A stretch of DNA of 64,000 nt from Maricaulis sp. (GTDB lineage Bacteria; Pseudomonadota; Alphaproteobacteria; Caulobacterales; Maricaulaceae): contig NZ_JAEPNI010000005.1 in NCBI RefSeq assembly GCF_017643475.1, forward strand, positions 62,001-126,000, given 5' to 3'. How positions within the stretch are numbered: the first letter of the stretch is position 1; each line of letters begins with the position of its first letter. Made by a program: the position numbers and the translations under genes. Of the stretch, positions 1 through 64,000 are shown piece by piece. Below the pieces are notes generated by a model. That model was not told where the DNA came from, searched no databases, and saw nothing but the letters and a program-made list of their open reading frames with translations.

Positions 1-228
1 ATCTTCCGCTACGAAGACGAGCTCTTTGCCAAACCAAACTGGATCGCGGTACTTTTGGGTCAGAATATCGCTCCAAAATCAGTTGATCCGATTATAGGTG
101 CTGTAGGCGCAGCAGATATTACGCGCAGTCTGCAGTCCATGCGCTCGGCAATGCAGGGCGCTGTCGCCAAGATGCAGACACACCGCGCATTTCTGGAACA
201 TTATGCGTGGTCCGGTGAGACCGTGTAG
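1..228 (+). CDS. Flavin-dependent halogenase (tryptophan halogenase family), C-terminal fragment
   Basis: Open from the first base in frame 1 to a TAG at 226-228, about 75 residues. The pattern (Tyr-Glu-Asp-Glu-Leu-Phe, then Trp-Ile-Ala-Val-Leu-x-Gly-Gln, then a C-terminal helix with a His-x3-Phe near the end) is the usual tail of the tryptophan 7-halogenase family, where the conserved Trp-x-x-Val-x-x-Gly-Gln follows the catalytic half. The next gene, 15 bp downstream, belongs to the same family, so this is the end of a tandem pair. The start and FAD site lie outside the window. Family assignment rests on the tail only and on the neighbour. Confidence 0.75.
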   Translation: MFRYEDELFAKPNWIAVLLGQNIAPKSVDPIIGAVGAADITRSLQSMRSAMQGAVAKMQTHRAFLEHYAWSGETV

Positions 229-243
229 GGAGTGGGGAAAAAC

Positions 244-1752
244 ATGCAAGACATGAACATCAAACAGATCGTCATCGTCGGAGGCGGAACTGCCGGATGG
301 ATGGCTGCGGCGGCACTCTCGATCCTGTTACGGGACCCCAGCGTCAAGATCCGCCTCGTCGAGTCCGAGGAAATCGGAACGGTTGGCGTCGGTGAGGCGA
401 CCATCCCGCACATCCGCTACTTCAACACGCTGGTGGGCCTGAAGGAAAAGGACTATCTGAACCGCACGAATGCGACCTTCAAACTGGGTATCGAGTTCGT
501 GAACTGGGGGCAGGTCGGCGATCGTTACTTCCACCCTTTCAGCCCGTACGGGGTGAATATGGATGGCATTCATTTTCACCATTTCTGGCTGCGGCATATC
601 CAGAAGCCAGGCGCTCAGCCCATCGACGACTACAACCTTCAGGTCCTCGCCTCGAAGCTGAACAAGTTCTCCCACCCCAACCCGAACATCAAGGGCTCAC
701 CGCTCGCCAGCATTGACTATGCCTACCAGTTCGACGCCAGTCTGTACGGCAAATACATGCGGGAGGTCGCCGAGTCGCGCGGCGTGGAACGTATCGAGGG
801 CAAGGTTGTCGACGTCGTCCAGAACAGTGAGACCGGCCATGTCGAGAGCCTGAAGCTGGAATCCGGAACGGAAGTCGCCGGCGAACTCTTTATCGACTGT
901 ACAGGCTTCCGCGGCCTGTTGATCGAGCAAACGCTCCAGTCAGGATATGATGACTGGTCGAACTACCTGCCCGTTGACCGCGCTGTCGCTCAGACCTGCG
1001 AGCTCGCTGGTCCGCTGACACCCTATACCCGCGCCACGGCGCACGAGGCCGGCTGGCAGTGGCGAATTCCGCTGCAAAACCGGCTCGGCAACGGACACGT
1101 CTATTGCAGCGAGTATATCAGCGATGATGAAGCCTGCGCCAAGCTACAGGAGGGCCTGGATGGCAAGCCGCTCTCTGACCCGCGCTTCCTGCGCTTCAAG
1201 ACAGGCATTCGCAAGAAACCTTGGAACAAGAATGTCGTCTCCCTCGGCCTGGCCAGCGGCTTCCTGGAACCACTCGAATCGACTTCCATTCACCTGGTCC
1301 AGACTGCCATCGCGCGCCTGTTGACCAATTTCCCGGACAAGCATTTCAATGAGCGCGACATCGAATACTACAACCAGCGCACGCTGGCCGAATTCGAACA
1401 GGTTCGAGACTTCCTGATCCTTCACTATTGTGCCACCCAGCGGACGGACAGCCCGTTCTGGAACTACGTGCGCACAATGGAAATCCCGGAGACGCTGCGC
1501 CAACGCATCGACATCTATCTGGAGAATGGCCGCCTCTATCGCCACGACAATGAACTGTTCGGCGAACACAGCTGGTTTGCAGTCTTCGAGGGCCAGAATC
1601 TGCGTCCGAAACGCTATCACCCGGTCATCAACGCTCTACCCGACGACATGCTGGAAAAACGCATGGCAGAAGTGCGTCGCGCCATGCACAAATGCCTCGA
1701 GCAATTCGATGACCACGAAGTCTATCTGAATAGGGCAAGACAGTCGGCCTGA
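244..1752 (+). CDS. Flavin-dependent halogenase, tryptophan halogenase family
   Basis: About 502 residues, the family's normal size. The family uses FADH2, O2 and halide to halogenate an aromatic substrate. Visible motifs: GGGTAGW dinucleotide-binding loop (residues 13-19), a lysine in FKLGIEF at residue 80 (matching catalytic Lys79 of PrnA/RebH), the WQWRIPL segment (family WxWxIP) and the LESTSIHLVQ segment holding the conserved Glu. ATG at 244 is preferred over GTG at 232 because GGGAG lies about 12 nt upstream. It follows a sister gene by 15 bp and precedes a convergent lacI gene. In marine Caulobacterales such pairs often sit in polysaccharide loci, where the true substrate is unknown; tryptophan should not be assumed. 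Confidence 0.9.
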   Translation: MQDMNIKQIVIVGGGTAGWMAAAALSILLRDPSVKIRLVESEEIGTVGVGEATIPHIRYFNTLVGLKEKDYLNRTNATFKLGIEFVNWGQVGDRYFHPFSPYGVNMDGIHFHHFWLRHIQKPGAQPIDDYNLQVLASKLNKFSHPNPNIKGSPLASIDYAYQFDASLYGKYMREVAESRGVERIEGKVVDVVQNSETGHVESLKLESGTEVAGELFIDCTGFRGLLIEQTLQSGYDDWSNYLPVDRAVAQTCELAGPLTPYTRATAHEAGWQWRIPLQNRLGNGHVYCSEYISDDEACAKLQEGLDGKPLSDPRFLRFKTGIRKKPWNKNVVSLGLASGFLEPLESTSIHLVQTAIARLLTNFPDKHFNERDIEYYNQRTLAEFEQVRDFLILHYCATQRTDSPFWNYVRTMEIPETLRQRIDIYLENGRLYRHDNELFGEHSWFAVFEGQNLRPKRYHPVINALPDDMLEKRMAEVRRAMHKCLEQFDDHEVYLNRARQSA

Positions 1753-1768
1753 CCCGGCCCTACCTCTG

Positions 1769-2815
1769 TCAGCCCTTGCCGGCCGGAGGCGCCGCCGACT
1801 CTCGGATCACCAGATCGTAAGGCAATCTGAGCTTTTCCGGCGGGGCGGCGTTCTTCGCTTCCGGGCCACGGACGCCCCGTTCGAGCGTCTCGATGGCGGC
1901 ATTCGCCATCTCCCGGATGGGCTGGCGGATTGTCGTCAGAGGCGGCCAGATTGCAGATGCAGTCGCCGTGTCATCGAAACCGACGACCGAGAGATCTTCC
2001 GGCACACGCAGACCGGACTGATGGATGCAGGTGATTGCACCGGCAGCCATATCGTCGTTGCTGGCGAAAATCGCTGTCGGGCGTCGCTCCCGATCCACAA
2101 GCTTTTTCGCCGCGTGCATGCCGGAAACATAGGTAAAATCACCTTCCCCGATCAGCTCAGGGTCCAGCGCCATCCCCCTCGCCTCGAGCGCCTGCTGGTA
2201 CCCAATCAGACGCAACTCACTGGCGCGGTGGTCCGGCGGGCCCTTGATCAGCGCCACGCGTTCATGCCCCAGCCCCAGCAAATAATCGGTCATTTCACGC
2301 GCAGCGTCGGTGTCATTCATGCCAACGCTGGCGCCCGCATAGCTGTTCAGCCGTGGGCTGACGCAGACATAGGAGATGCCTGTCCGCTCAAGCACGTCGA
2401 TCAATTGGGGATCGTCAGATAGTGGCGGAACGACGATCAGAGCCTGAATGCTGGTATCCAGGAAACGTCGCTCGATCAGCTCCAGGTCGACCATGTTGCG
2501 ATCGAGGAAGGGTTCTTCGACAATCAGATTATGCCCAAGGCGTCGGCACGTACTCAGCGCCCCGAGCAGAAACTCGCTGAGATAGCCATAACTTGGATTT
2601 CGATAAATCAGTCCGATGAACAAGCCGGATCGGCCGGCGAGGTTACGCGCCATCAGATTGGGACGGTAATTCAGGGCTCGCATGGCGTCCTGCACGCGGC
2701 GACGCGTGCTTTCTTTCACGAAGTCATGATTGTTCAGAACGCGTGACACCGTCATGGGAGAAACGGCTGCGAACTCAGCGACATCCTTGATGGTTGTAGT
2801 CTGCTTCTTGTTCAT
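1769..2815 (-). CDS. LacI-family transcriptional regulator
   Basis: 348 residues. The N-terminus has the LacI helix-turn-helix (IKDVAEFAAVSPMTVSRVLNN, about residues 9-29) and hinge helix (YRPNLMARNLAG), followed by a periplasmic-binding-protein-like sensor domain with the usual GLIYRNPSYGYLSE, IFASNDDMAAGA and VVGFDDTATASAIWPPLTTIRQP blocks. Such proteins repress sugar genes until a sugar binds. It lies downstream of the SSS symporter on the same strand, separated by a strong hairpin, so it may be transcribed separately. Likely targets are the operator-like palindromes between the symporter and GH9 genes (4696-4953), an inference from position. GGGAG lies just before the ATG. Confidence 0.93.
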   Translation of the reverse strand: MNKKQTTTIKDVAEFAAVSPMTVSRVLNNHDFVKESTRRRVQDAMRALNYRPNLMARNLAGRSGLFIGLIYRNPSYGYLSEFLLGALSTCRRLGHNLIVEEPFLDRNMVDLELIERRFLDTSIQALIVVPPLSDDPQLIDVLERTGISYVCVSPRLNSYAGASVGMNDTDAAREMTDYLLGLGHERVALIKGPPDHRASELRLIGYQQALEARGMALDPELIGEGDFTYVSGMHAAKKLVDRERRPTAIFASNDDMAAGAITCIHQSGLRVPEDLSVVGFDDTATASAIWPPLTTIRQPIREMANAAIETLERGVRGPEAKNAAPPEKLRLPYDLVIRESAAPPAGKG

Positions 2816-2962
2816 TCGACTCCCGCCGTCATAACCACTTCTGTAACAGGCGATTGGTCAGCGCCTGAGCACGATCAACTCAATCAAAAACCCTGCTTTT
2901 TATGAGAAGAACTCCCCTTCTAGTTCTCCCTGGACACACGCTCAAGGACTTATGCGGAGCCA

Positions 2963-2991
2963 GCCTGCCCCCGGTCGTGCCGGGGACAGGC
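2963..2991 (-). terminator. Hairpin terminator candidate after the SSS symporter gene
   Basis: Twelve-base-pair arms GCCTGCCCCCGG / CCGGGGACAGGC with one C-A mismatch and a TCGTG loop. It lies 17 bp after the symporter stop (3008, minus strand) and before the lacI start. There is no T-run on either side, so it may act as an mRNA-stabilising hairpin rather than a classic intrinsic terminator. Confidence 0.55.
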
Positions 2992-3007
2992 CCGCATTGT
3001 TCCGGCG

Positions 3008-4654
3008 TTACCAGAACCAGACGTAGATACCGATCAGCGTCGCGATTATCGCCAGGCTGGCCATGTTGAAGACCGGATCGGTCGCGAACTTGATACCAGA
3101 CACGTCCACCGCCCGTGCATCTACCGGTTTACCCGTGACGATGGAGACGAGCATGCCAATCATCAGACACGCTAGGAACACGATCCAGATCCGCACCACG
3201 AACGGCAGGTCCAGCGCCTCAAGTCCAACAAGACCCAGAAGTCCCTGTCCGGCGCCACCAAGCGCGGCCGGGTTGGCCATCAGCCAGAACATGAAGGACA
3301 GCACCACCGAGCTGATGAGCAGTGCGAACGCTCCCGTCGTGTTGGTCCGCTTCCAGAAGAAGCCCAGGATGAAGACCGCCACCACGCCAGGCGCCACAAA
3401 TCCGGTGTATTCCTGGATGGTCTGGAAAGCGCTCTCCATACCACCGAGGAATGGCTGCGCCAGAACCAGCGCGATCAGCATTGCGGAGAAAGCCGTAACT
3501 CGGCCAACCGTCACATAATGCTGTTCCGACTTCTTCGGACGGAATGAGCGGTAGAGATCCATGGTGAAGATCGTCGAGATGGAGTTCATCATGGATGCCA
3601 GCGAAGAGACAATGGCAGCAATCAGAGCTGCAAAGACAAGCCCACGAAGCCCTGTCGGGACTAGCGTCATGAGGACGCCATAGGTGCTGTCCGGGCGCGC
3701 ATCAAGCGCAGCCTGGTCAAGCATTCCATTCTGCGCCAGGTGCAGGGCAGCGATGCCGGGCACGACCACGATCACCGGGATGAGAAGCTTGAGGCTGGCC
3801 GCAAAGGCCAGACCCTTGCGAGCTTCCGCGAGGCTTTTCGAACCCAGCGCCCGCTGGATGATGTACTGATTGAAACCCCAATAGGAGAAGTGCAGTACCC
3901 ACAGGCCACCGAGCAGCGTCCAGATGCCGGGCAGATCGCCATAGTTGGGATGCTCCGGACTCAGGATCATGTTGAAGTGACCAGGAATACCACTGAGCAG
4001 TGTATTGAAGCCGGCAAGCGCACCAGCGCCATCACCAACAAGCCCCAGCGCAATCCAGGTGATGAGAACTCCACCAACAATCAGCACAACGACCTGGATA
4101 ATATCGGTGAAGGCTACGGCCTTGAGCCCGCCATAAAGCGAGTAGACCACTGCAAACAGGGCCAGAAGCACCATGCCCGGCAAGACCGCCAGTCCGGTCA
4201 CCGCATTGATCGCGAGGCCGCCCAGCCATAGAACACTGGTCAGATTGACGGCTGTGTAGAGCGCAATCCAGAACACCGCCATGGTCGACTTGACGCCACC
4301 GCCAAACCGCTGATCGAGAAATTGCGGCATCGTATAGATGTTGCGGTCGAGGAAGATCGGCAGGAAATACTTGGCGACAACCAACAGCACAATAGCGGCC
4401 TGCCACTCATAGGCGGCAATGGCCAAACCGACGACATACCCCTGTCCGGACTGGCCGATGATCTGTTCTGCCGAGATGTTTGCAGCAATCAGAGAGGCTC
4501 CAACCGCCCACCACGGAAGTGTCTTGCCCGCAAGAAAGTAATCCGTTGAGTCCTTGGTGTGGCCAGCTTTCTCGCGGCTTACCAGTGTCGCGATCGCGAT
4601 CAGTCCGAAGGCATAGCCAAAGACAATCACGAGATCGATCATTGAAAGTGTCAT
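3008..4654 (-). CDS. SSS-family sodium:sugar symporter (SGLT-like)
   Basis: 548 residues, very hydrophobic, with about 13-14 membrane segments expected for the LeuT-fold sodium/solute symporter family (inner membrane). The YFLAGKTLPWWAVGASLIAANISAEQIIGQSGQGY stretch near residues 40-75 matches the TM1-TM2 region of SGLT-type sugar carriers, and SSLASMMNSISTIFTMDLY near residues 348-366 is the conserved sodium-site helix. It is divergent from the GH9 gene, with operator-like palindromes between, and followed by lacI. The likely role is uptake of beta-glucan breakdown sugars; the exact substrate cannot be read from sequence. Confidence 0.9.
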   Translation of the reverse strand: MTLSMIDLVIVFGYAFGLIAIATLVSREKAGHTKDSTDYFLAGKTLPWWAVGASLIAANISAEQIIGQSGQGYVVGLAIAAYEWQAAIVLLVVAKYFLPIFLDRNIYTMPQFLDQRFGGGVKSTMAVFWIALYTAVNLTSVLWLGGLAINAVTGLAVLPGMVLLALFAVVYSLYGGLKAVAFTDIIQVVVLIVGGVLITWIALGLVGDGAGALAGFNTLLSGIPGHFNMILSPEHPNYGDLPGIWTLLGGLWVLHFSYWGFNQYIIQRALGSKSLAEARKGLAFAASLKLLIPVIVVVPGIAALHLAQNGMLDQAALDARPDSTYGVLMTLVPTGLRGLVFAALIAAIVSSLASMMNSISTIFTMDLYRSFRPKKSEQHYVTVGRVTAFSAMLIALVLAQPFLGGMESAFQTIQEYTGFVAPGVVAVFILGFFWKRTNTTGAFALLISSVVLSFMFWLMANPAALGGAGQGLLGLVGLEALDLPFVVRIWIVFLACLMIGMLVSIVTGKPVDARAVDVSGIKFATDPVFNMASLAIIATLIGIYVWFW

Positions 4655-4695
4655 TTAATCTCCCCCGGGCGCGACGGTCTGAATTGTTTCGCCGG

Positions 4696-4711
4696 GCGTT
4701 CATTTGAACGC
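4696..4711. promoter_or_regulatory. Perfect palindrome, candidate operator upstream of the SSS symporter
   Basis: GCGTTCA-TT-TGAACGC: 7-bp perfect arms with a 2-bp spacer, 42 bp upstream of the symporter start on the minus strand. The size and position fit a dimeric repressor such as LacI, but the binding protein is inferred only. Confidence 0.45.
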
Positions 4712-4744
4712 AAAAAACCGGTCGCATTGCCGCTTCCCAGCACA

Positions 4745-4762
4745 ATTGTTAACGCAACCAAT
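4745..4762. promoter_or_regulatory. Imperfect palindrome with central CG, candidate LacI-type operator
   Basis: ATTGTTAACGCAACCAAT reads as ATTG-T--CG--A-CAAT on both strands (12 of 18 symmetric positions), the shape of many LacI-family operators with a central CpG. It lies in the divergent region between the symporter and GH9 genes. Confidence 0.3.
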
Positions 4763-4939
4763 TCTTCCGCGCAATGCGTGCCATCCCGCCAATTTGTCGA
4801 TCCGCGCGACAAACACATCCGCTGCGAACGCCGCCTCACCGGCAATGTCATTGCGATAACACGAGCTTCAATCAAAGCGGGAACCTCCGCGCCGGCAGCC
4901 GACGGAATCAACTTGCCAAGCTGAACGCGCCAGCCGTAT

Positions 4940-4953
4940 TGTTAGCGCTATCA
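4940..4953. promoter_or_regulatory. LacI-family operator-like site upstream of GH9
   Basis: TGTTAGCGCTATCA, with central AGCGCT and TG-TTA/TA-TCA flanks. This closely resembles the TGTTAGCGCTAACA-type operators used by LacI-family sugar repressors in Caulobacterales. It ends 39 bp before the chosen GH9 start, which also argues that translation starts downstream of it. Confidence 0.5.
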
Positions 4954-4992
4954 AACGGCATCGAATGCACAAACTCGAGTCACGGAAACACC

Positions 4993-6819
4993 ATGTTCGC
5001 CGCTGTAGTGGGACTTAGCCTGGGGCTTCAGCCTCTCTCGGATTGTGAGCCCACCGGCGCGCCTGTGGCCATCGTCCTGAACCAGCTCGGCTTCGAACAA
5101 CAGGGCCCGAAGACCGCGATCCTGCATTCCGCAACAACACGGCCCTTACCCTGGCAGCTTGTCGACGAAAACGGCAATATCCGGGCTGAAGGTCAGTCGC
5201 AGCCCTTCGGCCATGATGCCAGCGCCGGCGAAAGCGTGCACCGGATTGAACTGGATATTACCGGCGAGACCGGCGCGGTGTTCCAGCTGATCTCCTGCGG
5301 CGCCCGCTCTCGTCCCTTTTCCATTGGCGCAATGCCATGGGGGAGACTGGCCGAGGACAGTCTGCGCTATTTCCATCTCAATCGCCTCGGCATCGATCTG
5401 ACGCCGGAGTTCACCGGCGGAGCACAATGGGCCCGCGCAGGCGGCTTCATGCAGGCCAGCGCGACCTGTTTCAGCGGCGAAGACAAGACCGGCACAGTCT
5501 GGCGAGGCTGCGGGTATGAGCTGGACACGCAGGGTGGCTGGGCTGATGCCGGTGACTATGGTCAGTATGTTGTCAATGGCGGCATCGCGGTGTGGACACT
5601 GCAATATGTCTTCGAACGTTTCCAGCAATACGGCGAACTCGCCGGGCTGGGGTGGGACGGCGACCGCCTGCCTCTCCCGGAGAGCCAGCCAGGTGTCAGC
5701 GAAATTTTGCTGGAGGCACGCTGGCAGATGGAATTCATGCTGCGGCTCCAGATACCTGATGGCGAACACGTCTGGGTGGATGCCCGAGCAAATGGGGCCG
5801 AGGTATCGCATCCGATCGGGATCGATGGCGGCGGTCTGGTCCACCACAAACTTCACGAACGCCAGTGGCTGCCATTGCCGCTACTCCCTGCCGATGCCGA
5901 CCAGCCGCGCTTCCTGATTCCGCCGTCGACGGCCGCCACACTCAATCTTGCGGCGACCGCCGCGCAGTGCAGCCGGGTCTGGCGAGAGCTGGATCCGGAT
6001 TTCGCGGGACAATGCCTGACAGCGGCGAGACGCGCCTTCAATGCCGCCACGCGACACCCGGACCTTCTCGCCCGCGACACCTTCGATGGCGGAGGCGCCT
6101 ATGGCGACCTGGATCTGCGCGACGAGTTCTACTGGGCGGCCACGGAATTATATCTGGCGACGCGCGAGATGGCCTACCTGGACGCCGCGAACACCTTCCG
6201 GAGCCAGATGGATCAATGGCGACCGGTTTTCTGGGCCAATACGGAATTACTGGCTGAACTCTCAGCTCAGCTGACTGCGGGTGACACAGCCCTGCGGGCA
6301 GCCGCGAACCAGACCATCATCGACACCGCGATGCGGTATCTCGGCGACATGCAGGGCACGGGGTATCTCTATCCGCTCACTCCGGATGAGATCACATGGG
6401 GCTCAAACGCCAACCTGCTCAACCGCGCCCTTATCCTGGCCGCAGCCCATGATATCGATCCGACGCAGGGATACCGCGACGGCGTGGTGCATGCGATGGA
6501 CTATTTGCTCGGCCGCAACCCGCTTGATCAGAGCTATATCGCGGGGCACGGCGAACGCGCCATGCAACACCCCCATCATCGCTTCTGGGCCAATGGCGCC
6601 GACCCTGAATTCCCGATCGCGCCGCCGGGCGCTCTTTCAGGAGGCCCCAATCACCGGGTGATGACAGATCCGATCGCCCGTGAAATGCGCGGGAATTGTG
6701 CACCACAAACCTGCTGGGCCGACCATGTCGACGCCTATGCCCTCAATGAGGTCGCGATCAACTGGAACGCGCCCTTGTTTGCCATCTCGGCCTTCCTGGA
6801 GGCCACTCAACAACAATAG
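4993..6819 (+). CDS. Glycoside hydrolase family 9 (endoglucanase/cellodextrinase type)
   Basis: About 608 residues. An N-terminal Ig-like (CelD_N) domain (IVLNQLGFEQQGPKTA onward) precedes the (alpha/alpha)6 catalytic domain. Visible GH9 marks: GGWADAGDYGQY with the catalytic-base aspartates, LLGRNPLDQSYIAGHGERAMQHPHHRFW (signature 1, about residues 512-538), and DHVDAYALNEVAINWNAPL (signature 2 with the acid Glu). The enzyme cuts beta-1,4-glucosidic bonds in beta-glucans or their oligomers. The reading frame is open back to 4774, but ATG 4993 is preferred because an operator-like site lies at 4940 and a short hydrophobic leader follows this ATG. The leader lacks basic residues, so secretion is uncertain. 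Confidence 0.85.
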   Translation: MFAAVVGLSLGLQPLSDCEPTGAPVAIVLNQLGFEQQGPKTAILHSATTRPLPWQLVDENGNIRAEGQSQPFGHDASAGESVHRIELDITGETGAVFQLISCGARSRPFSIGAMPWGRLAEDSLRYFHLNRLGIDLTPEFTGGAQWARAGGFMQASATCFSGEDKTGTVWRGCGYELDTQGGWADAGDYGQYVVNGGIAVWTLQYVFERFQQYGELAGLGWDGDRLPLPESQPGVSEILLEARWQMEFMLRLQIPDGEHVWVDARANGAEVSHPIGIDGGGLVHHKLHERQWLPLPLLPADADQPRFLIPPSTAATLNLAATAAQCSRVWRELDPDFAGQCLTAARRAFNAATRHPDLLARDTFDGGGAYGDLDLRDEFYWAATELYLATREMAYLDAANTFRSQMDQWRPVFWANTELLAELSAQLTAGDTALRAAANQTIIDTAMRYLGDMQGTGYLYPLTPDEITWGSNANLLNRALILAAAHDIDPTQGYRDGVVHAMDYLLGRNPLDQSYIAGHGERAMQHPHHRFWANGADPEFPIAPPGALSGGPNHRVMTDPIAREMRGNCAPQTCWADHVDAYALNEVAINWNAPLFAISAFLEATQQQ

Positions 6820-6875
6820 AGAAAGAAGCCAGAGCGCCTTCGGGCCGCTTCTGCGCTGCCGAAAAAGGGGAAGAA

Positions 6876-9473
6876 ATGTCACTCAATCAATCGCGCAAGG
6901 CAACCGTGTCCGGTCTCGCATTATCTATCTCGCTCAGTCTGGCTGCCTGCCAGCCCGCGGCGACCGAGCCGGAGGAAGAATCTTCAACCGCGAACGCTGA
7001 ACCAGCAGCGCAAGCTGCTGTCGAGCCTGTCTTTGTCGACCTGCCGGCTTCCGCGACCGCCAATCCGGACAGCTGGCCCGCCATCGAACCGCTGCCACTG
7101 GACCCGCAGGTCGAGGCACGCATCGATTCTGTTCTCGCCTTGATGACGCTGGAACAAAAGGTCGGGCAGGTCATCCAGGCTGACAGCGGGTCAGTCACGG
7201 CGGAGGAAGTGCGACAGTATCGCCTGGGCTCGGTGCTCAGCGGCGGCAATTCGGCGCCTGGACCGGAACCCTATGCCGATGCCGAAACCTGGCTGGCAGC
7301 AGCAGATGACTATTTCAATGCCTCGATCGACACGGAGGGTGTCGAGATCGCCATTCCGATCATCTGGGGCATTGATGCGGTGCATGGACACGCCAATTTG
7401 CGCGGCGCCGTCGTGTTTCCGCACAATATCGGCCTGGGCGCCGCCAACAACCCGGAGCTGATCGAGGAAATCTATCGCGTGACCGCGCGCGAACTGTCAG
7501 TGTCCGGGCATGACTGGACCTTCGCCCCCACGCTCGCAGTGCCACGCGATGACCGGTGGGGACGGACCTATGAGGGCTTCTCCGAGGACCCGGAAATCGT
7601 CCGCGCCTACGGTGAACGCATTGTCTGGGGCCTGCAGGGACGTCCGGGAACAGATGAGTTCATGGCCACGGGCCGGGTCATCTCCAGTGCCAAGCACTTC
7701 CTGGCCGATGGCGGCACAGTTGACGGACGCGACCAGGGCGATGCGGTGATCAGCGAGGCGGAACTGCGCGATATTCATGCCCAGGGCTACTACTCCGCGA
7801 TTCCGGCTGGCGTTCAGACCGTCATGGCTTCGTTCTCCGGCTGGAACGGCATCCGCATGCACGGCAATCACAGCCTGCTCGAGGATGTTCTCAAGGATCG
7901 TATGGGCTTCAATGGCTTCGTGATCGGTGACTGGAATGGCCACGGCCTGATCGATGGCTGTACGGCCACCGACTGCCCAGAGAGTTTCAATGCCGGCGTG
8001 GACATGTTCATGGCGCCGGATAGCTGGCAGGAGCTGTATTACAGCACGCTGGAGCATGTGCAGGCGGGCCGCATCTCGATGGAGCGCCTGGATGATGCCG
8101 TGCGCCGCATCCTGCGCGTCAAGATTCAGTCCGGCGTATTCGAACAGGTCGCGCCCAGCCAGCGCCCGCTGGCGAATGACACCAGCGTTCTTGCCGCCGA
8201 GGAGCACCGCGCTGTCGCACGCCAGGCAGTCCGCGAATCCCTCGTTCTTCTGAAGAACGAGGACAATCTGTTGCCTCTGGATCCGGGTCTCACAGTGCTG
8301 GTAGTCGGCGATGGCGCAGACAGCATCACCAAGACGGCCGGTGGCTGGACCCTGTCCTGGCAGGGCGGTGGATACCCCAATTCGGAATTCCCGGCTGGCC
8401 AGACCATCCTGGACGGCATCCGTGAGGTGGTTGAGGCGGCCGGCGGATCGGTCGTGTTTGACGTCGAGGGCAGCGGTGATGTCGAGGCCGATGTGGTCAT
8501 CGCGGTTTATGGCGAGGAACCCTATGCGGAGTTCCAGGGTGATCGCGATCATCTCGATTTCGTACCGAACGGGTTCGACACCACCCGCCTGAACGCCTTT
8601 TCCGAAGCCGGCACACCGGTGGTCAGCGTCTTCCTTTCGGGTCGCCCGCTGTGGACCAATCCTGAGATCAATGCCTCCGATGCCTTCGTTGCCGCCTGGC
8701 TACCCGGCACCGAGGGCGGCGGGATCGCTGACATGCTGTTCCGCACGGATCCGGGTTTCGACTTCACCGGACGCCTCTCCTTCTCCTGGCCTGCGAGCGC
8801 AGTCGCCGCTGAACTCAATCGTGGCGACGCGAGTTATGCGCCCCAATTCGCCTATGGTTACGGACTGAGTTTCTCCGACACCTCCAGCGTGGGCACCCTC
8901 TCCGAGGTGTCAGGGCTTTCAGAAGAAGATCTCACCCCCAGCGGATCCTTCTTCCTGCGTGGACAGGCGATCAGCCCCTGGCGCGTGGAAACGGGTCTGG
9001 CGGGCGAGTGGACGGCGCAGGCCGATGGCCGCCTGACCTCTGACGCGATGACGCTGGGACGCACGGATCGCATCTCCCAGGAAGACTCGCTGCAGATGAC
9101 CTGGCGTCAGCCCGACGTCGGCGTTCGCCTCACGACCGAAGAGGCCTTTGACCTCTCCCGCGAGGCCAATGGCGAGATGGAACTCTCTTTCCGTGCGCGC
9201 GGGTTTGGCAGCACGGATGTATGGGTGAATGTCGGCATGACCTGCGATAGCGGCGATGCATGCACCCATTCAGTGCCCATCCAGATCACCCAAGGCCCCT
9301 GGCGGGAGTACCGTGTCAGCCTGAGCTGTTTCAGCGAGGCGGGGATGGATCTCAGCCGGGTGTCCTCGGTCTTCGAACTGAGCCCAGACAGCGATGAGGG
9401 CGAGATCGGTCTCGGCGATATCGTGCTCGCCTCCGACACGGACGCCGCGCAGACCTGTGGCGATGATCGCTAG
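6876..9473 (+). CDS. Lipoprotein glycoside hydrolase family 3 (exo-beta-glucosidase type)
   Basis: 865 residues. A lipoprotein signal (hydrophobic stretch ending LSLAAC, Cys about 25) anchors it at the cell envelope. The GH3 N-domain starts near residue 80 (MTLEQKVGQVIQ). The nucleophile Asp is in GFVIGDWNGH (about residue 353), the C-domain carries LKNEDNLLPL, and an extra C-terminal beta-sandwich-like domain (about residues 690-860) resembles the one in ExoP-type beta-1,3/1,4-glucan exohydrolases. It would release glucose from beta-glucan oligomers. GGGGAAGAA just precedes the ATG. It follows GH9 by 56 bp and overlaps the next gene by 11 bp, so the three genes look co-transcribed. Confidence 0.92.
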   Translation: MSLNQSRKATVSGLALSISLSLAACQPAATEPEEESSTANAEPAAQAAVEPVFVDLPASATANPDSWPAIEPLPLDPQVEARIDSVLALMTLEQKVGQVIQADSGSVTAEEVRQYRLGSVLSGGNSAPGPEPYADAETWLAAADDYFNASIDTEGVEIAIPIIWGIDAVHGHANLRGAVVFPHNIGLGAANNPELIEEIYRVTARELSVSGHDWTFAPTLAVPRDDRWGRTYEGFSEDPEIVRAYGERIVWGLQGRPGTDEFMATGRVISSAKHFLADGGTVDGRDQGDAVISEAELRDIHAQGYYSAIPAGVQTVMASFSGWNGIRMHGNHSLLEDVLKDRMGFNGFVIGDWNGHGLIDGCTATDCPESFNAGVDMFMAPDSWQELYYSTLEHVQAGRISMERLDDAVRRILRVKIQSGVFEQVAPSQRPLANDTSVLAAEEHRAVARQAVRESLVLLKNEDNLLPLDPGLTVLVVGDGADSITKTAGGWTLSWQGGGYPNSEFPAGQTILDGIREVVEAAGGSVVFDVEGSGDVEADVVIAVYGEEPYAEFQGDRDHLDFVPNGFDTTRLNAFSEAGTPVVSVFLSGRPLWTNPEINASDAFVAAWLPGTEGGGIADMLFRTDPGFDFTGRLSFSWPASAVAAELNRGDASYAPQFAYGYGLSFSDTSSVGTLSEVSGLSEEDLTPSGSFFLRGQAISPWRVETGLAGEWTAQADGRLTSDAMTLGRTDRISQEDSLQMTWRQPDVGVRLTTEEAFDLSREANGEMELSFRARGFGSTDVWVNVGMTCDSGDACTHSVPIQITQGPWREYRVSLSCFSEAGMDLSRVSSVFELSPDSDEGEIGLGDIVLASDTDAAQTCGDDR

Positions 9474-10857
9474 GATGCTGGCGCTCCCGAAACGCGCCGC
9501 GATGCTGGTCACCGGCATCGCGGCCGTAGGCCTTTCAGCGTGCACCCCGACACCAGCATCACACCAGGACGAGACGATACTGGTCCTGTCTCGCGCGGAC
9601 TATGTGTCCCGGCTGCACGGTTTCTGGCTGGGACAGTCGATCGGCAACTGGACCGGCCTGGTCACCGAGATGGACAAAATCGGCGGCGACGGCCCGCACG
9701 GCGTTTTTTATACCCGCGCGGACTGGGGACAGCCGGACCAGCCGGCGATCTGGGGCGAAGGCCAGCCGAGTGACATCTCACCGGTCATCGACTTTGTCCT
9801 GCGTCGCCCCGGCGAGACCTGGGGCGCCGACGACGACACCGATATCGAGTATCTCTACCAGGAGGCCCTCTACCACTCCGATGCGACCGCGCTGACCGGA
9901 GAGATGATCCGGGACGCCTGGCTGACGCATATCTATGACGAGCGCGAGGAAACGCCCTATGGCCGCGACGGTGAGGTCTGGCAGAACTATCTCTGGGTCT
10001 CCAATCAGCGCGCCCATGAATTGATGCTGGAGGGGGTCATCCCGCCGGCGACCGGAAACGCGCAGTACAATCCCCATACCGACATGATCGACGCCCAGCT
10101 GACGACCGAGATCTTCGGGCTGTATGCACCGGGCCGGCCGGACATCGCCCGGGAACTTGGGCACCTGCCCGTGCAGACCACGGCGCGCGGGGCCGCCGAG
10201 GATGCCGCGCTGTTCTACATCACCCTGCATGCTCTGGCGGCTCGATCAGAGCCAGGCACAGCCATGGCCGAGCAGGTCCGCGCTATGGCGTTCCAAGCCC
10301 GTGAAACCCTCCGGGACGATGACTATCCCGCCGCGATGTTCGATTTCGTAGCCGCGGCCCATGCCTCCGGCCAGCCCTGGGAAGACACCCGTGACGCACT
10401 GTATGAGCGCTATCAGGTTCGTGGCGAGGATGGATACGACATCTCGGAACGCGGCTTGTACTGCAATGGATGTTTTGCCTCCGGCATCAATTTCGGCGCC
10501 AGCCTGATCAGCCTCTTTTACGGCGAGGGCGATATCCGCGAGACCATTCGTATCGCCACACTTGCCGGATGGGACTCCGACAATCCGGCAGCGACGTGGG
10601 GCGGACTGCTCGGCTTCATGCTGGGCAGAGACGGCGTTGAGGCCGCATTTGGTATGCCGCTGTCGGAAGAGTTCGACATTCATCGGACACGGCGGAGCTT
10701 CCCGAATTCGGGGCGAGACACATTCACGGCGATGGCAGAGAAGGGACAGGCCATTACTGAACGCGTTGTCCTGACACGTCTTGGCGGCCGCTTGAGTGAT
10801 GACGGCCTCAGCTGGATTATCCCGATGCCCGGCCCAACAGAACCGCGAGACGGATAG
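9463..10857 (+). CDS. Lipoprotein with ADP-ribosylglycohydrolase (DraG-like) fold
   Basis: About 464 residues starting at ATG 9463, which overlaps the GH3 stop by 11 bp; ATG 9475 is the alternative. A lipobox (VGLSAC, Cys about 26) predicts export and lipidation. The rest matches the ADP-ribosylglycohydrolase family: FWLGQSIGNWTG near the start, WGADDDTDIEYLYQEAL (the metal-binding DDT element), and AGWDSDNPAATWGGLLGFMLG near the C-terminus, which replaces the canonical GGDTDTxAxxxG. Known members remove ADP-ribose from proteins in the cytoplasm. An envelope-anchored copy coupled to a GH3 glucosidase probably acts on a sugar or glycan instead, but the substrate is unknown. Confidence 0.8.
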   Translation: MIARMLALPKRAAMLVTGIAAVGLSACTPTPASHQDETILVLSRADYVSRLHGFWLGQSIGNWTGLVTEMDKIGGDGPHGVFYTRADWGQPDQPAIWGEGQPSDISPVIDFVLRRPGETWGADDDTDIEYLYQEALYHSDATALTGEMIRDAWLTHIYDEREETPYGRDGEVWQNYLWVSNQRAHELMLEGVIPPATGNAQYNPHTDMIDAQLTTEIFGLYAPGRPDIARELGHLPVQTTARGAAEDAALFYITLHALAARSEPGTAMAEQVRAMAFQARETLRDDDYPAAMFDFVAAAHASGQPWEDTRDALYERYQVRGEDGYDISERGLYCNGCFASGINFGASLISLFYGEGDIRETIRIATLAGWDSDNPAATWGGLLGFMLGRDGVEAAFGMPLSEEFDIHRTRRSFPNSGRDTFTAMAEKGQAITERVVLTRLGGRLSDDGLSWIIPMPGPTEPRDG

Positions 10858-10863
10858 GCCGGC

Positions 10864-10876
10864 CGGGCCTTGCCCG
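10864..10876. terminator. Short hairpin between convergent genes
   Basis: CGGGC-CTT-GCCCG, a 5-bp stem with a 3-nt loop in the 33-bp gap between the convergent ADP-ribosylglycohydrolase-like and GH3 genes. There is no T-run; this is a weak candidate for a bidirectional terminator. Confidence 0.3.
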
Positions 10877-10890
10877 ACCGCCCCTGCAAC

Positions 10891-13104
10891 CTATGCCGTG
10901 ATAGCGAAATGCGTGTGCAAACCGCCGACACTGGAGGGCGCGACCCAGACGTCGAAGTCACCGGGTTCCGCCGCGAAAGCACCGTCACGGCCATAGAACG
11001 CCAGCTCATCCGTGTGCAATTCGAAGCGGACACGATGGCTTTGACCCGGCTCGAGGTGAATACGCTCAAATCCCTTGAGCTCGCGCACAGGGCGCGTCAG
11101 GCTGCCGAAACGGTCCCGGACATAGAGCTGCACGATCTCGGTCCCGGCCCGATCACCGGTATTGGTGATCGAAGCCTCGACCACAACACGCCCGCCGAGA
11201 GGCACGTGATGGCGATCAATCGACAGGTCGGCATAGTCAAATGTCGTGTAACTCAGGCCGAAGCCGAACGGATACAACGGCAAATATCCGGCATCGAGAT
11301 GAAAAGTCGTCATGCCCAGTGATGTCTGCTCGGCCCCACTGGGAATATCATCAATGTGAATGACCGTTTCCGGTGTCGCCGGACGCCCGGTCTGCTTGTG
11401 GGCATAATAGATCGGAACCTGGCCCGACATGGTCGGGAAGCTGACCGGCAGCTTGCCGCTTGGCACGCAGCGCCCGAACAGGGTATCCGCGATCGCCGGA
11501 CCGCCCATGCTGCCTGGATGCCAGGCATAGATCAGTGCGTCGAATTGGTCGGCAATATCACCCATCGCCAGCGGACGTCCCGCCAGGATGACACCAATCA
11601 CCGGCTTGCCCGCGCCACGCACGTGCCGCACCAGGTCTGCCTGGACGCCCGGGAGCGTAATGTCTGCGCGACTGTGGGCCTCACCGGACAAGATCGCTTC
11701 TTCACCGATAAAGAAAATCGCCATATCGGCGGACTGTGCGGCTGCGAAGGCCGCGTCAAACTGTGATCGATCACGGCTGCGCGTCGTTTCCAGCGCGCGC
11801 ACATGATCAATCTCGACCTCGCCCTCGAGCATGGCATGCAGAGCGGCCAACGGCGTGACGCTGCGGGCCGGATCACCGTCAAAGACCCAGGTTCCCAGCT
11901 GCTCAGCCGGCTCATCCGCAAGCGGACCGATCACTGCGAGGCGGTCAAGGCGCGTGGCTTCCAGCGGAAGGACGGCGTTTTCATTACGCAAAAGAACCAG
12001 GCTCTGGGCGGCGGCCTCGCGCACAAGCGCAAGACCTGACATGCGCGCCGGCTCCTCGGGAAGCACCGTGACATCACGGTCCATCAGCCCCGCCTGGATT
12101 TTCACGCGCAGCACATTGCCAACCAGGGTGTCGAGACGCTCCATCGGCAATCGTTCGGACGCCACCAGCTCCGGAATATGTCGCTCGTAGACACCGCTGA
12201 TCATGTCGATATCAACACCGGCACGGGCTGCGAGATAGGTCGCTTCGACATCGTTTTCACACAGGCCGTGAACACACAGCTGGTGGATGGCATCCCAGTC
12301 ACTGACCACGGCACCATCAAAGCCCCATTCCTGGCGCAGGACCTCATCCAGCAGGAAATCGCTGGCGGTCGCCGGAATGCCGTCAATATCGCTGAACGAC
12401 GTCATGAAGGTAGCGACACCGGCCTCACGTGCGGCCTTGAACGGCGGCAGGTAGACATTGCGCATCTCGTTCAGGGGAAGATTGGTGGTGTTGTAATCAC
12501 GACCGGCTTCCGATGCGCCATAACCGGCAAAATGCTTGGCACACGCGATCAGGGTATCTGCCTCGCCGTTGGCACTTTCCTGGAAACCCACAACCATGGC
12601 CGCGCCCAGAGCACTGGCGAGGAACGGATCCTCGCCCAGGCTCTCCGCTACCCGGCCCCAGCGTGGATCGCGGGCAATGTCGATCATCGGTGCGAACGTC
12701 CAGTTGATGCCATATGCGGTCGCTTCCTGAGCGGATACACGCGCGCATTCGCGCACGAGACCCGGATTCCAGCTGGCGGCCTGTCCCAGCGGCAGGGGCG
12801 CCACGGTCTTGAAGCCATGGATCACGTCACGCCCGATAAGCAGGGGAATGCCATGTCGGCTCTCGTGTATGGCGATATGCTGCATGGCGTTGATGGCATC
12901 GGGGTCAACGACGTTGATCACCGAACCAACGCGACCCGACCGAATGCCGTGCGCCAGGTCCTCGACCACGTTGGGGCCCGTGCACTGAACCTGGTTCAGC
13001 TGACCCACCTTTTCCTCGATCGACATGACCTCGAGAAGCGAACCGATCCGCGTCTCCACATCCTGTGCCTTACCCAATGAATTCATATCCCGTGCACTAC
13101 TCAT
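10891..13104 (-). CDS. Glycoside hydrolase family 3 beta-glucosidase (BglX-like)
   Basis: About 737 residues from ATG 13104 (GGGATAG upstream); a start 21 bp further upstream is also open. No signal peptide is visible, so it is probably cytoplasmic, unlike the lipoprotein GH3. N-domain: MSIEEKVGQLNQ, then GRDVIHGFKTVAPLPLGQAASWNP and WTFAPMIDIARDPRWGRVAESLGEDP, as in BglX. The nucleophile Asp is in GAVVSDWDAIHQL (about residue 264). It ends with a fibronectin-III-like domain (FGFGLSYTTFDYADLSI onward). It would hydrolyse beta-linked gluco-oligosaccharides after import. It lies downstream of the GPH/MFS carrier on the same strand, fitting uptake followed by hydrolysis. Confidence 0.92.
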   Translation of the reverse strand: MSSARDMNSLGKAQDVETRIGSLLEVMSIEEKVGQLNQVQCTGPNVVEDLAHGIRSGRVGSVINVVDPDAINAMQHIAIHESRHGIPLLIGRDVIHGFKTVAPLPLGQAASWNPGLVRECARVSAQEATAYGINWTFAPMIDIARDPRWGRVAESLGEDPFLASALGAAMVVGFQESANGEADTLIACAKHFAGYGASEAGRDYNTTNLPLNEMRNVYLPPFKAAREAGVATFMTSFSDIDGIPATASDFLLDEVLRQEWGFDGAVVSDWDAIHQLCVHGLCENDVEATYLAARAGVDIDMISGVYERHIPELVASERLPMERLDTLVGNVLRVKIQAGLMDRDVTVLPEEPARMSGLALVREAAAQSLVLLRNENAVLPLEATRLDRLAVIGPLADEPAEQLGTWVFDGDPARSVTPLAALHAMLEGEVEIDHVRALETTRSRDRSQFDAAFAAAQSADMAIFFIGEEAILSGEAHSRADITLPGVQADLVRHVRGAGKPVIGVILAGRPLAMGDIADQFDALIYAWHPGSMGGPAIADTLFGRCVPSGKLPVSFPTMSGQVPIYYAHKQTGRPATPETVIHIDDIPSGAEQTSLGMTTFHLDAGYLPLYPFGFGLSYTTFDYADLSIDRHHVPLGGRVVVEASITNTGDRAGTEIVQLYVRDRFGSLTRPVRELKGFERIHLEPGQSHRVRFELHTDELAFYGRDGAFAAEPGDFDVWVAPSSVGGLHTHFAITA

Positions 13105-13158
13105 GACGGCTATCCCGTACTTCACTCAGGGGCGCAGAACGCCACCCCGTACCTGTTG

Positions 13159-14634
13159 TCAGTTATTGGTTTCCGCGGCGGTTTCGCCTTCACCGGTCTT
13201 GCCTCGACGGGCCTCAAGCTCGGCGCGCACCTTGGCTGCCGACTCGCGGCTGATATCCAGCGTGGTGACCAACCAGATCGCGATCAGATAGAAGCCCACC
13301 GGGATGACCACATCCCAGACCCGCAACCAGAACAGCGTCGACTCGGCCTGGTTTCCGCCCAGCGCCTCGTCGAATCCAGTGCTGGCAAGCAGATATCCAC
13401 CCAGCGCAATGGCGACACTCTGGCCGAGCTTGACCACCCACCAGAAAATCGATCCGAACATGCCCTCACGACGCTGGTGCGTCCGCAACTCGTCCATATC
13501 CACCACATCAGCGACCATGGACGGCATCAGGGTGAACAGACCACCAAGGCCAAAGGCCATTAGCGGCGCCGCGAAATACAGCAACCACGGCGCGGTCGGG
13601 TCATAGAGGAACCATTTCAGTCCATACCCCAGAGCCGCGATACCGATCGCGATCCCGAACATCTTGCGCTTGCCGACCTTCGTCGCCATCCAGGCAACCA
13701 CGGCGACAGCCACGAAGGAGAAGGCGATCCTGACGGAATCGACAGCACCATTATGTGCTGCACCGGCCTCGATATCGCCCGAGAACACGTAGTAAGCGAC
13801 AACATAGAACTGGAAGGCGGCGATCATGATGAAGCCGTTGAAAACCAGGAAGGTCGCTGCGCACAGCTTCAGGAATGGGGTAAAGGAAAGCGCGGAGCCG
13901 AACCCTTTCATGAAGTCCCAGATATTGCCGATGATGCCGCGACGGTCCTCACTTGATTCCTCAAGCTCGCGCGCGGCCACGTCGGCCATGCGTTCGCGCA
14001 GGAAGACCGCAGGCACGGTGCCAAAAAGCACAACCAGCGCCGAGATACCCCAGGCGATCACCGAAGTGCCCTGAACCATATTGTCGAACAGGTTCTCGTT
14101 CTGAGCCCAGAACACCAGCCATGGCGGGATGAAATACGCCAACTGGGCAATGAAATTCTGAGTGCCCATCAGCAGGTTGCGCTGGTCATAGTCCGGCGTC
14201 AGCTCGTAGCCCAGTGCCACCCAGGGCGTGGCAAAGAACGTATAGGCGAGGAAGAAGATGAATGAGCCTATGAGGAAGTACCAGAAATAGAACATTTCCG
14301 TCTGTCCCTCGGGCAATTGCCAGAGCATGCCGAAGGCGATCGCGGTGGCGATGGCACCAAAGAAGATGTACGGCCGGCGGCGCCCCCAACGAGAGCGGGT
14401 GCGGTCGGACACATAACCAACAATCGGGTCGGTCAAGGCGTCAAAGAAACGTGGGAGGCCGCCAAGGAGCCCCACCAGGACCGGGTCCATGCCCAGACCG
14501 ATGTTCAGGACGACCATCATCGCACCGATCGAGCCTGCAAGCAGATTATTGGCAAAGGCACCGGAGCCGTAGGCCAGTCTCTGCAGGAAGGAAATACGAT
14601 CTTCCGGACGCGTTTTTGCAACAGATTCAGTCAT
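13159..14634 (-). CDS. MFS sugar:cation symporter, GPH family
   Basis: 491 residues with about 12 hydrophobic segments. Family marks of glycoside-pentoside-hexuronide:cation symporters (MelB/XynB type) are visible: LAYGSGAFANNLLAG at the start, DALTDPIVGYVSDRTRSRWGRRRPYI (residues 65-91, the conserved cation/loop segment), and TPWVALGYELTPDYDQRN in the middle. It would import oligosaccharides across the inner membrane. It sits between GH16 and GH3 on the same strand with short gaps (35 and 54 bp), so beta-glucan oligomers are a reasonable substrate guess from context. Confidence 0.9.
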   Translation of the reverse strand: MTESVAKTRPEDRISFLQRLAYGSGAFANNLLAGSIGAMMVVLNIGLGMDPVLVGLLGGLPRFFDALTDPIVGYVSDRTRSRWGRRRPYIFFGAIATAIAFGMLWQLPEGQTEMFYFWYFLIGSFIFFLAYTFFATPWVALGYELTPDYDQRNLLMGTQNFIAQLAYFIPPWLVFWAQNENLFDNMVQGTSVIAWGISALVVLFGTVPAVFLRERMADVAARELEESSEDRRGIIGNIWDFMKGFGSALSFTPFLKLCAATFLVFNGFIMIAAFQFYVVAYYVFSGDIEAGAAHNGAVDSVRIAFSFVAVAVVAWMATKVGKRKMFGIAIGIAALGYGLKWFLYDPTAPWLLYFAAPLMAFGLGGLFTLMPSMVADVVDMDELRTHQRREGMFGSIFWWVVKLGQSVAIALGGYLLASTGFDEALGGNQAESTLFWLRVWDVVIPVGFYLIAIWLVTTLDISRESAAKVRAELEARRGKTGEGETAAETNN

Positions 14635-14669
14635 GATTTCGTCCTATCTTCCCGCCCGCCGGGGACGCT

Positions 14670-15650
14670 TTAGTGGGCGCAGGCCTGCGCGGTTTCGAGG
14701 TCTTCGGGGCAGTCGTAGACACGTACCCAGTCCACCAGGAACTGCCGCGGATACCCGTCATAATCCACACCACCGGCGGTATGGCTTTCCGCCAGATGCC
14801 CGCCGATTGCGAGATTGAGGATCAAGTGGAAACGCTGGTCGAACGGCGCGTTCGGATTGCCATCTGCGAGCGGAGAATCCGTGCTCCACTCGTCTGGAGT
14901 CAGGCTGCCGTAACTCTCCCCGTTGAGAAACCACTCGACACGACCTTCCGTCCACTCGATCGCGAACACGTGAAATGTTTGCTCACCATCCGAGCCGGTC
15001 GGCAGGGTTGTGCGGCGGTTCTGATAACGGTTGTGGGGCCAGGCTCCGCCGAAATGCAACGTGCCGAACATGCGGTTCTCAACCGGCCCGTCGCAATCCT
15101 CGCACGGCGCACCAAGATTGACCGCTTCGAGAATATCGATTTCGCCCGAGAGCGCCCAGCCACCGTAAACTTCATCCGTGGGCAGCATCCAGATGGCCGG
15201 CCAGGTCCCCTGTCCTTCAGGCAGTTGGGCGCGAACCTCGACACGGCCATATCGCCAGTCCCCCATTCCGGCCGTATTCAAACGGGCAGAACTGAAGGGT
15301 TGGGTCTTGATCTCGTCACGCTGTTCCGCGGTCAGATCATCCATCAGGCGGGCAGGCCAGGCGGGCCCGGTTGTCTCTTCGAGATGCGCCTCAATGACCA
15401 GGCAACCGTTCTCGAGGCGGGCATTGCGTTCCGAGGCCGTGTAACACTGACGCTCTTCATTGCCGCCACCCCAACAGTCGACTTCCCGGGTCCAGCGATC
15501 AGGATCGAGGTTCGCCCCGTCAAACTCATCCGACCAGACGAGTCGCCAATCACCCGCGCCCGCGCGCTGGTGATCAATGCCACCACACTGAGCCCAACTC
15601 ATTGAAGGTATTACAATACTTGCCGCAAGGGCCAGCACGATACGTCGCAC
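14670..15650 (-). CDS. Secreted glycoside hydrolase family 16 endo-beta-glucanase (laminarinase type)
   Basis: About 326 residues. A GTG start at 15650 is chosen because GGGGAGG lies 7 nt upstream; GTG 15656 is too close to it. A signal peptide (RRIVLALAASIVIPSMSWAQ) precedes the GH16 jelly-roll: WRLVWSDEFDGANLDPDRW, the catalytic GEIDILEAV (ExDxxE with nucleophile and acid/base Glu), and HVFAIEWTEGRVEWFLNGE. The ExDIxE form without an inserted Met is common in beta-1,3-glucanases and related lichenases. It would cut laminarin-type glucan outside the cytoplasm, feeding the nearby symporters and GH3/GH17 enzymes. Confidence 0.92.
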   Translation of the reverse strand: MRRIVLALAASIVIPSMSWAQCGGIDHQRAGAGDWRLVWSDEFDGANLDPDRWTREVDCWGGGNEERQCYTASERNARLENGCLVIEAHLEETTGPAWPARLMDDLTAEQRDEIKTQPFSSARLNTAGMGDWRYGRVEVRAQLPEGQGTWPAIWMLPTDEVYGGWALSGEIDILEAVNLGAPCEDCDGPVENRMFGTLHFGGAWPHNRYQNRRTTLPTGSDGEQTFHVFAIEWTEGRVEWFLNGESYGSLTPDEWSTDSPLADGNPNAPFDQRFHLILNLAIGGHLAESHTAGGVDYDGYPRQFLVDWVRVYDCPEDLETAQACAH

Positions 15651-15738
15651 AGCCACACCTCCCCATAAATTTCCGCCGCCCGTTTTCGGTGCGAATTTCC
15701 CCCAGTAATCCCTGCGCAGACAAGGCCTGTCAACAAAA

Positions 15739-15755
15739 ATGTCCAACCTTGTCAT
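15739..15755 (-). promoter_or_regulatory. 17-bp operator-like site upstream of GH16 (shared with the GH17 operon)
   Basis: On the minus strand it reads ATGACAAGGTTGGACAT, a pseudo-palindrome (ATGnCnA...TnGnCAT). The same element with two changes occurs at 18803-18819, upstream of the GH17 pair. It is probably the operator of the LacI-family regulator encoded next door (15797-16813), an inference from position and repetition. Confidence 0.5.
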
Positions 15756-15770
15756 TTTGCATCTGCAAAA
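15755..15770. repeat. Perfect inverted repeat between lacI and GH16 genes
   Basis: TTTTGCA-TC-TGCAAAA: 7-bp perfect arms and a 2-bp spacer, abutting the 17-bp operator-like site. It could be an additional operator half, or a hairpin ending the upstream lacI transcript (minus strand). The sequence does not decide. Confidence 0.35.
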
Positions 15771-15796
15771 AGGAAGAGGGCGAGAGGTGCCGGAAT

Positions 15797-16813
15797 TCAG
15801 CGCGGCGCCGCCGTCGATTTGCGCAGGATGAACTCGTAGTCGAGCGTTATGACCTTCGCGGCCGGCTCGGCATCACTGTCTGCATCGCGAGCGGCCAGGT
15901 AGTTGACCGCGGCCTTGCTCATCGCTTCATAGGGCTGGGCAATGGTCGTCAGAGTTGGCCAGATCGTGCGGGCAATGGCGACATCATCAAACCCGACCAC
16001 CGACAAGTCCTGGGGCACTTGCAAGCCGAGGCGGCTGGCGGTGAAGTAGACGGCTGCAGCCATCTCATCATTGGATGCGAATATGGCGGTTGGCCGATCA
16101 GCGGTATCGAGCAGGTCTTCTGCCGCCTTCAGTGCATGTTCGAAGGTGAACATGCCACATCGAATCCAGTCGGAACGGATCTCTGCCTGCCCGTGTTCCT
16201 GCAGGGCAGCGACGAAGCCCTCCTCGCGAAGTGTCGAGGACACGTGATCCGGAGCCCCTGCAATATGGCCGATGCGACGGTGGCCCAGGTCCAGCAAATG
16301 CCGCGTCACCTCATGAGCGGCCGCGTAGTCATCCATGCGCACCGCCGGGATCGTTTTGGATGACCTGGCCGGAGACACGAGGACAAATGAAACGCCGCGC
16401 TCAACCAGGCGTTCGTGCAGGGCCGAAGCGCCGCTGAGGGGCGGGACCAGAATCATGTTGCGGACGCGCGTGCGCGAGAGAAATGCGCTGAGCTGCCGGT
16501 CCCAGTCCGCAGCCTCCTCGTCGAACAACCCCCCGGCCAGAAAATAGCCAGCCTCGTCACAGGCTTTCAGCGCGGAATGATGAAACCGGCTCTGGAATCC
16601 ACTGCTCGGATCACCAAACAACATGCCGATGGAACGTGACCGGGCCGACCGCAATTCCCGCGCCGCATGGCTTGGATTGTAGTCCAGCTCCTGCATGGCC
16701 TGCTCGACGCGCTCACGCGTCGTTTTGCGGACTTTCTCCGCATCATTCATGACCCGGGACACGGTCTTGACCGAAACGCCGGCCCTTTTCGCAACATCGA
16801 AGATATTCGACAT
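15797..16813 (-). CDS. LacI-family transcriptional regulator
   Basis: About 338 residues from ATG 16813, chosen because GGAGG lies 6 nt upstream; the in-frame GTG at 16825 overlaps that site. Helix-turn-helix SNIFDVAKRAGVSVKTVSRVMN (residues 2-23), hinge YNPSHAARELRS, and a sugar-sensor domain with IGMLFGDPSSGFQ, IFASNDEMAAAVYFTA and VVGFDDVAIARTIWPTLTTIAQP. It shares overall architecture with the regulator at 1769-2815. It lies inside the beta-glucan gene run, between GH17 and GH16, and probably binds the repeated 17-bp sites at 15739 and 18803. Confidence 0.93.
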   Translation of the reverse strand: MSNIFDVAKRAGVSVKTVSRVMNDAEKVRKTTRERVEQAMQELDYNPSHAARELRSARSRSIGMLFGDPSSGFQSRFHHSALKACDEAGYFLAGGLFDEEAADWDRQLSAFLSRTRVRNMILVPPLSGASALHERLVERGVSFVLVSPARSSKTIPAVRMDDYAAAHEVTRHLLDLGHRRIGHIAGAPDHVSSTLREEGFVAALQEHGQAEIRSDWIRCGMFTFEHALKAAEDLLDTADRPTAIFASNDEMAAAVYFTASRLGLQVPQDLSVVGFDDVAIARTIWPTLTTIAQPYEAMSKAAVNYLAARDADSDAEPAAKVITLDYEFILRKSTAAPR

Positions 16814-16911
16814 GAAACCCTCCACGAGCCGATGCGGCCCGTTCTCCCGATCCGATCACAGTCCTGCAGACCAGAACCGTTGCCGTTTGGCAAGCTGACC
16901 GCCGGACGCAC

Positions 16912-17865
16912 CTACAGCCGGTCGCGGAACAATTGGGCCATCACCGGCTTGGGGCGCCTGTCCAGCCGGAATAAACCCCAGTGCTTCTCGGGCTCATCCG
17001 GATCAGAAGACCCTTTCCAGGGTTCATCAAATGCCTCGAAAACAAAGGTCAGGATGCCCTCGGAATTGGTCCAGTTCATCAGCTGCTCGTAATAGATTCG
17101 CTGCAAATCCTCGTTGGCATTGCCCGGGTCGATTCCGCGACCGTTCGAGCGCGTGGTCCATCCGGCCTCGGTAATCACCACCGGCTTGTCCGGGTAACGC
17201 CCCTTCACCGCATAGTAATTCTCCTGGGTGTAGGCGAGTGCCTCTTCGATATCCTTGTATTCCCAGACCGGATAAGTGTGCACGCCGAGCAGGTCCAGAT
17301 GCGCTGCGAGAGGACGCAGCTTGTCCGTCCAGGGCACGTAGTTCTCGCAGAATGTCACCGGGTGCCGGGCTTTGCGGCCCAGCTGTTTGGCAAATTCGAT
17401 CAGCCGCTCGACGGGGACCATATGGTCATTCCAGTCCACACTGGCCTCATTGCCGATCGAAACAGCCATAACTTCCCTGCGGTAGCGGCGTGAGAGCGCA
17501 GCCATGCGGGCGAGTTCCTCGTCATTGGCACGCCGATTGGCCGCCAGCACCGCGTCATCATAGACTCCGCCCCACGGGCAGCCGGGGTTGCTGACTTCCG
17601 CCCCCAGTCCCATGCCGAGCATGACCTGGAGCGGCAGACCTTCGTCGCGGATGACCTTGAGCACCGTCTCGGCGTGCTGCGTGCAGTCATAAACCCGCAG
17701 ATAGCGCCAGTGCTGCACGAGGATCAGCAGATCCTCGCGGATCTGGTCATAGCTCGGGAAAACGCCGGACGGTGGACTTTGCCCCTCCCGATAGCCGGAA
17801 TAGCAGATCGCATTTGCATGCGGCGGCGCAAACCGGCGCCGGTCGGAAGAGAGAATCCCAAACAT
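16912..17865 (-). CDS. Glycoside hydrolase family 17-like beta-1,3-glucan-active enzyme
   Basis: About 317 residues. ATG 17865 overlaps the TGA of the upstream gene by one base (TGATG), so translation is likely coupled. GH17 (beta/alpha)8 marks: CYSGYREGQSP near the start, SIGNEASVDW with the acid/base Glu (about residue 139), and VVITEAGWTT with the nucleophile Glu (about residue 236). Family members hydrolyse or transfer beta-1,3-glucan chains. No signal peptide is visible, so it may act on imported oligomers. It differs clearly from its neighbour, so it is not a recent duplicate. Confidence 0.83.
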   Translation of the reverse strand: MFGILSSDRRRFAPPHANAICYSGYREGQSPPSGVFPSYDQIREDLLILVQHWRYLRVYDCTQHAETVLKVIRDEGLPLQVMLGMGLGAEVSNPGCPWGGVYDDAVLAANRRANDEELARMAALSRRYRREVMAVSIGNEASVDWNDHMVPVERLIEFAKQLGRKARHPVTFCENYVPWTDKLRPLAAHLDLLGVHTYPVWEYKDIEEALAYTQENYYAVKGRYPDKPVVITEAGWTTRSNGRGIDPGNANEDLQRIYYEQLMNWTNSEGILTFVFEAFDEPWKGSSDPDEPEKHWGLFRLDRRPKPVMAQLFRDRL

Positions 17866-18755
17866 CACATACTGCAGTATTTCGGCTTGCCGTCCTTGTC
17901 CCACAGCCCCCAGTAGGCGCCGACATCGCCCTCTTTGGCAACCTTCCAGGCTTCATCAAATCCCGCGAAATAGAACAGGTCGATGTTCTCCTCTCGTGTC
18001 CATTCCACCGCATCGATGAAATATTTCATCGCATTGATGCGGGACGGGACGGCACCGCGGTCACGCGTACCGATATTCGGCCAACCGGTCTCGGCGATAA
18101 TGACCTTCTTGCCCTCGGCAACCCGCTGGGCCCGTCGATACATCTCGTGCATGTAGATGTGGGCGTGCTCGATCGGATAGCCCTCCCAGAACGGATAGCA
18201 ATTGACCAGCACCACATCGCAAGCCGCGGCGACGCGCGGGTGATTTTCGAACAGGAAATAGGCGTCAACATATCCAACAGGAACATCGACCTCGGCCTTG
18301 GCGCGCTCGATATAGGCAATCAGCTGATCTTCAGTCAGCTCTTCACGAAGCAAAACCTCGTTGCCGATCGCCAGAATGCCCGCATGTCCCTGGCGTGCCA
18401 GCTCGATACCCTTGGCCAGTTCCAGTTCATTGTGCTCGACATCATCATCAATCCACACACCGACCATGGATTTGAGACCCAGCTCGCTGGCGACGACGGG
18501 AGCCGCCTCATTGCCGCGCGTGCAGGAGAAGGTGCGCACCCAGTTGGTATGGGGAGCCAGCATCGACATCCGCGCCCGGATCTGTTCCGGCGACACATCA
18601 CACAGATTGTCCTGGCCATCCACATAAGGGCTGAAAGCCAGACCGTGCAGCCCCTCGGCCAGCATCGCCTCGATGCGGGCAGCCATGCCGGCTTCACCAA
18701 TGTCTGCGGGGTCAACGCCCGCCAGAGCAAGTTTGCGATTATACGGATTGGACAT
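17865..18755 (-). CDS. Glycoside hydrolase family 17-like beta-1,3-glucan-active enzyme
   Basis: About 296 residues from ATG 18755, where GGGGAAAG sits 2-9 nt upstream; an ATG 12 bp further upstream is also open. GH17 marks: LAFSPYVDGQDN at the start, AIGNEVLLREE with the acid/base Glu (about residue 131), VIIAETGWPNIGTRD with the nucleophile Glu (about residue 221), and FDEAWKVAKEGDVGAYWGLWDKDGKPKY at the end. No signal peptide is seen. It is the first gene of a coupled GH17 pair. An operator-like site lies 48 bp upstream (18803-18819), so it probably starts a transcription unit. Confidence 0.85.
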   Translation of the reverse strand: MSNPYNRKLALAGVDPADIGEAGMAARIEAMLAEGLHGLAFSPYVDGQDNLCDVSPEQIRARMSMLAPHTNWVRTFSCTRGNEAAPVVASELGLKSMVGVWIDDDVEHNELELAKGIELARQGHAGILAIGNEVLLREELTEDQLIAYIERAKAEVDVPVGYVDAYFLFENHPRVAAACDVVLVNCYPFWEGYPIEHAHIYMHEMYRRAQRVAEGKKVIIAETGWPNIGTRDRGAVPSRINAMKYFIDAVEWTREENIDLFYFAGFDEAWKVAKEGDVGAYWGLWDKDGKPKYCSM

Positions 18756-18802
18756 CACTTTCCCCATCTCGAAACCGTGGCTTTCGCCGCTGCCATGCCA
18801 TT

Positions 18803-18819
18803 ATGACAACGATGGACAT
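18803..18819 (+). promoter_or_regulatory. 17-bp operator-like site upstream of the GH17 pair
   Basis: ATGACAACGATGGACAT, 15 of 17 bases identical to the minus-strand reading at 15739-15755, and followed in both cases by TTTT. It is in the opposite orientation relative to its gene, which does not matter for a pseudo-palindromic repressor site. Confidence 0.5.
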
Positions 18820-18874
18820 TTTTCAAGAAAGATCGCCTCCGAGTGCTGCAAGATGGGGTCAGAAGTTCTGACGA

Positions 18875-19912
18875 CTAAGGCAAGGCACCCGCCTGACACT
18901 GCACTCCGACCGCATTCGTGCGGAGTTGCAGCAAACGATCATGCGCCGTCATGAAGAGCACATCTCCGTTCTCGCCGCCAAAGGCACAATTGGCCGTCGC
19001 ACGCCCTGTGCGTATCCGTGCCAGAAGGACACCTGCAGGAGAAAGAACAAGAACACCGCCCGGCCCGGTAGCGAAGATCGTGCCGTCTGTACTCACACAC
19101 ATGCCATCAGGAAGTCCCGGGTCGCCGGCCGCCAGAAACTCGCTGCTGTCATACCAGAGTTCCAGCGGGCCGGTCGTGCCATCCGCCAACAATTCTGCGC
19201 GGAAGATGTAAGGTGCCGACGGGTCGGATTGCGCGACGTACAGCCACCGCTCATCCGGTGAAAGAGCAATACCGTTGGGGAAACTCAATTGGTCGAAATG
19301 GCGCTCACATTGCCCATCAGGCGCCAGACGATAGACACCATTGACGTCCATTTCCTTCAACGGCGAGGCATCCAGCCCCTCAAGTCCGTAGGGCGGGTCC
19401 GTGAAATACAGACTTCCATCACTGGCACGCACCAGATCGTTCGGACTGTTGAAACGCTGTCCGCCGAAGCTTTCAACGAGGGTCTCGCGAACTTGCGTAT
19501 CAGGCCTCATGCGCTGCACGGCACGGACGCCGTGATTGCAGAGATACAGCCACCCGTCGTCGCCGAACCATAAACCATTCGCCCCTGCCTCGCGCATGCC
19601 CAGCGCCTGCTCCGGGTCAACTCCGGACGGATCCAGAAAAACTTCCAGACCTGAGGCGGCGGACCACCGGAACGCCTTATTGGAAGGCACGTCGGTGAAG
19701 TAGAGACAATGGCGCTCACGGTCCCAGCTGGGCCCTTCACTCCAGACAAATCCCTCCGCAAGCTGTTGCAGGCCCTGCGTGACATCAAAAAGTGCCCGGG
19801 CCGCAGGGTCATGAATTTCGATGACATCTGGCAAGCGGGTCTGTTGGCAGCCCGACACTGTGACAAGCGTGGCCGACCCCAGCCCCCAGAGCACTTCGCG
19901 ACGTGATTTCAT
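18875..19912 (-). CDS. SMP-30/gluconolactonase-family lipoprotein
   Basis: 345 residues. The N-terminus has a twin-arginine-like SRREVLWGLGS and a lipobox ending VSGC (Cys about 22), suggesting Tat export and lipidation. The body is a six-bladed propeller of the SMP-30/gluconolaconase/LRE family: EGPSWDRE (metal-binding Glu), NSPNDLVRASDGSLYFTDPPYGLEG (conserved Asn/Asp), FPNGIALSPDERWLYVAQSD, and GLPDGMCVSTDGTIFAT (metal Asp). Family members are lactonases or related metal-dependent hydrolases. In this context it may act on a sugar lactone from oxidised glucan products; that is inference. It lies upstream of the GH17 pair on the same strand, with a 119-bp gap. Confidence 0.87.
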   Translation of the reverse strand: MKSRREVLWGLGSATLVTVSGCQQTRLPDVIEIHDPAARALFDVTQGLQQLAEGFVWSEGPSWDRERHCLYFTDVPSNKAFRWSAASGLEVFLDPSGVDPEQALGMREAGANGLWFGDDGWLYLCNHGVRAVQRMRPDTQVRETLVESFGGQRFNSPNDLVRASDGSLYFTDPPYGLEGLDASPLKEMDVNGVYRLAPDGQCERHFDQLSFPNGIALSPDERWLYVAQSDPSAPYIFRAELLADGTTGPLELWYDSSEFLAAGDPGLPDGMCVSTDGTIFATGPGGVLVLSPAGVLLARIRTGRATANCAFGGENGDVLFMTAHDRLLQLRTNAVGVQCQAGALP

Positions 19913-20185
19913 GATATTCGCCCCTCTGCCGTACTCTGCACACCTGTCGTGATGGCGGTCAATCGCAGCCTGCGCCTACGGCGACGCGGCACACAGCGAA
20001 TGCTGGTCCGCTTCCAAAGCGTGCGGCCGGCGAGGAAAAAGCCAGGCGAACGCTCACATTCACCGGCCCTTTCCGTCGATCCCACTGTTTCCGCGCGACC
20101 CATGGAAACACACTGCCGTCAGGGTCTTGCGTGAATTTCCTTCACTGCAATACTGGAATAAGTTTCATGTTTCCGGGGGAAAATC

Positions 20186-21850
20186 ATGTTGGATCTTCTA
20201 GTCGGTGCCGGTCTGGCGCTGATCGCCCAGCCGAGCGTTACGAGCAACGCCCAATTCGACTGCTCTGCCACAGCGCAAATCGAGGTCACCGGCACGCCAT
20301 ACACGGTGTGTGGTGTCAGAATGGACAGTGAATCCACCTATCTGGTGCAGAATGACGGCTCTGAAACCGTGATCGGCTCCGCGGTTCAGCCTTGGCGACC
20401 ATCGGGCTCCCGCGACGCCGGAACGCTCTGGGTGGGTCGGCGCGCTGACAACATCATCGTCACAGCGTCATTGGACGGCACTTCAGGCGTTATGTTCGGG
20501 CGTAACTCAATGAGTGGAGGCTGGCGCCAATCCGCAATCAATTGCGGCGAACATGGCCTGCAACATGTCTACGGCTTCTCCGACGACGACCGCTATGCCG
20601 GCATCGGCTATTCTCACGCAGATCAGTACCTTTTCTGCCGGCTGGATTTCGAAACCATGACCCAGACCCAGGACTGGGTTGAACCTCAAGGTGAGTTCGC
20701 CAGCCTGGAAGACCTTCCGGTCGAACGCTGGCTGAACCCTGCGGAGGCAGAACCCAGGGCCGAGCCTGCATCGACGGTGCAAGATGCCTGTAACGACACT
20801 GCAACGGCCCTCGCGGCAATCGCACCCATCAATGCCAGAACCGTGCAATGCGGGGTCTCTGTCGACGAAGGTCAGGTGAGGATCCACTATCCCGACGGAC
20901 GCACCTTCCCGGTCAGTGGGCTGGACGTCGGCAGAAATTGCGAGGCCGATTGTGAACAATATGATCCGAACATGATTTCCGAGTTCTGGGCTCACGACGC
21001 CGGCCCAACCAAGGTTCTCGGGCTTCGCAACGCGTTCGAGGACGCGGTGTATCTCATCTCCCGTGATGAAAGCGGAGATCGAGGCTGGTATGCGCGCCCC
21101 TTCTACTGCGGCAAGTACGGCCCCTTCCACATCTTTCCCTACACACCCCAGAGTGAGTACTTTTTTGCGGCCAGTTACGAGGAAGAGGGCCTCATCATCT
21201 GCGCGCTTCATACCCATGACGGCGCGAGTGAGGCTCTAGGTTTCTGGGAGATGCAAGACGACATCTACAATTACAATGCCACCGCCTTGAGCATCTCTGG
21301 CTGGAATTGTGGTGGGCAGGAAGAATTCGACGCGCCTGTTTTGTGCGTGTCCATAACAGCCCCCGATGGGCGCGAGCTCTATCGCTCGGGGAACCCTCAA
21401 GGAGAAGCGACACCTCCGGCCAGCCCGGTCGATCCGGTGGTCCTCGAGGCCGTCAACTTTCCTGGCTGGTTCATGCGCCGCGTTTCCGGTCTCGCCGACA
21501 TGGTCCAGAATTCAACGCCGCTTGCTGACGAGCAATCCAGACTACAGATCGTTCCAGCCCTGAATGGCGCGGAAAACGCCGTCAGCATCGCGTTCATCGG
21601 TGAGGACAACCATTATCTGCGGCATGCCGGTTACCGCATCAGGATAAACGCCAATGACGGCACTGAGCTGTTCGCGGCCGACGCAACATTCTACATCCGC
21701 CCTGGCTTGGCCGGCGATGGCACGGTTTCCTTCGAATCCGCCAACTTCCCCGGCCATTTTATTCGGCATCGCAATGCCCAGCTGTGGATCGATGCGTCCG
21801 ACGGGAGCGAACTGTTCGCCCAGGACGCATCCTGGAACGTGAGGCAATAG
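20186..21850 (+). CDS. Secreted protein with duplicated unknown domain and C-terminal AbfB (CBM42-like) domain
   Basis: 554 residues. ATG 20186 has GGGGGA 8 nt upstream. A short hydrophobic leader suggests export. Residues about 70-180 and 255-365 look like two copies of one unknown domain: both contain GW-x5-CG-x2-G-x2-H and then SY/YS-x4-Leu-x2-Cys-x-Leu. Residues about 425-553 match the AbfB domain of alpha-L-arabinofuranosidase B: LEAVNFPGWFMRR, NDGTELFAADATFYIRPGLAG, SFESANFPGHFIRHRN, DGSELFAQDASW. AbfB binds arabinose side chains in arabinan or arabinoxylan. No catalytic domain is recognised. Cysteines recur in both repeats, fitting an exported protein. The 273 bp upstream hold no gene. 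Confidence 0.75.
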   Translation: MLDLLVGAGLALIAQPSVTSNAQFDCSATAQIEVTGTPYTVCGVRMDSESTYLVQNDGSETVIGSAVQPWRPSGSRDAGTLWVGRRADNIIVTASLDGTSGVMFGRNSMSGGWRQSAINCGEHGLQHVYGFSDDDRYAGIGYSHADQYLFCRLDFETMTQTQDWVEPQGEFASLEDLPVERWLNPAEAEPRAEPASTVQDACNDTATALAAIAPINARTVQCGVSVDEGQVRIHYPDGRTFPVSGLDVGRNCEADCEQYDPNMISEFWAHDAGPTKVLGLRNAFEDAVYLISRDESGDRGWYARPFYCGKYGPFHIFPYTPQSEYFFAASYEEEGLIICALHTHDGASEALGFWEMQDDIYNYNATALSISGWNCGGQEEFDAPVLCVSITAPDGRELYRSGNPQGEATPPASPVDPVVLEAVNFPGWFMRRVSGLADMVQNSTPLADEQSRLQIVPALNGAENAVSIAFIGEDNHYLRHAGYRIRINANDGTELFAADATFYIRPGLAGDGTVSFESANFPGHFIRHRNAQLWIDASDGSELFAQDASWNVRQ

Positions 21851-21867
21851 CCAGTCTGAAACTCAAT

Positions 21868-21896
21868 CGCCCCGCCGGTTCATTCCGGTTGGGGCG
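21868..21896. terminator. Bidirectional hairpin terminator candidate
   Basis: CGCCCC-g-CCGG / CCGG-tt-GGGGCG around a TTCATT loop: a 10-bp stem with a small internal bulge. It lies in the 70-bp gap between the convergent AbfB-domain gene and the CoA-transferase gene. There is no T-run. Confidence 0.5.
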
Positions 21897-21920
21897 GTGA
21901 CGCGGCAAATGAGCTGGCGG

Positions 21921-23033
21921 TCAGTCAGCCTTTTTCGGCGCACGGCCAGTCTGCCCCGTGTCCCAGCGCTGCATACGGATGGGAGAACGCAGGCCCGGCA
22001 CCCCCCCCGCAGTGTTTACCAGCCCGCGGGCCTTTGCTTGGTCCGTCGCCAGCGCTTCGGCAAGCGTGTTGATCGGCCCCGCCGGAATGCCCGCAGCCTC
22101 CAGGCCCGCAAGCAGATCTTCACGCGTTCGCTTCGACGTCGCCTCGGCGATCCTGGACACCAGGACATCGCGGTTGGCAACGCGCTCGGCATTGGTGCGA
22201 TGCCGACCCAGAAGGTCGTCTCCCAGCTGCAGCAAGGTGCACAGGCGCTCGAACTGGCTGTCATTCCCGCAGGCGATAATCAGATGACCGTCCGATGCCG
22301 GAAAATCCTGGTAGGGCACGATATTGGGATGGGCATTTCCCATCCGGCGTGGCGCGTCACCCGTCGCCAGATAGTTCATCGCCTGGTTGCCCAACACACC
22401 GACCATGCTGTCGAACAAGGCCATGTCGATATGTTGGCCCAGCCCGGTCTTTTCACGCTGGGCGAGCGCCGCCTGAATCCCGATCACGCCGTAAAGACCG
22501 GTGAAGATATCGGCAAAGGCCACACCCATTTTCTGCGGTGGCCCGTCGGGAGATCCGGTCAGGTCCATGATCCCGCTCATGGCCTGAATCATGACGTCAT
22601 AACCGGCGCGATGGGCAAAGGGGCCGGTCTGACCAAACCCTGTCACGGAACAATAGATCAGGCGGGGAAACCGTGCCGACAGGCTGGCATAGTCGAGCCC
22701 GTATTTCTCCAGTCCTCCGACCTTGAAATTCTCGATCAGCACATCGGCGGACGCGATCAGTTCGAGCAGCTCCGCCCGCCCCTCATCCGTCGAGAAATCG
22801 ATCGCCACAGATCGCTTGCCACGATTGCAGGCATGGAAATAAGCCGCGGAACGGGAACCGTCCCCCTCTTCGATCCAGGGCGGCCCCCAGCGACGCGTAT
22901 CGTCGCCCGCAGGGCTTTCGACCTTGATCACCTCCGCGCCGAGATCGGCCAGCGTCTGACCAATCCACGGACCAGCCAGGATGCGCGCCAGTTCAACCAC
23001 ACGAATACCATCGAGAGGGGCCGGATGGCTCAT
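21921..23033 (-). CDS. Class III (CaiB/BaiF) acyl-CoA transferase
   Basis: 370 residues. N-terminus LDGIRVVELARILAGPWIGQTLADLGAEVIKVESPAGDDTRRWGPPW is the classic CaiB/BaiF Rossmann start. The catalytic Asp lies in RAGYDVMIQAMSGIMDLTGSPDGPPQKMG (about residue 142). The family moves CoA between organic acids. Its start overlaps the end of the upstream enoyl-CoA hydratase gene by 4 bp (ATGA), so the two are coupled and probably serve one acyl-CoA pathway. The specific acid cannot be told from sequence. Confidence 0.92.
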   Translation of the reverse strand: MSHPAPLDGIRVVELARILAGPWIGQTLADLGAEVIKVESPAGDDTRRWGPPWIEEGDGSRSAAYFHACNRGKRSVAIDFSTDEGRAELLELIASADVLIENFKVGGLEKYGLDYASLSARFPRLIYCSVTGFGQTGPFAHRAGYDVMIQAMSGIMDLTGSPDGPPQKMGVAFADIFTGLYGVIGIQAALAQREKTGLGQHIDMALFDSMVGVLGNQAMNYLATGDAPRRMGNAHPNIVPYQDFPASDGHLIIACGNDSQFERLCTLLQLGDDLLGRHRTNAERVANRDVLVSRIAEATSKRTREDLLAGLEAAGIPAGPINTLAEALATDQAKARGLVNTAGGVPGLRSPIRMQRWDTGQTGRAPKKAD

Positions 23034-23815
23034 CCTTCACCTCCGGGGAAATTTGGCTTGCGCTTCTCGAGGAAGGCGCGATAGCCCTCCTGGAAATCTT
23101 CGCCCTGGAAAGCATCCAGGAAGATCTGGCGTGTCTCATCTGTGTCGGCATCCACGCCGGAGCGGATCAGCGAGACGATTTTCTTGGTCATGCGCGCGGA
23201 GTGTGAGGACGTGGCAGCCAGGCCCTCGGCATAGGTCGCGATTGTTGCATCGAGATCCTTCGCCGCCACCCGGCGATTGATGAGGCCAATCCGGTAAGCT
23301 TCCTCGGCGTCCAGCAGACGACCGGAATAGAGAATATCCTTGGCATTCGACACCCCCACCGCATCGATCAGCCGCTTGGTGTCATTGAGCGTATAGGTCA
23401 GGCCCAGCTTGGCCGGGGTGATGGCAAAACGACTGCCTTCCGCCGCGAAACGCAGATCACAGGACAGCGCCACACCACAGCCGCCGCCCACGCAAGCACC
23501 CTCGATCCGGGCAATCGTCGGCTTGGGAAAGGCGGCGAGACTGTCGAGCGCCAGGCCGATCGATCGGGAATACTGTTCGGCGCGCTCGCGGGTCGCGTAG
23601 ACCTCCTCGAACTCGCCGATATCCGCGCCCGCCGCAAAACTCCCGCCCTCGCCACGCACGACCACCAGCTTGACCCCGACATCATCGGCCAGCGGTGCGA
23701 GCAATTCGGGAATGGCGGTCCACATGGCGCTGGTAATGGCATTGCGCTTGGCCGGACGGTTCAGCACCAGCTCGGCGATCACGCCGTTACGGTTCACATA
23801 GATCTCTTCAGTCAT
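23030..23815 (-). CDS. Enoyl-CoA hydratase/isomerase family protein
   Basis: 261 residues, the normal crotonase size. Marks: LNRPAKRNAITSAMWTAI at the start, GSFAAGADIGEFEE (oxyanion-hole segment, about residues 58-71), IARIEGACVGGGCGVALSCDLRFAAEGSRFAITPAKLGLTY (second oxyanion-hole Gly and helix). The usual catalytic Glu pair of hydratases is not clearly present, so the exact reaction (hydratase, isomerase or hydrolase) is open. It is co-translated with the downstream CoA-transferase (4-bp overlap). Confidence 0.9.
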   Translation of the reverse strand: MTEEIYVNRNGVIAELVLNRPAKRNAITSAMWTAIPELLAPLADDVGVKLVVVRGEGGSFAAGADIGEFEEVYATRERAEQYSRSIGLALDSLAAFPKPTIARIEGACVGGGCGVALSCDLRFAAEGSRFAITPAKLGLTYTLNDTKRLIDAVGVSNAKDILYSGRLLDAEEAYRIGLINRRVAAKDLDATIATYAEGLAATSSHSARMTKKIVSLIRSGVDADTDETRQIFLDAFQGEDFQEGYRAFLEKRKPNFPGGEG

Positions 23816-24031
23816 GGCTCGGGTCCGTCCCGGTCAGGTTTGCGAAAGGCCAACCCGGCACTGAATACCCGCGTCAATTCAATCGGCATACCCATTCATC
23901 AGCGCGATGAGCCCGCAGCGCTCGCCTCAATGAGCGACGCAAGGCTGGCGCCCGCGCGAGAAGCCCGTATGTTCAACGCTCTGCCGATGACCGACCGTCC
24001 GGCCAATGTTGACGAAAAGATTGAGCGAGCC

Positions 24032-25501
24032 ATGGGCGAAAATGCCGTCATTCTGACCACGCTGGTCGTCTACAAGTTTGTCCTGATCGGAATCGGGGTC
24101 TGGGCTTCGCGCCTGAACAAGACCGAGGGCGATTTTTTCCTGGCCGGCCAGGGGCTGGGGCCCTGGGTCGCCGGCTTGTCATACGCAGCCTCGACCTCGT
24201 CGGCCTGGGTGCTTCTGGGATTTTCCGGCTTTGTCTATGCCGTGGGCCTCTCCGCGTTGTGGATGGTTCCTGGCGTGTGGGCGGGGTATGTCGTGATGTG
24301 GCTCTATTTCGGACCCCGCCTGCGCGATGAAACCGCGCGCGAAGGTCATGTCACACTGACCGATTTCATGATCACACGCGTGCGCACGGGCTGGAAATTG
24401 CCAGTTGCCGTGCTCTCCGCAGTGCTGATCCTGTTCTGTTTTGTCTTCTACATCGCCGCACAGTTCGGTGCGGCCGCCGTGGCCTTTGAGTCGCAATTCG
24501 ACCTGCCGCGGCTGGAAAGCGTTCTGATCGGTGCTGCCGTGGTGTTGTTCTACGGATTGCTGGGCGGTTTCTGGGCCGTCTCCATCACCGATACGCTGCA
24601 GGGGTTCATCATGGCCCTGATCGCGGTGATCCTGCCGATCGTGGCGCTGACAGCTGCCGGTGGTCCCGCCGAAGTCTGGTCAACTCTCGCTGCGTCTGCA
24701 CCGCCTGAGTATCTGGACTGGGCTGGAGGGCGCGCCGGGCTGGTCGTGTTCGGCTTCATCATCGGGGTCGCCAGCGTTGGCCTGGGCACATTCGGTCAGC
24801 CGCATCTCATGTCCCGTCTGATGGCGCTGAAGGATGACAAGGCGCGACGCCAGGGCTTCATCGTCGCCATGAGCTGGGCCGTGCTGGTCTATGCAGGCAT
24901 GATCACGCTCGCCCTGTCCGGCCGAGCGCTGTTCGAGACCATCGGCAATGGTGAAGCGCTTTTCTATCGCGTTGCGACGGACTATCTGCCCCCCGCGCTC
25001 GCGGGCATCGTCATCGCCTCTGTCCTGTCTGCGGTGATGTCGACCGTCGATTCCATCCTGCTCTCCGCGTCTGCGGCAGCAGCGCACGACATGCGCCTGG
25101 CCAGGCGCTGGCCAGGGCGGGAAGTTCTTGTGGGGCGCATCGTCATGGTCTCGATCGGTGTGCTGGCCGTCATCCTCACCCTGACCCTGGATGCAACCAT
25201 TTTCGACCGTGTCCTGTTCGCCTGGTCAGCCCTGGGCGCCGCCTTCGGCCCGGTCGTTCTGATCCGAGTCATGGGACGGGAACCGGATGGTCTTGCCATT
25301 TTCACCGCCATCATCCTGGGCTTTGGCACAACCGTCCTGTTCTACGCTTTCGGCCAGGTCGGCTCGGACGGCAGGGGGCTGGCCGGTTTTCTGGCGTTCC
25401 TGGCGAGCATTCCGGGGGACCCCTTCGAGCGTTTTGTGCCCTGGCTGGCTCCCATGGCACTGCTCTTCCTGCGCTCGCACCGGGTCGAGACGGAAACATG
25501 A
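24032..25501 (+). CDS. SSS-family sodium:solute symporter (PutP-like)
   Basis: About 489 residues from ATG 24032. The frame is open back to 23840, but the extra 64 residues are charged and unlike the family. From residue 1 it follows the PutP/proline-type pattern: LTTLVVYKFVLIGIGVWASR (TM1), EGDFFLAGQGLGPWVAGLSYAASTSSAWVLLGFSGFVYAVGLSALWM (TM2-3 with sodium-site residues), and VIASVLSAVMSTVDSILLSASAAAAHD, the conserved helix of this family. It is an inner-membrane solute importer of unknown substrate. The mobA start follows its stop by 3 bp, so it may be co-transcribed with the cofactor genes without a functional link. Confidence 0.9.
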   Translation: MGENAVILTTLVVYKFVLIGIGVWASRLNKTEGDFFLAGQGLGPWVAGLSYAASTSSAWVLLGFSGFVYAVGLSALWMVPGVWAGYVVMWLYFGPRLRDETAREGHVTLTDFMITRVRTGWKLPVAVLSAVLILFCFVFYIAAQFGAAAVAFESQFDLPRLESVLIGAAVVLFYGLLGGFWAVSITDTLQGFIMALIAVILPIVALTAAGGPAEVWSTLAASAPPEYLDWAGGRAGLVVFGFIIGVASVGLGTFGQPHLMSRLMALKDDKARRQGFIVAMSWAVLVYAGMITLALSGRALFETIGNGEALFYRVATDYLPPALAGIVIASVLSAVMSTVDSILLSASAAAAHDMRLARRWPGREVLVGRIVMVSIGVLAVILTLTLDATIFDRVLFAWSALGAAFGPVVLIRVMGREPDGLAIFTAIILGFGTTVLFYAFGQVGSDGRGLAGFLAFLASIPGDPFERFVPWLAPMALLFLRSHRVETET

Positions 25502-25504
25502 AGC

Positions 25505-26053
25505 ATGACCCGCGCCCTTAAGTCCCGCCTGGTCGGCGTCGTGCTGGCCGGAGGTCAATCCGCCCGCATGGGCGAAGACAAGGCCGGTCTGGTCTGGAAG
25601 GGTCGCCCCCTGCTGGAACACGCCGAAAGCACGCTGCGCGCGGCTGGATGCGATCCGGTACTGGTCAGCGGCCGACCGGATCGCGCCAACGGTTTTGCCG
25701 ACAGCCGTCAACAAGCCGGCCCGGCCCACGCCCTGCTTGATGCGCTTGATCAACTTCCCGATGACGCCCGGGGCTTACTGGCCATACCGGTCGACATGCC
25801 CCTGGTCAGGGCCGAGGATCTGGCCCCACTGGCAAATGCAACGATGAACAAGCCCTGTGCATGGGCGAACCACCCCCTGCCGCTTTTCCTCCCTGCGACT
25901 GCGAATGCCGATGTTCGCGAGGATGTCTGGTCAGTTCGCAAACTGATCGCCGGCATGGGAGTGTCGTGGCTCCCGCTGGATGAAAGACGCGAAGCCCGGT
26001 TGCGCAATGTGAACACACCCGAAGATTTCGCTGCCTTGTCCGACCAGCGCTGA
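25505..26053 (+). CDS. mobA: Molybdenum cofactor guanylyltransferase MobA
   Basis: 182 residues. The nucleotidyltransferase signature LAGGQSARMGEDKAGLVWKGRPLLEH (residues 14-39) and IPVDMPLV (about residues 94-101, metal-binding Asp) identify MobA, which joins GMP from GTP to Mo-molybdopterin to make the MGD cofactor used by DMSO-reductase-family enzymes. The C-terminal NVNTPEDFA is also typical. It leads the Moco gene run, 143 bp before moaD. Confidence 0.93.
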   Translation: MTRALKSRLVGVVLAGGQSARMGEDKAGLVWKGRPLLEHAESTLRAAGCDPVLVSGRPDRANGFADSRQQAGPAHALLDALDQLPDDARGLLAIPVDMPLVRAEDLAPLANATMNKPCAWANHPLPLFLPATANADVREDVWSVRKLIAGMGVSWLPLDERREARLRNVNTPEDFAALSDQR

Positions 26054-26196
26054 ACGACCGGTGACGGCAAGACACTTCGCGGCATTGATGCCGCAGATCA
26101 GGTCATGGCATTCAAGTCCGAAGCACATACATTTGATTTAACAGCACGACCGGACGCGACCATATCGCGTACCATGGCGCATACAGGAGGCTGATC

Positions 26197-26442
26197 ATGT
26201 CGCTCACCGTCAGATATTTCGCCGCCCTGCGCGAACGCATGGGCACCGCTGAGGAAGCCGTCGACACACCGGCCACAACAGGGACGGAATTGATCGCCTG
26301 GCTCATCGAACGCGACAGCCGGGCAAATGTGCTGGAACACCCGTCCACCCGCATCATCGTCAATGACGAGATTGTATCCCGCAAGCATGCACTCAAGGCC
26401 GGCGATGTCGTCGCCTTCTGCCCGCCTTTCTCGGGAGGTTGA
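26197..26442 (+). CDS. moaD: Molybdopterin synthase small subunit MoaD
   Basis: 81 residues with ubiquitin-like fold pattern (VRYFAALRERMGTAEEAVDTP at the start, ALKAGDVVAFCPPFSGG at the end). The C-terminal Gly-Gly is adenylated and thiocarboxylated to donate sulfur for molybdopterin. AGGAGG lies 8 nt before the ATG. The stop is 1 bp before the moaE start, consistent with the MoaD-MoaE heterotetramer being made together. Confidence 0.95.
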   Translation: MSLTVRYFAALRERMGTAEEAVDTPATTGTELIAWLIERDSRANVLEHPSTRIIVNDEIVSRKHALKAGDVVAFCPPFSGG

Positions 26443-26443
26443 A

Positions 26444-26914
26444 ATGGGCATCCGGGTTCAGGTCCAGAGCGAGCGGTTCGACGCCGGGCAATTGCTCAAC
26501 GCGATGAGCGGCACCGAGAGCGATTGTGGCGCTGTTGCCAGTTTTTCCGGCCAGGTGCGCGGCGGCAAAGGCCTGATCGCGCTTGAACTGGAACACTATC
26601 CCGGCGTGACCGAGAAAGCGCTCCTGCGCATTGCCCAACACGCTGCAGAACGATGGGATCTGCGCCAGGCGACGATCATCCACCGTGTTGGCCGCATGGA
26701 GATCGGCGAGGAAATCGTCTTCGTCGGCGCCACCGCCCCACATCGACGCGCAGCGTTGGACGCGGTGAGTTTCATGATCGATGTTCTGAAGACCCAGGCT
26801 CCGTTCTGGAAAAAGGAATATGACGCCAACGGCGAACACTGGGTCGAGGCCCGTGGCGAGGACGACCAGGCCGCTGCCCGCTGGCTCCACGAGAAAGAGG
26901 AAATGTCCGCATGA
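26444..26914 (+). CDS. moaE: Molybdopterin synthase catalytic subunit MoaE
   Basis: 156 residues from ATG 26444, directly after moaD with GGGAGG inside the moaD end. Marks: GAVASFSGQVRG near the start, ALELEHYPGVTEKAL, IIHRVGRMEIGEEIVFVGATAPHRRAALDA, and VLKTQAPFWKKEY with the catalytic lysines that bind precursor Z. It converts cyclic pyranopterin monophosphate to molybdopterin with sulfur from MoaD. It overlaps moaB by 4 bp. Confidence 0.95.
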   Translation: MGIRVQVQSERFDAGQLLNAMSGTESDCGAVASFSGQVRGGKGLIALELEHYPGVTEKALLRIAQHAAERWDLRQATIIHRVGRMEIGEEIVFVGATAPHRRAALDAVSFMIDVLKTQAPFWKKEYDANGEHWVEARGEDDQAAARWLHEKEEMSA

Positions 26915-27426
26915 ACCAGATCCCCGACCAGGTCGGCTTCGCCGTCATGACCGTCTCGGATACGCGCGACACCAAGACCGACAGGACCGGCCCCTGGCTG
27001 CGCGAGCAGATCATGGCGGAAGGCCACGCCGTCATTGACCACGCCATCGTCCATGACGAGATCGGACTCATCCAGGCCCAGCTGCGGGCCTGGATTGCGG
27101 ACAAGACCATCCACGCCATCATCGCCACGGGCGGCACCGGCCTTACCGGTCGTGATGTCACGCCGGAAGCCTTCAAACCACTCTACGACAAGGAGATGGA
27201 GGGTTTCAGCGCCGTCTTCCACCAGGTGAGTTTCCAGTCGGTCGGCGTCTCGACCATCCAGTCTCGCGCCACCGCAGGCATTGCGGGCGGCACCTATCTC
27301 TTTGCCATTCCAGGGTCGATGGGCGGCTGCAAGGATGCCTGGAACCATGTGCTCAAGGCCGAGTTTGACGAGGCGCACAGACCCTGCAATCTGGTCGAAC
27401 TCATCCCTCGCCTGACGGAGCGCTGA
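26911..27426 (+). CDS. moaB: MoaB-type molybdopterin-binding protein
   Basis: 171 residues. The MoCF-binding signature [22 protein letters not shown] (about residues 70-91) and the [18 protein letters not shown] segment match MoaB. The family binds molybdopterin; related MogA/Cnx1G adenylate it before metal insertion, and in organisms without MogA the MoaB-type protein is a candidate for this step. It overlaps moaE by 4 bp and is 2 bp before moaC. Confidence 0.92.
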
Positions 27427-27428
27427 TC

Positions 27429-27926
27429 ATGTCTTCCAATTCCGGCCTGACACACCAGGACAGTGATGGCCGTATTCGCATGGTCGATGTCGGCGACAAG
27501 GCAGTGACCACGCGCACGGCCATCGCCCGCGCGCGGATCAGCATGGCGCCCTGCGCCTTCCAGGCCATACGCGAGGGTCAGGGCCCCAAGGGTGACGCGC
27601 TGCAAACAGCTGAACTGGCCGGCATCATGGCCGCCAAGCGCACATCCGACCTGATCCCGCTCTGCCATCCCCTCCCGCTGACGAAGGCCCGTGTAAGCAT
27701 TGAGCCTGTGGAGGGCGAAACGGCTTTTGAGGTCCGCGCCCAGGTTCGCACCGACGGCAAGACAGGTGTCGAGATGGAGGCGCTGACGGCAGCATCCGTT
27801 GCAGCGCTTACCCTCTATGACATGGCCAAGGCGCTGGACAAGTCGATGACGATTTCCCAGGTCCAGCTGGTCGAGAAGACCGGCGGCAAGTCCGGGGATT
27901 TCAAACGCGACGAGGTCGCTGAATGA
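27429..27926 (+). CDS. moaC: Cyclic pyranopterin monophosphate synthase MoaC
   Basis: 165 residues. N-terminal [48 protein letters not shown] (active-site Lys/His region, about residues 60-82) and [27 protein letters not shown] are the conserved MoaC blocks. With MoaA it converts GTP to the first pterin intermediate; moaA is not in this window. It overlaps moeA by 4 bp (ATGA). Confidence 0.95.
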
Positions 27927-29116
27927 TCCCGGTCGACCAGGCTCGCGAACGTATTCTCGATGCGCTGAAGCCAACCACCATCATCTCCCTGCCCTATGCT
28001 GAAAGCCTCGGGCGTGTGCTCGCAAAACCGGTAGTGGCCGCGCGAACACAACCTCCCTTTGATGCCTCAGCGATGGATGGTTATGCCGTGCGCTCCCGGG
28101 ACATGACCGGAGAGACCAATACACTCACCTTGCAAGGGGAGTCCGCGGCCGGTCATTCGCTCGGCCGCGCGATTGCTCCGGGCACCGCCGCACGCATCTC
28201 GACCGGAGCGCCGGTTCCGGCCGGGGCTGACCAGGTCGTGATCCAGGAGAAAACCGAGCGTGAGGGTGATCAGCTCACCCTGCACGAAGCCGCACGTCCG
28301 CACGCCAATATCCGCAAGGCCGGGATTGATTTTTTTGACGGCGACACATTGGTTCCCGCGGGCCTGAAGGTTAATGCCGACATGATCGCGCTGGCCGTCG
28401 GTGCCGGACGGGTCTCGCTGGACGTCCATCGCCAGCCGAGAATCGGCATCCTTTCCACCGGCGATGAGCTGGTCGAACCTGGCGAAACCACCGGGCCGGA
28501 CCAGATCGTCAATTCGGTCTCAAAGGGCCTCGCCGCCCTTGTCAGCGCTAGTGGATGCGAGCCTGTCTATCTGGGCATCGCCCGCGACAACCCGCAGAGT
28601 GTTCATGATCATTTCGAAGACGCGAAAGGCCTGGACCTGCTCGTCACCATCGGCGGAGCATCCGTGGGCGATCATGACCATTTGCGGCGCGTCTTCGCAG
28701 AAGAAGGGGGCGCGCTGGATTTCGAGAAAATCGCCCTGAAGCCGGGCAAGCCGACCTGGTTTGGCGAGATCAGGGGCCTGCCGGTTCTTGGCCTCCCGGG
28801 CAATCCGGTCTCCGCGCTCGTCGTCTCACGCCTGCTGCTTCAGCCCGCCCTGGCCCGACTGAATGGCGAACACAAAAGCCCGGTTTTCATCCCAGCGCGC
28901 TGTGCCGTCGACTTGCCGGAGAACGATCACCGGGAAACCTATCTGCGCGGACAATTAAATCAGGACGGCAGTGTGGAACCGCTGCGCAACCAGGACTCTT
29001 CGGCGTTGTCGGCGCTGGTTCGGGCCAGCTGTCTGATCCGCCGTCCCATAAACGGTCCGGCCGTCCATCCCGGCGGAGCCGTGGACATTCTGGTACTGGA
29101 AGGTCGACAGGCCTGA
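27923..29116 (+). CDS. moeA: Molybdopterin molybdotransferase MoeA
   Basis: 397 residues. Marks: [13 protein letters not shown] (about residues 46-58), [19 protein letters not shown], the MoCF domain [14 protein letters not shown] and [15 protein letters not shown], and [13 protein letters not shown] near residues 287-299. It inserts molybdenum into adenylated molybdopterin. It is the last gene of the cofactor operon and convergent with the GlxA-type regulator; the 58-bp gap shows no clear terminator. Confidence 0.95.
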
Positions 29117-29174
29117 TTTTGCGCCTCACCGGGGTACTCGTAGCGGATATGTGACTTGCGAGCGGAGCGCCGTT

Positions 29175-30158
29175 TCAACCCCATTTGAACTGCTTTCGAT
29201 ACTGGGTCGGCGAGAGTCCGGTTCTGCGCGCAAATGCCTTGCGGAAGGCATTCTCGTCGGAAAATCCAACCAGAGCGGCGATTTGGGCAATGGAGGCATC
29301 CGCATCTTCCAATAACGGCTTCGCCAGGTCGATACAGACGCCCTGAATATAGGCCTGGGGTGTGAGGCCTGTGACCGCTCGGAACTTGCGTAGCATCGTA
29401 CGCGTACCAACGCCCAGATACCCCGCCAGTTCGTCGACGCTGACATCAACCCCCTTGCGCGACCGGATCCAGCGATCCGCTTTCTCGATCATCGGGTCTC
29501 GCGTCCTGGAGTGCGTCGGCACGGCATATAGACGTTGGGATTTCCGGCCGCCATCCACGACGAGGTATTTGGCGCAAAGCCGGGCGACATTCGGTCCGGA
29601 GTAGCGCCCGATAAGATGCAGCGCCAAGTCGAGAGATGACGCGCCGGCCGCCGAGGTGATCAATTTGCCCTCGTCAACCAGAAGGTCATCGTCTGCAAGC
29701 TGAACGCGTGGAAACTCTGATCGAAAATGATCTGCCATCCACCAAGTGGTCGTTGCGCTCCTTCCGTCCAGGAGACCAGCCTGTGCCAGGATGAACGTAC
29801 CTGTGCACGCAGCGGCAATCGTGCCCCCCGACTGCGCAAATGCTTGCAGTTGGCCCTCAATACCCTTGTGCGCGCTCAATGCAGCGTCCAGCTCCTCCGT
29901 ACTGTCGGCGCCTATTCCAGGCAGCAGGAGGACATCGAACTCGCCGCGGGTCAAAGGTCGGGTTTCTCCCACCAGTTCATGCCCGCTGGAGGAAACAACA
30001 TTGCCTTTGGCCGGGGAAATGATCCGCGTCTCATATTGCTCCGCCGCCAGACCCAGTTGCCGAATGACCTTGTTGGCCGTGCTGAAAAGGTCAGCCGGGC
30101 CATGCACTGAAAGTGCGACACACCCTTCGAGCGCGACAATCCCTATCTTGATCGACAT
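29175..30158 (-). CDS. GlxA-like transcriptional regulator (DJ-1/PfpI plus AraC domains)
   Basis: 327 residues. Residues 1-185 form a DJ-1/PfpI (class I glutamine amidotransferase-like) domain with IAAACTGTFILAQAGLLDGRSATTTWW holding the nucleophile-elbow Cys. Residues about 215-327 are an AraC-type DNA-binding domain with ISVDELAGYLGVGTRTMLRKF-like first and IAQIAALVGFSDENAFRKAFARRTGLSPTQYRKQF second helix-turn-helix. Members control amino-acid or betaine catabolism in some bacteria; the target here is unknown. It is divergent from the MAPEG gene (109-bp gap), which it may control. Confidence 0.92.
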   Translation of the reverse strand: MSIKIGIVALEGCVALSVHGPADLFSTANKVIRQLGLAAEQYETRIISPAKGNVVSSSGHELVGETRPLTRGEFDVLLLPGIGADSTEELDAALSAHKGIEGQLQAFAQSGGTIAAACTGTFILAQAGLLDGRSATTTWWMADHFRSEFPRVQLADDDLLVDEGKLITSAAGASSLDLALHLIGRYSGPNVARLCAKYLVVDGGRKSQRLYAVPTHSRTRDPMIEKADRWIRSRKGVDVSVDELAGYLGVGTRTMLRKFRAVTGLTPQAYIQGVCIDLAKPLLEDADASIAQIAALVGFSDENAFRKAFARRTGLSPTQYRKQFKWG

Positions 30159-30267
30159 TCGAGCCCCAGATTGACGGATATGAACTATTTTATGTCAAAT
30201 CCGACTATATCCAGTGCGTCCCGATTGGCCAATCATTCTGCCCACATTCACCGTTGAAAGGCCGAAC

Positions 30268-30657
30268 ATGACAATTGAATTATGGACTTTGCTGATGGTC
30301 TGCGCTCTGGCGCTATTCCTGTCGAGCGTGCCGCTGTTCCGGGCCATGCGCCAGCAATGGGGCTTCAAGGCCATGCTGGGTAATCGAGAAGACCTCACGC
30401 CGCTCACCGGCTGGGGTGGACGTGTCGTGCGCGCCTACGGCAATACCGTGGACAATATCGTTTTCTTTGGTGCGGTTGTCATCGCCGCCCACCTCGCCGA
30501 CGTCTCAAATGAAATCACGGCCGCAGGGGCGCTGACCTTTCTCGCCTGCCGCTTCATCTACGCCATTGTGTACATGCTCGGGGTCCCGATCGTCCGCACA
30601 GTCGCCTATCTCGGCGGCGTAATCGGAACGCTCATAATCGCCTCACAGTTGCTCTGA
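30268..30657 (+). CDS. MAPEG-family membrane protein
   Basis: 129 residues from ATG 30268 (GAAAGG 8-13 nt upstream); the frame is open 54 bp further. About four hydrophobic helices, with REDLTPLTGWGGRVVRAYGNTVDNIVFFGAVVIAAH in the first loop and helix 2, which matches the MAPEG pattern (Arg-x2-Arg-Ala-x2-Asn-x2-Glu/Asp-Asn). Relatives include glutathione transferases and peroxidases of membranes; bacterial members mostly have no known role. Confidence 0.85.
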   Translation: MTIELWTLLMVCALALFLSSVPLFRAMRQQWGFKAMLGNREDLTPLTGWGGRVVRAYGNTVDNIVFFGAVVIAAHLADVSNEITAAGALTFLACRFIYAIVYMLGVPIVRTVAYLGGVIGTLIIASQLL

Positions 30658-30796
30658 TCATCCAATCCGGTGCTGTCAAACGAGAGAGACAAAGCAACCC
30701 GCGCCAGCGGAAACCAAACGTCCGGGCACGGCACTTACGACCACTCCCTTGTATCACCGGGCGAAATTCTCCACCGTGTCCTCCGGGGAGATCATG

Positions 30797-32239
30797 ATGA
30801 CAGAAAATCTTGCGCTGAATCCGTTGCAGATCGGCATTTTCCTGGTTCTGACCTTGGCCATTGGTGCGCTGACCTGGTGGCGCGTGTCCGCCATGAAAAA
30901 AACTACAGGCGCCGACGATGAAAGCGAGTACTTTCTCGCCGGCCGCAGCCTCGGCTGGATCCTGGTCGCCGGCTCGATCACGCTGACGAACCTGTCGACC
31001 GACCAGCTGGTCGGGATGAATGGCAACCAGATGCTGCTGCTGGCCTGGTGGGAGCTTGCCGCCGTCGCCGGCCTGGTCATTCTCGCCTTTGTCTTCCTGC
31101 CGATTTACTACAAGAACAATTGCCGGACGACGACCGAGCTGCTGGGACAGCGCTATAACGACAAGAACATCCGGGCCTTGATCGCCTTGCTGTTCCTTGC
31201 AGGCAATGTCATCGTCTTCCTGCCGGTCATGCTCTATACGGGGTCGCTGTTCCTGAAATCCATGTTCGGCGTGGACTGGCCGATCCTGGCCTTTGCCATT
31301 CCGCTCGCGTTGATCGGTTCGGCCTATGCCATTTTCGGCGGTCTGCGTGCCGTCGCCGTTTCCGATGCCATTTCCGGTGTTGGTGTGCTTGGCGTTGCGG
31401 TGCTGGTCGTGGTGCTGGCCCTCAAGGCAATCGATTTCGACCTGTCCGGCATTCCCGCCGAGCGCCTCACCCTGATCGGTGACAATGACTCGCCGATCCC
31501 GTGGCACACCCTGCTGACGGGCATGATTTTCATCCAGATCTTCTACTGGAGCACCAACCAGACCATCACCCAGCGGGCCATGGCAGCCAAGAGCCTGAAG
31601 GAAGCCCAGAAAGGCGTCATCGCAGCGGCGGGCATCCGCCTGCTCATCGTTCCGGCGATCGTCGTCATCCCCGGTATCGTCGCCTTCAAGCTGTTCGGTG
31701 ATGTCGGGGATGCCGCCTACGGCCAGATCGTTGCTGCCGTCCTGCCGCCCTGGCTGTCCGGCGCGTTTGCCGCCATGATCGCGGCAGCGGTGCTGACGAG
31801 CTTCAACTCGGTGCTCAATTCCTCAACCACACTCTACGTGCTGGATATCCACGAGACCTATTTCGACTCCACACCCAATGTCGGCCGGATGAACATGATC
31901 ATCACGCTGGTCTTTGTCGGCAGTTCCATCGCGCTCGTCCCGATCTATCAAAGCGCGGAAAGCATCATCAACCTGGTCCAGCAATTGTTCGGCCTTTTGT
32001 CGATGCCTATCCTGTCCGCCTTCATCGTCGGACTGGTCTTCCGCAATGTCGGTGCCGGTGCCGCGATGACGGGCGTCCTGTCGGGGACCGCACTCTATGC
32101 GATCTTCACCTTTGCCTGGACACCGTTGCACTACATCCACCTGATGCTGATCACCCTGGTCTGCTCGATCAGTATCGCGCTGATCTTCAACCGGGTCGTG
32201 CTGGGCAATCGCGAGGAGTTTGTCGGCCTGCCGCGCTAG
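30797..32239 (+). CDS. SSS-family sodium:sugar symporter, probably for galactose/galactosides
   Basis: About 480 residues. ATG 30797 is preferred over the adjacent ATG 30794 because GGGGAG sits 6 nt before it. SGLT-type marks: SEYFLAGRSLGWILVAGSITLTNLSTDQLVGMNGNQM (TM1-2), GSAYAIFGGLRAVAVSDAISGVG, YWSTNQTITQRAMAAKSLKEAQKG, and AAAVLTSFNSVLNSSTTLYVLDI with the sodium-site Ser/Asn. Its stop shares the palindrome CTAG (32236-32239) with the stop of the convergent beta-galactosidase gene. That neighbourhood suggests galactose or a galactoside as substrate. Confidence 0.9.
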   Translation: MTENLALNPLQIGIFLVLTLAIGALTWWRVSAMKKTTGADDESEYFLAGRSLGWILVAGSITLTNLSTDQLVGMNGNQMLLLAWWELAAVAGLVILAFVFLPIYYKNNCRTTTELLGQRYNDKNIRALIALLFLAGNVIVFLPVMLYTGSLFLKSMFGVDWPILAFAIPLALIGSAYAIFGGLRAVAVSDAISGVGVLGVAVLVVVLALKAIDFDLSGIPAERLTLIGDNDSPIPWHTLLTGMIFIQIFYWSTNQTITQRAMAAKSLKEAQKGVIAAAGIRLLIVPAIVVIPGIVAFKLFGDVGDAAYGQIVAAVLPPWLSGAFAAMIAAAVLTSFNSVLNSSTTLYVLDIHETYFDSTPNVGRMNMIITLVFVGSSIALVPIYQSAESIINLVQQLFGLLSMPILSAFIVGLVFRNVGAGAAMTGVLSGTALYAIFTFAWTPLHYIHLMLITLVCSISIALIFNRVVLGNREEFVGLPR

Positions 32240-34176
32240 ATGCGCCAGGCCGCCACGCCTGCAGGCGCAAGCTCGCTAGCGCCGAGCACATATTCGGCGC
32301 CTTCGGGCGCCGTGCCCTGCAGGCTGACCGGCTCCGGGCCGTAGTTGAAGGCAAAACGCAATCCGCCCAGCGATCGCAGGCGCACATCCTCGTGCACCGG
32401 CATGATGGTGATACCCGCCTCCCGGCAAAGATCCGCCAGCACCCATCCGAGGAGCTCGTCCTCCGGCCATCCGGCCAGATAGGAGAAACGGCTTTCCTGG
32501 ATCCAGAACGGTGCGCCGTCGGCATAACACGCCCGGACCGGCAATGCCGTCTCGACGGCTTCGCGCCAGCGCTGCACGCCATGTGCCTGACCGTCGAGAT
32601 CAACACGCTCTTTGATCCCCGCACGCAGGCTTTCAACCCGGGTAATTTTCAACGCCATCAGATCCTGCAATGGCCCCGGGGCCAGATTGGCAGGCAACTG
32701 GAAGCTCTGAGTCTTCGACCCGCTGCGACACAGCATCAGGACCTGCCCGGAACAGGATTTAAGCTGATCCAGCAGAGCGTGTTCAACATGCGGCAGTCCC
32801 GGCAGCACAACGAGCGCGTAGCCGGACAGGTCGCTCTGCGGAGAAACGATATCCACATCCAGCCCCAGGCGACGCAGGACCGTATAGGTCTCGAACGCTT
32901 GGCGTAGCAGGTCGAGCCCCTGCCCCTGCGGCTGCGCCTGGTGGATCCACTGCCCGTCATAGGACCAGACCAGCGCAACCGGCGCCTGGCGTGTTGTCTC
33001 GTCGGAAATCAGTGTCACATCCCGCGCGACCTCGGCGGCCTCGGCAAAGGCGGGAGCCGGTTCCGCATCGACACGCAACAGCCCGGCATGCATCTGCTCC
33101 TGGGCAAACGGACATTGTCGCCAGCGGAACCAGCTGACCAGGTCCGCGCCATGAGCCAGCGCCTCGAGGCTCCACAGGCGGACCATGCCGTCCAGCGGTG
33201 CCGGATTATTGGGCGCCCAGTTCACAGGCCCCGGTTGCTGCTCCATCACGCCCCATTTGCGCGAACAGCCGCGATAGAGATCGTGGTGAAACGCCTGGAA
33301 GTCGGGATGACCCTGGCGCAGATACCGCTGTTTCTCGGCGTCGGAGAAGGGCGAGATATCGAGGAAACCCAGCGGATAGCTGTCCCAGGTCGCCACATCG
33401 ATGTCCGAGCCCACGGCATGGTGGTCAAAGGCCGTAAACCCGCCCATGAAGTTGTGGGTGATCTCGCGTCCAGGGCTCAGCCGTCGCAGGATCTCGACCT
33501 GTTCGTCATTGAAACTGCGCACCTGGTCGGAACTGAAGCGCTGGAAGTCCACGACGTGCGACGGGTTGGGCTCCGTAACCGTCCCAACCGGTGGATCGAC
33601 CTCGTCGAAGGACCTGTATTCCTGGCTCCAGAAGACCGTGCCCCAGGCCGCATTCAAAGCGGCAACGTCGCCATAACGCCGCGCGAGCCAACGCCGGAAC
33701 GCCCGGCGCGCATTTCCGGAATAGCTCTCGATCGTGTCGTGACAACCGTATTCATTATCCGTCTGCCACATCGCCACGGCGGGGTGCTCGCCATAGCGTT
33801 CGCCCATGGCCGTGACGATACGGCGGCACTCGGCGCGATAGGTCTCACTGGAAAAACAGTAATGGCGACGCGAGCCGAAACCGCGAACCTGGCCCTGCGC
33901 ATCCACCGCAAACATGTCCGGATCGCGATCCACCAGCCATTTGGGTGGTGTTGCCGTGGGCGTTCCCAGGATGACCTTCAGACCGGCCGCGGCCAGCATG
34001 TCGATCGCGCGGTCAAACCAGGCCCAGTCATATTGGCCCGGTTCCGGCTCGAAACGCGACCAGGCAAACTCGCCGATGCGGATAAGCGAGAGGCCCAGCC
34101 CGGCCATCTGTTGCGCATCCTCGGCCCACCGGCTTTCCGGCCAGTGTTCGGGATAATAACAAACACCCAGACGCAT
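32236..34176 (-). CDS. Glycoside hydrolase family 42 beta-galactosidase
   Basis: 646 residues. MRLGVCYYPEHWPESRWAEDAQQMAGLGLSLIRIGEFAWSRFEPEPG opens the GH42 TIM barrel; the acid/base Glu is in AMWQTDNEYGCHDTIESY (about residue 147) and the nucleophile Glu in RKWGVMEQQPGPVNWAP (about residue 310). A trimerisation domain follows (VALVWSYDGQWIHQAQPQ onward). It frees galactose from beta-galactosides; no signal peptide, so cytoplasmic. It is the last gene of the gal operon, coupled to the GH36 gene by TGATG overlap. Confidence 0.95.
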   Translation of the reverse strand: MRLGVCYYPEHWPESRWAEDAQQMAGLGLSLIRIGEFAWSRFEPEPGQYDWAWFDRAIDMLAAAGLKVILGTPTATPPKWLVDRDPDMFAVDAQGQVRGFGSRRHYCFSSETYRAECRRIVTAMGERYGEHPAVAMWQTDNEYGCHDTIESYSGNARRAFRRWLARRYGDVAALNAAWGTVFWSQEYRSFDEVDPPVGTVTEPNPSHVVDFQRFSSDQVRSFNDEQVEILRRLSPGREITHNFMGGFTAFDHHAVGSDIDVATWDSYPLGFLDISPFSDAEKQRYLRQGHPDFQAFHHDLYRGCSRKWGVMEQQPGPVNWAPNNPAPLDGMVRLWSLEALAHGADLVSWFRWRQCPFAQEQMHAGLLRVDAEPAPAFAEAAEVARDVTLISDETTRQAPVALVWSYDGQWIHQAQPQGQGLDLLRQAFETYTVLRRLGLDVDIVSPQSDLSGYALVVLPGLPHVEHALLDQLKSCSGQVLMLCRSGSKTQSFQLPANLAPGPLQDLMALKITRVESLRAGIKERVDLDGQAHGVQRWREAVETALPVRACYADGAPFWIQESRFSYLAGWPEDELLGWVLADLCREAGITIMPVHEDVRLRSLGGLRFAFNYGPEPVSLQGTAPEGAEYVLGASELAPAGVAAWRI

Positions 34177-36233
34177 CAGCCTGTCCTTTCAATGTGTATC
34201 AAACGCCCGGTCAGCGCTCGGCCCGGATCCAGATTGAGCCCCTCATTCATCAAACCTGCGCCGGAGAACGCCCCCAGCTGCCAGTGGATCGGTGTGCCGT
34301 CCAGCGCGATTTCGCTGAGGCTATATCGAGCCGCCGGGTCCAGCCCGGCGAGACGTAATCGGGATTGCAACGGGCGCATCGGCGTCCCGACCCGCATCAC
34401 CCGCAGCAGGGCCTGACGACCATCATCCGAGCGGACCAGCTGGACATCCGGGTCCGTGTCCGGTTCGGACAGGTTCAGCAAGTCCCCCGCATGCATCCAG
34501 TCGCGATGCTGTTTGTAGATCTCGATTCCGCGGATGAGCACGCGCCTGTCATCCTCCGAGACCTTCTCGGGATCCGCTTCGATACCGAAATGTCCGAACA
34601 GGGCGGCCAGCACCCGAAACGCCATGGATACCTGTCGCCCGGTCATCGGGTTCGGGCTGGGTCCCACATGGGTGCCCAGGCGTTCGTGCGGCATGACCAG
34701 GCCGGCGGCGCGCTGGATGTTCAGCCGGTCGATCGCATCCGTCGCATCGCTGGTCCAGAACCGGTCGGTTCGTGCCGCGATCCCGGCATCAATTCGCCCG
34801 CCACCACTTGCGCAACTCTCGATCTCGACCGGATAGCGCGCGCGCAAGCGGTCCAGCAGCCTGTAGAGCCCTTCGGTCTGGGCCCCGGCGCGCACGACGC
34901 CGTCCCGGGTTGCCGGATAGAGATCACGATTACAGTCCCATTTGAGATAGGAGATGGCATAACGATCCAGAAGGTCCGAGATGACCGTGAACAGGTGCTC
35001 GCGAACCGGTTCCAGCGCCAGGTCCAGGACCAGCTGGTTGCGCCCGGTTGCCAGATCCGTCTCCGGCCATCCCAGCACCCAATCAGGATGCGCGCGATAA
35101 AGATCACTGTCCGGGCTGACCATTTCCGGTTCCAGCCACAGGCCAAACTCCATGCCCCCGGCATGCACGGCCTTGATCAGCGGGGTCAGCCCGTCGGGAA
35201 AGAGGTCCGCATCGACAGTCCAGTCACCGAGGCTGGTCTGGTCATTGCGCCGCCCCTTGAACCAGCCATCATCCAGCACGAAGCGCTCGGCCCCAAGCGC
35301 CGCAGCGCCCTTGACCAGGCCGATGCAATCGGCTTCTGCGACACTGAAATAGCGCGCTTCCCAGGTGTTGAAATGCACCGGCCGCCGCAGCGATCGGCCC
35401 TGTCGTCTCTGGCGCGCGTGCAGGCGCGTACTGATCCCGTTAGACCCGGCGCCGGACCGGGTCATCAGCGCGGCAGGCAGATCCAGCGTCTCGCCGCTGC
35501 GCAAACACGCCTCTCCGGGCAGGAACAGGCGTTCGGCGAGAACCTGCCCGCTGCCATCAGTCGCCCGTTCTGCGGCCAGCCGGAACGGACCGCTCCAGGC
35601 CAGATGCACGGTCAGCCAGCGCCCGTGCGCAACACCGGCATTCGTCTCGGTCAGGCTGAGCGTGGGCCCACCATCAAATCCGGGACGCCCGCTGCGCCCC
35701 GATTGCTCGATCCGCCCCGCCGTCCAGCGATGCGTGACCGGATGACCCTCACGCCCCCAGGCTCCGGCATGTGTGCGCACCTCGCTCGCCCAGTCCGGCG
35801 CCGGAAGCAGCAGGCTCGCAGCGCGCTGCAGGGACAGGGTGTGCGCCCCCGTATTGCTGACCGAGCCTTCCTGAACCAGGACATCGCCATCAAAACGGAG
35901 CCGCGTTCGGACCGTCAGGCCGAGGGCTGCGTCCTCCGCCGTCAGAAGGATCTGCCCGTCCTGTTCAATCAGTTCGGGCTGGCCCAGGCGGATCCGGCGG
36001 TGCGTTGCTGTGCAATGACCTTCCACCTGGCTGATGCCATGAAAACCCCGCCCGTGTTCGGGCAGGAGCGCCGGCCCCACCGCTATATCCGGACTGGCAG
36101 GCAGGCACTGGAAGCCCGGTGCAGCTGCCATCTCCTCCTCCGCCTGCGGACCGAACCAGGTCAGATGGGCAAGCCCGTCCTCGCCCTGATCAATGATCAA
36201 GGACAGCGTGTCGCCGAGGATGCGCGCGCTCAC
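34176..36233 (-). CDS. Glycoside hydrolase family 36 alpha-galactosidase
   Basis: 685 residues. An N-terminal beta-sandwich precedes the barrel. Nucleophile Asp in ISYLKWDCNRDLYPA (about residue 430) and acid/base Asp in DRFWTSDATDAIDRLNIQR (about residue 493) are both present, with FVLDDGWFKGRRNDQTSLGDW and WLEPEMVSPDSDLYRAHPDW, all diagnostic for GH36 (RafA/MelA-type). It frees galactose from alpha-galactosides such as raffinose or melibiose. No signal peptide. It overlaps galE by 4 bp and GH42 by 1 bp. Confidence 0.95.
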   Translation of the reverse strand: MSARILGDTLSLIIDQGEDGLAHLTWFGPQAEEEMAAAPGFQCLPASPDIAVGPALLPEHGRGFHGISQVEGHCTATHRRIRLGQPELIEQDGQILLTAEDAALGLTVRTRLRFDGDVLVQEGSVSNTGAHTLSLQRAASLLLPAPDWASEVRTHAGAWGREGHPVTHRWTAGRIEQSGRSGRPGFDGGPTLSLTETNAGVAHGRWLTVHLAWSGPFRLAAERATDGSGQVLAERLFLPGEACLRSGETLDLPAALMTRSGAGSNGISTRLHARQRRQGRSLRRPVHFNTWEARYFSVAEADCIGLVKGAAALGAERFVLDDGWFKGRRNDQTSLGDWTVDADLFPDGLTPLIKAVHAGGMEFGLWLEPEMVSPDSDLYRAHPDWVLGWPETDLATGRNQLVLDLALEPVREHLFTVISDLLDRYAISYLKWDCNRDLYPATRDGVVRAGAQTEGLYRLLDRLRARYPVEIESCASGGGRIDAGIAARTDRFWTSDATDAIDRLNIQRAAGLVMPHERLGTHVGPSPNPMTGRQVSMAFRVLAALFGHFGIEADPEKVSEDDRRVLIRGIEIYKQHRDWMHAGDLLNLSEPDTDPDVQLVRSDDGRQALLRVMRVGTPMRPLQSRLRLAGLDPAARYSLSEIALDGTPIHWQLGAFSGAGLMNEGLNLDPGRALTGRLIHIERTG

Positions 36234-37207
36234 AGGGACCAGTCCTTGCGATGGAAACGCCAGGCATCGGCGACGATCGTTTCGATATCGGAACGTTCCG
36301 GATTGAAAGCCAGCAGGTCGCGGGCGCGCTGTGTATTGGACGAGAGGATGGCCGCATCCCCTTCACGACGGGGGTGCAGATTCAGCGGAACGGGAAGACC
36401 CGTCACCTTCTCGACGGCGTCAATCACCTGCTTGACGGAAATGCCCTCGCCCGTACCCAGGTTACAGGCAAAGCTCTCCGCGCCGGAGAGGAGGCGGTCG
36501 ACGGCCGCCAGGTGACCGGTCGCCAGATCATCGACATGGATGAAATCGCGCACACACGTACCGTCCGGGGTCGCATAGTCATCCCCAAACAAGGTAAATT
36601 CCGGCAACAAACCCGCTGCGGCCTTCAGGGCGTTTGGGATGAGATGGGTTTCAGGGTCGTGCTTCTCGCCGATTTCCGCGCTCGGGCTGGCTCCCGCAGC
36701 ATTGAAATAGCGCAGTGCCGCATACCGCAGGACCCCGGTGTGGCTGAGATCGTCCAGCGCCGTTTCCACTGCGAGCTTGGTACGGCCGTACACATTGCCG
36801 GGCTTGCGGCTCTCGGCCTCGGTTATGGGGACAATCTCCGGCTGGCCATAGACGGCGCAGGTTGATGAGAAGACAATCACCTCGCAACCATGACGCTGCA
36901 TGGCGGCTAAGACGCTGAGCGAGCCGGCAAGATTGTTGTCCCAGAAGGCCAGGGGTTCGCGCTCGCCAATACCGACCTCGATGGAGGCGGCAAAATGCAT
37001 CACGGCATCCGGCTGATGGGTGGCAAAGGTGTGGTCCAGCGCATCACCATCACGGATATCGCCCTCGACGAGCGGTCCCCAGCGCACGAAATCCCGATGC
37101 CCGGCGGACAGGTTGTCGAAGACGACGGGGGTATCGCCCCGGGCGGCAATCGCCTTGCAGACATGGGAGCCGATATAGCCCGCCCCACCCAGCACCAGGA
37201 TCTTCAT
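36230..37207 (-). CDS. galE: UDP-glucose 4-epimerase GalE
   Basis: 325 residues from ATG 37207, chosen because GGGAG lies 6 nt upstream; the in-frame TTG at 37213 follows that site immediately. Short-chain-dehydrogenase/epimerase marks: LVLGGAGYIGSHVCKAI (NAD loop), SSTCAVYGQPE (catalytic Ser), NVYGRTKLAVE (YxxxK), FNAAGASPSAEIGEKHDPETHLIPN. It interconverts UDP-galactose and UDP-glucose in the Leloir pathway. A second galE lies in the polysaccharide cluster at 56411. Confidence 0.95.
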   Translation of the reverse strand: MKILVLGGAGYIGSHVCKAIAARGDTPVVFDNLSAGHRDFVRWGPLVEGDIRDGDALDHTFATHQPDAVMHFAASIEVGIGEREPLAFWDNNLAGSLSVLAAMQRHGCEVIVFSSTCAVYGQPEIVPITEAESRKPGNVYGRTKLAVETALDDLSHTGVLRYAALRYFNAAGASPSAEIGEKHDPETHLIPNALKAAAGLLPEFTLFGDDYATPDGTCVRDFIHVDDLATGHLAAVDRLLSGAESFACNLGTGEGISVKQVIDAVEKVTGLPVPLNLHPRREGDAAILSSNTQRARDLLAFNPERSDIETIVADAWRFHRKDWSL

Positions 37208-37209
37208 GC

Positions 37210-38220
37210 TCAACTCCCTATCTCGCAGACCAGGCGGGCCGCCGGGTGGTTGTCCAGCACGGGCTGGAACCAGTCCTGCCCGACGCCTGCCGGCTTGAGC
37301 ACCACGATACAGCCGCCAAAGCCGGCCCCGGTGATGCGTGCGCCCGGTGCCCCATGCGCCAGAAAATCCGCCACCAGCCGGTCAATTTCGGGGTTAGAGA
37401 CGTCGAAATCATCGCGCAACGAGATGTGCGAAGCGGTCATCAGACGCCCGAACGTCTCGGCCTCTCCCGCCTCGAGGGCCCGGATCGCTTCAAGCGCACG
37501 CCGGTTCTCGCTGATGACGTGACGGGCAATGGCCTGGTGCTCCGGGTCGAGCACGGACAGGTCGGTGGCATCACACAGCCATTCCTGCTCCAGCTGGTCC
37601 GCGGCCTCCAGACATGCCGTTCGCCGCGTCTTGTAGCGCCCGTCGGCCAGTTTGCGTTGTACACCGGAGTGCAGGACTGCGAACCGCCACCCGGATGGCA
37701 GGTCAATCGTCTGGAGGGACAGGGTGCGGGTATCCAGCGCCAGGGCTTCTCCCGGACGGGTATGGGCGACGGCCATCTGGTCCATGATGCCGCACGGCAC
37801 GCCGATAAAGCGGTTCTCGATCTCGCGGGCCAGGACCGCCAGCTCAGTGGCGTCCGTGTCTGCCGGCGCCAGCGCACGCAATACGCCGAGGGTCACGGCA
37901 GCAGAGGATGAAACGCCCGCGCCTGCAGGAATGTCGCTGGACAGCTCGGCCCGCGCCCCACCCCTCAGCCAGCCTTTGCGGCGCGCGCACTGCAAGGCGC
38001 CAAATACATAATCGGCCCAGTGACCACTCGCCCGGGCATCCAGCTCGGCTTCGGCCAGCCCCTCGAACTGGGCGGATCCAACAATATCGCGCGTGCCGCC
38101 GATTTGCGTGACCTCAATCGCCACACCCAGGGGCAGTGCGGCCGGCAGGACCCAGCCACCGTTGAAATCGACCCATTCGCCAATCAGATTGACGCGCCCG
38201 GGTGTCCAGCTCTTCGCCAT
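37210..38220 (-). CDS. galK: Galactokinase GalK
   Basis: 336 residues. The GHMP-kinase galactokinase signature appears as TPGRVNLIGEWVDFNGGWVLPAAL (residues 6-29; usual form GRxNLIGEHTDYNxG, so His-Thr is Trp-Val here). The ATP loop is IPAGAGVSSSAAVTLGVLRAL and the C-terminal GARITGAGFGGCIVVL. It phosphorylates galactose to galactose-1-phosphate. It is coupled to galT by TGATG overlap. Confidence 0.94.
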   Translation of the reverse strand: MAKSWTPGRVNLIGEWVDFNGGWVLPAALPLGVAIEVTQIGGTRDIVGSAQFEGLAEAELDARASGHWADYVFGALQCARRKGWLRGGARAELSSDIPAGAGVSSSAAVTLGVLRALAPADTDATELAVLAREIENRFIGVPCGIMDQMAVAHTRPGEALALDTRTLSLQTIDLPSGWRFAVLHSGVQRKLADGRYKTRRTACLEAADQLEQEWLCDATDLSVLDPEHQAIARHVISENRRALEAIRALEAGEAETFGRLMTASHISLRDDFDVSNPEIDRLVADFLAHGAPGARITGAGFGGCIVVLKPAGVGQDWFQPVLDNHPAARLVCEIGS

Positions 38221-39287
38221 CAGACGGCCTCTCTCAGGGCGGCGGCAGCGGCCTCGGGATCGACGTCGACCGTGAAGACGCCCGTCGATTGCTCGACACC
38301 CGCGAGGTATTTCAGGCGCCCCGCCGAGCGCATCAGCGGGTAGAACTGGACGGAGAACTGGTATCTGCCGCAGGTCTCGGCAGGCGCGGCATGGAAACTC
38401 ATCATATAGGGCATCGGCTCACCGAAGAGCCGGTCGTAACGCGCCACAACATCTCCGAGCAGGCTGGCCAGTCCCTCGACCTCTTCCGCCGAGAACAGCC
38501 AGGGACCTGGCGCGCGTGATCGCGTGGAAATCCAGACCTCATAGGGAAAGCGGGACCAGGGCGGACAATGCGCCGTCAGTCCGCCCGCGTCCGCGACGGT
38601 GAAGGCCCCACCCCAGCTCATCCGGTCCGCCTCCAGATCATACCCACCAGCGAACCCGGCCTCGGCGCGTGCCTGCGGCCCCGGCACCTCCGGGAACGCA
38701 TAGATCTGGCCATGCGGATGATGCAGCGTCACGCCCACGGCCTCGCCGCGGTTTTCGAACGGCAACACATAGGCCGCACCCGCGTCGAAATGTTGCCGGT
38801 ATCTGTCGATGATGGCCTCGATCAACAGGATGCGGCGATCCTGACCAAGCGTGGCAAGACTGCCTTCATCCTCGGGCGAAAACACGATCACCTCGGCCTG
38901 CCCCGTGGCCGGCCGGCTCAACCAGCTCGCCTCGGAGGGTTGCGGCGCAAGAGGATGCAGGCTGGGAAATCGGTTGCCGAATACGGCGAGCTCAAATTCG
39001 CTGAACGGGATCTCGGTGATCGGCGCACCGGGCCTTGCCGGCGCCAGCGGATTGGCGGCTTTTGAAGGTTTGAAAGTTCTGGCCTGGCGGTGTGGCGCGA
39101 ACAGTGTCCATTCCTGCCGCAACGGATGAAACCGCATCTCCGACCGGGCGGAAACCTCGTCCTCGAACTCGGGACCGGGCTCGCCCTGGTGGGGGGTGTA
39201 GCCGTAAAGGCAGAGCTGGCGCCCGTCGGTTTTTTGGTGATCGCGGCGATAAATCTGACGCGCGCGTCCCTGCAGCTTGGTCTGCAT
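38220..39287 (-). CDS. galT: Galactose-1-phosphate uridylyltransferase GalT
   Basis: 355 residues from ATG 39287; the frame is open to 39548, but that extension would run through tandem repeats and is unlike the family. Family marks: SEMRFHPLRQEWTLFAPHRQARTF, IPFSEFELAVFGNRFPSL, and the HIT-like active site VTLHHPHGQIYAFPEVPG (HPHGQ with the nucleophile His). It exchanges UMP between UDP-glucose and galactose-1-phosphate. It is the first gene of galT-galK-galE-GH36-GH42. A tandem 17-bp repeat precedes its ATG. Confidence 0.93.
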   Translation of the reverse strand: MQTKLQGRARQIYRRDHQKTDGRQLCLYGYTPHQGEPGPEFEDEVSARSEMRFHPLRQEWTLFAPHRQARTFKPSKAANPLAPARPGAPITEIPFSEFELAVFGNRFPSLHPLAPQPSEASWLSRPATGQAEVIVFSPEDEGSLATLGQDRRILLIEAIIDRYRQHFDAGAAYVLPFENRGEAVGVTLHHPHGQIYAFPEVPGPQARAEAGFAGGYDLEADRMSWGGAFTVADAGGLTAHCPPWSRFPYEVWISTRSRAPGPWLFSAEEVEGLASLLGDVVARYDRLFGEPMPYMMSFHAAPAETCGRYQFSVQFYPLMRSAGRLKYLAGVEQSTGVFTVDVDPEAAAAALREAV

Positions 39288-39288
39288 T

Positions 39289-39322
39289 CTCACTACCCCA
39301 TCCAACTCACTACCCCATCCAA
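39289..39322 (-). repeat. Two tandem 17-bp repeats immediately before galT
   Basis: The unit reads TTGGATGGGGTAGTGAG on the minus strand and occurs twice head to tail, ending one base before the galT ATG. It therefore forms the ribosome-binding region of the gal operon. Each unit holds a GGGGTAGTGAG purine-rich stretch, so the duplication may give two ribosome-binding sites or a regulatory site. Confidence 0.7.
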
Positions 39323-39489
39323 CCCGACAGGATTTTGAGCGCTTTACGAGCTTCAAATCAACGAAGAAACACCGGCCCCAAACTGGAAACCCAGAGAGCG
39401 GGTGCAGGAGTGTGTTCGTTCCGCTCAATCGTCGGACACGACTTCGCAAGCACCGAAGACGCGAGGAAGAAACCGCCAGTTCATGGAAA

Positions 39490-39517
39490 GAGACCAGACC
39501 TGCCGGTCTGAGTGGCG
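39490..39517. repeat. Dispersed 28-nt repeat, copy A
   Basis: Starts GAGACCAGACC and ends GGTCTGAGTGGCG. It is 27/28 identical to 57532-57559, which abuts the left end of the first IS6 element. It contains the hairpin CAGACC-TGCC-GGTCTG. What follows (GAGGGTGTCAGGC) resembles an IS6 terminal repeat, so this may be a decayed IS end. The rest of the 257-bp gap 39288-39544 shows no gene. Confidence 0.5.
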
Positions 39518-39521
39518 AGGG

Positions 39522-39540
39522 TGTCAGGCGAATACTGACA
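39522..39540 (-). terminator. Hairpin after the polysaccharide-cluster membrane protein gene
   Basis: TGTCAG-GCGAATA-CTGACA, perfect 6-bp arms, 5 bp beyond the stop of the leftward membrane-protein gene. There is no T-run. It could end that transcript before galT. Confidence 0.4.
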
Positions 39541-39544
39541 GGAC

Positions 39545-40237
39545 TCAATGCTCACGATTGTCGCTTGCCGAACAGGCCAGTGCCCAGAACATGAGCATAA
39601 GACCCATCATTTCGAGTGATTCCTCCACGGTTGCGAGCAAATCCCGCTTGAGATCGACCACACCGGACCGATCAGGGTCGATCGTGGCGATATATTCACC
39701 AGCGATGAGTTCAACGCCGGCTGCTCCGGAGACATACACTGAACCGGCGACCAGCAGTGCCAAAATCAAGCGCCTGTTCTGACGAACAAGCCAAGGTAGG
39801 AGCCTCCATCCAGCCAGTGCAGCCGCAGCCGCATAGGGAAGCGGCCACGCGGCGTACGGCAAAAACCCAGACTCGATGTAATAGTGTAATGCCGCGTCTA
39901 CCCGCTCATGAATTGATGCAAATTCATCAATCGCGAGAAACAGAAGTATCGCCGCTATCAAAACCCAGCCGGAGCGGTCAATCTCGACCAATCCGTCGTT
40001 ACGGGCGTGGAAGAATGCCAGCATCGACCCGCCAAGAAGCAGCAAGACCGAGTACAGGGTGGGCAAATTCTGCTCGCGGTCGAAGTGAAACAGGGTGACC
40101 AGGCCCCACGCATCTCCAATGTCGAGCCGGTGAACAAGCACCAGTGCGGCCGCGTTTCCTAGCAGCAAAACGCACCAGACAAGCACCACGCACTTCATGA
40201 CCGGGACGACTGGAAGGCTGATGGTGATGTGACGCAT
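39545..40237 (-). CDS. Uncharacterised inner-membrane protein, divergent from the EPS operon
   Basis: 230 residues with about six hydrophobic helices (roughly 15-36, 60-76, 90-105, 127-143, 155-172, 205-222). A conserved-looking acidic motif LAIDEFASIHERVD (residues about 100-113) lies at the end of helix 3; similar DE-x3-IHE motifs occur in uncharacterised membrane proteins. No family with known function is recognised. Its start at 40237 lies 33 bp from a sigma54-like promoter at 40268-40285, in the region shared with the EPS operon promoter, so it is probably a member of the same regulon. ATG 40198 is an alternative start. Confidence 0.65.
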   Translation of the reverse strand: MRHITISLPVVPVMKCVVLVWCVLLLGNAAALVLVHRLDIGDAWGLVTLFHFDREQNLPTLYSVLLLLGGSMLAFFHARNDGLVEIDRSGWVLIAAILLFLAIDEFASIHERVDAALHYYIESGFLPYAAWPLPYAAAAALAGWRLLPWLVRQNRRLILALLVAGSVYVSGAAGVELIAGEYIATIDPDRSGVVDLKRDLLATVEESLEMMGLMLMFWALACSASDNREH

Positions 40238-40267
40238 GGGCTGTCCTCTCGCTATCTACCTGTGACG

Positions 40268-40285
40268 TTTCAAACACCAGACCGT
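40268..40285 (-). promoter_or_regulatory. Sigma54-like promoter (P6) for the divergent membrane protein
   Basis: Minus strand: ACGGTCTGGTGTTTGAAA, i.e. GG-N8-TTGAA. The -24 GG and spacing fit sigma54, but the -12 is GA rather than GC, as in two other promoters of this cluster. It ends 31 bp before the ATG at 40237. Confidence 0.4.
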
Positions 40286-40345
40286 TCCCACAACTCTCTG
40301 ATATTGTGTAATTATGTCGAAATCCGGCTATGGCACATCCAATTT

Positions 40346-40404
40346 CTTTTGCATTTTGCAAAAGCCTTTCTCGCTATTTGCGAATTGCAACACGCATATC
40401 GCAT
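40346..40404. promoter_or_regulatory. Upstream activator sites, TTGCA-N3-TGCAA type, between divergent EPS promoters
   Basis: Three sites: CTTTTGCATTTTGCAAAAG (40346-40364, perfect 8-bp arms around TTT), TTGCGAATTGCAA (40378-40390) and the weaker ACGCATATCGCAT (40392-40404). They lie about 65-120 bp from the -24 elements of both P1 and P6. Similar sites occur at 49228-49283, 50892-50947 and 56237-56249. Likely enhancers for the NtrC-type regulator encoded at 53390. Confidence 0.6.
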
Positions 40405-40465
40405 CACACCCCACGAGGGATAAATCTAAGTATTTATTTTAATTGATTTATTTGCCCACATAATG

Positions 40466-40483
40466 CTGGCCCGCGACTTGCGA
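40466..40483 (+). promoter_or_regulatory. Sigma54-like promoter (P1) of the main EPS operon
   Basis: CTGGCCCGCGACTTGCGA, matching TGGCACG-N4-TTGC with the invariant GG and GC 10 bp apart. It lies 22 bp before the ATG at 40506 and downstream of three palindromic activator sites. Confidence 0.65.
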
Positions 40484-40505
40484 CCTCCAAGGGCAGGAGG
40501 CCAAG

Positions 40506-40742
40506 ATGCGCAAAGACTTCAAACTATCCTCGCCCAACCAGATCCGGGCATTCGACCGGGCACTGTTTGATTATCTGAATGTGGTTTTCGAGCGCCCGAA
40601 CCCGCGCAGCGTGTTTGTCGAAGCGCGCAATGAGGGCAGCGAGACGGTCAAGACCATCGATTGCAATTGCCCGCAAACGGCGATCGAACTCGCCAACCAC
40701 ATCGCCAGTGCCCTGGCCCAACGCTCCGCTGGCAGGGCTTGA
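40506..40742 (+). CDS. Small uncharacterised protein, first gene of the EPS operon
   Basis: 78 residues; GGAGG lies 5 nt before the ATG. No signal peptide or membrane helix. The sequence (MRKDFKLSSPNQIRAFDRAL at the start, then VNEGSETVKTIDC-like basic/acidic middle and a Cys-x-Cys, ending in an Ala-rich helix) matches no family I know. It starts the operon directly downstream of P1 and 3 bp before the OPX gene, so expression with the export genes is likely. A soluble accessory or regulatory role is possible but unproven. Confidence 0.7.
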   Translation: MRKDFKLSSPNQIRAFDRALFDYLNVVFERPNPRSVFVEARNEGSETVKTIDCNCPQTAIELANHIASALAQRSAGRA

Positions 40743-40745
40743 TCG

Positions 40746-41978
40746 ATGAAAGCGCTGCTCGCTCTCCCCCTGGCCCTGACTCTGGCATCCTGCGCTACCG
40801 CGTTCGAGGAACCGCGCAATACTGTCGACCTGACAACCCAGGCTTACACCACCGCGCGGCGCCCGATGACCAACGTCGCGGAGGTCCCGCTGCGCGGGCA
40901 GGGCCGCTATGGAGACCTGGCACGCTGCGCGGATGCAGACCTACCGATGTCCACCGTGGAGGGGCTGAGCTACGCAGCAAGTTCGGTTCTGGATACTCCG
41001 CCCCTGTCGCCCGGTGACATGCTTCGCCTGAGCGTCCCGGCCGGCGAGATGTTCAACGGAAGTTACATCATTGCTGCTGATGGACATTTGTCCGTGCCGC
41101 ACCTGCCGCCGGTCCCCGCAGCCGGGTTCTCGGTGGAGGTTGTTGAAGCCTTGCTGGCGGAAATGTTTATCGAGGCCGGCTTGTATCGCGCCGGTTTTCT
41201 GCAGATTGATCTGGATGTGGCCCAGTGGGCCCCCGTCCAGGTCTATGTATCGGGCGCAGTTTTCCAGCCTGGAGACCAGTTCCTCAACGACCGGCAGGCC
41301 GATGCCGTACAGGGTACGCGTGTTGACGCCCAGGGCGACATCTCGTCGGGTCGTACGCTCATCTCCGCCCTGTCCGCGGCCTCGGGCTTGCGCCCGGATG
41401 CCGACGTTCGACACGTTGTTCTGGTCCGCGATGGTCAGCGCCAGATCTACGACATGTCCGGTGCATTCAGCGGCCAACGGGTCATGGACCCGCTGCTGGC
41501 CGCCGGTGACCAGATCCACGTCCCCTCGCGAGGATGTTTCCAGGAAGCGCTGGCTCGGCCGAGCCGGGTTACCATACCGGGCATTCGCGTGTTCATGTCA
41601 AACCTGACGACCCCGGCCTCGTCGAACTCCCAGTCCGCCATCAACCGCGACACAACCAGCCTGCCCTACGGAACCCGGTTCCTGCAGGCCCTGGTGACCG
41701 CCAACTGTGTCGGCGGCACGCAGGCGACCAACGCAGACCGCTGGGCCGTCCTCATCTCCCGCAATCCGGTAACCGGCGAAAGCGAAGTTATCGCCCGCTC
41801 GATCGAGGGCCTGGTTCGCCGGGCAGATCGCGATGCGTTCAACCCCATTCTTCTGCCCGGGGACGCCATCGCCTGTTACGACTCTCATGTCACCAATGTT
41901 CGCGACGTGATCAGCGCCTTCAGTGGCGTCCTGAACCCCGCGATCAACTTGACCATTCTCAGCGGAGCGTCCCGATGA
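40746..41978 (+). CDS. Polysaccharide export outer-membrane lipoprotein (OPX, Wza-like)
   Basis: 410 residues. A lipoprotein signal ends LTLASC (Cys about 16). The Poly_export domain covers about residues 80-160 (LSPGDMLRLSVPAGEMFNGSYIIAADGHLSVPHLPPV), followed by SLBB-type segments (VQVYVSGAVFQPGDQF, and ISALSAASGLRPDADVRHVVLVRDG). The second half has further cysteines and a repeated export-like fold (LLPGDAIACYDSHVTNVRDVI). It would form the outer-membrane exit channel for the polysaccharide. The stop overlaps the PCP start by 4 bp. Confidence 0.9.
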   Translation: MKALLALPLALTLASCATAFEEPRNTVDLTTQAYTTARRPMTNVAEVPLRGQGRYGDLARCADADLPMSTVEGLSYAASSVLDTPPLSPGDMLRLSVPAGEMFNGSYIIAADGHLSVPHLPPVPAAGFSVEVVEALLAEMFIEAGLYRAGFLQIDLDVAQWAPVQVYVSGAVFQPGDQFLNDRQADAVQGTRVDAQGDISSGRTLISALSAASGLRPDADVRHVVLVRDGQRQIYDMSGAFSGQRVMDPLLAAGDQIHVPSRGCFQEALARPSRVTIPGIRVFMSNLTTPASSNSQSAINRDTTSLPYGTRFLQALVTANCVGGTQATNADRWAVLISRNPVTGESEVIARSIEGLVRRADRDAFNPILLPGDAIACYDSHVTNVRDVISAFSGVLNPAINLTILSGASR

Positions 41979-43444
41979 AACGACCGCTGATCCCGAACCC
42001 GCCAGAGCCACCGCCGCGCGACACTCCTCGAACCCTGCTGCGCGACGCGGACTTCGCCACCGCCCGTTCGTCCCTCCTAGGGCGGTTGGTCGTCGGCTCT
42101 GGCGGACCCCGCCGGTGGTTGCGCTATGTCATGGTTCTCCTGATCGGCGCCCTGTTTTTCGGCGGCACTGCGAGCTTCTACTACCTGACGACTCCAAAGA
42201 CCTATGTCAGCGGCTTCACCCTGATCCTTCCCGGATCCGGCGCGGGCGCCAACGTAAACCTGACAGAGCTGGGGCAAGCGACGACCGCGACCTCGTCCGC
42301 GTTCTCGAGTACGTCACTGAGCCCGACCGAAAACTACAAGCGCCTGCTGCAATCCGACCGGATCCGCGGAGCCGCGGCCCGGCTCGCCAATGTGCCAGCT
42401 GAGGATTTTGCCACCACGCGTGTCAGGCTGGTTGACCGGACTCCGCTGATCTATGTCCGACTGACTGAAAATGATCCGGAAGGCGCGCTCCACGCCGCCA
42501 ATGCCCTGCTCACGGCATTCCAGAGCAATCTCGACGCACTGCGCCAGGAGGAGCTGGATGCCCGCGATCTTGCCTATCGTGAGAGCCTGGCCGGGTATGA
42601 ACGCAATGTCGTTGCAACGCGCCAGGCCGTGCTGGAATTCCAGGCGGAAAGCGGCCTCATCTCGATTGAACAATACCAGTCGCTGGTGACAGAAACAGAC
42701 GAGCTTGAACGCACGCTTGATGTCGCCATCAACAACGCACGCGCACTGTCTCGCCGCTCCGCGCGCCTTGGCGAGTTGATCGACCTGCCCGAGGACGTTG
42801 CCGCGCGCGTACTGGTATTGCGCGGCGATGCCATCTTCGACGCCCTGCTTGCGCAATTGTCCGAAAGCGCGACTCTGCTGGCCGGCTTTGAAAACATGTA
42901 CGGCCGCAATCATCCTGAAATGCGGGCAGAGACAGAACGTCATGCCGGACTGTTCGATGCCCTGAATGCGCGGGGCGAAGCCCTGCTCGGGGCAGCCGGG
43001 TACGGCCTTCTGCGTCTGGCCGAAATCCAGCTCGATGACGAACGCGCGGAACTGCTGCGCCAGGTCGTGGACCTGTCGGCGCAGGCAGAAGGTGCGCGCA
43101 CGGAAGCCCGTTCGCTGCAGGACCGGCTGATCCGCAACGAACAGCGTGTCGAACAACTCGCTCCGGTCGCAGCTCGCCTGGACGCCCTGCTGCGCGAGCA
43201 CCAGGTGGCCGAAACGGTTTTCGCCTCCGCCCTGGCGCGTCTGGACACGTCCCGTGCCGATGTCTTCGCATCCTATCCTCTGGCGCAGTTGCTGGAACCG
43301 CCAGCGCGCCCGGATCGCCCGTCATCCCCCTCCAAGAAAATCGCTGCCCTCGCAGCAGTCGGAGGCTTTTTCCTCTATTGCATGGGAGTATTGCTGCTGT
43401 GGCTTCGCCTGCCGCTCATCCGCGCGCTGTGGAAGATTATCTAG
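41975..43444 (+). CDS. Polysaccharide co-polymerase / chain-length protein (Wzz-like PCP)
   Basis: 489 residues from ATG 41975 (ATGA overlap). One membrane helix near residues 50-72 (YVMVLLIGALFFGGTASFYYL), a Wzz-type domain (YVSGFTLILPGSGAGANVNLTELGQ, SPTENYKRLLQSDRI), a long coiled-coil region (about 180-420) and a second helix near 465-483. There is no tyrosine-kinase domain. PCPs set polysaccharide chain length and contact the OPX channel. The Pro-rich N-terminal tail is cytoplasmic by topology. Confidence 0.88.
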   Translation: MKRPLIPNPPEPPPRDTPRTLLRDADFATARSSLLGRLVVGSGGPRRWLRYVMVLLIGALFFGGTASFYYLTTPKTYVSGFTLILPGSGAGANVNLTELGQATTATSSAFSSTSLSPTENYKRLLQSDRIRGAAARLANVPAEDFATTRVRLVDRTPLIYVRLTENDPEGALHAANALLTAFQSNLDALRQEELDARDLAYRESLAGYERNVVATRQAVLEFQAESGLISIEQYQSLVTETDELERTLDVAINNARALSRRSARLGELIDLPEDVAARVLVLRGDAIFDALLAQLSESATLLAGFENMYGRNHPEMRAETERHAGLFDALNARGEALLGAAGYGLLRLAEIQLDDERAELLRQVVDLSAQAEGARTEARSLQDRLIRNEQRVEQLAPVAARLDALLREHQVAETVFASALARLDTSRADVFASYPLAQLLEPPARPDRPSSPSKKIAALAAVGGFFLYCMGVLLLWLRLPLIRALWKII

Positions 43445-44700
43445 TCGCGCTTGCACTCGCCGCGACCTGGCCGGTCTACATGATCGGAGGACTGTATGTC
43501 CTCGGCCCGGTTCTCGGTGTTTGCCTGACCGCGATTGTCCTGGTCCGCAAATATGTCAGGACACCCACAACCCCGCGTCCCGCACCGCCCAACATTCCAA
43601 TCGGTGTATGGATCTGGACGGCCGGCATGGTGGTCATGCTGATCGCACTCTGGGTCGGCCACTGGAGCTTCGAGCTGTCGACAGGGCAGACCATCAAGTC
43701 CTCCATCGGATGGGCAAAAGGCTGGGCCCTGTTCGCGATGTTCACCCTCGCCGGCGCGTGCCTAGACATTCGCTACGAAACCATCCTGAAGGCGGCAGGC
43801 TTGACCTCGCTGATCACCCTGCTCCTCACGCCCGTCCTCTATGTCGCTCCGATGGTTGGACTTCCTGAAGTCCTGTTTGTCTCCCCCTTCCGTTTCGTTG
43901 GCGGGCCAGGGCCCGAATTCTTTGCGGTTCAGCTGTATTCCATCGACCCGATGGATGGATTGCCGCGCTGGCGCTTCTTCACACCCTGGTCCCCGGCGGC
44001 TGGATTGATCGGCAACCTCTACCTCATCCTCGCCCTAGAAGACCGTCGAACGTTCTGGAAAGTCACGGGCGTCCTGGCAGCCCTGGCCATTATCATCCTG
44101 TCCAAATCCCGCCTAGGGCTGTTGACGGCGGTCATCGTCTGGCCGACCGCTTTCGGCGTCTCGCAATTGCGCAGAAGCATCCTGTGGCTTGGCGCAGCAG
44201 TTCCCGCATTCCTGGCCGGTCTGTTCTCGCCCTTCATCCTTACCCAGCTCAGCGCCGCCTATGCAGGCCTGCGTGGCATGCGCGCGAACTCCAACCGCGT
44301 TCGGGAAGCACTGGGTCGGATCGCGATTGATCGCTGGTGGAATGAAGCTCCTGTCTGGGGACACGGTGTCGTCGAGCGCGGACCGCATCTGGTCGAATAC
44401 ATGCCCATCGGCAGCCACCACACCTGGTTCGGATTGCTGTTTGTGAAGGGGGCCGTCGGCGTTGCAGCACTGGCCCTTCCCCTGCTCTGGAGTCTGCTGG
44501 AGTTTGCCCTTTTGGCCCTGTCCAGCAGAATTGGACGCGCTGCGTTCGCAATCACCCTCCTGCTCGCCCTGTTTACGATCGGTGAGAACCTGGAGATCCT
44601 CACTTATCTGTTCTGGCCGGGCATGGTCGTAATGGGGCTTGCAATGCGCGAAGCCTCGGAAAAACGCACGTCGAATTCATTTGAGAGGCCCACGACATGA
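43429..44700 (+). CDS. O-antigen ligase/Wzy-like polysaccharide polymerase
   Basis: About 423 residues from GTG 43429, overlapping the PCP gene by 16 bp; TTG 43378 is another in-frame start. About ten to twelve hydrophobic helices. The Wzy_C-type block IIILSKSRLGLLTAVIVWP (helix with Ser-Arg) and a large loop with VWGHGVVERGPHLVEYMPIGSHHTWFGLLFVKGAVG (His/Arg-rich periplasmic loop) fit WaaL/Wzy proteins. In this cluster it probably polymerises lipid-linked repeat units in the periplasm. It overlaps the GT4 gene by 4 bp. Confidence 0.82.
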   Translation: MEDYLVALALAATWPVYMIGGLYVLGPVLGVCLTAIVLVRKYVRTPTTPRPAPPNIPIGVWIWTAGMVVMLIALWVGHWSFELSTGQTIKSSIGWAKGWALFAMFTLAGACLDIRYETILKAAGLTSLITLLLTPVLYVAPMVGLPEVLFVSPFRFVGGPGPEFFAVQLYSIDPMDGLPRWRFFTPWSPAAGLIGNLYLILALEDRRTFWKVTGVLAALAIIILSKSRLGLLTAVIVWPTAFGVSQLRRSILWLGAAVPAFLAGLFSPFILTQLSAAYAGLRGMRANSNRVREALGRIAIDRWWNEAPVWGHGVVERGPHLVEYMPIGSHHTWFGLLFVKGAVGVAALALPLLWSLLEFALLALSSRIGRAAFAITLLLALFTIGENLEILTYLFWPGMVVMGLAMREASEKRTSNSFERPTT

Positions 44701-45890
44701 GCCACCCAGTCCGTCCGTTGCTGTTCGTTCCGCGTTATTGGCCGGGCATGGGAGGAGCTGAACTGCACTCCCGCCGCCTGGCACAGGAACTCGCCCTCCA
44801 GGTTCCGATCGAAGTCGCCCGGTGCTGCGATGAAGAGGCACGCCCAACTGACCTTGCCTTTGCCTACGCCGAACCGCGATGCGTGCGCGACGATGACATG
44901 CTGGTTCACACCATCGCCCCCGCAAATTCCTGGAAGGGCGGTATTCGGCTCCTCGCTGAAGCGTCGAAGCGGTCACGCATTGCCAGGGGTGTTTATGGCC
45001 ACCTGGCACGCCGCCTCGCCCGATCGAGTTTTCAAAACATCGCCGACGGAGCGACCGTTGCGCATGCAATCTACAATGGCTTCACGCCCGGCGCCCAGGC
45101 ACTGCAGGCGCTCGGCAAGCCGTTTGTCTGGACGCCCCTCGCCCATACAACCAAACCGACCGGGACCGCCTGGTCATCACCTCAGTTTCGCGCACTGTAT
45201 CGCAAGGCGGATGCTCTCATCGCCATGACTGATTTTGAGCGCGAATGGCTGATCGGTCAGGGAGCGTCGCCATCGCGCGTCCATGTCTGCCCCATGGCGC
45301 CCTTGTTCGCCGAAGATGTCCCCGAACCTCAACTGTTCCGAGAAAATCACGCCCTGGGCGAGGACCCCTTCATTCTCTTTCTGGGCCGCACCGCGCAATA
45401 CAAGGGCTATGGCACCGTTCTGGAAGCAACGCCCCGGATCTGGGAACAACACCCGACCGCGCGATTTGTATTCGCCGGCCCGGTTACATCCGAGGCAAGC
45501 GCGCTGTTTTCCCAACATCAGGATCCCCGCATCCTAGTGACTGGCCCGCTCACAGACGCCGACAAGAAGTCCGCGCTGGCAGCGTGCAGCCTGGTATGCG
45601 TCCCGTCGACCGAAGAAAGCCTCGGCGTCGTATATCTGGAGGGCTGGTCGTTCGAGAAACCGGTGATCGCCGCCGATATTCCTGCCCTGCAATCCGTAAT
45701 CGAGTCCGGCAAAGACGGCCTGCTCATCGAGCCCTCCACACTGGCTGTCGCCAACGCGGTCGCTGAGTTGCTAGGCCGCCCGAGCTGGGCTGCCGAATTG
45801 GGCAAGAATGGCGCCCGTAAGGTTGAGCGCCAATATAACTGGGCGTCCATCGCGGACGCCCATCTGAAAATCTACCAATCTGTGATCTGA
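44697..45890 (+). CDS. Glycosyltransferase family 4
   Basis: 397 residues. N-domain LLFVPRYWPGMGGAELHSRRLAQELA has the GT4 Gly-Gly-x-Glu acceptor-side motif; the C-domain has LFLGRTAQYKGYGTVLEA and VCVPSTEESLGVVYLEGWSFEKPVIA (E-x7-E nucleotide-sugar site). It is a retaining GT-B enzyme adding one sugar to the lipid-linked repeat unit on the cytoplasmic face. It is the last gene of the rightward EPS operon. Confidence 0.92.
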   Translation: MSHPVRPLLFVPRYWPGMGGAELHSRRLAQELALQVPIEVARCCDEEARPTDLAFAYAEPRCVRDDDMLVHTIAPANSWKGGIRLLAEASKRSRIARGVYGHLARRLARSSFQNIADGATVAHAIYNGFTPGAQALQALGKPFVWTPLAHTTKPTGTAWSSPQFRALYRKADALIAMTDFEREWLIGQGASPSRVHVCPMAPLFAEDVPEPQLFRENHALGEDPFILFLGRTAQYKGYGTVLEATPRIWEQHPTARFVFAGPVTSEASALFSQHQDPRILVTGPLTDADKKSALAACSLVCVPSTEESLGVVYLEGWSFEKPVIAADIPALQSVIESGKDGLLIEPSTLAVANAVAELLGRPSWAAELGKNGARKVERQYNWASIADAHLKIYQSVI

Positions 45891-45902
45891 CACTGGCGGC
45901 TG

Positions 45903-45921
45903 GCGCCTAATTTGCAGGCGC
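45903..45921. terminator. Hairpin between convergent EPS operons
   Basis: GCGCCT-AATTTGC-AGGCGC, perfect 6-bp arms, 13 bp after the GT4 stop and overlapping the 3' end of the convergent GT2 gene. Likely serves one or both transcripts; no strong T-run. Confidence 0.45.
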
Positions 45922-46902
45922 TGCACCCGGCAAGGCGATTGCCTCGAGCTGCGCGAAGACAGCTTCCGGCATAATCCTGAGGGCGATCGCCGCCAGAAGT
46001 GTTGTTGCCGTTTTCACCGGTTCGCGAAGCAGTGCGACCGGTGCCTTCATCAGAGCCCTGGTTGTCAATTTCAATGCTAGACCCCGATCGCGCATCCGTA
46101 CGGCTCGACGCGCGAGATAACGAAGCTGGAACGCTTCAGCGGCCGCCTCCCAGCGACGTGCGAAATGCGGCGAAATCCCTCGCACCTTGTTGCGAACGTA
46201 CAGCCAGCTGTCGAATTGCGCCTCGATATTGGCCGAAAGCCCGCCCGCATTGACACGATAACCGGTGAGAGCTCCCGGGATGCCCTCAAACTGCCAATCA
46301 GTCTGCAAGGCGATGCGCAACCAGCAATCGATATCCTCAGACTGTTTCAGACGTTCATCGAACCATTCCGTTTCTCCTGCAAACCGGGAAGAGGGTTGCG
46401 CAATGCTATCAAAGACCGCGCGTCTGATAACGGGCGTGGACCCATTACTCACCGGGTTTCGCTGGAAAATGTCGCGCGCCGAGATATTGGTCAGCCGAGG
46501 GCGCTGTTCCATGCCCAGGGGCACGCCCCGCTCATCGATCAGCTTGGCCCCGGAAAAACTAACGCCCACGTCCGGCCTCTCGCGCAAATGCTCCAGATGC
46601 CGCTCCAGCTTCTGGGGGTGCCACAAGTCATCCGAATCCAGGAAGGCGATGATCTCCCCACGGGCATAGCGAATTCCGCTATTGCGTGCCCCTGCGAGCC
46701 CCCGATTCTCCTGGCTGATGATACGAACCCGCGGGTCAATGAACGCCCGGCAAAGCTCGATTGAATTGTCCGAACCGCCATCATCAATGATGAGAAGTTC
46801 AAGATTCTCATAGGTCTGGGCCAAGACACTCTCGACCGCCGCCTCGACATATCTCTCGACATTGTAAACAGGCATGGCAACAGAAACGATTGGGGAGGTC
46901 AT
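45907..46902 (-). CDS. Glycosyltransferase family 2
   Basis: 331 residues from ATG 46902 (4-bp ATGA overlap with the upstream GT2 gene). The GT-A fold starts IVSVAMPVYNVERYVEAAVESVLAQTYENLELLIIDDGGSDNS, with EIIAFLDSDDLWHP as the DxD metal site and QSEDIDCWLRIAL as the catalytic-base region. It ends with an amphipathic or membrane-associating helix. An inverting transferase for the repeat unit. Last gene of the leftward wzx-GT2-GT2 unit. Confidence 0.92.
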   Translation of the reverse strand: MTSPIVSVAMPVYNVERYVEAAVESVLAQTYENLELLIIDDGGSDNSIELCRAFIDPRVRIISQENRGLAGARNSGIRYARGEIIAFLDSDDLWHPQKLERHLEHLRERPDVGVSFSGAKLIDERGVPLGMEQRPRLTNISARDIFQRNPVSNGSTPVIRRAVFDSIAQPSSRFAGETEWFDERLKQSEDIDCWLRIALQTDWQFEGIPGALTGYRVNAGGLSANIEAQFDSWLYVRNKVRGISPHFARRWEAAAEAFQLRYLARRAVRMRDRGLALKLTTRALMKAPVALLREPVKTATTLLAAIALRIMPEAVFAQLEAIALPGAAPAN

Positions 46903-47834
46903 CGTACATACTCCTTGATACGGGGGATGGGCAGAAACATGGCCAGCGCTGCCAGCAGGGTCAGGCCAACGCGCCACGGCATTCGGCAAAAGATCAGAGG
47001 GTCCGCAGAACAGGCTCGGGCAATCAGCGCCAACGCTGTTGCCGGCAATCCGCTTCTCAAAGCCCGTCTCGCCTGGTTGCGATGGAAGTCCGCGACCAGC
47101 CCACGCCAGATCGGGTCCACCAGTTGCGGCGCAATGGCCCTGGCCCGGGCCATGAAAAGGCGCCAGCTCTTGGCGGTCAGCGCGAGATCGGCGGAACGCG
47201 ACTGGTCCGACACACGATAGTCCAGCAACACCCGATCAATACCTTCCAGCGTGAACGAGGTTTTGCTGGCCACCCGGAACAGGAAATCCTGGTCCTCGAT
47301 ATGCGCCATGCGCGGGTCGAAGTCGCCCACCTGCTCGATCACGCTCGTTCGCACAACGATATTCGATGTCGTGCAGACCGGGTTCTCGGACAATAATTGT
47401 GCCGGCGTGAGAACATCAAAATGTGGCGTCGGTCGCCGCGCGGCCTGACCATCCCCGTCCAGCAACGCAACACGCGTGTAGACCACACCGACATGCGGGT
47501 TGCGGCTGAAGTGCGCCAGACACGCCCCCAACCGATCCCTGTGCCAGTGGTCGTCTGCGTCAAGGAAGGCGATCAACCGACCCCGCGACAACTTGATCCC
47601 CACATTGCGAGCAGCAGCGGGACCCGCGTTCTCCTGCGCGGTTACCCTGATACGCTCATCCAGCGCCTCCAGGCCCAAAGCGATTTCGAGCGTGTCATCA
47701 GAGGAGCCATCATCTACCAGGATCAGTTCCCAATTGCGGAATGTCTGTGCTTGAACCGAGAGCACGGCCTTGGTGATCGTCGCCCGTGCGTTGAAGACGG
47801 GCATGACCACTGAGATTGTCGGATGACTAATCAT
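46899..47834 (-). CDS. Glycosyltransferase family 2
   Basis: 311 residues. TISVVMPVFNARATITKAVLSVQAQTFRNWELILVDDGSSDDT, RGRLIAFLDADDHWHRDRL (DxD) and AHIEDQDFLFRVA (catalytic-base region) give a GT-A family 2 enzyme. It is about the same size as the neighbouring GT2 and similar in layout, but the two differ enough to have distinct substrates. It overlaps the flippase gene by 8 bp, implying coupled translation. Confidence 0.92.
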   Translation of the reverse strand: MISHPTISVVMPVFNARATITKAVLSVQAQTFRNWELILVDDGSSDDTLEIALGLEALDERIRVTAQENAGPAAARNVGIKLSRGRLIAFLDADDHWHRDRLGACLAHFSRNPHVGVVYTRVALLDGDGQAARRPTPHFDVLTPAQLLSENPVCTTSNIVVRTSVIEQVGDFDPRMAHIEDQDFLFRVASKTSFTLEGIDRVLLDYRVSDQSRSADLALTAKSWRLFMARARAIAPQLVDPIWRGLVADFHRNQARRALRSGLPATALALIARACSADPLIFCRMPWRVGLTLLAALAMFLPIPRIKEYVR

Positions 47835-49107
47835 GGATTTGGCTCCTTTCGAGACGTGAATGAGGGCTGCGGGCGTTGAGTGTCAGGACGGTGGGATAAA
47901 GAGCCAGCGCGATCAGGGTCGCTGCGAGCGCGAGCGCGATGGCGGCGGCGAACAGACCGATCTGGGCGCCCATCAGAATTGCCCCCAGGCAGACGGCTGT
48001 TGAGGCGAACACGGCGAGAAACTCAAACCGGGGCAGGCCGGATGCGCGCAGCAGCAGCGCACAGGCATCGGTCAGGAGCTTGGCAGGCCCGCTCAGGCAG
48101 AGAACAGCGATCAGGGGGATGGCGAAAGACCATTCCTCGCCAAAGACCAAGGGGACATAGAAGGGCACCGCAGCGGCCTGCAGCAGGAAAACACCTGCCA
48201 GAGGCGCCGCAACAGTCCGCAGGCCCTCGCGGAATGCCGCGACTGCCGACCCGGTGGCTCGAATGGCCGCGCAAAGATTGGGATAAAACGCGCCATTGAA
48301 GGCTGTCGACAAGGCCGATGAGAGGCCTAATCCGGCGTTGAAGGCGAAGTAGTAGACCCCCAGCAACTCAAGCCCGCAGACCGCACCGATAATCAGCTTG
48401 TCAACGTGAAGTCGTGCTGCATTGAGCAATTCGGATCCCAGGACCGGGGCTGCGAAAACCACCAGCTTGCGCGGAGATGAGAAACCAGCGCTTCGGTCCG
48501 GACGCCAGGGCCGCCCCCACATCACTCCAATCAACCACAGTGGAGCGGTCAGGAGTTTCGGCAGGACAATCGCCCACGGCCCGAAACCGGTAAGCGCAAG
48601 GCCCGCGGTCAGTATATTGTCCGTCGAGACCTGGACCGCATTGACGGTCGCGAGGCGCGACATGCGCTGCTGACGCTGCAGCATCCACCCGTGCGGAACA
48701 CCCGCCGGCATGACCAGATAGACCCCGGCCAAACAGACGATCATCAAGGCGACCTCGCCCGACCCGGTCGAGCGCGCGACGATACCGGCCACGAGCACCT
48801 GCACGCCTGTCAGAACAAGGCATGTCGCCCATCCAGCCAGATGAGCCGTGCGCATCAGCGCCGGCAAATCGTCTTCATCTGCGGCAACAACTGCTGCGCC
48901 GATACCGTTCTGGTTGAACACCCGTACGAGCTCGAACACGGTGATCGCCACAGCAGCCGTGCCAAACTCAATCGGTGTGAGCATGCGCGCCAGACAGATC
49001 GCTGCGAGGATCCGGGTGACGCGGGAGACCATTTCAGCGGACGCCAGCCAACCAACATTCCTGAGCAAGGTGTGCGAGCGGAGTCTGTCTACCACCAACT
49101 GGATCAT
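47827..49107 (-). CDS. Wzx-type polysaccharide flippase (PST/MOP family)
   Basis: About 426 residues from ATG 49107 (AAAGGA 7 nt upstream); TTG 49140 is less likely. About twelve hydrophobic helices; N-terminal WLASAEMVSRVTRILAAICLARMLTPIEFGTAAVAITVFELVRVFNQNGIGAAVV matches the polysaccharide synthesis/flippase family, and VFAAPVLGSELLNAARLHVDKLIIGAVCGLELLGVYYFAFNAG the mid-protein repeat. It flips the lipid-linked repeat unit across the inner membrane. First gene of the leftward EPS unit, behind P5. Confidence 0.9.
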   Translation of the reverse strand: MIQLVVDRLRSHTLLRNVGWLASAEMVSRVTRILAAICLARMLTPIEFGTAAVAITVFELVRVFNQNGIGAAVVAADEDDLPALMRTAHLAGWATCLVLTGVQVLVAGIVARSTGSGEVALMIVCLAGVYLVMPAGVPHGWMLQRQQRMSRLATVNAVQVSTDNILTAGLALTGFGPWAIVLPKLLTAPLWLIGVMWGRPWRPDRSAGFSSPRKLVVFAAPVLGSELLNAARLHVDKLIIGAVCGLELLGVYYFAFNAGLGLSSALSTAFNGAFYPNLCAAIRATGSAVAAFREGLRTVAAPLAGVFLLQAAAVPFYVPLVFGEEWSFAIPLIAVLCLSGPAKLLTDACALLLRASGLPRFEFLAVFASTAVCLGAILMGAQIGLFAAAIALALAATLIALALYPTVLTLNARSPHSRLERSQIHD

Positions 49108-49134
49108 GAAAGTGTCCTTTCGTTGATCCTGAGG

Positions 49135-49152
49135 TTTCAATTCCGGCGCCAG
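49135..49152 (-). promoter_or_regulatory. Sigma54-like promoter (P5) for the flippase unit
   Basis: Minus strand: CTGGCGCCGGAATTGAAA (GG-N8-TTGAA), 27 bp before the flippase ATG. It is divergent from P4 at 49361, with activator-like palindromes between. The -12 element is GA, not GC. Confidence 0.45.
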
Positions 49153-49227
49153 ACACCTGGAAATCTATTTATATGAATAATTTCAGAAGCTTATGAATTC
49201 CCTTCTTTCAGGCAGCACGATCGGAAT

Positions 49228-49283
49228 TCGCGATATGCGAGACAGATCTGGCAAATCACGCCTCTGACCATTGCATTTTGAAA
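49228..49283. promoter_or_regulatory. Activator-site palindromes shared by P4 and P5
   Basis: TCGCGATATGCGA (49228-49240) and TTGCATTTTGAAA (49271-49283). The second differs by one base from the perfect EPS site at 40349-40361. They lie about 80-135 bp from the -24 elements of both flanking promoters. The 301-bp gap 49108-49408 is AT-rich and holds no gene. Confidence 0.5.
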
Positions 49284-49360
49284 ATCAACTGCGCGCCACC
49301 TTCACTTCTATATTCGAATTAAAATCATTAAAACATACACTTAGATACTATTCTGCAAAA

Positions 49361-49378
49361 CTGGTTCTCAGCTTGAAG
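49361..49378 (+). promoter_or_regulatory. Sigma54-like promoter (P4) for the GT26-PGT fusion gene
   Basis: CTGGTTCTCAGCTTGAAG: GG-N8-TTGAA, 30 bp before the ATG at 49409. The -12 is GA. The start has its own AAGGAG 9 nt upstream. Confidence 0.45.
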
Positions 49379-49408
49379 CACTCCGAGTGAAGTTTAAGGA
49401 GTAATAAC

Positions 49409-50869
49409 ATGGTTGATTTGCCGCTGACCGCATCGGATGAAAGCCTGGCTTCGATCGCTGCATTCAAGCCCCAGACGACGACCTTTTGCCAACCGACAAG
49501 AGAGGAGGTCGGCCCGACAACCGATGTCCTGGGGCTCCAGCTTCTTACCTTGTCGCAGTCAGAGACCATCGATCTCCTGATTGAACGCCTCAACCACAGG
49601 GCCAAGACTCGTATTGCCTTCCTGAATGCGCATTGCGCCAATGTCGCATCAACGGACTGGCAGTATCGCCAAGCCCTGGAGTCGTGCACCTTGGTTCTGC
49701 CGGACGGCATCGGCATTGAGATGGCCAGCCGCCTCGGTGGAGATCCGATCAAACATGATCTCAATGGCACGGACTTGTTTCCTAAACTCTGTGACGCTCT
49801 GCGCGATGCCGACAAATCGGTATTCTTCCTCGGCGGGCGGCCAGGGATCGCGGAAGCTACGGCGCAGGCGGCGGTGAAAACCTGTCCAGGCTTGCGCATC
49901 GCAGGCACCCAACATGGGTATTTCGGCCCACAGGACGAAACCGCCATTATCGACCAGATCAATGTGGCACGCCCGGACGTGGTGCTGGTCGCGATGGGTG
50001 TTCCTGTTCAGGATACCTGGCTGGCCAGGGTAGGCGCCCGCATCAATGCTCCATTATTGGCAGGTGTCGGCGGCCTGTTCGATTTCGTCTCCGGCGCAAC
50101 GCCCCGCGCACCGGCATGGGTACGCAAAACCCGCCTCGAATGGGCCTACCGGCTGATCCAGGAACCACGCCGGATGTGGAAACGATACCTTCTCGGAAAC
50201 ATCGCCTTTGTCGCACGAGCGCTGGCTCATGGCTGGAAACGACGCTCAGCGGCTCGCCGAAAAACACTCAGCCTGGCCCTCAAGCGCGCACTCGACCTCT
50301 GCGCCAGCGCCCTGGCCATCACCGCACTCTCGCCAGTCCTTCTGCTCACAGCGCTCTCGATCCGACTGGAAAGCCGTGGCCCGGTATTGTTCCGCCAACA
50401 ACGGGTCGGCGAAGACGGAACGACTTTCGAGATGTTCAAATTCAGATCCATGTACACCGACGCAGAGGCCCGGCTGGATCAGCTTCTACAGGCTAATGAT
50501 CGTAACGATGGCGTCACCTTCAAACTCAAGCACGACCCCCGCGTAACCGGCATCGGTCGCTGGATCCGAAAGTATTCGATCGATGAGTTACCCCAGCTTT
50601 TCAACGTCTGGCGCGGGGACATGTCGCTTGTCGGCCCTCGCCCGGCACTACAGCGCGAAGTGGAGAGGTATTCCGCATTGGATCGCGAGCGCCTTTGTGG
50701 CAAGCCCGGTATCACCGGCATCTGGCAAGTGAGCGGTCGCGCTGACATTCCGTTCCAGAAAATGGTCGAGATGGATGTGCGCTATCTCAAGACGCGGACA
50801 CTGATCACGGATCTTGTCATTCTTGCCCGGACGCCTCTCGCTGTTGTGTCCGCACGGGGCGCTTACTGA
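49409..50869 (+). CDS. Bifunctional GT26 (WecG/TagA) glycosyltransferase fused to a phosphoglycosyltransferase
   Basis: 486 residues. Residues about 35-245 are a WecG/TagA/CpsF domain: RIAFLNAHCANVAS, LVLPDGIGIEMASRL, LNGTDLFPKLCDALRDADKSVFFLGGRPGIAEA, and LVAMGVPVQDTWLAR. Residues about 290-486 are a bacterial sugar transferase (WcaJ/PglC-type): one membrane re-entrant helix, GPVLFRQQRVGEDGTTFEMFKFRSMYTDAEARLD, SIDELPQLFNVWRGDMSLVGPRPAL (catalytic Asp-Glu pair about 392-393) and GITGIWQVSGR. One protein would both load the first sugar-phosphate on undecaprenyl phosphate and add the second sugar. Behind its own promoter P4. Confidence 0.92.
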   Translation: MVDLPLTASDESLASIAAFKPQTTTFCQPTREEVGPTTDVLGLQLLTLSQSETIDLLIERLNHRAKTRIAFLNAHCANVASTDWQYRQALESCTLVLPDGIGIEMASRLGGDPIKHDLNGTDLFPKLCDALRDADKSVFFLGGRPGIAEATAQAAVKTCPGLRIAGTQHGYFGPQDETAIIDQINVARPDVVLVAMGVPVQDTWLARVGARINAPLLAGVGGLFDFVSGATPRAPAWVRKTRLEWAYRLIQEPRRMWKRYLLGNIAFVARALAHGWKRRSAARRKTLSLALKRALDLCASALAITALSPVLLLTALSIRLESRGPVLFRQQRVGEDGTTFEMFKFRSMYTDAEARLDQLLQANDRNDGVTFKLKHDPRVTGIGRWIRKYSIDELPQLFNVWRGDMSLVGPRPALQREVERYSALDRERLCGKPGITGIWQVSGRADIPFQKMVEMDVRYLKTRTLITDLVILARTPLAVVSARGAY

Positions 50870-50891
50870 CGCAAACACCCCATAATGGTGG

Positions 50892-50947
50892 TTGCAAAAT
50901 GAAAAAATGTGGTGTTGCATATTGCAATGACACTGCAATATGCAACA
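50892..50947. promoter_or_regulatory. Activator-site cluster including a perfect 14-bp inverted repeat
   Basis: Arms TGTTGCATATTGCA (50913-50926) and TGCAATATGCAACA (50934-50947) are perfectly complementary across a 7-nt spacer. Each arm is itself a TTGCA-N3-TGCAA site (50915-50927 and 50933-50945), and a third site TTGCAAAATGAAA is at 50892-50904. They lie 65-120 bp before the -24 of P2. Confidence 0.65.
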
Positions 50948-50974
50948 AATCGTGTCGGGCGAGATCCCACTAAA

Positions 50975-50988
50975 CCTTTGATCAAAGG
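50975..50988. promoter_or_regulatory. Perfect 14-bp palindrome between activator sites and P2
   Basis: CCTTTGATCAAAGG, fully self-complementary, 24 bp upstream of P2. The binding protein is unknown; it differs from the TTGCA sites, so a second regulator of the kinase-regulator operon is possible. Confidence 0.4.
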
Positions 50989-51009
50989 TCACATCTCGCC
51001 CCACAAGAC

Positions 51010-51027
51010 CCGGCCCTCCCCTTGCAG
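51010..51027 (+). promoter_or_regulatory. Sigma54-like promoter (P2) for the kinase-regulator operon
   Basis: CCGGCCCTCCCCTTGCAG: invariant GG and GC 10 bp apart with a consensus TTGCA -12 element, 29 bp before the ATG at 51057. It implies the signalling genes are under the control of their own output (autoregulation). Confidence 0.65.
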
Positions 51028-51056
51028 CGCCCAGCACTGCGAGAAGGAGATCCGGG

Positions 51057-53393
51057 ATGACACACGCCAAAACAACCTCATCGACAACAGGGGCACTCGG
51101 GAGGTTAGCCGTGGGCTCTCATGACCAACACGCCGAGGACGCGGATGCCGCTTTGCGAGCTGCGCTCTTCCAGGCGGCCCTCGACTGCATCATCATTATC
51201 GACTCCGCCGGGTTGATCGTGGAGTTCAACGAAGCAGCTGAACGAACCTTTGGTCACAAGCGCGGCGCCGTGCTGGGGCAATGCATGGCCGAAATCCTGG
51301 TGCCCGAGAAGCTGCGCAATGCACATTTCTCAGGCATGGAGAAATACCTGCAATCAGGAGCCCATGCCGTCTTGGGAAAGCGCATCGAAGTTCCCGCCCT
51401 GCACAAGGATGGACGCGAACTAATGGTCGAGCTGGCGATCACGCCGGTCCACCTTACCGATCAGACGTATTTTACAGCCTACCTGCGTGACATCACAGAG
51501 CGCCTGGCCGCCGAAGCAGAACTCAAGAATTCCCGCCAGCGCTATCGCGACCTGTTCGAGAGCTCCGGCGACGCGATCTTCATCCATTCGCTGGATGGAA
51601 AGATCATCGATGTAAACGAGAGTGCGGAACAACTGGTCGGCTGGAAGCGGGATGAATTGATCGGCATGCGTCTTCCAACGCTCCACCCGGTCGACGACCA
51701 CGCAGTGGCCAAGACCGCAATCGCGAAGGTCCGGGAAGCGGGAGACACCCGCCTGGACATCCGCTTCCTGCACAAGTCAGGCGTCGAAATTCCAACCGAA
51801 GTGAATGCACGAACATTTGAGGCAGACGGAGAGGTTCTGGTGCATGCGGTCGTGCGAGACGTATCAGAAAGGGCGCGGACCGAAGCCGAACTAAGAGCGG
51901 CAAAAACCGAGGCCGAACAAGCGAATGCCGCCAAGACCGAGTTTCTGGCCAATATGAGTCATGAAATGCGCACGCCGCTGAATGGTGTCATCGGCCCGCT
52001 CGGTCTGATCCAGCGCTCCGAGCTAAGCCCCGAGGCCGCACGCATGGTGAAATTGGCAGAGCGCTCCGCAGAAAGCCTGCTGACCCTGATCGACGACGTT
52101 CTCGACATCAGCCACATCGAATCCGGGCGCATCGAGTTGAGCGACGAAGCCTACGCCCCCAACGACATCCTCGACCAGGTCCGCGAGATATTTTCCAACT
52201 CAACAGCGGACAAGGGCATCAGCCTTGCCGTCGATAACCTTCCGGAGACCCTGCGACTGGTCGGAGACGCAGGCCGGGTTCGCCAGGTCCTGTTCAATCT
52301 GGTTGGCAATGCGATCAAGTTCACGTCGTCCGGCTCGGTCACAGTCAAGGCAGGGCTGACATCATCACCGGACGGACCGCAACTCTCCTTCTCGGTCATC
52401 GATACTGGCGTAGGTTTTGACCAGGACCGTCTGCCGGAACTGTTCTCACGCTTTCAACAGGGCGGTGGCGCCAGCTCGGTGACGGATGGTGTAGGCCTCG
52501 GGCTCGCCATCACGCGGGAGCTTGTGGAGCTGATGGGGGGGGACATCGACGCAACCAGCAAGGTGGGCGAAGGCAGCACTTTTTGTGTGCGAATTCCGGC
52601 GATAGACGCAGCCCCGGAAACTCCGTCAACTCCTGACAGACAACGCCAATCGGAACATCTGCAGGGGCGTGTCCTGTTGGCGGAAGACAGCAATACCAAC
52701 GCCGTCGTCGTTGCCAATATGCTGGCCAGAATTGGAATCGAGCCTGTAATCGTTCCCGACGGAGCGGCAGCGGTTCAAGCCATTGAGGACCAGGTGTTCG
52801 ATCTGATTATCATGGACGTCGGAATGCCTGTCATGGACGGCCTGGAAGCGTCTCGACTGATCCGCCAGTCCGGCAACAATATTCCCATCATCGCCCTGAC
52901 AGCGCACGCACTGCCCGAAAACCGGGAACAGACCCAGGCGGCCGGCATGAATGGATTCCTGACCAAACCCATCCGATTGAACGAGCTTGTACGCGAATTA
53001 CGCAAATGGCTGCCTGCCGCCGACATCGCCGCGCACGCTGTACTCGATCCTGGCTGCATCACCGAACGCTGGGAAGACGACCTGGATGGGTATGCCTTTG
53101 TCCTCGGCATCTTCCTGGATGAGCTTGCCAACCGGCAGGCAACCATCACCGAACATCTGCAGTCCCAAGACCTGGGCAGGCTGAGACATGAGGCCCACGC
53201 CATCAAGGGTGGTGCCAGCAATGTCGGCGCCGACGCCTTGTCACACGCCGCGGGGCGACTGGAACACGCCTCCGGTATGGATCAGCGTGACGGCACTCTG
53301 GACAGGCTGCTGGCCAACCTGGGCCGTGCCGCCGAGGCCTTCAGACAGGAGGCCGAGAAACACATCACCCCACCCCAAGGAGAACAAGGATGA
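51057..53393 (+). CDS. Soluble hybrid histidine kinase: PAS-PAS-HisKA-HATPase-REC-HPt
   Basis: 778 residues, no membrane helix, so a cytoplasmic sensor. PAS1 about 35-150 and PAS2 about 160-275 (each starting RALF/YRDLF and ending DITER/DVSER); HisKA with autophosphorylated His302 in ANMSHEMRTPLNG; HATPase with VGNAIKFTSSG, DTGVGFD and GVGLGLAI; receiver domain 537-655 with Asp587 (LIIMDVGMP) and Lys637 (LTKPI); C-terminal HPt with His714 (HAIKGGASNVGA). This is a complete four-step phosphorelay in one protein, able to pass phosphate to the regulator encoded next (4-bp ATGA overlap). The PAS ligand is unknown. Confidence 0.93.
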   Translation: MTHAKTTSSTTGALGRLAVGSHDQHAEDADAALRAALFQAALDCIIIIDSAGLIVEFNEAAERTFGHKRGAVLGQCMAEILVPEKLRNAHFSGMEKYLQSGAHAVLGKRIEVPALHKDGRELMVELAITPVHLTDQTYFTAYLRDITERLAAEAELKNSRQRYRDLFESSGDAIFIHSLDGKIIDVNESAEQLVGWKRDELIGMRLPTLHPVDDHAVAKTAIAKVREAGDTRLDIRFLHKSGVEIPTEVNARTFEADGEVLVHAVVRDVSERARTEAELRAAKTEAEQANAAKTEFLANMSHEMRTPLNGVIGPLGLIQRSELSPEAARMVKLAERSAESLLTLIDDVLDISHIESGRIELSDEAYAPNDILDQVREIFSNSTADKGISLAVDNLPETLRLVGDAGRVRQVLFNLVGNAIKFTSSGSVTVKAGLTSSPDGPQLSFSVIDTGVGFDQDRLPELFSRFQQGGGASSVTDGVGLGLAITRELVELMGGDIDATSKVGEGSTFCVRIPAIDAAPETPSTPDRQRQSEHLQGRVLLAEDSNTNAVVVANMLARIGIEPVIVPDGAAAVQAIEDQVFDLIIMDVGMPVMDGLEASRLIRQSGNNIPIIALTAHALPENREQTQAAGMNGFLTKPIRLNELVRELRKWLPAADIAAHAVLDPGCITERWEDDLDGYAFVLGIFLDELANRQATITEHLQSQDLGRLRHEAHAIKGGASNVGADALSHAAGRLEHASGMDQRDGTLDRLLANLGRAAEAFRQEAEKHITPPQGEQG

Positions 53394-54814
53394 GCATTGG
53401 CCGCGTCCTGATCATTGAAGACAGCCCGTCCCTGGCCCGCACCTACGAGGCCCAGCTCAAACGCGATGCGGCCGCGATCGAGATCGCCGAAGATGGGGCC
53501 GCCGGCGAACGCGCCATGGGCGCTGGCCGACCTGACTGTATTCTCCTCGACCTGAACCTGCCCGACGCCAACGGCATGGACCTGCTCAAGGCGTGGCGCG
53601 CATCCGGCGTGACAACGCCGGTCGTCGTGATCACCGCCAACGGCTCGATCAATGTTGCCATCGATGCCATGCGCGAGGGCGCAACGGACTTTCTGGTCAA
53701 ACCCTTTGGCGCCGACCGTCTGATCACGACCGTGAAGAATTCGGTTGAGAAATCCAAGCTGGAAAAGGTCGTTCGAGCGCTCGAGCAGAGCAAACCGAAG
53801 ACCCAGTTTGCGGAGTTTATCGGCTCCTCCCTGCCCATGCAGGCCGTCTACCGCGTATTGGAAACGGCCGCCCCGTCAAACGCCGGCGTGTTCATCACCG
53901 GCGAGACCGGAACGGGCAAGGAATTGGCGGCCCGCGCTGTGCACAACTCCAGTGCCCGTGCCGGCAGGGCCTTTATCGCCGTGAACTGCGGCGCCATCCC
54001 GAAAGATCTGATCGAAAGCGAACTTTTCGGTCACGTAAAGGGCGCCTTCACCGGCGCAACATCGGACCGGGCCGGCGCTGCGGAATTGGCGAATGGCGGC
54101 ACACTATTCTTGGATGAGATCGGCGAAATGCCGATTGACCTGCAGCCGAAACTCTTGCGCTTCCTGCAAACCGGAACCTATGCGCGGGTCGGCGACAGTC
54201 GCGTTCGTCAAACCGACATCCGGATTGTTGGCGCAACCAATCGTGACCCGTGGGGCGCTGTGCGCGCCGGCCAGTTGCGGGAGGACCTTTACTTCCGCCT
54301 GAACGTCATACCTGTTGAGCTTCCGCCGTTGCGTGACCGCGGCGGCGATGTCCTCGCTCTCGCTGACGCCTTCCTGACACGATACGCCGAAGATGAAGGT
54401 CGCGACGCCTTGCTGTTCACCGAGGATGCCCGCCAGGCCTTGCTCGCTCACCACTGGCCCGGAAATGTCCGGGAGCTGGAAAACCTGGTCCGTCGCTGCG
54501 TTGTGTTGGCCGAAGGGTCGACGGTGGAGGCCTCAGACCTGGCGCTCGAACAGGGCTTTGCCCCTCGGAGCGAAGCGTTGTCCGCTGGAGTTGAGGCGAC
54601 GCCCGCAACTCCGCAACCCCGCGTCACGGGCATGGCACCTGCTGCGGCATCTCCGAGCGGCAACGGTATTGAGCCGCTGTGGGTTGTCGAGAAACGCGCC
54701 ATCGAACACGCGATCGCGCTGTGTCATGACAATATAACCGAGGCCGCGAAAAAGCTGGAAATCGCTCCATCCACGATCTATCGCAAGCGGGAACAGTGGG
54801 TCGAGAAAACCTGA
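53390..54814 (+). CDS. Sigma54-dependent NtrC-family response regulator
   Basis: 474 residues. Receiver domain 1-120 with phospho-acceptor Asp54 ([16 protein letters not shown]) and Lys104 (FLVKP). AAA+ domain about 143-380: Walker A GETGTGKE (171-178), the sigma54-contacting GAFTGA loop (218-223), Walker [12 protein letters not shown], and [20 protein letters not shown]-terminal Fis-type helix-turn-helix about 440-470 ([31 protein letters not shown]). It should bind enhancers, probably the TTGCA-N3-TGCAA sites, and open sigma54 promoters of the EPS genes when phosphorylated by the hybrid kinase. It is convergent with rpoN, 7 bp apart. Confidence 0.95.
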
Positions 54815-54821
54815 ATCGTCT

Positions 54822-56135
54822 TTAGGCTCGACCATAACCTGCCCAACGATACCGATCACGGGAACAACTGATACCCAGTTGCTTCCGGTGTTTCGCGACC
54901 GAGCGACGCGCTATCGCGATGCCCATTGCGCCAAGCCGGGACGAGATCAGCGCATCGGACATTTCGCCGGGGACGGCCTCCTCGCGGATGAGCCGATTTA
55001 TATGAGCCCGAACCGCTGTTGAAGACGACGCTTCACGCCCCTCATCCTGCCGGTCGACCGAGACCGAGAAGAACTGCCGGAGGGCCAGCACACCTCGCCG
55101 CGTCAGGATGTATTTGTGCGCCACCGCACGGCTGATCGTCGATTCATGGACACCCAGCTCCGCCGCCACCTCTCGCATGGTCAGCGGAATGAGATGGACG
55201 TCCCCTTCCTCCAGAAACCGATACTGGCGCCGAACCAGCAGACGCCCGACGCGCAGCAAGATTGCGCCTCGCTGCCTCAAAGCCTGCTGCAGCCAGTTCA
55301 CCTCGAGCTGCGCGGACTCCAGAAACCGGTGCGCCTCGGCGCAGAGCGTCCGGTCGGACCGCCAGTTCCGGTAGTCGACCTCCATGCTCAGCCGCGGACC
55401 ACACCCGCGTGCCAGTACGAGCTGGGTGTCACCGTCGCCCCCGGACCTCAGAACAAGGTCCGGCCTTACTTCAATGGGCTCAACAGGATCGTATTTGAGC
55501 CCCGGCGTCGGATCGAGCTGGCGCAGCAGGTCGAGCATGTCACGCAGCTCCACTTCATCAACATCACAAAGCCGGGCAAACGCGCTTGCCGGCACCTTGT
55601 GCAGCTCCGCCAGGTGTTCGAACAGTTTTCGCCACGCCTTTCGGGACTTCACGGCAGGATCCAGCTGAAGCCAGAAGCATTCTGGCAGATTGCGGGAGGC
55701 AACTCCGGCTGGTTCGAGCGATTGCACCAATTGCAGCGCCTTTCCGGCCTCGACATATTCACGCTCGATCCGCTCCCAATCGCCCGGGTCCAGTCGACCG
55801 GTGGGGTCAAGGCTATCAATGATCATACACGCCAGGTGTCGTACGCCGGCGCTGGTCCGCACCAATCCCAGCTGCGCCTTGAGGTCCTCTCCCAGGTGTC
55901 GACGCTCAGGCATCGAGGCAATCCTGTCTTCGCATTGCCCGGCAGACCCTCGCGATCGGGCCCATGTCGGCATCTCGGCGATCAACGGATTGGCCTCGCA
56001 AATCGCCGCCACCTCGCGCTCCAGATCATCCTGAGCAAGCCCTAGCAGATACATGGAGCGCTGAAGCTCCGGAGATATCGTCTGTTGCGTCGACAGCGAG
56101 TGAGAAATCTTGAAACGATGTGACAACTGGTTCAT
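54822..56135 (-). CDS. rpoN: RNA polymerase sigma54 factor, RpoN paralogue in the EPS cluster
   Basis: 437 residues from ATG 56135 (GGGGGA 6 nt upstream). Region I (residues about 1-50) is LSHRFKISHSLSTQQTISPELQRSMYLLGLAQDDLEREVAAICEANPLI, the activator-responsive Gln/Leu-rich part. The acidic region II is very short. Core binding, then TMREVAAELGVHESTISRAVAHKYILTRRGVLALRQFF and the RpoN box as ARRSVAKHRK (409-418; usual ARRTVAKYRE). The protein is shorter than typical RpoN (about 480-500). Location inside an EPS cluster, away from the usual rpoN-hpf-ptsN neighbours, suggests a second, dedicated sigma54. Confidence 0.9.
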   Translation of the reverse strand: MNQLSHRFKISHSLSTQQTISPELQRSMYLLGLAQDDLEREVAAICEANPLIAEMPTWARSRGSAGQCEDRIASMPERRHLGEDLKAQLGLVRTSAGVRHLACMIIDSLDPTGRLDPGDWERIEREYVEAGKALQLVQSLEPAGVASRNLPECFWLQLDPAVKSRKAWRKLFEHLAELHKVPASAFARLCDVDEVELRDMLDLLRQLDPTPGLKYDPVEPIEVRPDLVLRSGGDGDTQLVLARGCGPRLSMEVDYRNWRSDRTLCAEAHRFLESAQLEVNWLQQALRQRGAILLRVGRLLVRRQYRFLEEGDVHLIPLTMREVAAELGVHESTISRAVAHKYILTRRGVLALRQFFSVSVDRQDEGREASSSTAVRAHINRLIREEAVPGEMSDALISSRLGAMGIAIARRSVAKHRKQLGISCSRDRYRWAGYGRA

Positions 56136-56236
56136 GGCGTCCCCCACCACCAGTATCCGCCCGCCAGCCCACCTCTCCAATACCTATACTTTTCAGTAAG
56201 ATAGACAAAATGCGCCGCTTCCTGCGAAGAAACGCG

Positions 56237-56264
56237 TTGCAATTTGCATCGCGATCTCTCGCGA
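56237..56264. promoter_or_regulatory. Activator-site palindromes upstream of P3
   Basis: TTGCAATTTGCAT (56237-56249; TTGCA-N3-TGCAT) followed by TCGCGA-TCTC-TCGCGA (56249-56264, perfect arms). The first starts 123 bp before the -24 GG of P3, the same spacing as the leading site of P1. The 275-bp gap between rpoN and galE holds no gene. Confidence 0.5.
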
Positions 56265-56357
56265 AACGCATTGCAGGTATTGGCGCGGATCGGGCCGGGC
56301 CTCCCAAAGCCCCAGCAAATGAAGCCCTTCCGGCAGGTTGCATGTTCAATGCGCCGT

Positions 56358-56375
56358 CCGGTCAAACCTTTGCAG
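56358..56375 (+). promoter_or_regulatory. Sigma54-like promoter (P3) for the EPS galE
   Basis: CCGGTCAAACCTTTGCAG: GG and GC 10 bp apart with consensus TTGCA. It ends 35 bp before the ATG at 56411. Confidence 0.6.
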
Positions 56376-56410
56376 CCTCCAGAGACAGGATTGCTGCATC
56401 GGAGGATGAG

Positions 56411-57430
56411 ATGACGCGCAAAATTCTTGTTCTGGGGGGAGCTGGCTATATCGGCGCCCATGTCGCCAAGGCTATCGCCCTGCGTGGCGACGTGCCGATA
56501 GTCATGGACAACTTGTCGTCGGGCCGGTCCGATTTCGTCAAATGGGGTCCGCTGGTGAAAGCCGACATCCGCGAGACCGCCGCCCTTGATGCCGTATTTC
56601 GGACCTTCCGACCGGACGCGGTCATGCACTTCGCGGCATCCATCGAGGTCGGCCTGGGTGAAACCGACCCAATCGGTTTCTGGAACAACAACGTGGCCGG
56701 AGCGCTGAATGTCCTGGAAGCCATGCAACTGCACAGCTGTCGATCGTTTGTCTTCTCCTCGACGTGCGCAGTCTATGGAAACCCCGAACGGCTACCGCTG
56801 TTCGAAACCCATTCGCGCCGCCCTATCAACACCTATGGCCGCACCAAGCTCGCAATCGAACAGGCGCTCGAAGACGCCGCCCGGGCCGGCCATATCGACT
56901 ATGCAGTCCTGCGCTACTTCAATGCGTCCGGCGCCAGCCCAGACGGCGAGATTGGTGAGGAACACGACCCCGAGACCCATCTCATACCACTGGCCCTGTT
57001 CGCAGCGCACGGTACGGGAGCACCGCTAAAAGTCTTCGGCTCGGATTACGAGACAGCAGACGGGAGCTGCATTCGCGACTACATCCATGTCAGCGATCTC
57101 GCGCGTGGACATCTACGCGCCCTGGATCGCCTGTTTGCGAGGCAGGAAAGTTTCACCTGCAATCTCGGCACCGGCCAGGGCGTATCGGTGTTTGAGGTCC
57201 TGCAGGCAGTCGAGCGTGTAACGGGGCGCAAAGTGCCCTTCTCGATCGCGCCCAGGCGAGACGGCGACCCGGCAGCCCTTTACGCCAATATCGAGTACGC
57301 CAAACACGTCCTCGGCTTCGTCACGCACCGGTCAACCATCAATCAAATCGTTCAGGACGCGTGGAACTATCACCGGCACCAGCCGGGTGCGGACCACCTG
57401 CCTGGAACCATGTGCTCACAAGGCGGCTAA
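56411..57430 (+). CDS. galE: UDP-glucose 4-epimerase (EPS cluster copy)
   Basis: 339 residues from ATG 56411, with GGAGG 5-9 nt upstream; the frame is open much further but through the promoter region. Marks: KILVLGGAGYIGAHVAKAI, SSTCAVYGNPE, NTYGRTKLAIE (YxxxK), FNASGASPDGEIGEEHDPETHLIP, DGSCIRDYIHVSDLA. It supplies UDP-galactose (or the GalNAc equivalent) for the polysaccharide. It is clearly related to, but not a recent copy of, the gal-operon galE at 36230. The C-terminal tail is about 14 residues longer. Confidence 0.94.
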   Translation: MTRKILVLGGAGYIGAHVAKAIALRGDVPIVMDNLSSGRSDFVKWGPLVKADIRETAALDAVFRTFRPDAVMHFAASIEVGLGETDPIGFWNNNVAGALNVLEAMQLHSCRSFVFSSTCAVYGNPERLPLFETHSRRPINTYGRTKLAIEQALEDAARAGHIDYAVLRYFNASGASPDGEIGEEHDPETHLIPLALFAAHGTGAPLKVFGSDYETADGSCIRDYIHVSDLARGHLRALDRLFARQESFTCNLGTGQGVSVFEVLQAVERVTGRKVPFSIAPRRDGDPAALYANIEYAKHVLGFVTHRSTINQIVQDAWNYHRHQPGADHLPGTMCSQGG

Positions 57431-57531
57431 TGCGACACGCATTGCAACCTTCAATTTCTCACCACGACAGCCCCCAGCCACGTAACGGGCCATGACGGAG
57501 ATTGAATCACCCACGGACGGTGTCATGCAGT

Positions 57532-57559
57532 GAGACCAAACCTGCCGGTCTGAGTGGCG
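57532..57559. repeat. Dispersed 28-nt repeat, copy B, abutting IS6 copy 1
   Basis: 27/28 identical to 39490-39517. The preceding bases (GCAGTGAGACCAAACC) resemble an IS6 left end (GCTGTCAGACCAAAAC in copy 3), so it may be a decayed IS end next to an intact element. The 128-bp gap 57431-57558 has no gene. Confidence 0.5.
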
Positions 57560-58365
57560 GCAGTGCCAGACGGCGGTGGATCGGTCTTGAATGAGCGGGG
57601 TCGGACCTAACTCAGGCGACAAGTTCACGCCATTCGGCTAGGGCTTGGGAACAGTTTTCCTTGAATTCTTCGCGGCGGTAGAAGTGGCGTTCGAGGCTGA
57701 AGGAGTTGTGAACAGAGGATTGGACGACGGCGAACTTTTGAAGACTTCGCATCGACCTGAACCGGTTCATGATTTTCTCTCGTCGCCGCAAGGGCTGATG
57801 TGAGTTTTCGGCCCTGTTGTTGAGCCACCTCCCGGTTTCATGCAGGCTGGCAATTCCGAGTTCACGAAACGCGGCCTTGTACGACGGCAGCTTGTCGGTC
57901 ACGATTTGGTCTGGCGCTCCATATCGCTTCATCGCCTTACGCAGAAACTTCAATGCAGCCTTGCGACTCCGCGTCTTGGTGACATACGCCTCGAGCACTT
58001 CACCCTCATGATTGACGGCCCGCCAGAGATAATGGAGTTCGCCGTTTATGCGCACGAAAACCTCATCCAGATGCCACGCCCAGTTCGAATAGTTCGTGCT
58101 CTGCACGCGCCATTTTCGGATCGACTTCGCGAAGAGTGGACCGAAGCGATTCCACCAGAACCGCACAGTTTCATGCGTGATGTCGATGCCCCGTTCATGG
58201 AGCAGATCTTCAACGTTGCGCAGTGAGAGCGGGAAGCGGATATACATCATCACCGCAAGACGAATAATCTCGGGCGAAGTCTTGAAATATCGGAACGGGT
58301 TACGCATCACAAAACGCTACGAAATCAGGCGAACCCGCTAAAACCGTTTTTCTTCTGACAGCGCC
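57559..58365 (-). mobile_element. IS6-family insertion sequence, copy 1 (807 bp)
   Basis: Terminal repeats GGCAGTGCCAGA (left) and, inverted, GGCGCTGTCAGA (right, ending 58365) match at 9 of 12 positions. One transposase gene starts 53 bp from the left end. The 807-bp span equals those of copies 2 and 3. The flanking 8-mers (TGAGTGGC and CGCCCCGT) differ, so no target duplication is seen. Confidence 0.85.
57612..58307 (-). CDS. IS6-family DDE transposase (copy 1)
   Basis: 231 residues from ATG 58307 (a GTG lies one codon upstream). N-terminal helix-turn-helix (SPEIIRLAVMMYIRFPLSLRNVEDLLHERGIDITHETVRFWW) and an intact DDE core: Asp in AWHLDEVFVRING, Asp in IVTDKLPSYKAAF, Glu in NNRAENSHQPLRRRE. 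IS6-family enzymes move by replicative cointegrate formation. No frameshift or stop is seen, so the gene may be active. Confidence 0.95.
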   Translation of the reverse strand: MRNPFRYFKTSPEIIRLAVMMYIRFPLSLRNVEDLLHERGIDITHETVRFWWNRFGPLFAKSIRKWRVQSTNYSNWAWHLDEVFVRINGELHYLWRAVNHEGEVLEAYVTKTRSRKAALKFLRKAMKRYGAPDQIVTDKLPSYKAAFRELGIASLHETGRWLNNRAENSHQPLRRREKIMNRFRSMRSLQKFAVVQSSVHNSFSLERHFYRREEFKENCSQALAEWRELVA

Positions 58366-58700
58366 CGCCCCGTTGATCCAATCGAAACTGGCAAACGAGC
58401 GCCAACATCCGGCCGCTTTCGCGCCCAGACCCAACACAAATTTCAACAAGATTTCCCCCGTCACTCTACATCTGGCATCGCCGGTTATCTTGATCGACCG
58501 AAATCCCGGTCAACACACATGATTTCGTCTCACAACTAAAATAGAGCTCTGTTGCGACAACCCAAAAAACGAATTGGCGAAAGCAATATCTTCACAATAT
58601 TTCAGGGCCTTGGCCGCATTTACAAATTCTCGAAAGCACTCACTAACGAACAACAGTCGCAACCTGAAACCTCTATTTTTCCACAGCATCAGGCACCTAG
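58366..58700. other. Intergenic region between IS6 copy 1 and the ABC1 kinase gene
   Basis: 335 bp, more AT-rich than its surroundings, with no supported gene. No clear promoter, terminator or repeat was found apart from a weak IS6-like GAGCTCTGTTGCGACAA at 58544. Confidence 0.5.
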
Positions 58701-60041
58701 TCAGGTTGATGATCCGGCACGCAGATAAGGCGTCGCCAGCATCTGGATATCGACCTGCGCTCTCATTCGGCGCGCCAGCAGATATAACCCGCCGAACTTT
58801 CGGTGAAGGTAGAGGACGTCCATTGGCGGGACCTCCCGGTACCCGGCCTCCAATCCAAGCGCCATCGCCTGGTCGCGAAGGCGCACTGCGAGGTCGGAAG
58901 CCGCGAAGTCGAAGCCGTCCTTGGCCCGCAATGGCTCAAAAGCAGCGTTCATGATCGGAAGCAAGAAGTCGATCTGCTGCGCGGGTGTACCCGGGCCGAT
59001 ATATCCAATCTGCTGAGACGCTGCCCGCAACCCCGCGATGTCATTCTGCGACCCTGCCCGTAGTAAATCGCGATAGGCTTCCGCCAAATCAGGAGGGACA
59101 GTCCGGGTCGCGCCAAAATCGAGGAGAACGAGGCGTTCCTCTTGCGGGTCGAAGCGATAGTTCGCGAGGTTCGGATCGGATTGAACTCGTCTGAACTCAA
59201 ACAATTCTCGGAACGAAAGCGCGAACAGTTCCGTGACGACCCGGTCGCGCAAGGCCTGCGGCGCGTCGTCCAGGGTCTCCAAGGGTCTGGATGACAAATA
59301 CTCCATCGCCAAGACATCCGGTGTTGTCAGATCGCGATGCAACGCTGGCAGGCGGTACTCCGGTGCCGTCTGCAGCAAGCCATTGAACTCCGCGAGCGCA
59401 TCGGCTTCAGCAAGGTAGTCTGCCTCCTCATGCAACTGCCGCTTGGCTTCCTCAAGCAGGGGCCGGACTTCGAACCCTGATGGCATCAGGCCAGACAAGC
59501 GGATAAGCGTGCCCACATTGTCAACATCGCTATCAATGCTTTCGCGGACGCCCGGAAACTGAACCTTTACAGCGAGGTCTCGGCCATCCGGCGTAATGGC
59601 ACGATGAACTTGCCCGATCGACGCGGCTGCGAGCGGGCGCAGGTCAAAGCGCTTGAACCGACCATACCAGCCTTCTCCCCAGGCTTTGTTGAGCACTGTG
59701 CGAAGTTGGCGTGGTGGCATGGGATGCGCGCTCGAGCGCAGCTGGGCCAGAACCGAGGCGAATTCAGGCGGCAGGAGATCACCGGCATCCATTGACATCA
59801 GCTGACCGACTTTCATCGCAGCGCCGCGCATGCGAGAAAGTTCGCGGGTCAAGCGCAGAGCATTGCCCGGGCTCAAGGCGATGCCCTGCAGATCAACAGG
59901 CCTGCCGGTGACCACCGCTCCCAGCCCCTTGCCAATCACCTCAGCTCCGATACCCGCTGCGGTCGCGCTGAGCCGCACGAACCGGTTTAGCCGACCGCGT
60001 GGCACGGCAACGCCGTTTGTGGATCGGTCTCGCTCGGACAT
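58701..60041 (-). CDS. ABC1/AarF (UbiB-type) atypical kinase
   Basis: 446 residues from ATG 60041 (AGGGAA 7 nt upstream). ABC1 marks: RMRGAAMKVGQLMSMDAGDLLPPEF (KxGQ motif), LAAASIGQVHRAI (Ala-rich loop replacing the Gly-rich loop), DLAVKVQFPGV (ATP Lys), QSDPNLANYRF (usually HADPHPGN), and LVLLDFGATR (DFG). UbiB/COQ8 members support quinone synthesis or lipid handling; many paralogues in bacteria have no known role. The altered DPNLANY loop is seen in several paralogues. Flanked on both sides by IS6 elements in the same orientation. Confidence 0.9.
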   Translation of the reverse strand: MSERDRSTNGVAVPRGRLNRFVRLSATAAGIGAEVIGKGLGAVVTGRPVDLQGIALSPGNALRLTRELSRMRGAAMKVGQLMSMDAGDLLPPEFASVLAQLRSSAHPMPPRQLRTVLNKAWGEGWYGRFKRFDLRPLAAASIGQVHRAITPDGRDLAVKVQFPGVRESIDSDVDNVGTLIRLSGLMPSGFEVRPLLEEAKRQLHEEADYLAEADALAEFNGLLQTAPEYRLPALHRDLTTPDVLAMEYLSSRPLETLDDAPQALRDRVVTELFALSFRELFEFRRVQSDPNLANYRFDPQEERLVLLDFGATRTVPPDLAEAYRDLLRAGSQNDIAGLRAASQQIGYIGPGTPAQQIDFLLPIMNAAFEPLRAKDGFDFAASDLAVRLRDQAMALGLEAGYREVPPMDVLYLHRKFGGLYLLARRMRAQVDIQMLATPYLRAGSST

Positions 60042-60139
60042 AAGTCGTTCCCTACCTAACGCCTGGTTTCGAGGTAAGGCCGAAGTGCGAGTCGGCAAGC
60101 GCGCTCAGTCCGCACGCTGCTGACGAAACGTCGCAGACG

Positions 60140-60180
60140 GGTGGTGTCAGACAAACCGACCGGGTCTTTCAAGGTCTGCC
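60140..60180 (+). repeat. Solo IS6-like left end (decayed)
   Basis: Begins GGTGGTGTCAGAC and continues with AAAC, GACCGGGTCTTTCAAGG, closely following the left end of copy 3 (GGTGCTGTCAGACC then ATCGGTCTCAAAGG). Similarity runs on to a CTCAGGCCA (CTCAAGCCA in copy 3) near 60200. No transposase follows, so this is a relic. Confidence 0.6.
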
Positions 60181-60457
60181 TTAATATTGCTCAGGCCAGA
60201 CCGCTTCTCCCGTCTGCGCCTTGGTCCAGGCCTGCGCGGACGGGTCAGGCACAGGGAATACCACCCGACGGTGAGTGAAAACAGGGAATTACCCTACCCG
60301 ATCTGCCCGAAACCCCGGACTGAGACTTTCCACCGGAAATGCCCTTCAGCGCGGGGACGTCGGGGTCTCGACTTCGGGAGCCCCGTGCGAAGGCACGGAA
60401 ATGCCGCCGGATTTCCGGGGCTCGGGCACGCTTTGTGATTTCAGGGAAAAGAGTGGC
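60181..60457. other. Intergenic region between the solo IS end and IS6 copy 2
   Basis: About 277 bp with no supported gene. It contains a perfect hairpin CCGTGC-GAAG-GCACGG and two GAAATGCC repeats near 60337-60405. Short open frames here do not look like proteins. Confidence 0.45.
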
Positions 60458-61264
60458 GGTGCTGGCAGACGCAAACAGATCGGTCTCGAAAGACCGATTT
60501 TGATCCTGTATCAGGCCACAGGCTGACGCCATTCGGCCAGGGCTTGGGTGCGGTTCTCCTTGAAGTCTGACCGGCGATAAAGATGACGTTCGAGATTGAA
60601 GTGGTTATGAACAGAGGATTGGACGACGGAGAACTTTTGAAGACTTCGCATCGATCTGAACCGGTTCATGATCTTCTCTCGTCGCCGCAACGGCCGATGT
60701 GAGTTTTCGGCCCTGTTGTTGAGCCACCTCCCCGTCTCCCGGCGGCTGGCAATTCCCAGATCACGAAGCGCCGCCTTGTAGGACGGTAGCTTATCGGTCA
60801 CGACCCGGTCCGGCGCCCCATATCGCTTTATCGCTTTGCGCAGAAACTTCAGCGCTACCTTGCGATTCCGCGTCTTGGTGACATACGCCTCGAGCACTTC
60901 ACCCTCATGATCGACGGCCCGCCAAAGATAGTGAAGCTCGCCGTTTATGCGCACGAAAACCTCGTCGAGGTGCCAAGCCCAATTCGAGTAGTGTCCCTCC
61001 CGAACGCGTCGATTGCGGATCGACTTCGCGAACATCGGACCGAACCGGTTCCACCAGAAACGCACTGTCTCATACGTGATGTCGATACCGCGCTCATGCA
61101 GCAGATCTTCAACATTGCGCAGCGAGAGCGGGAAGCGGATATACATCATCACCGCAAGGCGAATGATCTCGGGCGAAGTCTTGAAGTACTTGAACGGGTC
61201 ACGCATACGCAGAGGCTACGAAACCGCCACCTTGCGCTCAAGGCCACCTTCCTCTGACACTACC
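60458..61264 (-). mobile_element. IS6-family insertion sequence, copy 2 (807 bp)
   Basis: Left end GGTGCTGGCAGA and inverted right end GGTAGTGTCAGA. The transposase begins 53 bp from the left end, as in the other copies. Flanking 8-mers (AGAGTGGC, ATCTCAAG) differ: no target duplication. The bases GAGTGGC just left of the element also precede copy 1. Confidence 0.85.
60511..61206 (-). CDS. IS6-family DDE transposase (copy 2)
   Basis: 231 residues from ATG 61206. DDE residues intact (WHLDEVFVRING, VVTDKLPSYKAAL, NNRAENSHRPLRRRE). Many scattered amino-acid differences from copies 1 and 3 (for example FKYFKTSPE at the start, MFAKSIRNRRVREGHYS), so it is a separate lineage rather than a recent copy. 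Confidence 0.95.
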   Translation of the reverse strand: MRDPFKYFKTSPEIIRLAVMMYIRFPLSLRNVEDLLHERGIDITYETVRFWWNRFGPMFAKSIRNRRVREGHYSNWAWHLDEVFVRINGELHYLWRAVDHEGEVLEAYVTKTRNRKVALKFLRKAIKRYGAPDRVVTDKLPSYKAALRDLGIASRRETGRWLNNRAENSHRPLRRREKIMNRFRSMRSLQKFSVVQSSVHNHFNLERHLYRRSDFKENRTQALAEWRQPVA

Positions 61265-61411
61265 ATCTCAAGCTCTACCGGAGTGGGTGGTCGAGACCTG
61301 GTTCCAATTCGGCCCTGTCCTGTTCCCGATCGCAGCACTCGTTATTTGAACTGTTATACAAAACAGGTCCCGAAGTGGACTATGAACTCGTCGGCCCAGA
61401 TCTCTTCAGTG

Positions 61412-62536
61412 CTACCGATTGCGGAGCCACCTGGCCAATGATGCGGGTGCATCAAACTCCTTGCGGTTTGCTTGAATTGCCGTCCCCTCGTCTGTTCGGC
61501 TGGAGTAGGAGGCCGCAGAACGAAAGCCGTAAAAATCGCCTCCGTGGGAAAGTGTGAAATTCCCCTCGACATCTGTCCGGATGAATAGTCCCAGGCCGTA
61601 GTGAAGGCCCGCTGCAGCGTTCACCGGATTGGGTCTCGATGTCATAAGCTCCAATTCTGCCGGAAACTCCCCGCCCCCAAGTCTTTGGAAGAAACATGCG
61701 AGATCCTCGGGAGACGTCACTAGCCCCCCCGCGGCCCACTCATAGTCCAGCGGACGGTTCAGTGAACCATATTCGCCGCTAAGGCGATCACGAAAGATGC
61801 CAGGTCGAACTGCAACGGCGAGGTTATCATGCCGCCGGCCAAGTTGAGGCTGTGTTTGCTGAAGGTTGAAGCGTTCGATCACACGCTGCTCAACGAGGTC
61901 GGTGTAACGTTGTCCAGTCACTCGCTCAACGATCAGTCCGGCAAGGATGTAGTGAGAATCTGAGTACGCGAAGTGCGCTCCAGGCTCCCCGGATGCATTC
62001 GAATGAACCATATAGTGGAGCAAATCTGTCGGAGTGAGATCACGCTGGAGATCCCGCGCGAAAAGATGAAACCGCCAGCTCTCTAGATAGTCCGGAACGC
62101 CTGCGGAGTGGTTGAGCAACTGCCGCAGCGTTATCCGATCATGATTGGGCAAACGACTGAAGCTGGGCACATCCTCAAAATGTGCGACTACAGGTTCGTC
62201 GAGATTCAAAACCCCTTCGATCACGAGCTGAGCGACAATAAAGGCAGTAAATGTCTTACCGATGCTCCCGCCGAGGAATCGGGTCGAGACATCAACAGAT
62301 GGCCCAGCCGGCCCCGCCGGCCCGGCTGCAGCAAAGTGAACGTCAGTGTCCGTGCATATTGCCGCGCCTATACCCAAACCCGAGGCCGCTGAGGCCTCAC
62401 GGTCAACATGGTCTCGCAATTCCGGAAAAGCGGTTGCACTCTGCCCCATCGCCATACCCGCTGATGACGTGAAGACAATCGAAACAGCCAGCAAACAGCT
62501 ACGACCCCATTTCGCTCCAGTCCGGGTGATAAGCAT
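61412..62536 (-). CDS. Secreted serine hydrolase, beta-lactamase class C/DD-peptidase-like
   Basis: 374 residues. Signal peptide (GRSCLLAVSIVFTSSAGMAMG, cleavage about 31). SxxK nucleophile motif in FLGGSIGKTFTAF (Ser about 91), the second motif as YSDSHY (YxN/YxD position), the third as LSHGGDFYGF (HxG). RQLLNHSAGVPDY is the usual family loop. Members include class C beta-lactamases, DD-carboxypeptidases and esterases; nothing here proves antibiotic hydrolysis. It lies between two IS6 copies, and the 147-bp gap to copy 2 has no gene. Confidence 0.88.
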   Translation of the reverse strand: MLITRTGAKWGRSCLLAVSIVFTSSAGMAMGQSATAFPELRDHVDREASAASGLGIGAAICTDTDVHFAAAGPAGPAGPSVDVSTRFLGGSIGKTFTAFIVAQLVIEGVLNLDEPVVAHFEDVPSFSRLPNHDRITLRQLLNHSAGVPDYLESWRFHLFARDLQRDLTPTDLLHYMVHSNASGEPGAHFAYSDSHYILAGLIVERVTGQRYTDLVEQRVIERFNLQQTQPQLGRRHDNLAVAVRPGIFRDRLSGEYGSLNRPLDYEWAAGGLVTSPEDLACFFQRLGGGEFPAELELMTSRPNPVNAAAGLHYGLGLFIRTDVEGNFTLSHGGDFYGFRSAASYSSRTDEGTAIQANRKEFDAPASLARWLRNR

Positions 62537-62804
62537 CCTGATCCCTCGCGTTGCTACCGCATCTCAAAGCGGTTCGTTTCCTGTATTCTCGACCCCAGTT
62601 TCTCGTCTCATCTGCGAGATTGCACAACATCAATCAATGCATGGGAGCTCAACAGAACTCGTGCGGCTCTGACCCGCCGGTTGCGCTTGGGTCGGGCAGG
62701 CTGGGCCAGCACGTCGCTGGTTCACCCAAGGCGCAACTTTCGGGTGGATTGCACCCGCGGTGCCGGCAATTTGGTGCCTCCAATTCACACAGGAGCCCCG
62801 ATTA

Positions 62805-62957
62805 ATGGGATATCTCATCAAAGGTCTTTCACCCGAAACCTTCTCCCCACTTTTCGAACTCGACCACAACGCTCTTGCTGTGAGAGAGATGAAGCGCGTC
62901 ACAGCGATTTCCAAACCGGGCTACCCGTGCCGGGTCAGCCTCCAGGATGCCGAACAG
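62805..62957 (+). pseudogene. DUF1203 protein, N-terminal fragment truncated by IS6 copy 3
   Basis: ATG 62805 with AGGAG 9 nt upstream; 51 codons before the IS junction. The sequence (YLIKGLSPETFSPLFELDHN, then ISKPGYPCRVSLQDAEQG) matches the start of DUF1203 proteins, in particular the conserved PG-x-PCRVSL-x-DA block. The frame then runs into the IS left end. Nothing resembling the rest of DUF1203 follows the right end at 63764, so the 3' part was lost or moved. Upstream 62537-62804 has no other gene. Confidence 0.7.
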
Positions 62958-63764
62958 GGTGCTGTCAGACCAAAACGGATCGGTCTCAAAGGATCGAGTT
63001 TGAACCTATCTCAAGCCACAAGTTGACGCCATTCGGCCAGGGCTTGGGCGCGGTTCTCCTTGAAATTTTCGCGGCGGTAGAAATAGCGTTCGAGATTGAA
63101 GTGATTGTGGACGGAGGATTGGATGGTGGCGAACTTTTGAAGACTTCGCATCGACCTGAACCGGGTCATGATTTTCTCTCGTCGCCGCAAGGGCTGATAT
63201 GAGTTCTCGGCCCTTTTGTTGAGCCATCTTCCCGTCTCCTGTCGGCTGGCAATTCCCAACTCACGCAGCGCGGATTTGTAGGACGGTAGCTTGTCGGTCA
63301 CCACCACTTCCGGGCAGCCATATCGCTTCGTCGCCTTGCGCAGAAATCGTAGCGCCGCCTTGCGATCACGGCGCTTGGTGACGTACGCCTCAAGAACTTC
63401 GCCCTCGTGGTCGACGGCGCGCCAGTGGTAGTGGAGCTCTCCGATGATCCGGATAAAAACCTCGTCGAGATGCCAGGCCCAGTTCGAGTAGTTTGTGTTC
63501 TGGGCGCGCTGCTTCTGGATAGACTTCGCGAAGAGCGGACCGAACCGGTTCCACCAGAAGCGAACCGTCTCGTGTGTTATATCAATGCCACGCTCGTGGA
63601 GCAGGTCCTCTACGTTCCGAAGCGAGAGCGGGAAGCGGATGTACATCATCACCGCAAGGCGGATGATCTCGGGCGAGGTTTTGAAATATCGGAACGGATT
63701 GCGCATCACAAAACGCTACGATTTCAGGCCAATCCGCTCAAACCGTTTTTCTTCTGACAGCACC
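62958..63764 (-). mobile_element. IS6-family insertion sequence, copy 3 (807 bp)
   Basis: Left end GGTGCTGTCAGACCAAAACGG and inverted right end GGTGCTGTCAGAAGAAAAACGG: the first 12 bases are identical, so this is the best preserved copy. Flanks CCGAACAG and TCTCTTAC differ, so no target duplication. It truncates a DUF1203 gene. Confidence 0.9.
63011..63706 (-). CDS. IS6-family DDE transposase (copy 3)
   Basis: 231 residues from ATG 63706 (a GTG one codon upstream). DDE residues intact (WHLDEVFIRIIG, VVTDKLPSYKSAL, NKRAENSYQPLRRRE). The N-terminus is nearly identical to copy 1, with more changes in the catalytic core. Confidence 0.95.
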   Translation of the reverse strand: MRNPFRYFKTSPEIIRLAVMMYIRFPLSLRNVEDLLHERGIDITHETVRFWWNRFGPLFAKSIQKQRAQNTNYSNWAWHLDEVFIRIIGELHYHWRAVDHEGEVLEAYVTKRRDRKAALRFLRKATKRYGCPEVVVTDKLPSYKSALRELGIASRQETGRWLNKRAENSYQPLRRREKIMTRFRSMRSLQKFATIQSSVHNHFNLERYFYRRENFKENRAQALAEWRQLVA

Positions 63765-63928
63765 TCTCTTACACTCCGTTAAGTTGACCAGGCGTTGCAC
63801 ACATATATTTTGCCCTGGTCGGCACGCTATGCCGCATTCTCGGCGGTGCTACGCCCTAACGACCGCGTCATTTGCCGACTAAAATCAACTACAGTTGGAG
63901 CTTCCAGTTGTCCGCCTTGCTCACCCGA

Positions 63929-64000
63929 ATGGCAAAAGGCCTTTGCTTGTCTGCCACTGTCATTGCGTTCCCGCTTTCCGCACCCAGCTTCGCGCAATCC
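63929..64000 (+). CDS. Start of a secreted protein (partial)
   Basis: ATG 63929 opens a frame that runs off the window after 24 codons. The sequence is a typical signal peptide (basic AK, hydrophobic LCLSATVIAFPL, cleavage-like APSFAQS). In-frame TTG codons lie 12 and 21 bp upstream, so the start is not certain. The 164 bp between the IS end and here show no other gene. Confidence 0.5.
   Translation, partial: MAKGLCLSATVIAFPLSAPSFAQS

Follow-up and report, generated by a model that had tools for sequence, protein, structure and literature searches.

A probable LuxO/SypG-type sigma54 regulon for exopolysaccharide in Maricaulis, with a likely dedicated second RpoN

The window studied here, the whole stretch of 64,000 nucleotides of Maricaulis sp. 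DNA that was analyzed, contains a Wzx/Wzy-type exopolysaccharide (EPS) cluster that encodes a hybrid kinase with an Hpt domain and a sigma54 activator, as syp-type loci do. Because the boxes upstream of its units are the LuxO enhancer, its regulator is LuxO-like and its architecture recurs in other bacteria, we conclude that the locus is a LuxO/SypG-type sigma54 EPS regulon, which is a known kind. Judging from the sequence, the EPS units are probably switched on together by this LuxO/SypG-like regulator, with RpoN2, the genome's second sigma54, as the likely dedicated sigma factor.

The EPS cluster encodes a kinase, an activator and a sigma54

An initial annotation of this DNA had placed a hybrid kinase at 51057, a regulator with GAFTGA at 53390 and an RpoN at 54822, and we confirmed both the domains and the coordinates. 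The genes of the cluster are:

39545..40237, minus strand: first gene of the leftward unit, 230 aa, without a Pfam match
40506..40742, plus strand: 78-aa ORF, first of the wza unit, without a Pfam match
40746..41978, plus strand: Wza-type export protein (Poly_export)
41534..43444, plus strand: Wzc/chain-length-type protein ORF (NCBIfam matches below cut-off)
43378..44700, plus strand: Wzy-like polymerase (Wzy_C match below the Pfam cut-off)
44697..45890, plus strand: GT4 glycosyltransferase
45907..46989, minus strand: GT2 glycosyltransferase
46899..47834, minus strand: GT2 glycosyltransferase
47827..49107, minus strand: Wzx-type flippase
49409..50869, plus strand: WecG/TagA glycosyltransferase fused to a Bac_transf priming transferase
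51057..53393, plus strand: hybrid histidine kinase with C-terminal Hpt (PAS, HisKA, HATPase, REC, Hpt)
53390..54814, plus strand: LuxO/SypG-type sigma54 activator (REC, AAA+ with GAFTGA, Fis-type HTH with PSTIYRK)
54822..56135, minus strand: RpoN2, the genome's second sigma54 (likely start ATG 56135; ORF open to 56180)
56411..57430, plus strand: GalE, UDP-glucose 4-epimerase

The 230-aa gene occupies the same place in three relatives at 51-53% identity, the 78-aa ORF is conserved in relatives (65-68%), and the Wzy-like polymerase is kept at 80-81% in the three. No galE is seen at the corresponding position in relative G072. The start of the Wzc-type ORF is uncertain and perhaps lies near 41978.

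The regulator has the make-up of a LuxO/SypG-type activator, with a REC domain, an AAA+ domain carrying GAFTGA and a Fis-type HTH. Its best NCBIfam match is LuxO (NF041946) at 551.1 bits, under the equivalog cut-off of 800, and its best PDB match is LuxO 5ep0 (E 7e-119). Eight of the 11 LuxO DNA-binding residues given in PMC11407668 are identical in the regulator and three differ, with positions placed by counting from the numbering in that paper and not against the LuxO sequence. An identity as PrsR (TIGR02915), and with it a PEP-CTERM system, was rejected at 377.9 bits against a cut-off of 502.6, and exosortase models gave no match among the cluster genes scanned. The PrsK/PrsR system shares two-component sigma54 control beside EPS genes, with an enhancer motif and -24/-12 elements, but its targets as described in PMC1569441 and PMC9850573 are PEP-CTERM genes.

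Sigma54 elements and LuxO-type boxes precede six units

Six sigma54-like sites of the form GG-N8-TTG(C/A) had been listed in the initial annotation, and all are present where it put them, with 26-39 nt from the -12 G to the start codon. Its claim of an upstream TTGCA-N3-TGCAA palindrome also held for each element, at 72-127 bp from the palindrome center to the -24 GG, although only those at 40349 and 50915 are exact and the others carry one mismatch. The elements, followed by the boxes (which have no strand), are:

40270..40283, minus strand: sigma54-like element of the 230-aa gene, GG-N10-GA, kept in 3/3 relatives
40468..40481, plus strand: sigma54 element of the wza unit, TGGCCC-N5-TTGCG, kept in 3/3 relatives
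49137..49150, minus strand: sigma54 element of wzx, TGGCGCCGGA-N-TTGAA, in 4/4 genomes
49363..49376, plus strand: sigma54 element of wecG-bacT, GG-N10-GAAG, in 4/4 genomes
51012..51025, plus strand: sigma54 element of the kinase-regulator operon, GG-N10-GCAG, in 4/4 genomes
56360..56373, plus strand: sigma54 element of galE, GG-N10-GCAG
40349..40361: LuxO-type box, exact (TTGCATTTTGCAA), 0-2 mismatches in relatives
40378..40390: LuxO-type box, 1 mismatch, exact in 3/3 relatives
49271..49283: LuxO-type box between wzx and wecG, 1 mismatch, 4-6 mismatches in three relatives
50892..50904: LuxO-type box, 1 mismatch, 1 mismatch in 3/3 relatives
50915..50927: LuxO-type box, exact, 0-1 mismatch in relatives
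50933..50945: LuxO-type box, 1 mismatch, 1-2 mismatches in relatives
56237..56249: LuxO-type box between rpoN2 and galE, 1 mismatch, 2-3 mismatches in relatives

As motifs, these boxes equal the published LuxO UAS, TTGCAW3TGCAA (PMC3352281, PMC11443567, PMC11407668). The UAS reported for SypG, TTCTCANNNTGMDWN (PMC10162802, PMC10804989, PMC5801674), was rejected as an alternative, being not enriched at 5 one-mismatch matches in the window against 7.3 expected; three of the five lie inside the cluster, where two coincide with LuxO-type boxes.

The chance of a sigma54-pattern match in 60 start positions, put at a few percent in the initial annotation, came to 4.7%. Across the window this pattern is modestly above chance (115 matches against 86 expected, a count that none of 100 shuffles reached), and the palindrome, with two mismatches allowed, is not (30 against 28). 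Neither pattern is strikingly over-represented window-wide; the signal lies in placement. Of the 54 one-mismatch palindromes in the 3.26 Mb genome, 8 fall within 40238-57454, where 0.29 would be expected, and these eight include both of the genome's exact palindromes.

Comparison with related genomes, an independent test, bore out most of the elements: five of the six are conserved in all three relatives, as opposed to 1 of the 23 other GG-N10-G(C/A) matches within the same aligned regions (Fisher p = 0.0003). The sixth, that of galE, aligned in one of the three; in relative G075, which has galE at that place, CGGACCCATATTTGCG stands before the gene but is misaligned. Conservation of the 49271 box, the sole one between wzx and wecG, was not found in the three relatives, and the 56237 box of galE is weakly conserved there.

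Three of the six elements have GA instead of GC at -12. We rejected an RpoN2-specific promoter dialect because both forms are frequent outside Maricaulaceae, where 106 distinct elements from regulator-bearing EPS loci have GC in 53 cases and GA in 44. Several of the window elements fit the consensus less well than sphingomonad ones do.

The architecture recurs in alpha- and gammaproteobacteria

LuxO-type regulators and box-plus-sigma54 promoters are also found together in related EPS clusters of Hyphomonadaceae, sphingomonads and Halomonas-type gammaproteobacteria; named relatives of the cluster were found by Wzy alignment. In 47 regulator-bearing EPS loci outside Maricaulaceae, which are related and not independent, a sigma54 element with at most one mismatch begins 30-124 bp from the edge of the box for 103 of 180 boxes, compared to 0-4 when the flanks were put through ten mononucleotide shuffles. 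For the boxes before the kinase in 11 Hyphomonadaceae-type loci, three had no site and eight had low scores (8.5-12.4 of 16.4), under a scoring that chose the best site loosely, listed some contigs twice and misparsed a few loci. Among the regulator matches, STLYRK variants of the HTH occur.

The same anatomy is also found outside the cluster, where a distal GAF hybrid-kinase gene has a box and a sigma54 promoter. Reading this gene as a distal target draws on genomes G000 and G073 only, because no one-mismatch box was found upstream of the relative of this kinase in G072 (contig 23).

RpoN2 accompanies the cluster in two genera

RpoN2 matches TIGR02395 at 301 bits (cut-off 277) and has the Pfam AID, CBD and DBD domains. 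Its closer relatives include a protein, P0005, that is 88% identical to it. From its co-occurrence with the cluster only, RpoN2 is likely to be the sigma factor that the cluster uses. What is unusual here is the second RpoN: two rpoN matches turned up in 6 of 137 Maricaulaceae genomes, each of them one of the 7 that carry the regulator. Of the 19 genomes of the genus, 4 have Wzy, and those 4 are also the ones with a second unbroken rpoN.

The main alternative accepts the regulon but takes RpoN2 as incidental or redundant: the ordinary RpoN of contig 7 would drive the EPS promoters, RpoN2 would have drifted or would serve other promoters, and relatives without RpoN2 would presumably use their ordinary RpoN. 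On this account the rapid evolution of RpoN2 (45-52% identity in the three relatives where the regulator keeps 83-91%) and the lack of a promoter dialect are expected. So is the picture farther away. Outside Maricaulis and Oceanicaulis, no rpoN was found in the 8-20 kb around the regulator at any of 40 loci (from 40 of the 76 such genomes found), many of which have boxes and EPS genes, and of 21 other regulator-bearing genomes of the order, 19 gave a single rpoN match and another gave two fragments, with none in the last, which is 78% complete. A redundant RpoN2 is harder to reconcile with the family itself, in which all six genomes with both regulator and Wzy have a second unbroken rpoN and the one with the regulator but without Wzy has a broken rpoN2. 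Additionally, the RpoN2 proteins form one clade, kept in Maricaulis and Oceanicaulis inside the same cluster and apart from the RpoN1 of the order, although the tree has long branches that may affect the joining of Oceanicaulis. In both Oceanicaulis genomes, two LuxO-type boxes and a GG-N10-GC element stand before rpoN2 (putative start codons). We consider redundancy unlikely, though a serious competitor. That RpoN2 arose recently by copying of the RpoN native to the family is unsupported, as the tree places it outside the RpoN1 clade of the order.

These results bear on the description of the cluster in the initial annotation as a self-contained, autonomous switch. The part that stands is a two-component activator of its own whose predicted targets include its own operon; such an activator regulon is supported because the boxes are the LuxO enhancer and the architecture recurs in alpha- and gammaproteobacteria. 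"Self-contained" holds only in part, because the 40 distant regulator loci show no rpoN and the distal kinase gene shares the promoter anatomy. "Autonomous" is unsupported as worded, because the genome has another full-length rpoN on contig 7 and no convincing sigma54 site was found before rpoN2 in the Maricaulis genome. The rpoN2 gene is not part of the operon of kinase and regulator: it is oriented convergently to the regulator gene and divergently to galE, and the six sites all serve other units. In Maricaulis and Oceanicaulis, RpoN2 looks like something added to a module that would rely on the ordinary RpoN elsewhere.

Other readings of the boxes

It is very improbable that the boxes are bound mainly by L307, an NtrC-type regulator encoded on contig 7, with a minor part for the cluster regulator. 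L307 does have GAFTGA and an RSTLYRK recognition helix with the STLYRK core, but it scores 394 bits to LuxO compared to 551 for the cluster regulator. Moreover, among 80 named loci boxes are three times fewer where the regulator is missing (0.61 versus 1.94 per 10 kb), although such loci still have some (25 in 408 kb), and of the 7 exact boxes with an A/T middle in the 19 genomes of the genus, 5 belong to EPS clusters whose genomes carry the regulator. It is scarcely credible that chance or structural palindromes account for the sites, with sigma70-type promoters of the ordinary kind driving the units. Neither pattern is strikingly over-represented window-wide and some boxes are not conserved, but placement, conservation and recurrence in two bacterial classes contradict this view.

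Discussion

In the regulon that we favor, the hybrid kinase, with its Hpt domain, would phosphorylate the regulator, and the phosphorylated regulator would bind the boxes 70-130 bp upstream. Its GAFTGA ATPase would then open RNA polymerase with sigma54 at the GG-N10-G(C/A) elements, so that six units would rise together: the 230-aa gene (whose unit in the Maricaulis strain probably includes a galactoside operon), wza-wzc-wzy, wzx, wecG-bacT, kinase-regulator and galE. The kinase-regulator operon would provide positive feedback. Counting against this reading are the regulator's score below the LuxO equivalog cut-off, the poor conservation of the wzx/wecG and galE boxes, the lack of a promoter dialect and of a clear sigma54 site before rpoN2, the STLYRK core shared by L307, the low-scoring Hyphomonadaceae-type loci and the boxes in loci without the regulator.

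One of the closest known systems is described in Vibrio fischeri, where the syp locus (SypF/SypG) also has a hybrid kinase and a LuxO-related sigma54 activator inside a Wzx/Wzy cluster, and where SypG, as proposed here, acts on several sigma54 promoters of its own cluster (PMC10162802, PMC10804989, PMC5801674). Unlike the SypG UAS, our boxes are LuxO-type, and the cited descriptions of syp name no rpoN in the locus. Vibrio LuxO shares the TTGCAW3TGCAA enhancer about 100 bp above a sigma54 promoter, but the targets described in PMC3352281, PMC11443567 and PMC11407668 are Qrr small RNAs; no Rfam family reached its gathering score within 36000-60000, and thus no Qrr RNA was found there. Cereibacter sphaeroides, another alphaproteobacterium, has several RpoN copies, of which those studied each have their own activator and genes, yet its RpoN sets are nif, flagella and xrpA, and the cited portion of PMC11999139 names no EPS set with a LuxO-type activator. 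RpoN-activator specificity is reported in that species (PMC11999139) and putative in the Maricaulis cluster. Among the open-access papers listed, titles and opening abstract lines yielded nothing on an rpoN inside a LuxO-type EPS cluster or on LuxO-type control of EPS in these alphaproteobacteria.

More tentatively, and with slightly less than even confidence, we suggest that an old LuxO-type EPS regulon, common to alpha- and gammaproteobacteria, may have captured a sigma54 in Maricaulaceae. Kinase, activator and sigma factor would then form a closed module in which RpoN2 and the regulator are a private pair insulated from the ordinary RpoN, with feedback on rpoN2 in Oceanicaulis.

If true, our findings would take the LuxO enhancer and regulator out of the setting of Vibrio quorum sensing and place them in an EPS switch common to many alpha- and gammaproteobacteria, with sites that are directly testable. 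The TTGA form of the -12, seen in 44 of 106 elements, is likewise a testable departure from the GC rule. Clusters alike in activator, boxes and EPS genes, some having a private sigma54 and others lacking one, would provide a natural comparison, one that bears on how, and for what reason, a paralogue of sigma54 comes to be dedicated to a single activator.

The EPS cluster carries six sigma54-like elements paired with palindromes

The host genome of the window (nine contigs, 3.26 Mb) encodes an exopolysaccharide (EPS) cluster and an adjoining galactoside operon.

Features of the EPS region
32236-40237, minus strand: galactoside operon (230-aa gene, galT-like, galK-like, galE-like, GH36, GH42)
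Within 39545-57430: export and polymerisation genes (Wza, Wzc-type, Wzy-like, Wzx)
Within 39545-57430: glycosyltransferase genes (GT4, two GT2, WecG-Bac_transf fusion)
Within 39545-57430: hybrid kinase (PAS, HisKA, HATPase, REC, Hpt)
Within 39545-57430: NtrC-type regulator with a GAFTGA motif
Within 39545-57430, minus strand: RpoN (RpoN2)
Within 39545-57430: GalE

Two divergent EPS units are headed by conserved genes without a Pfam match, of 230 aa (39545-40237, minus strand) and 78 aa (40506-40742, plus strand). Directly downstream of the cluster lie three IS240-family (Pfam) DDE transposase ORFs (57612-58310, 60511-61206, 63011-63709 (-)), hinting at past mobility.

The six sigma54-like elements and accompanying palindromes reported in the initial annotation are present as described. 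The elements precede, in order, the 230-aa gene, the wza unit, wzx, wecG-bacT, the kinase-regulator operon and galE, with the start codon 34, 26, 31, 34, 33 and 39 nt from the -12 G; palindrome centres lie 72-127 bp from the -24 GG. It is this placement that is impressive, not the raw pattern counts: the window holds 115 sigma54 patterns versus 86 expected, and 30 palindromes at two mismatches versus 28. All eight one-mismatch palindromes in the window fall inside 40349-57454, where 0.29 would be expected from the 54 in the whole genome (p ~5e-10, for an interval picked after the sites had been seen). The genome has only two exact palindromes, at 40349 and 50915, and seven of the eight carry A/T at all three middle positions, matching the published LuxO site. 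In sequence, the cluster palindrome equals the upstream activating sequence of LuxO, given as TTGCAW3TGCAA in passages of PMC10162802, PMC3352281 and PMC11443567.

LuxO is also the best match of the regulator in NCBIfam (551 bits, short of the equivalog cut-off of 800) and in the PDB (5ep0). A passage of PMC11407668 names 11 residues that LuxO needs for DNA binding; placed by counting from the residue numbers there, 8 of the 11 are identical in the regulator's C-terminus, and we infer that it binds the palindromes. The genome encodes four sigma54-activator domains at E <= 1e-10: the cluster regulator, FlbD, an NtrX without GAFTGA and an unnamed NtrC-type protein.

Elements and boxes are conserved within the genus

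Cluster order is kept in three relatives of the same genus (G069, G072 and G075), with no galE there in G072. Where the proteins align, identity to the counterparts is 83-91% for the regulator and 45-52% for RpoN2. In alignments of four promoter regions with these relatives, GG-N10-G(C/A) was kept in all three at 5 of 6 sites versus 1 of 23 other matches in the same regions (Fisher p = 0.0003), the single conserved control overlapping the wzx start. Sigma54 would be used at the six sites. The boxes at 40349, 40378, 50892, 50915 and 50933 are kept with 0-2 mismatches, and 56237 more weakly (2-3). Box 49271 is not kept in the three relatives (4-6 mismatches); about 40 bp from it lies a degenerate box with 2-4 mismatches in these genomes.

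The leftward unit of the host strain runs through overlapping genes into galT-, galK- and galE-like, alpha- and beta-galactosidase genes, with one predicted sigma54 promoter ahead. At the same place in the three relatives, the 230-aa gene was the only gene of this operon found, and the 4-5 kb covered there contained no galT or galK relative.

A distal kinase gene probably belongs to the regulon

The regulon had been called self-contained, which is not quite the case, as one kinase gene outside the cluster carries both signals:

L059:9937-11783 (contig 6): gene for a GAF hybrid histidine kinase, preceded by a LuxO-type box and a CGGCCC-N5-TTGCG element

At least four one-mismatch boxes with an A/T middle lie elsewhere in the genome among the matches listed. 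One, at 106936 of contig 6, is 74 bp above CGGCCCTGAACTTGCG and this gene; the other three of the four examined lack a suitably placed sigma54 element. Among 11 genomes searched, the closest relative of this kinase (45%) is the GAF hybrid kinase adjoining the regulator in G073, whose gene likewise has a box and element; the pair is absent from a 41% relative in G072. The regulon thus probably includes a second sensor. The G073 locus (contig 130, 47289-51706; L068, L069), with a broken rpoN between regulator and kinase, suggests a remnant or re-used switch.

A second rpoN co-occurs with the regulator in the family

The host genome has two rpoN copies. Two matches to RpoN2 (E <= 1e-40) occur in 6 of 137 Maricaulaceae genomes, all among the seven with the regulator (E <= 1e-140); in the seventh, G073, the rpoN beside regulator and kinase is broken into two pieces, one with a stop, and the genome has no Wzy match. 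Wzy occurs in 4 of 19 genus genomes, the same four that have two rpoN. Among 398 order genomes, multiple rpoN matches turned up in 12 besides the seven, the extras being fragments in 11; the remaining one, G368, has two full-length copies and no regulator at E <= 1e-130. RpoN2 sequences form one long-branched clade separate from the ordinary RpoN1 (support of 100/97 at the midpoint root and of 100/99 for the grouping). Among 120 of 688 database matches listed, ten besides RpoN2 itself share 44-88% identity and the others at most 38%.

Both Oceanicaulis genomes have two boxes and a GG-N10-GC element, only ~10 bp from the nearer box, before the presumed start of rpoN2; rpoN2 of the host has a single box and lacks a clear sigma54 element. 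Passages of PMC11999139 offer Cereibacter sphaeroides as a precedent for private RpoN-activator pairs. That RpoN2 may be private to the EPS regulon is the least certain part of our reading.

Regulator and boxes extend beyond the family

At E <= 1e-130, and counting the host, searches of 398 order genomes and 385 class genomes found the regulator in 28 and 56, respectively. Among the best 80 of 446 named loci from a Wzy alignment, 52 have the regulator, 25 lack it (several of these are short contigs from the same groups) and three ambiguous ones were excluded. Regulator-bearing loci hold 201 boxes in 1037 kb (1.94 per 10 kb; 49/52 loci), the others 25 in 408 kb (0.61; 14/25 loci); five control palindromes gave 0.06-0.36 and 0.12-0.47, respectively. 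Hosts include Erythrobacter, Croceicoccus, Halomonas, Kushneria, Salinicola and Henriciella.

In the 47 loci that carry the regulator and lie outside Maricaulaceae, a sigma54 element accompanies 103 of 180 boxes, differing from TGGCAYR-N4-TTGM at no more than one position and beginning 30-124 bp from the edge of the box; ten mononucleotide shuffles of the flanks gave 0-4, and 34 of the 47 loci have at least one pair. Against this pattern stand 11 loci of Hyphomonadaceae type (L123-L132, L168) whose boxes lie ahead of the kinase gene: three yielded no sigma54 site and eight scored low. No rpoN was found in 40 regulator loci outside Maricaulis and Oceanicaulis (8-20 kb per locus), nor in the best 80 Wzy loci, many of which end before its Maricaulis position. 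Because the -12 dinucleotide is GA in 44 and GC in 53 of 106 distinct elements beside boxes (34 of loci L168-L242), the GA elements of the window are not peculiar to RpoN2.

The arrangement is that of SypF/SypG of Vibrio fischeri, where, in the syp passages of PMC10162802, PMC10804989 and PMC5801674, an EPS cluster transcribed from several sigma54 promoters itself encodes a hybrid kinase together with an activator related to LuxO. The Maricaulis EPS cluster would be governed by a phosphorelay and would be autoregulated.
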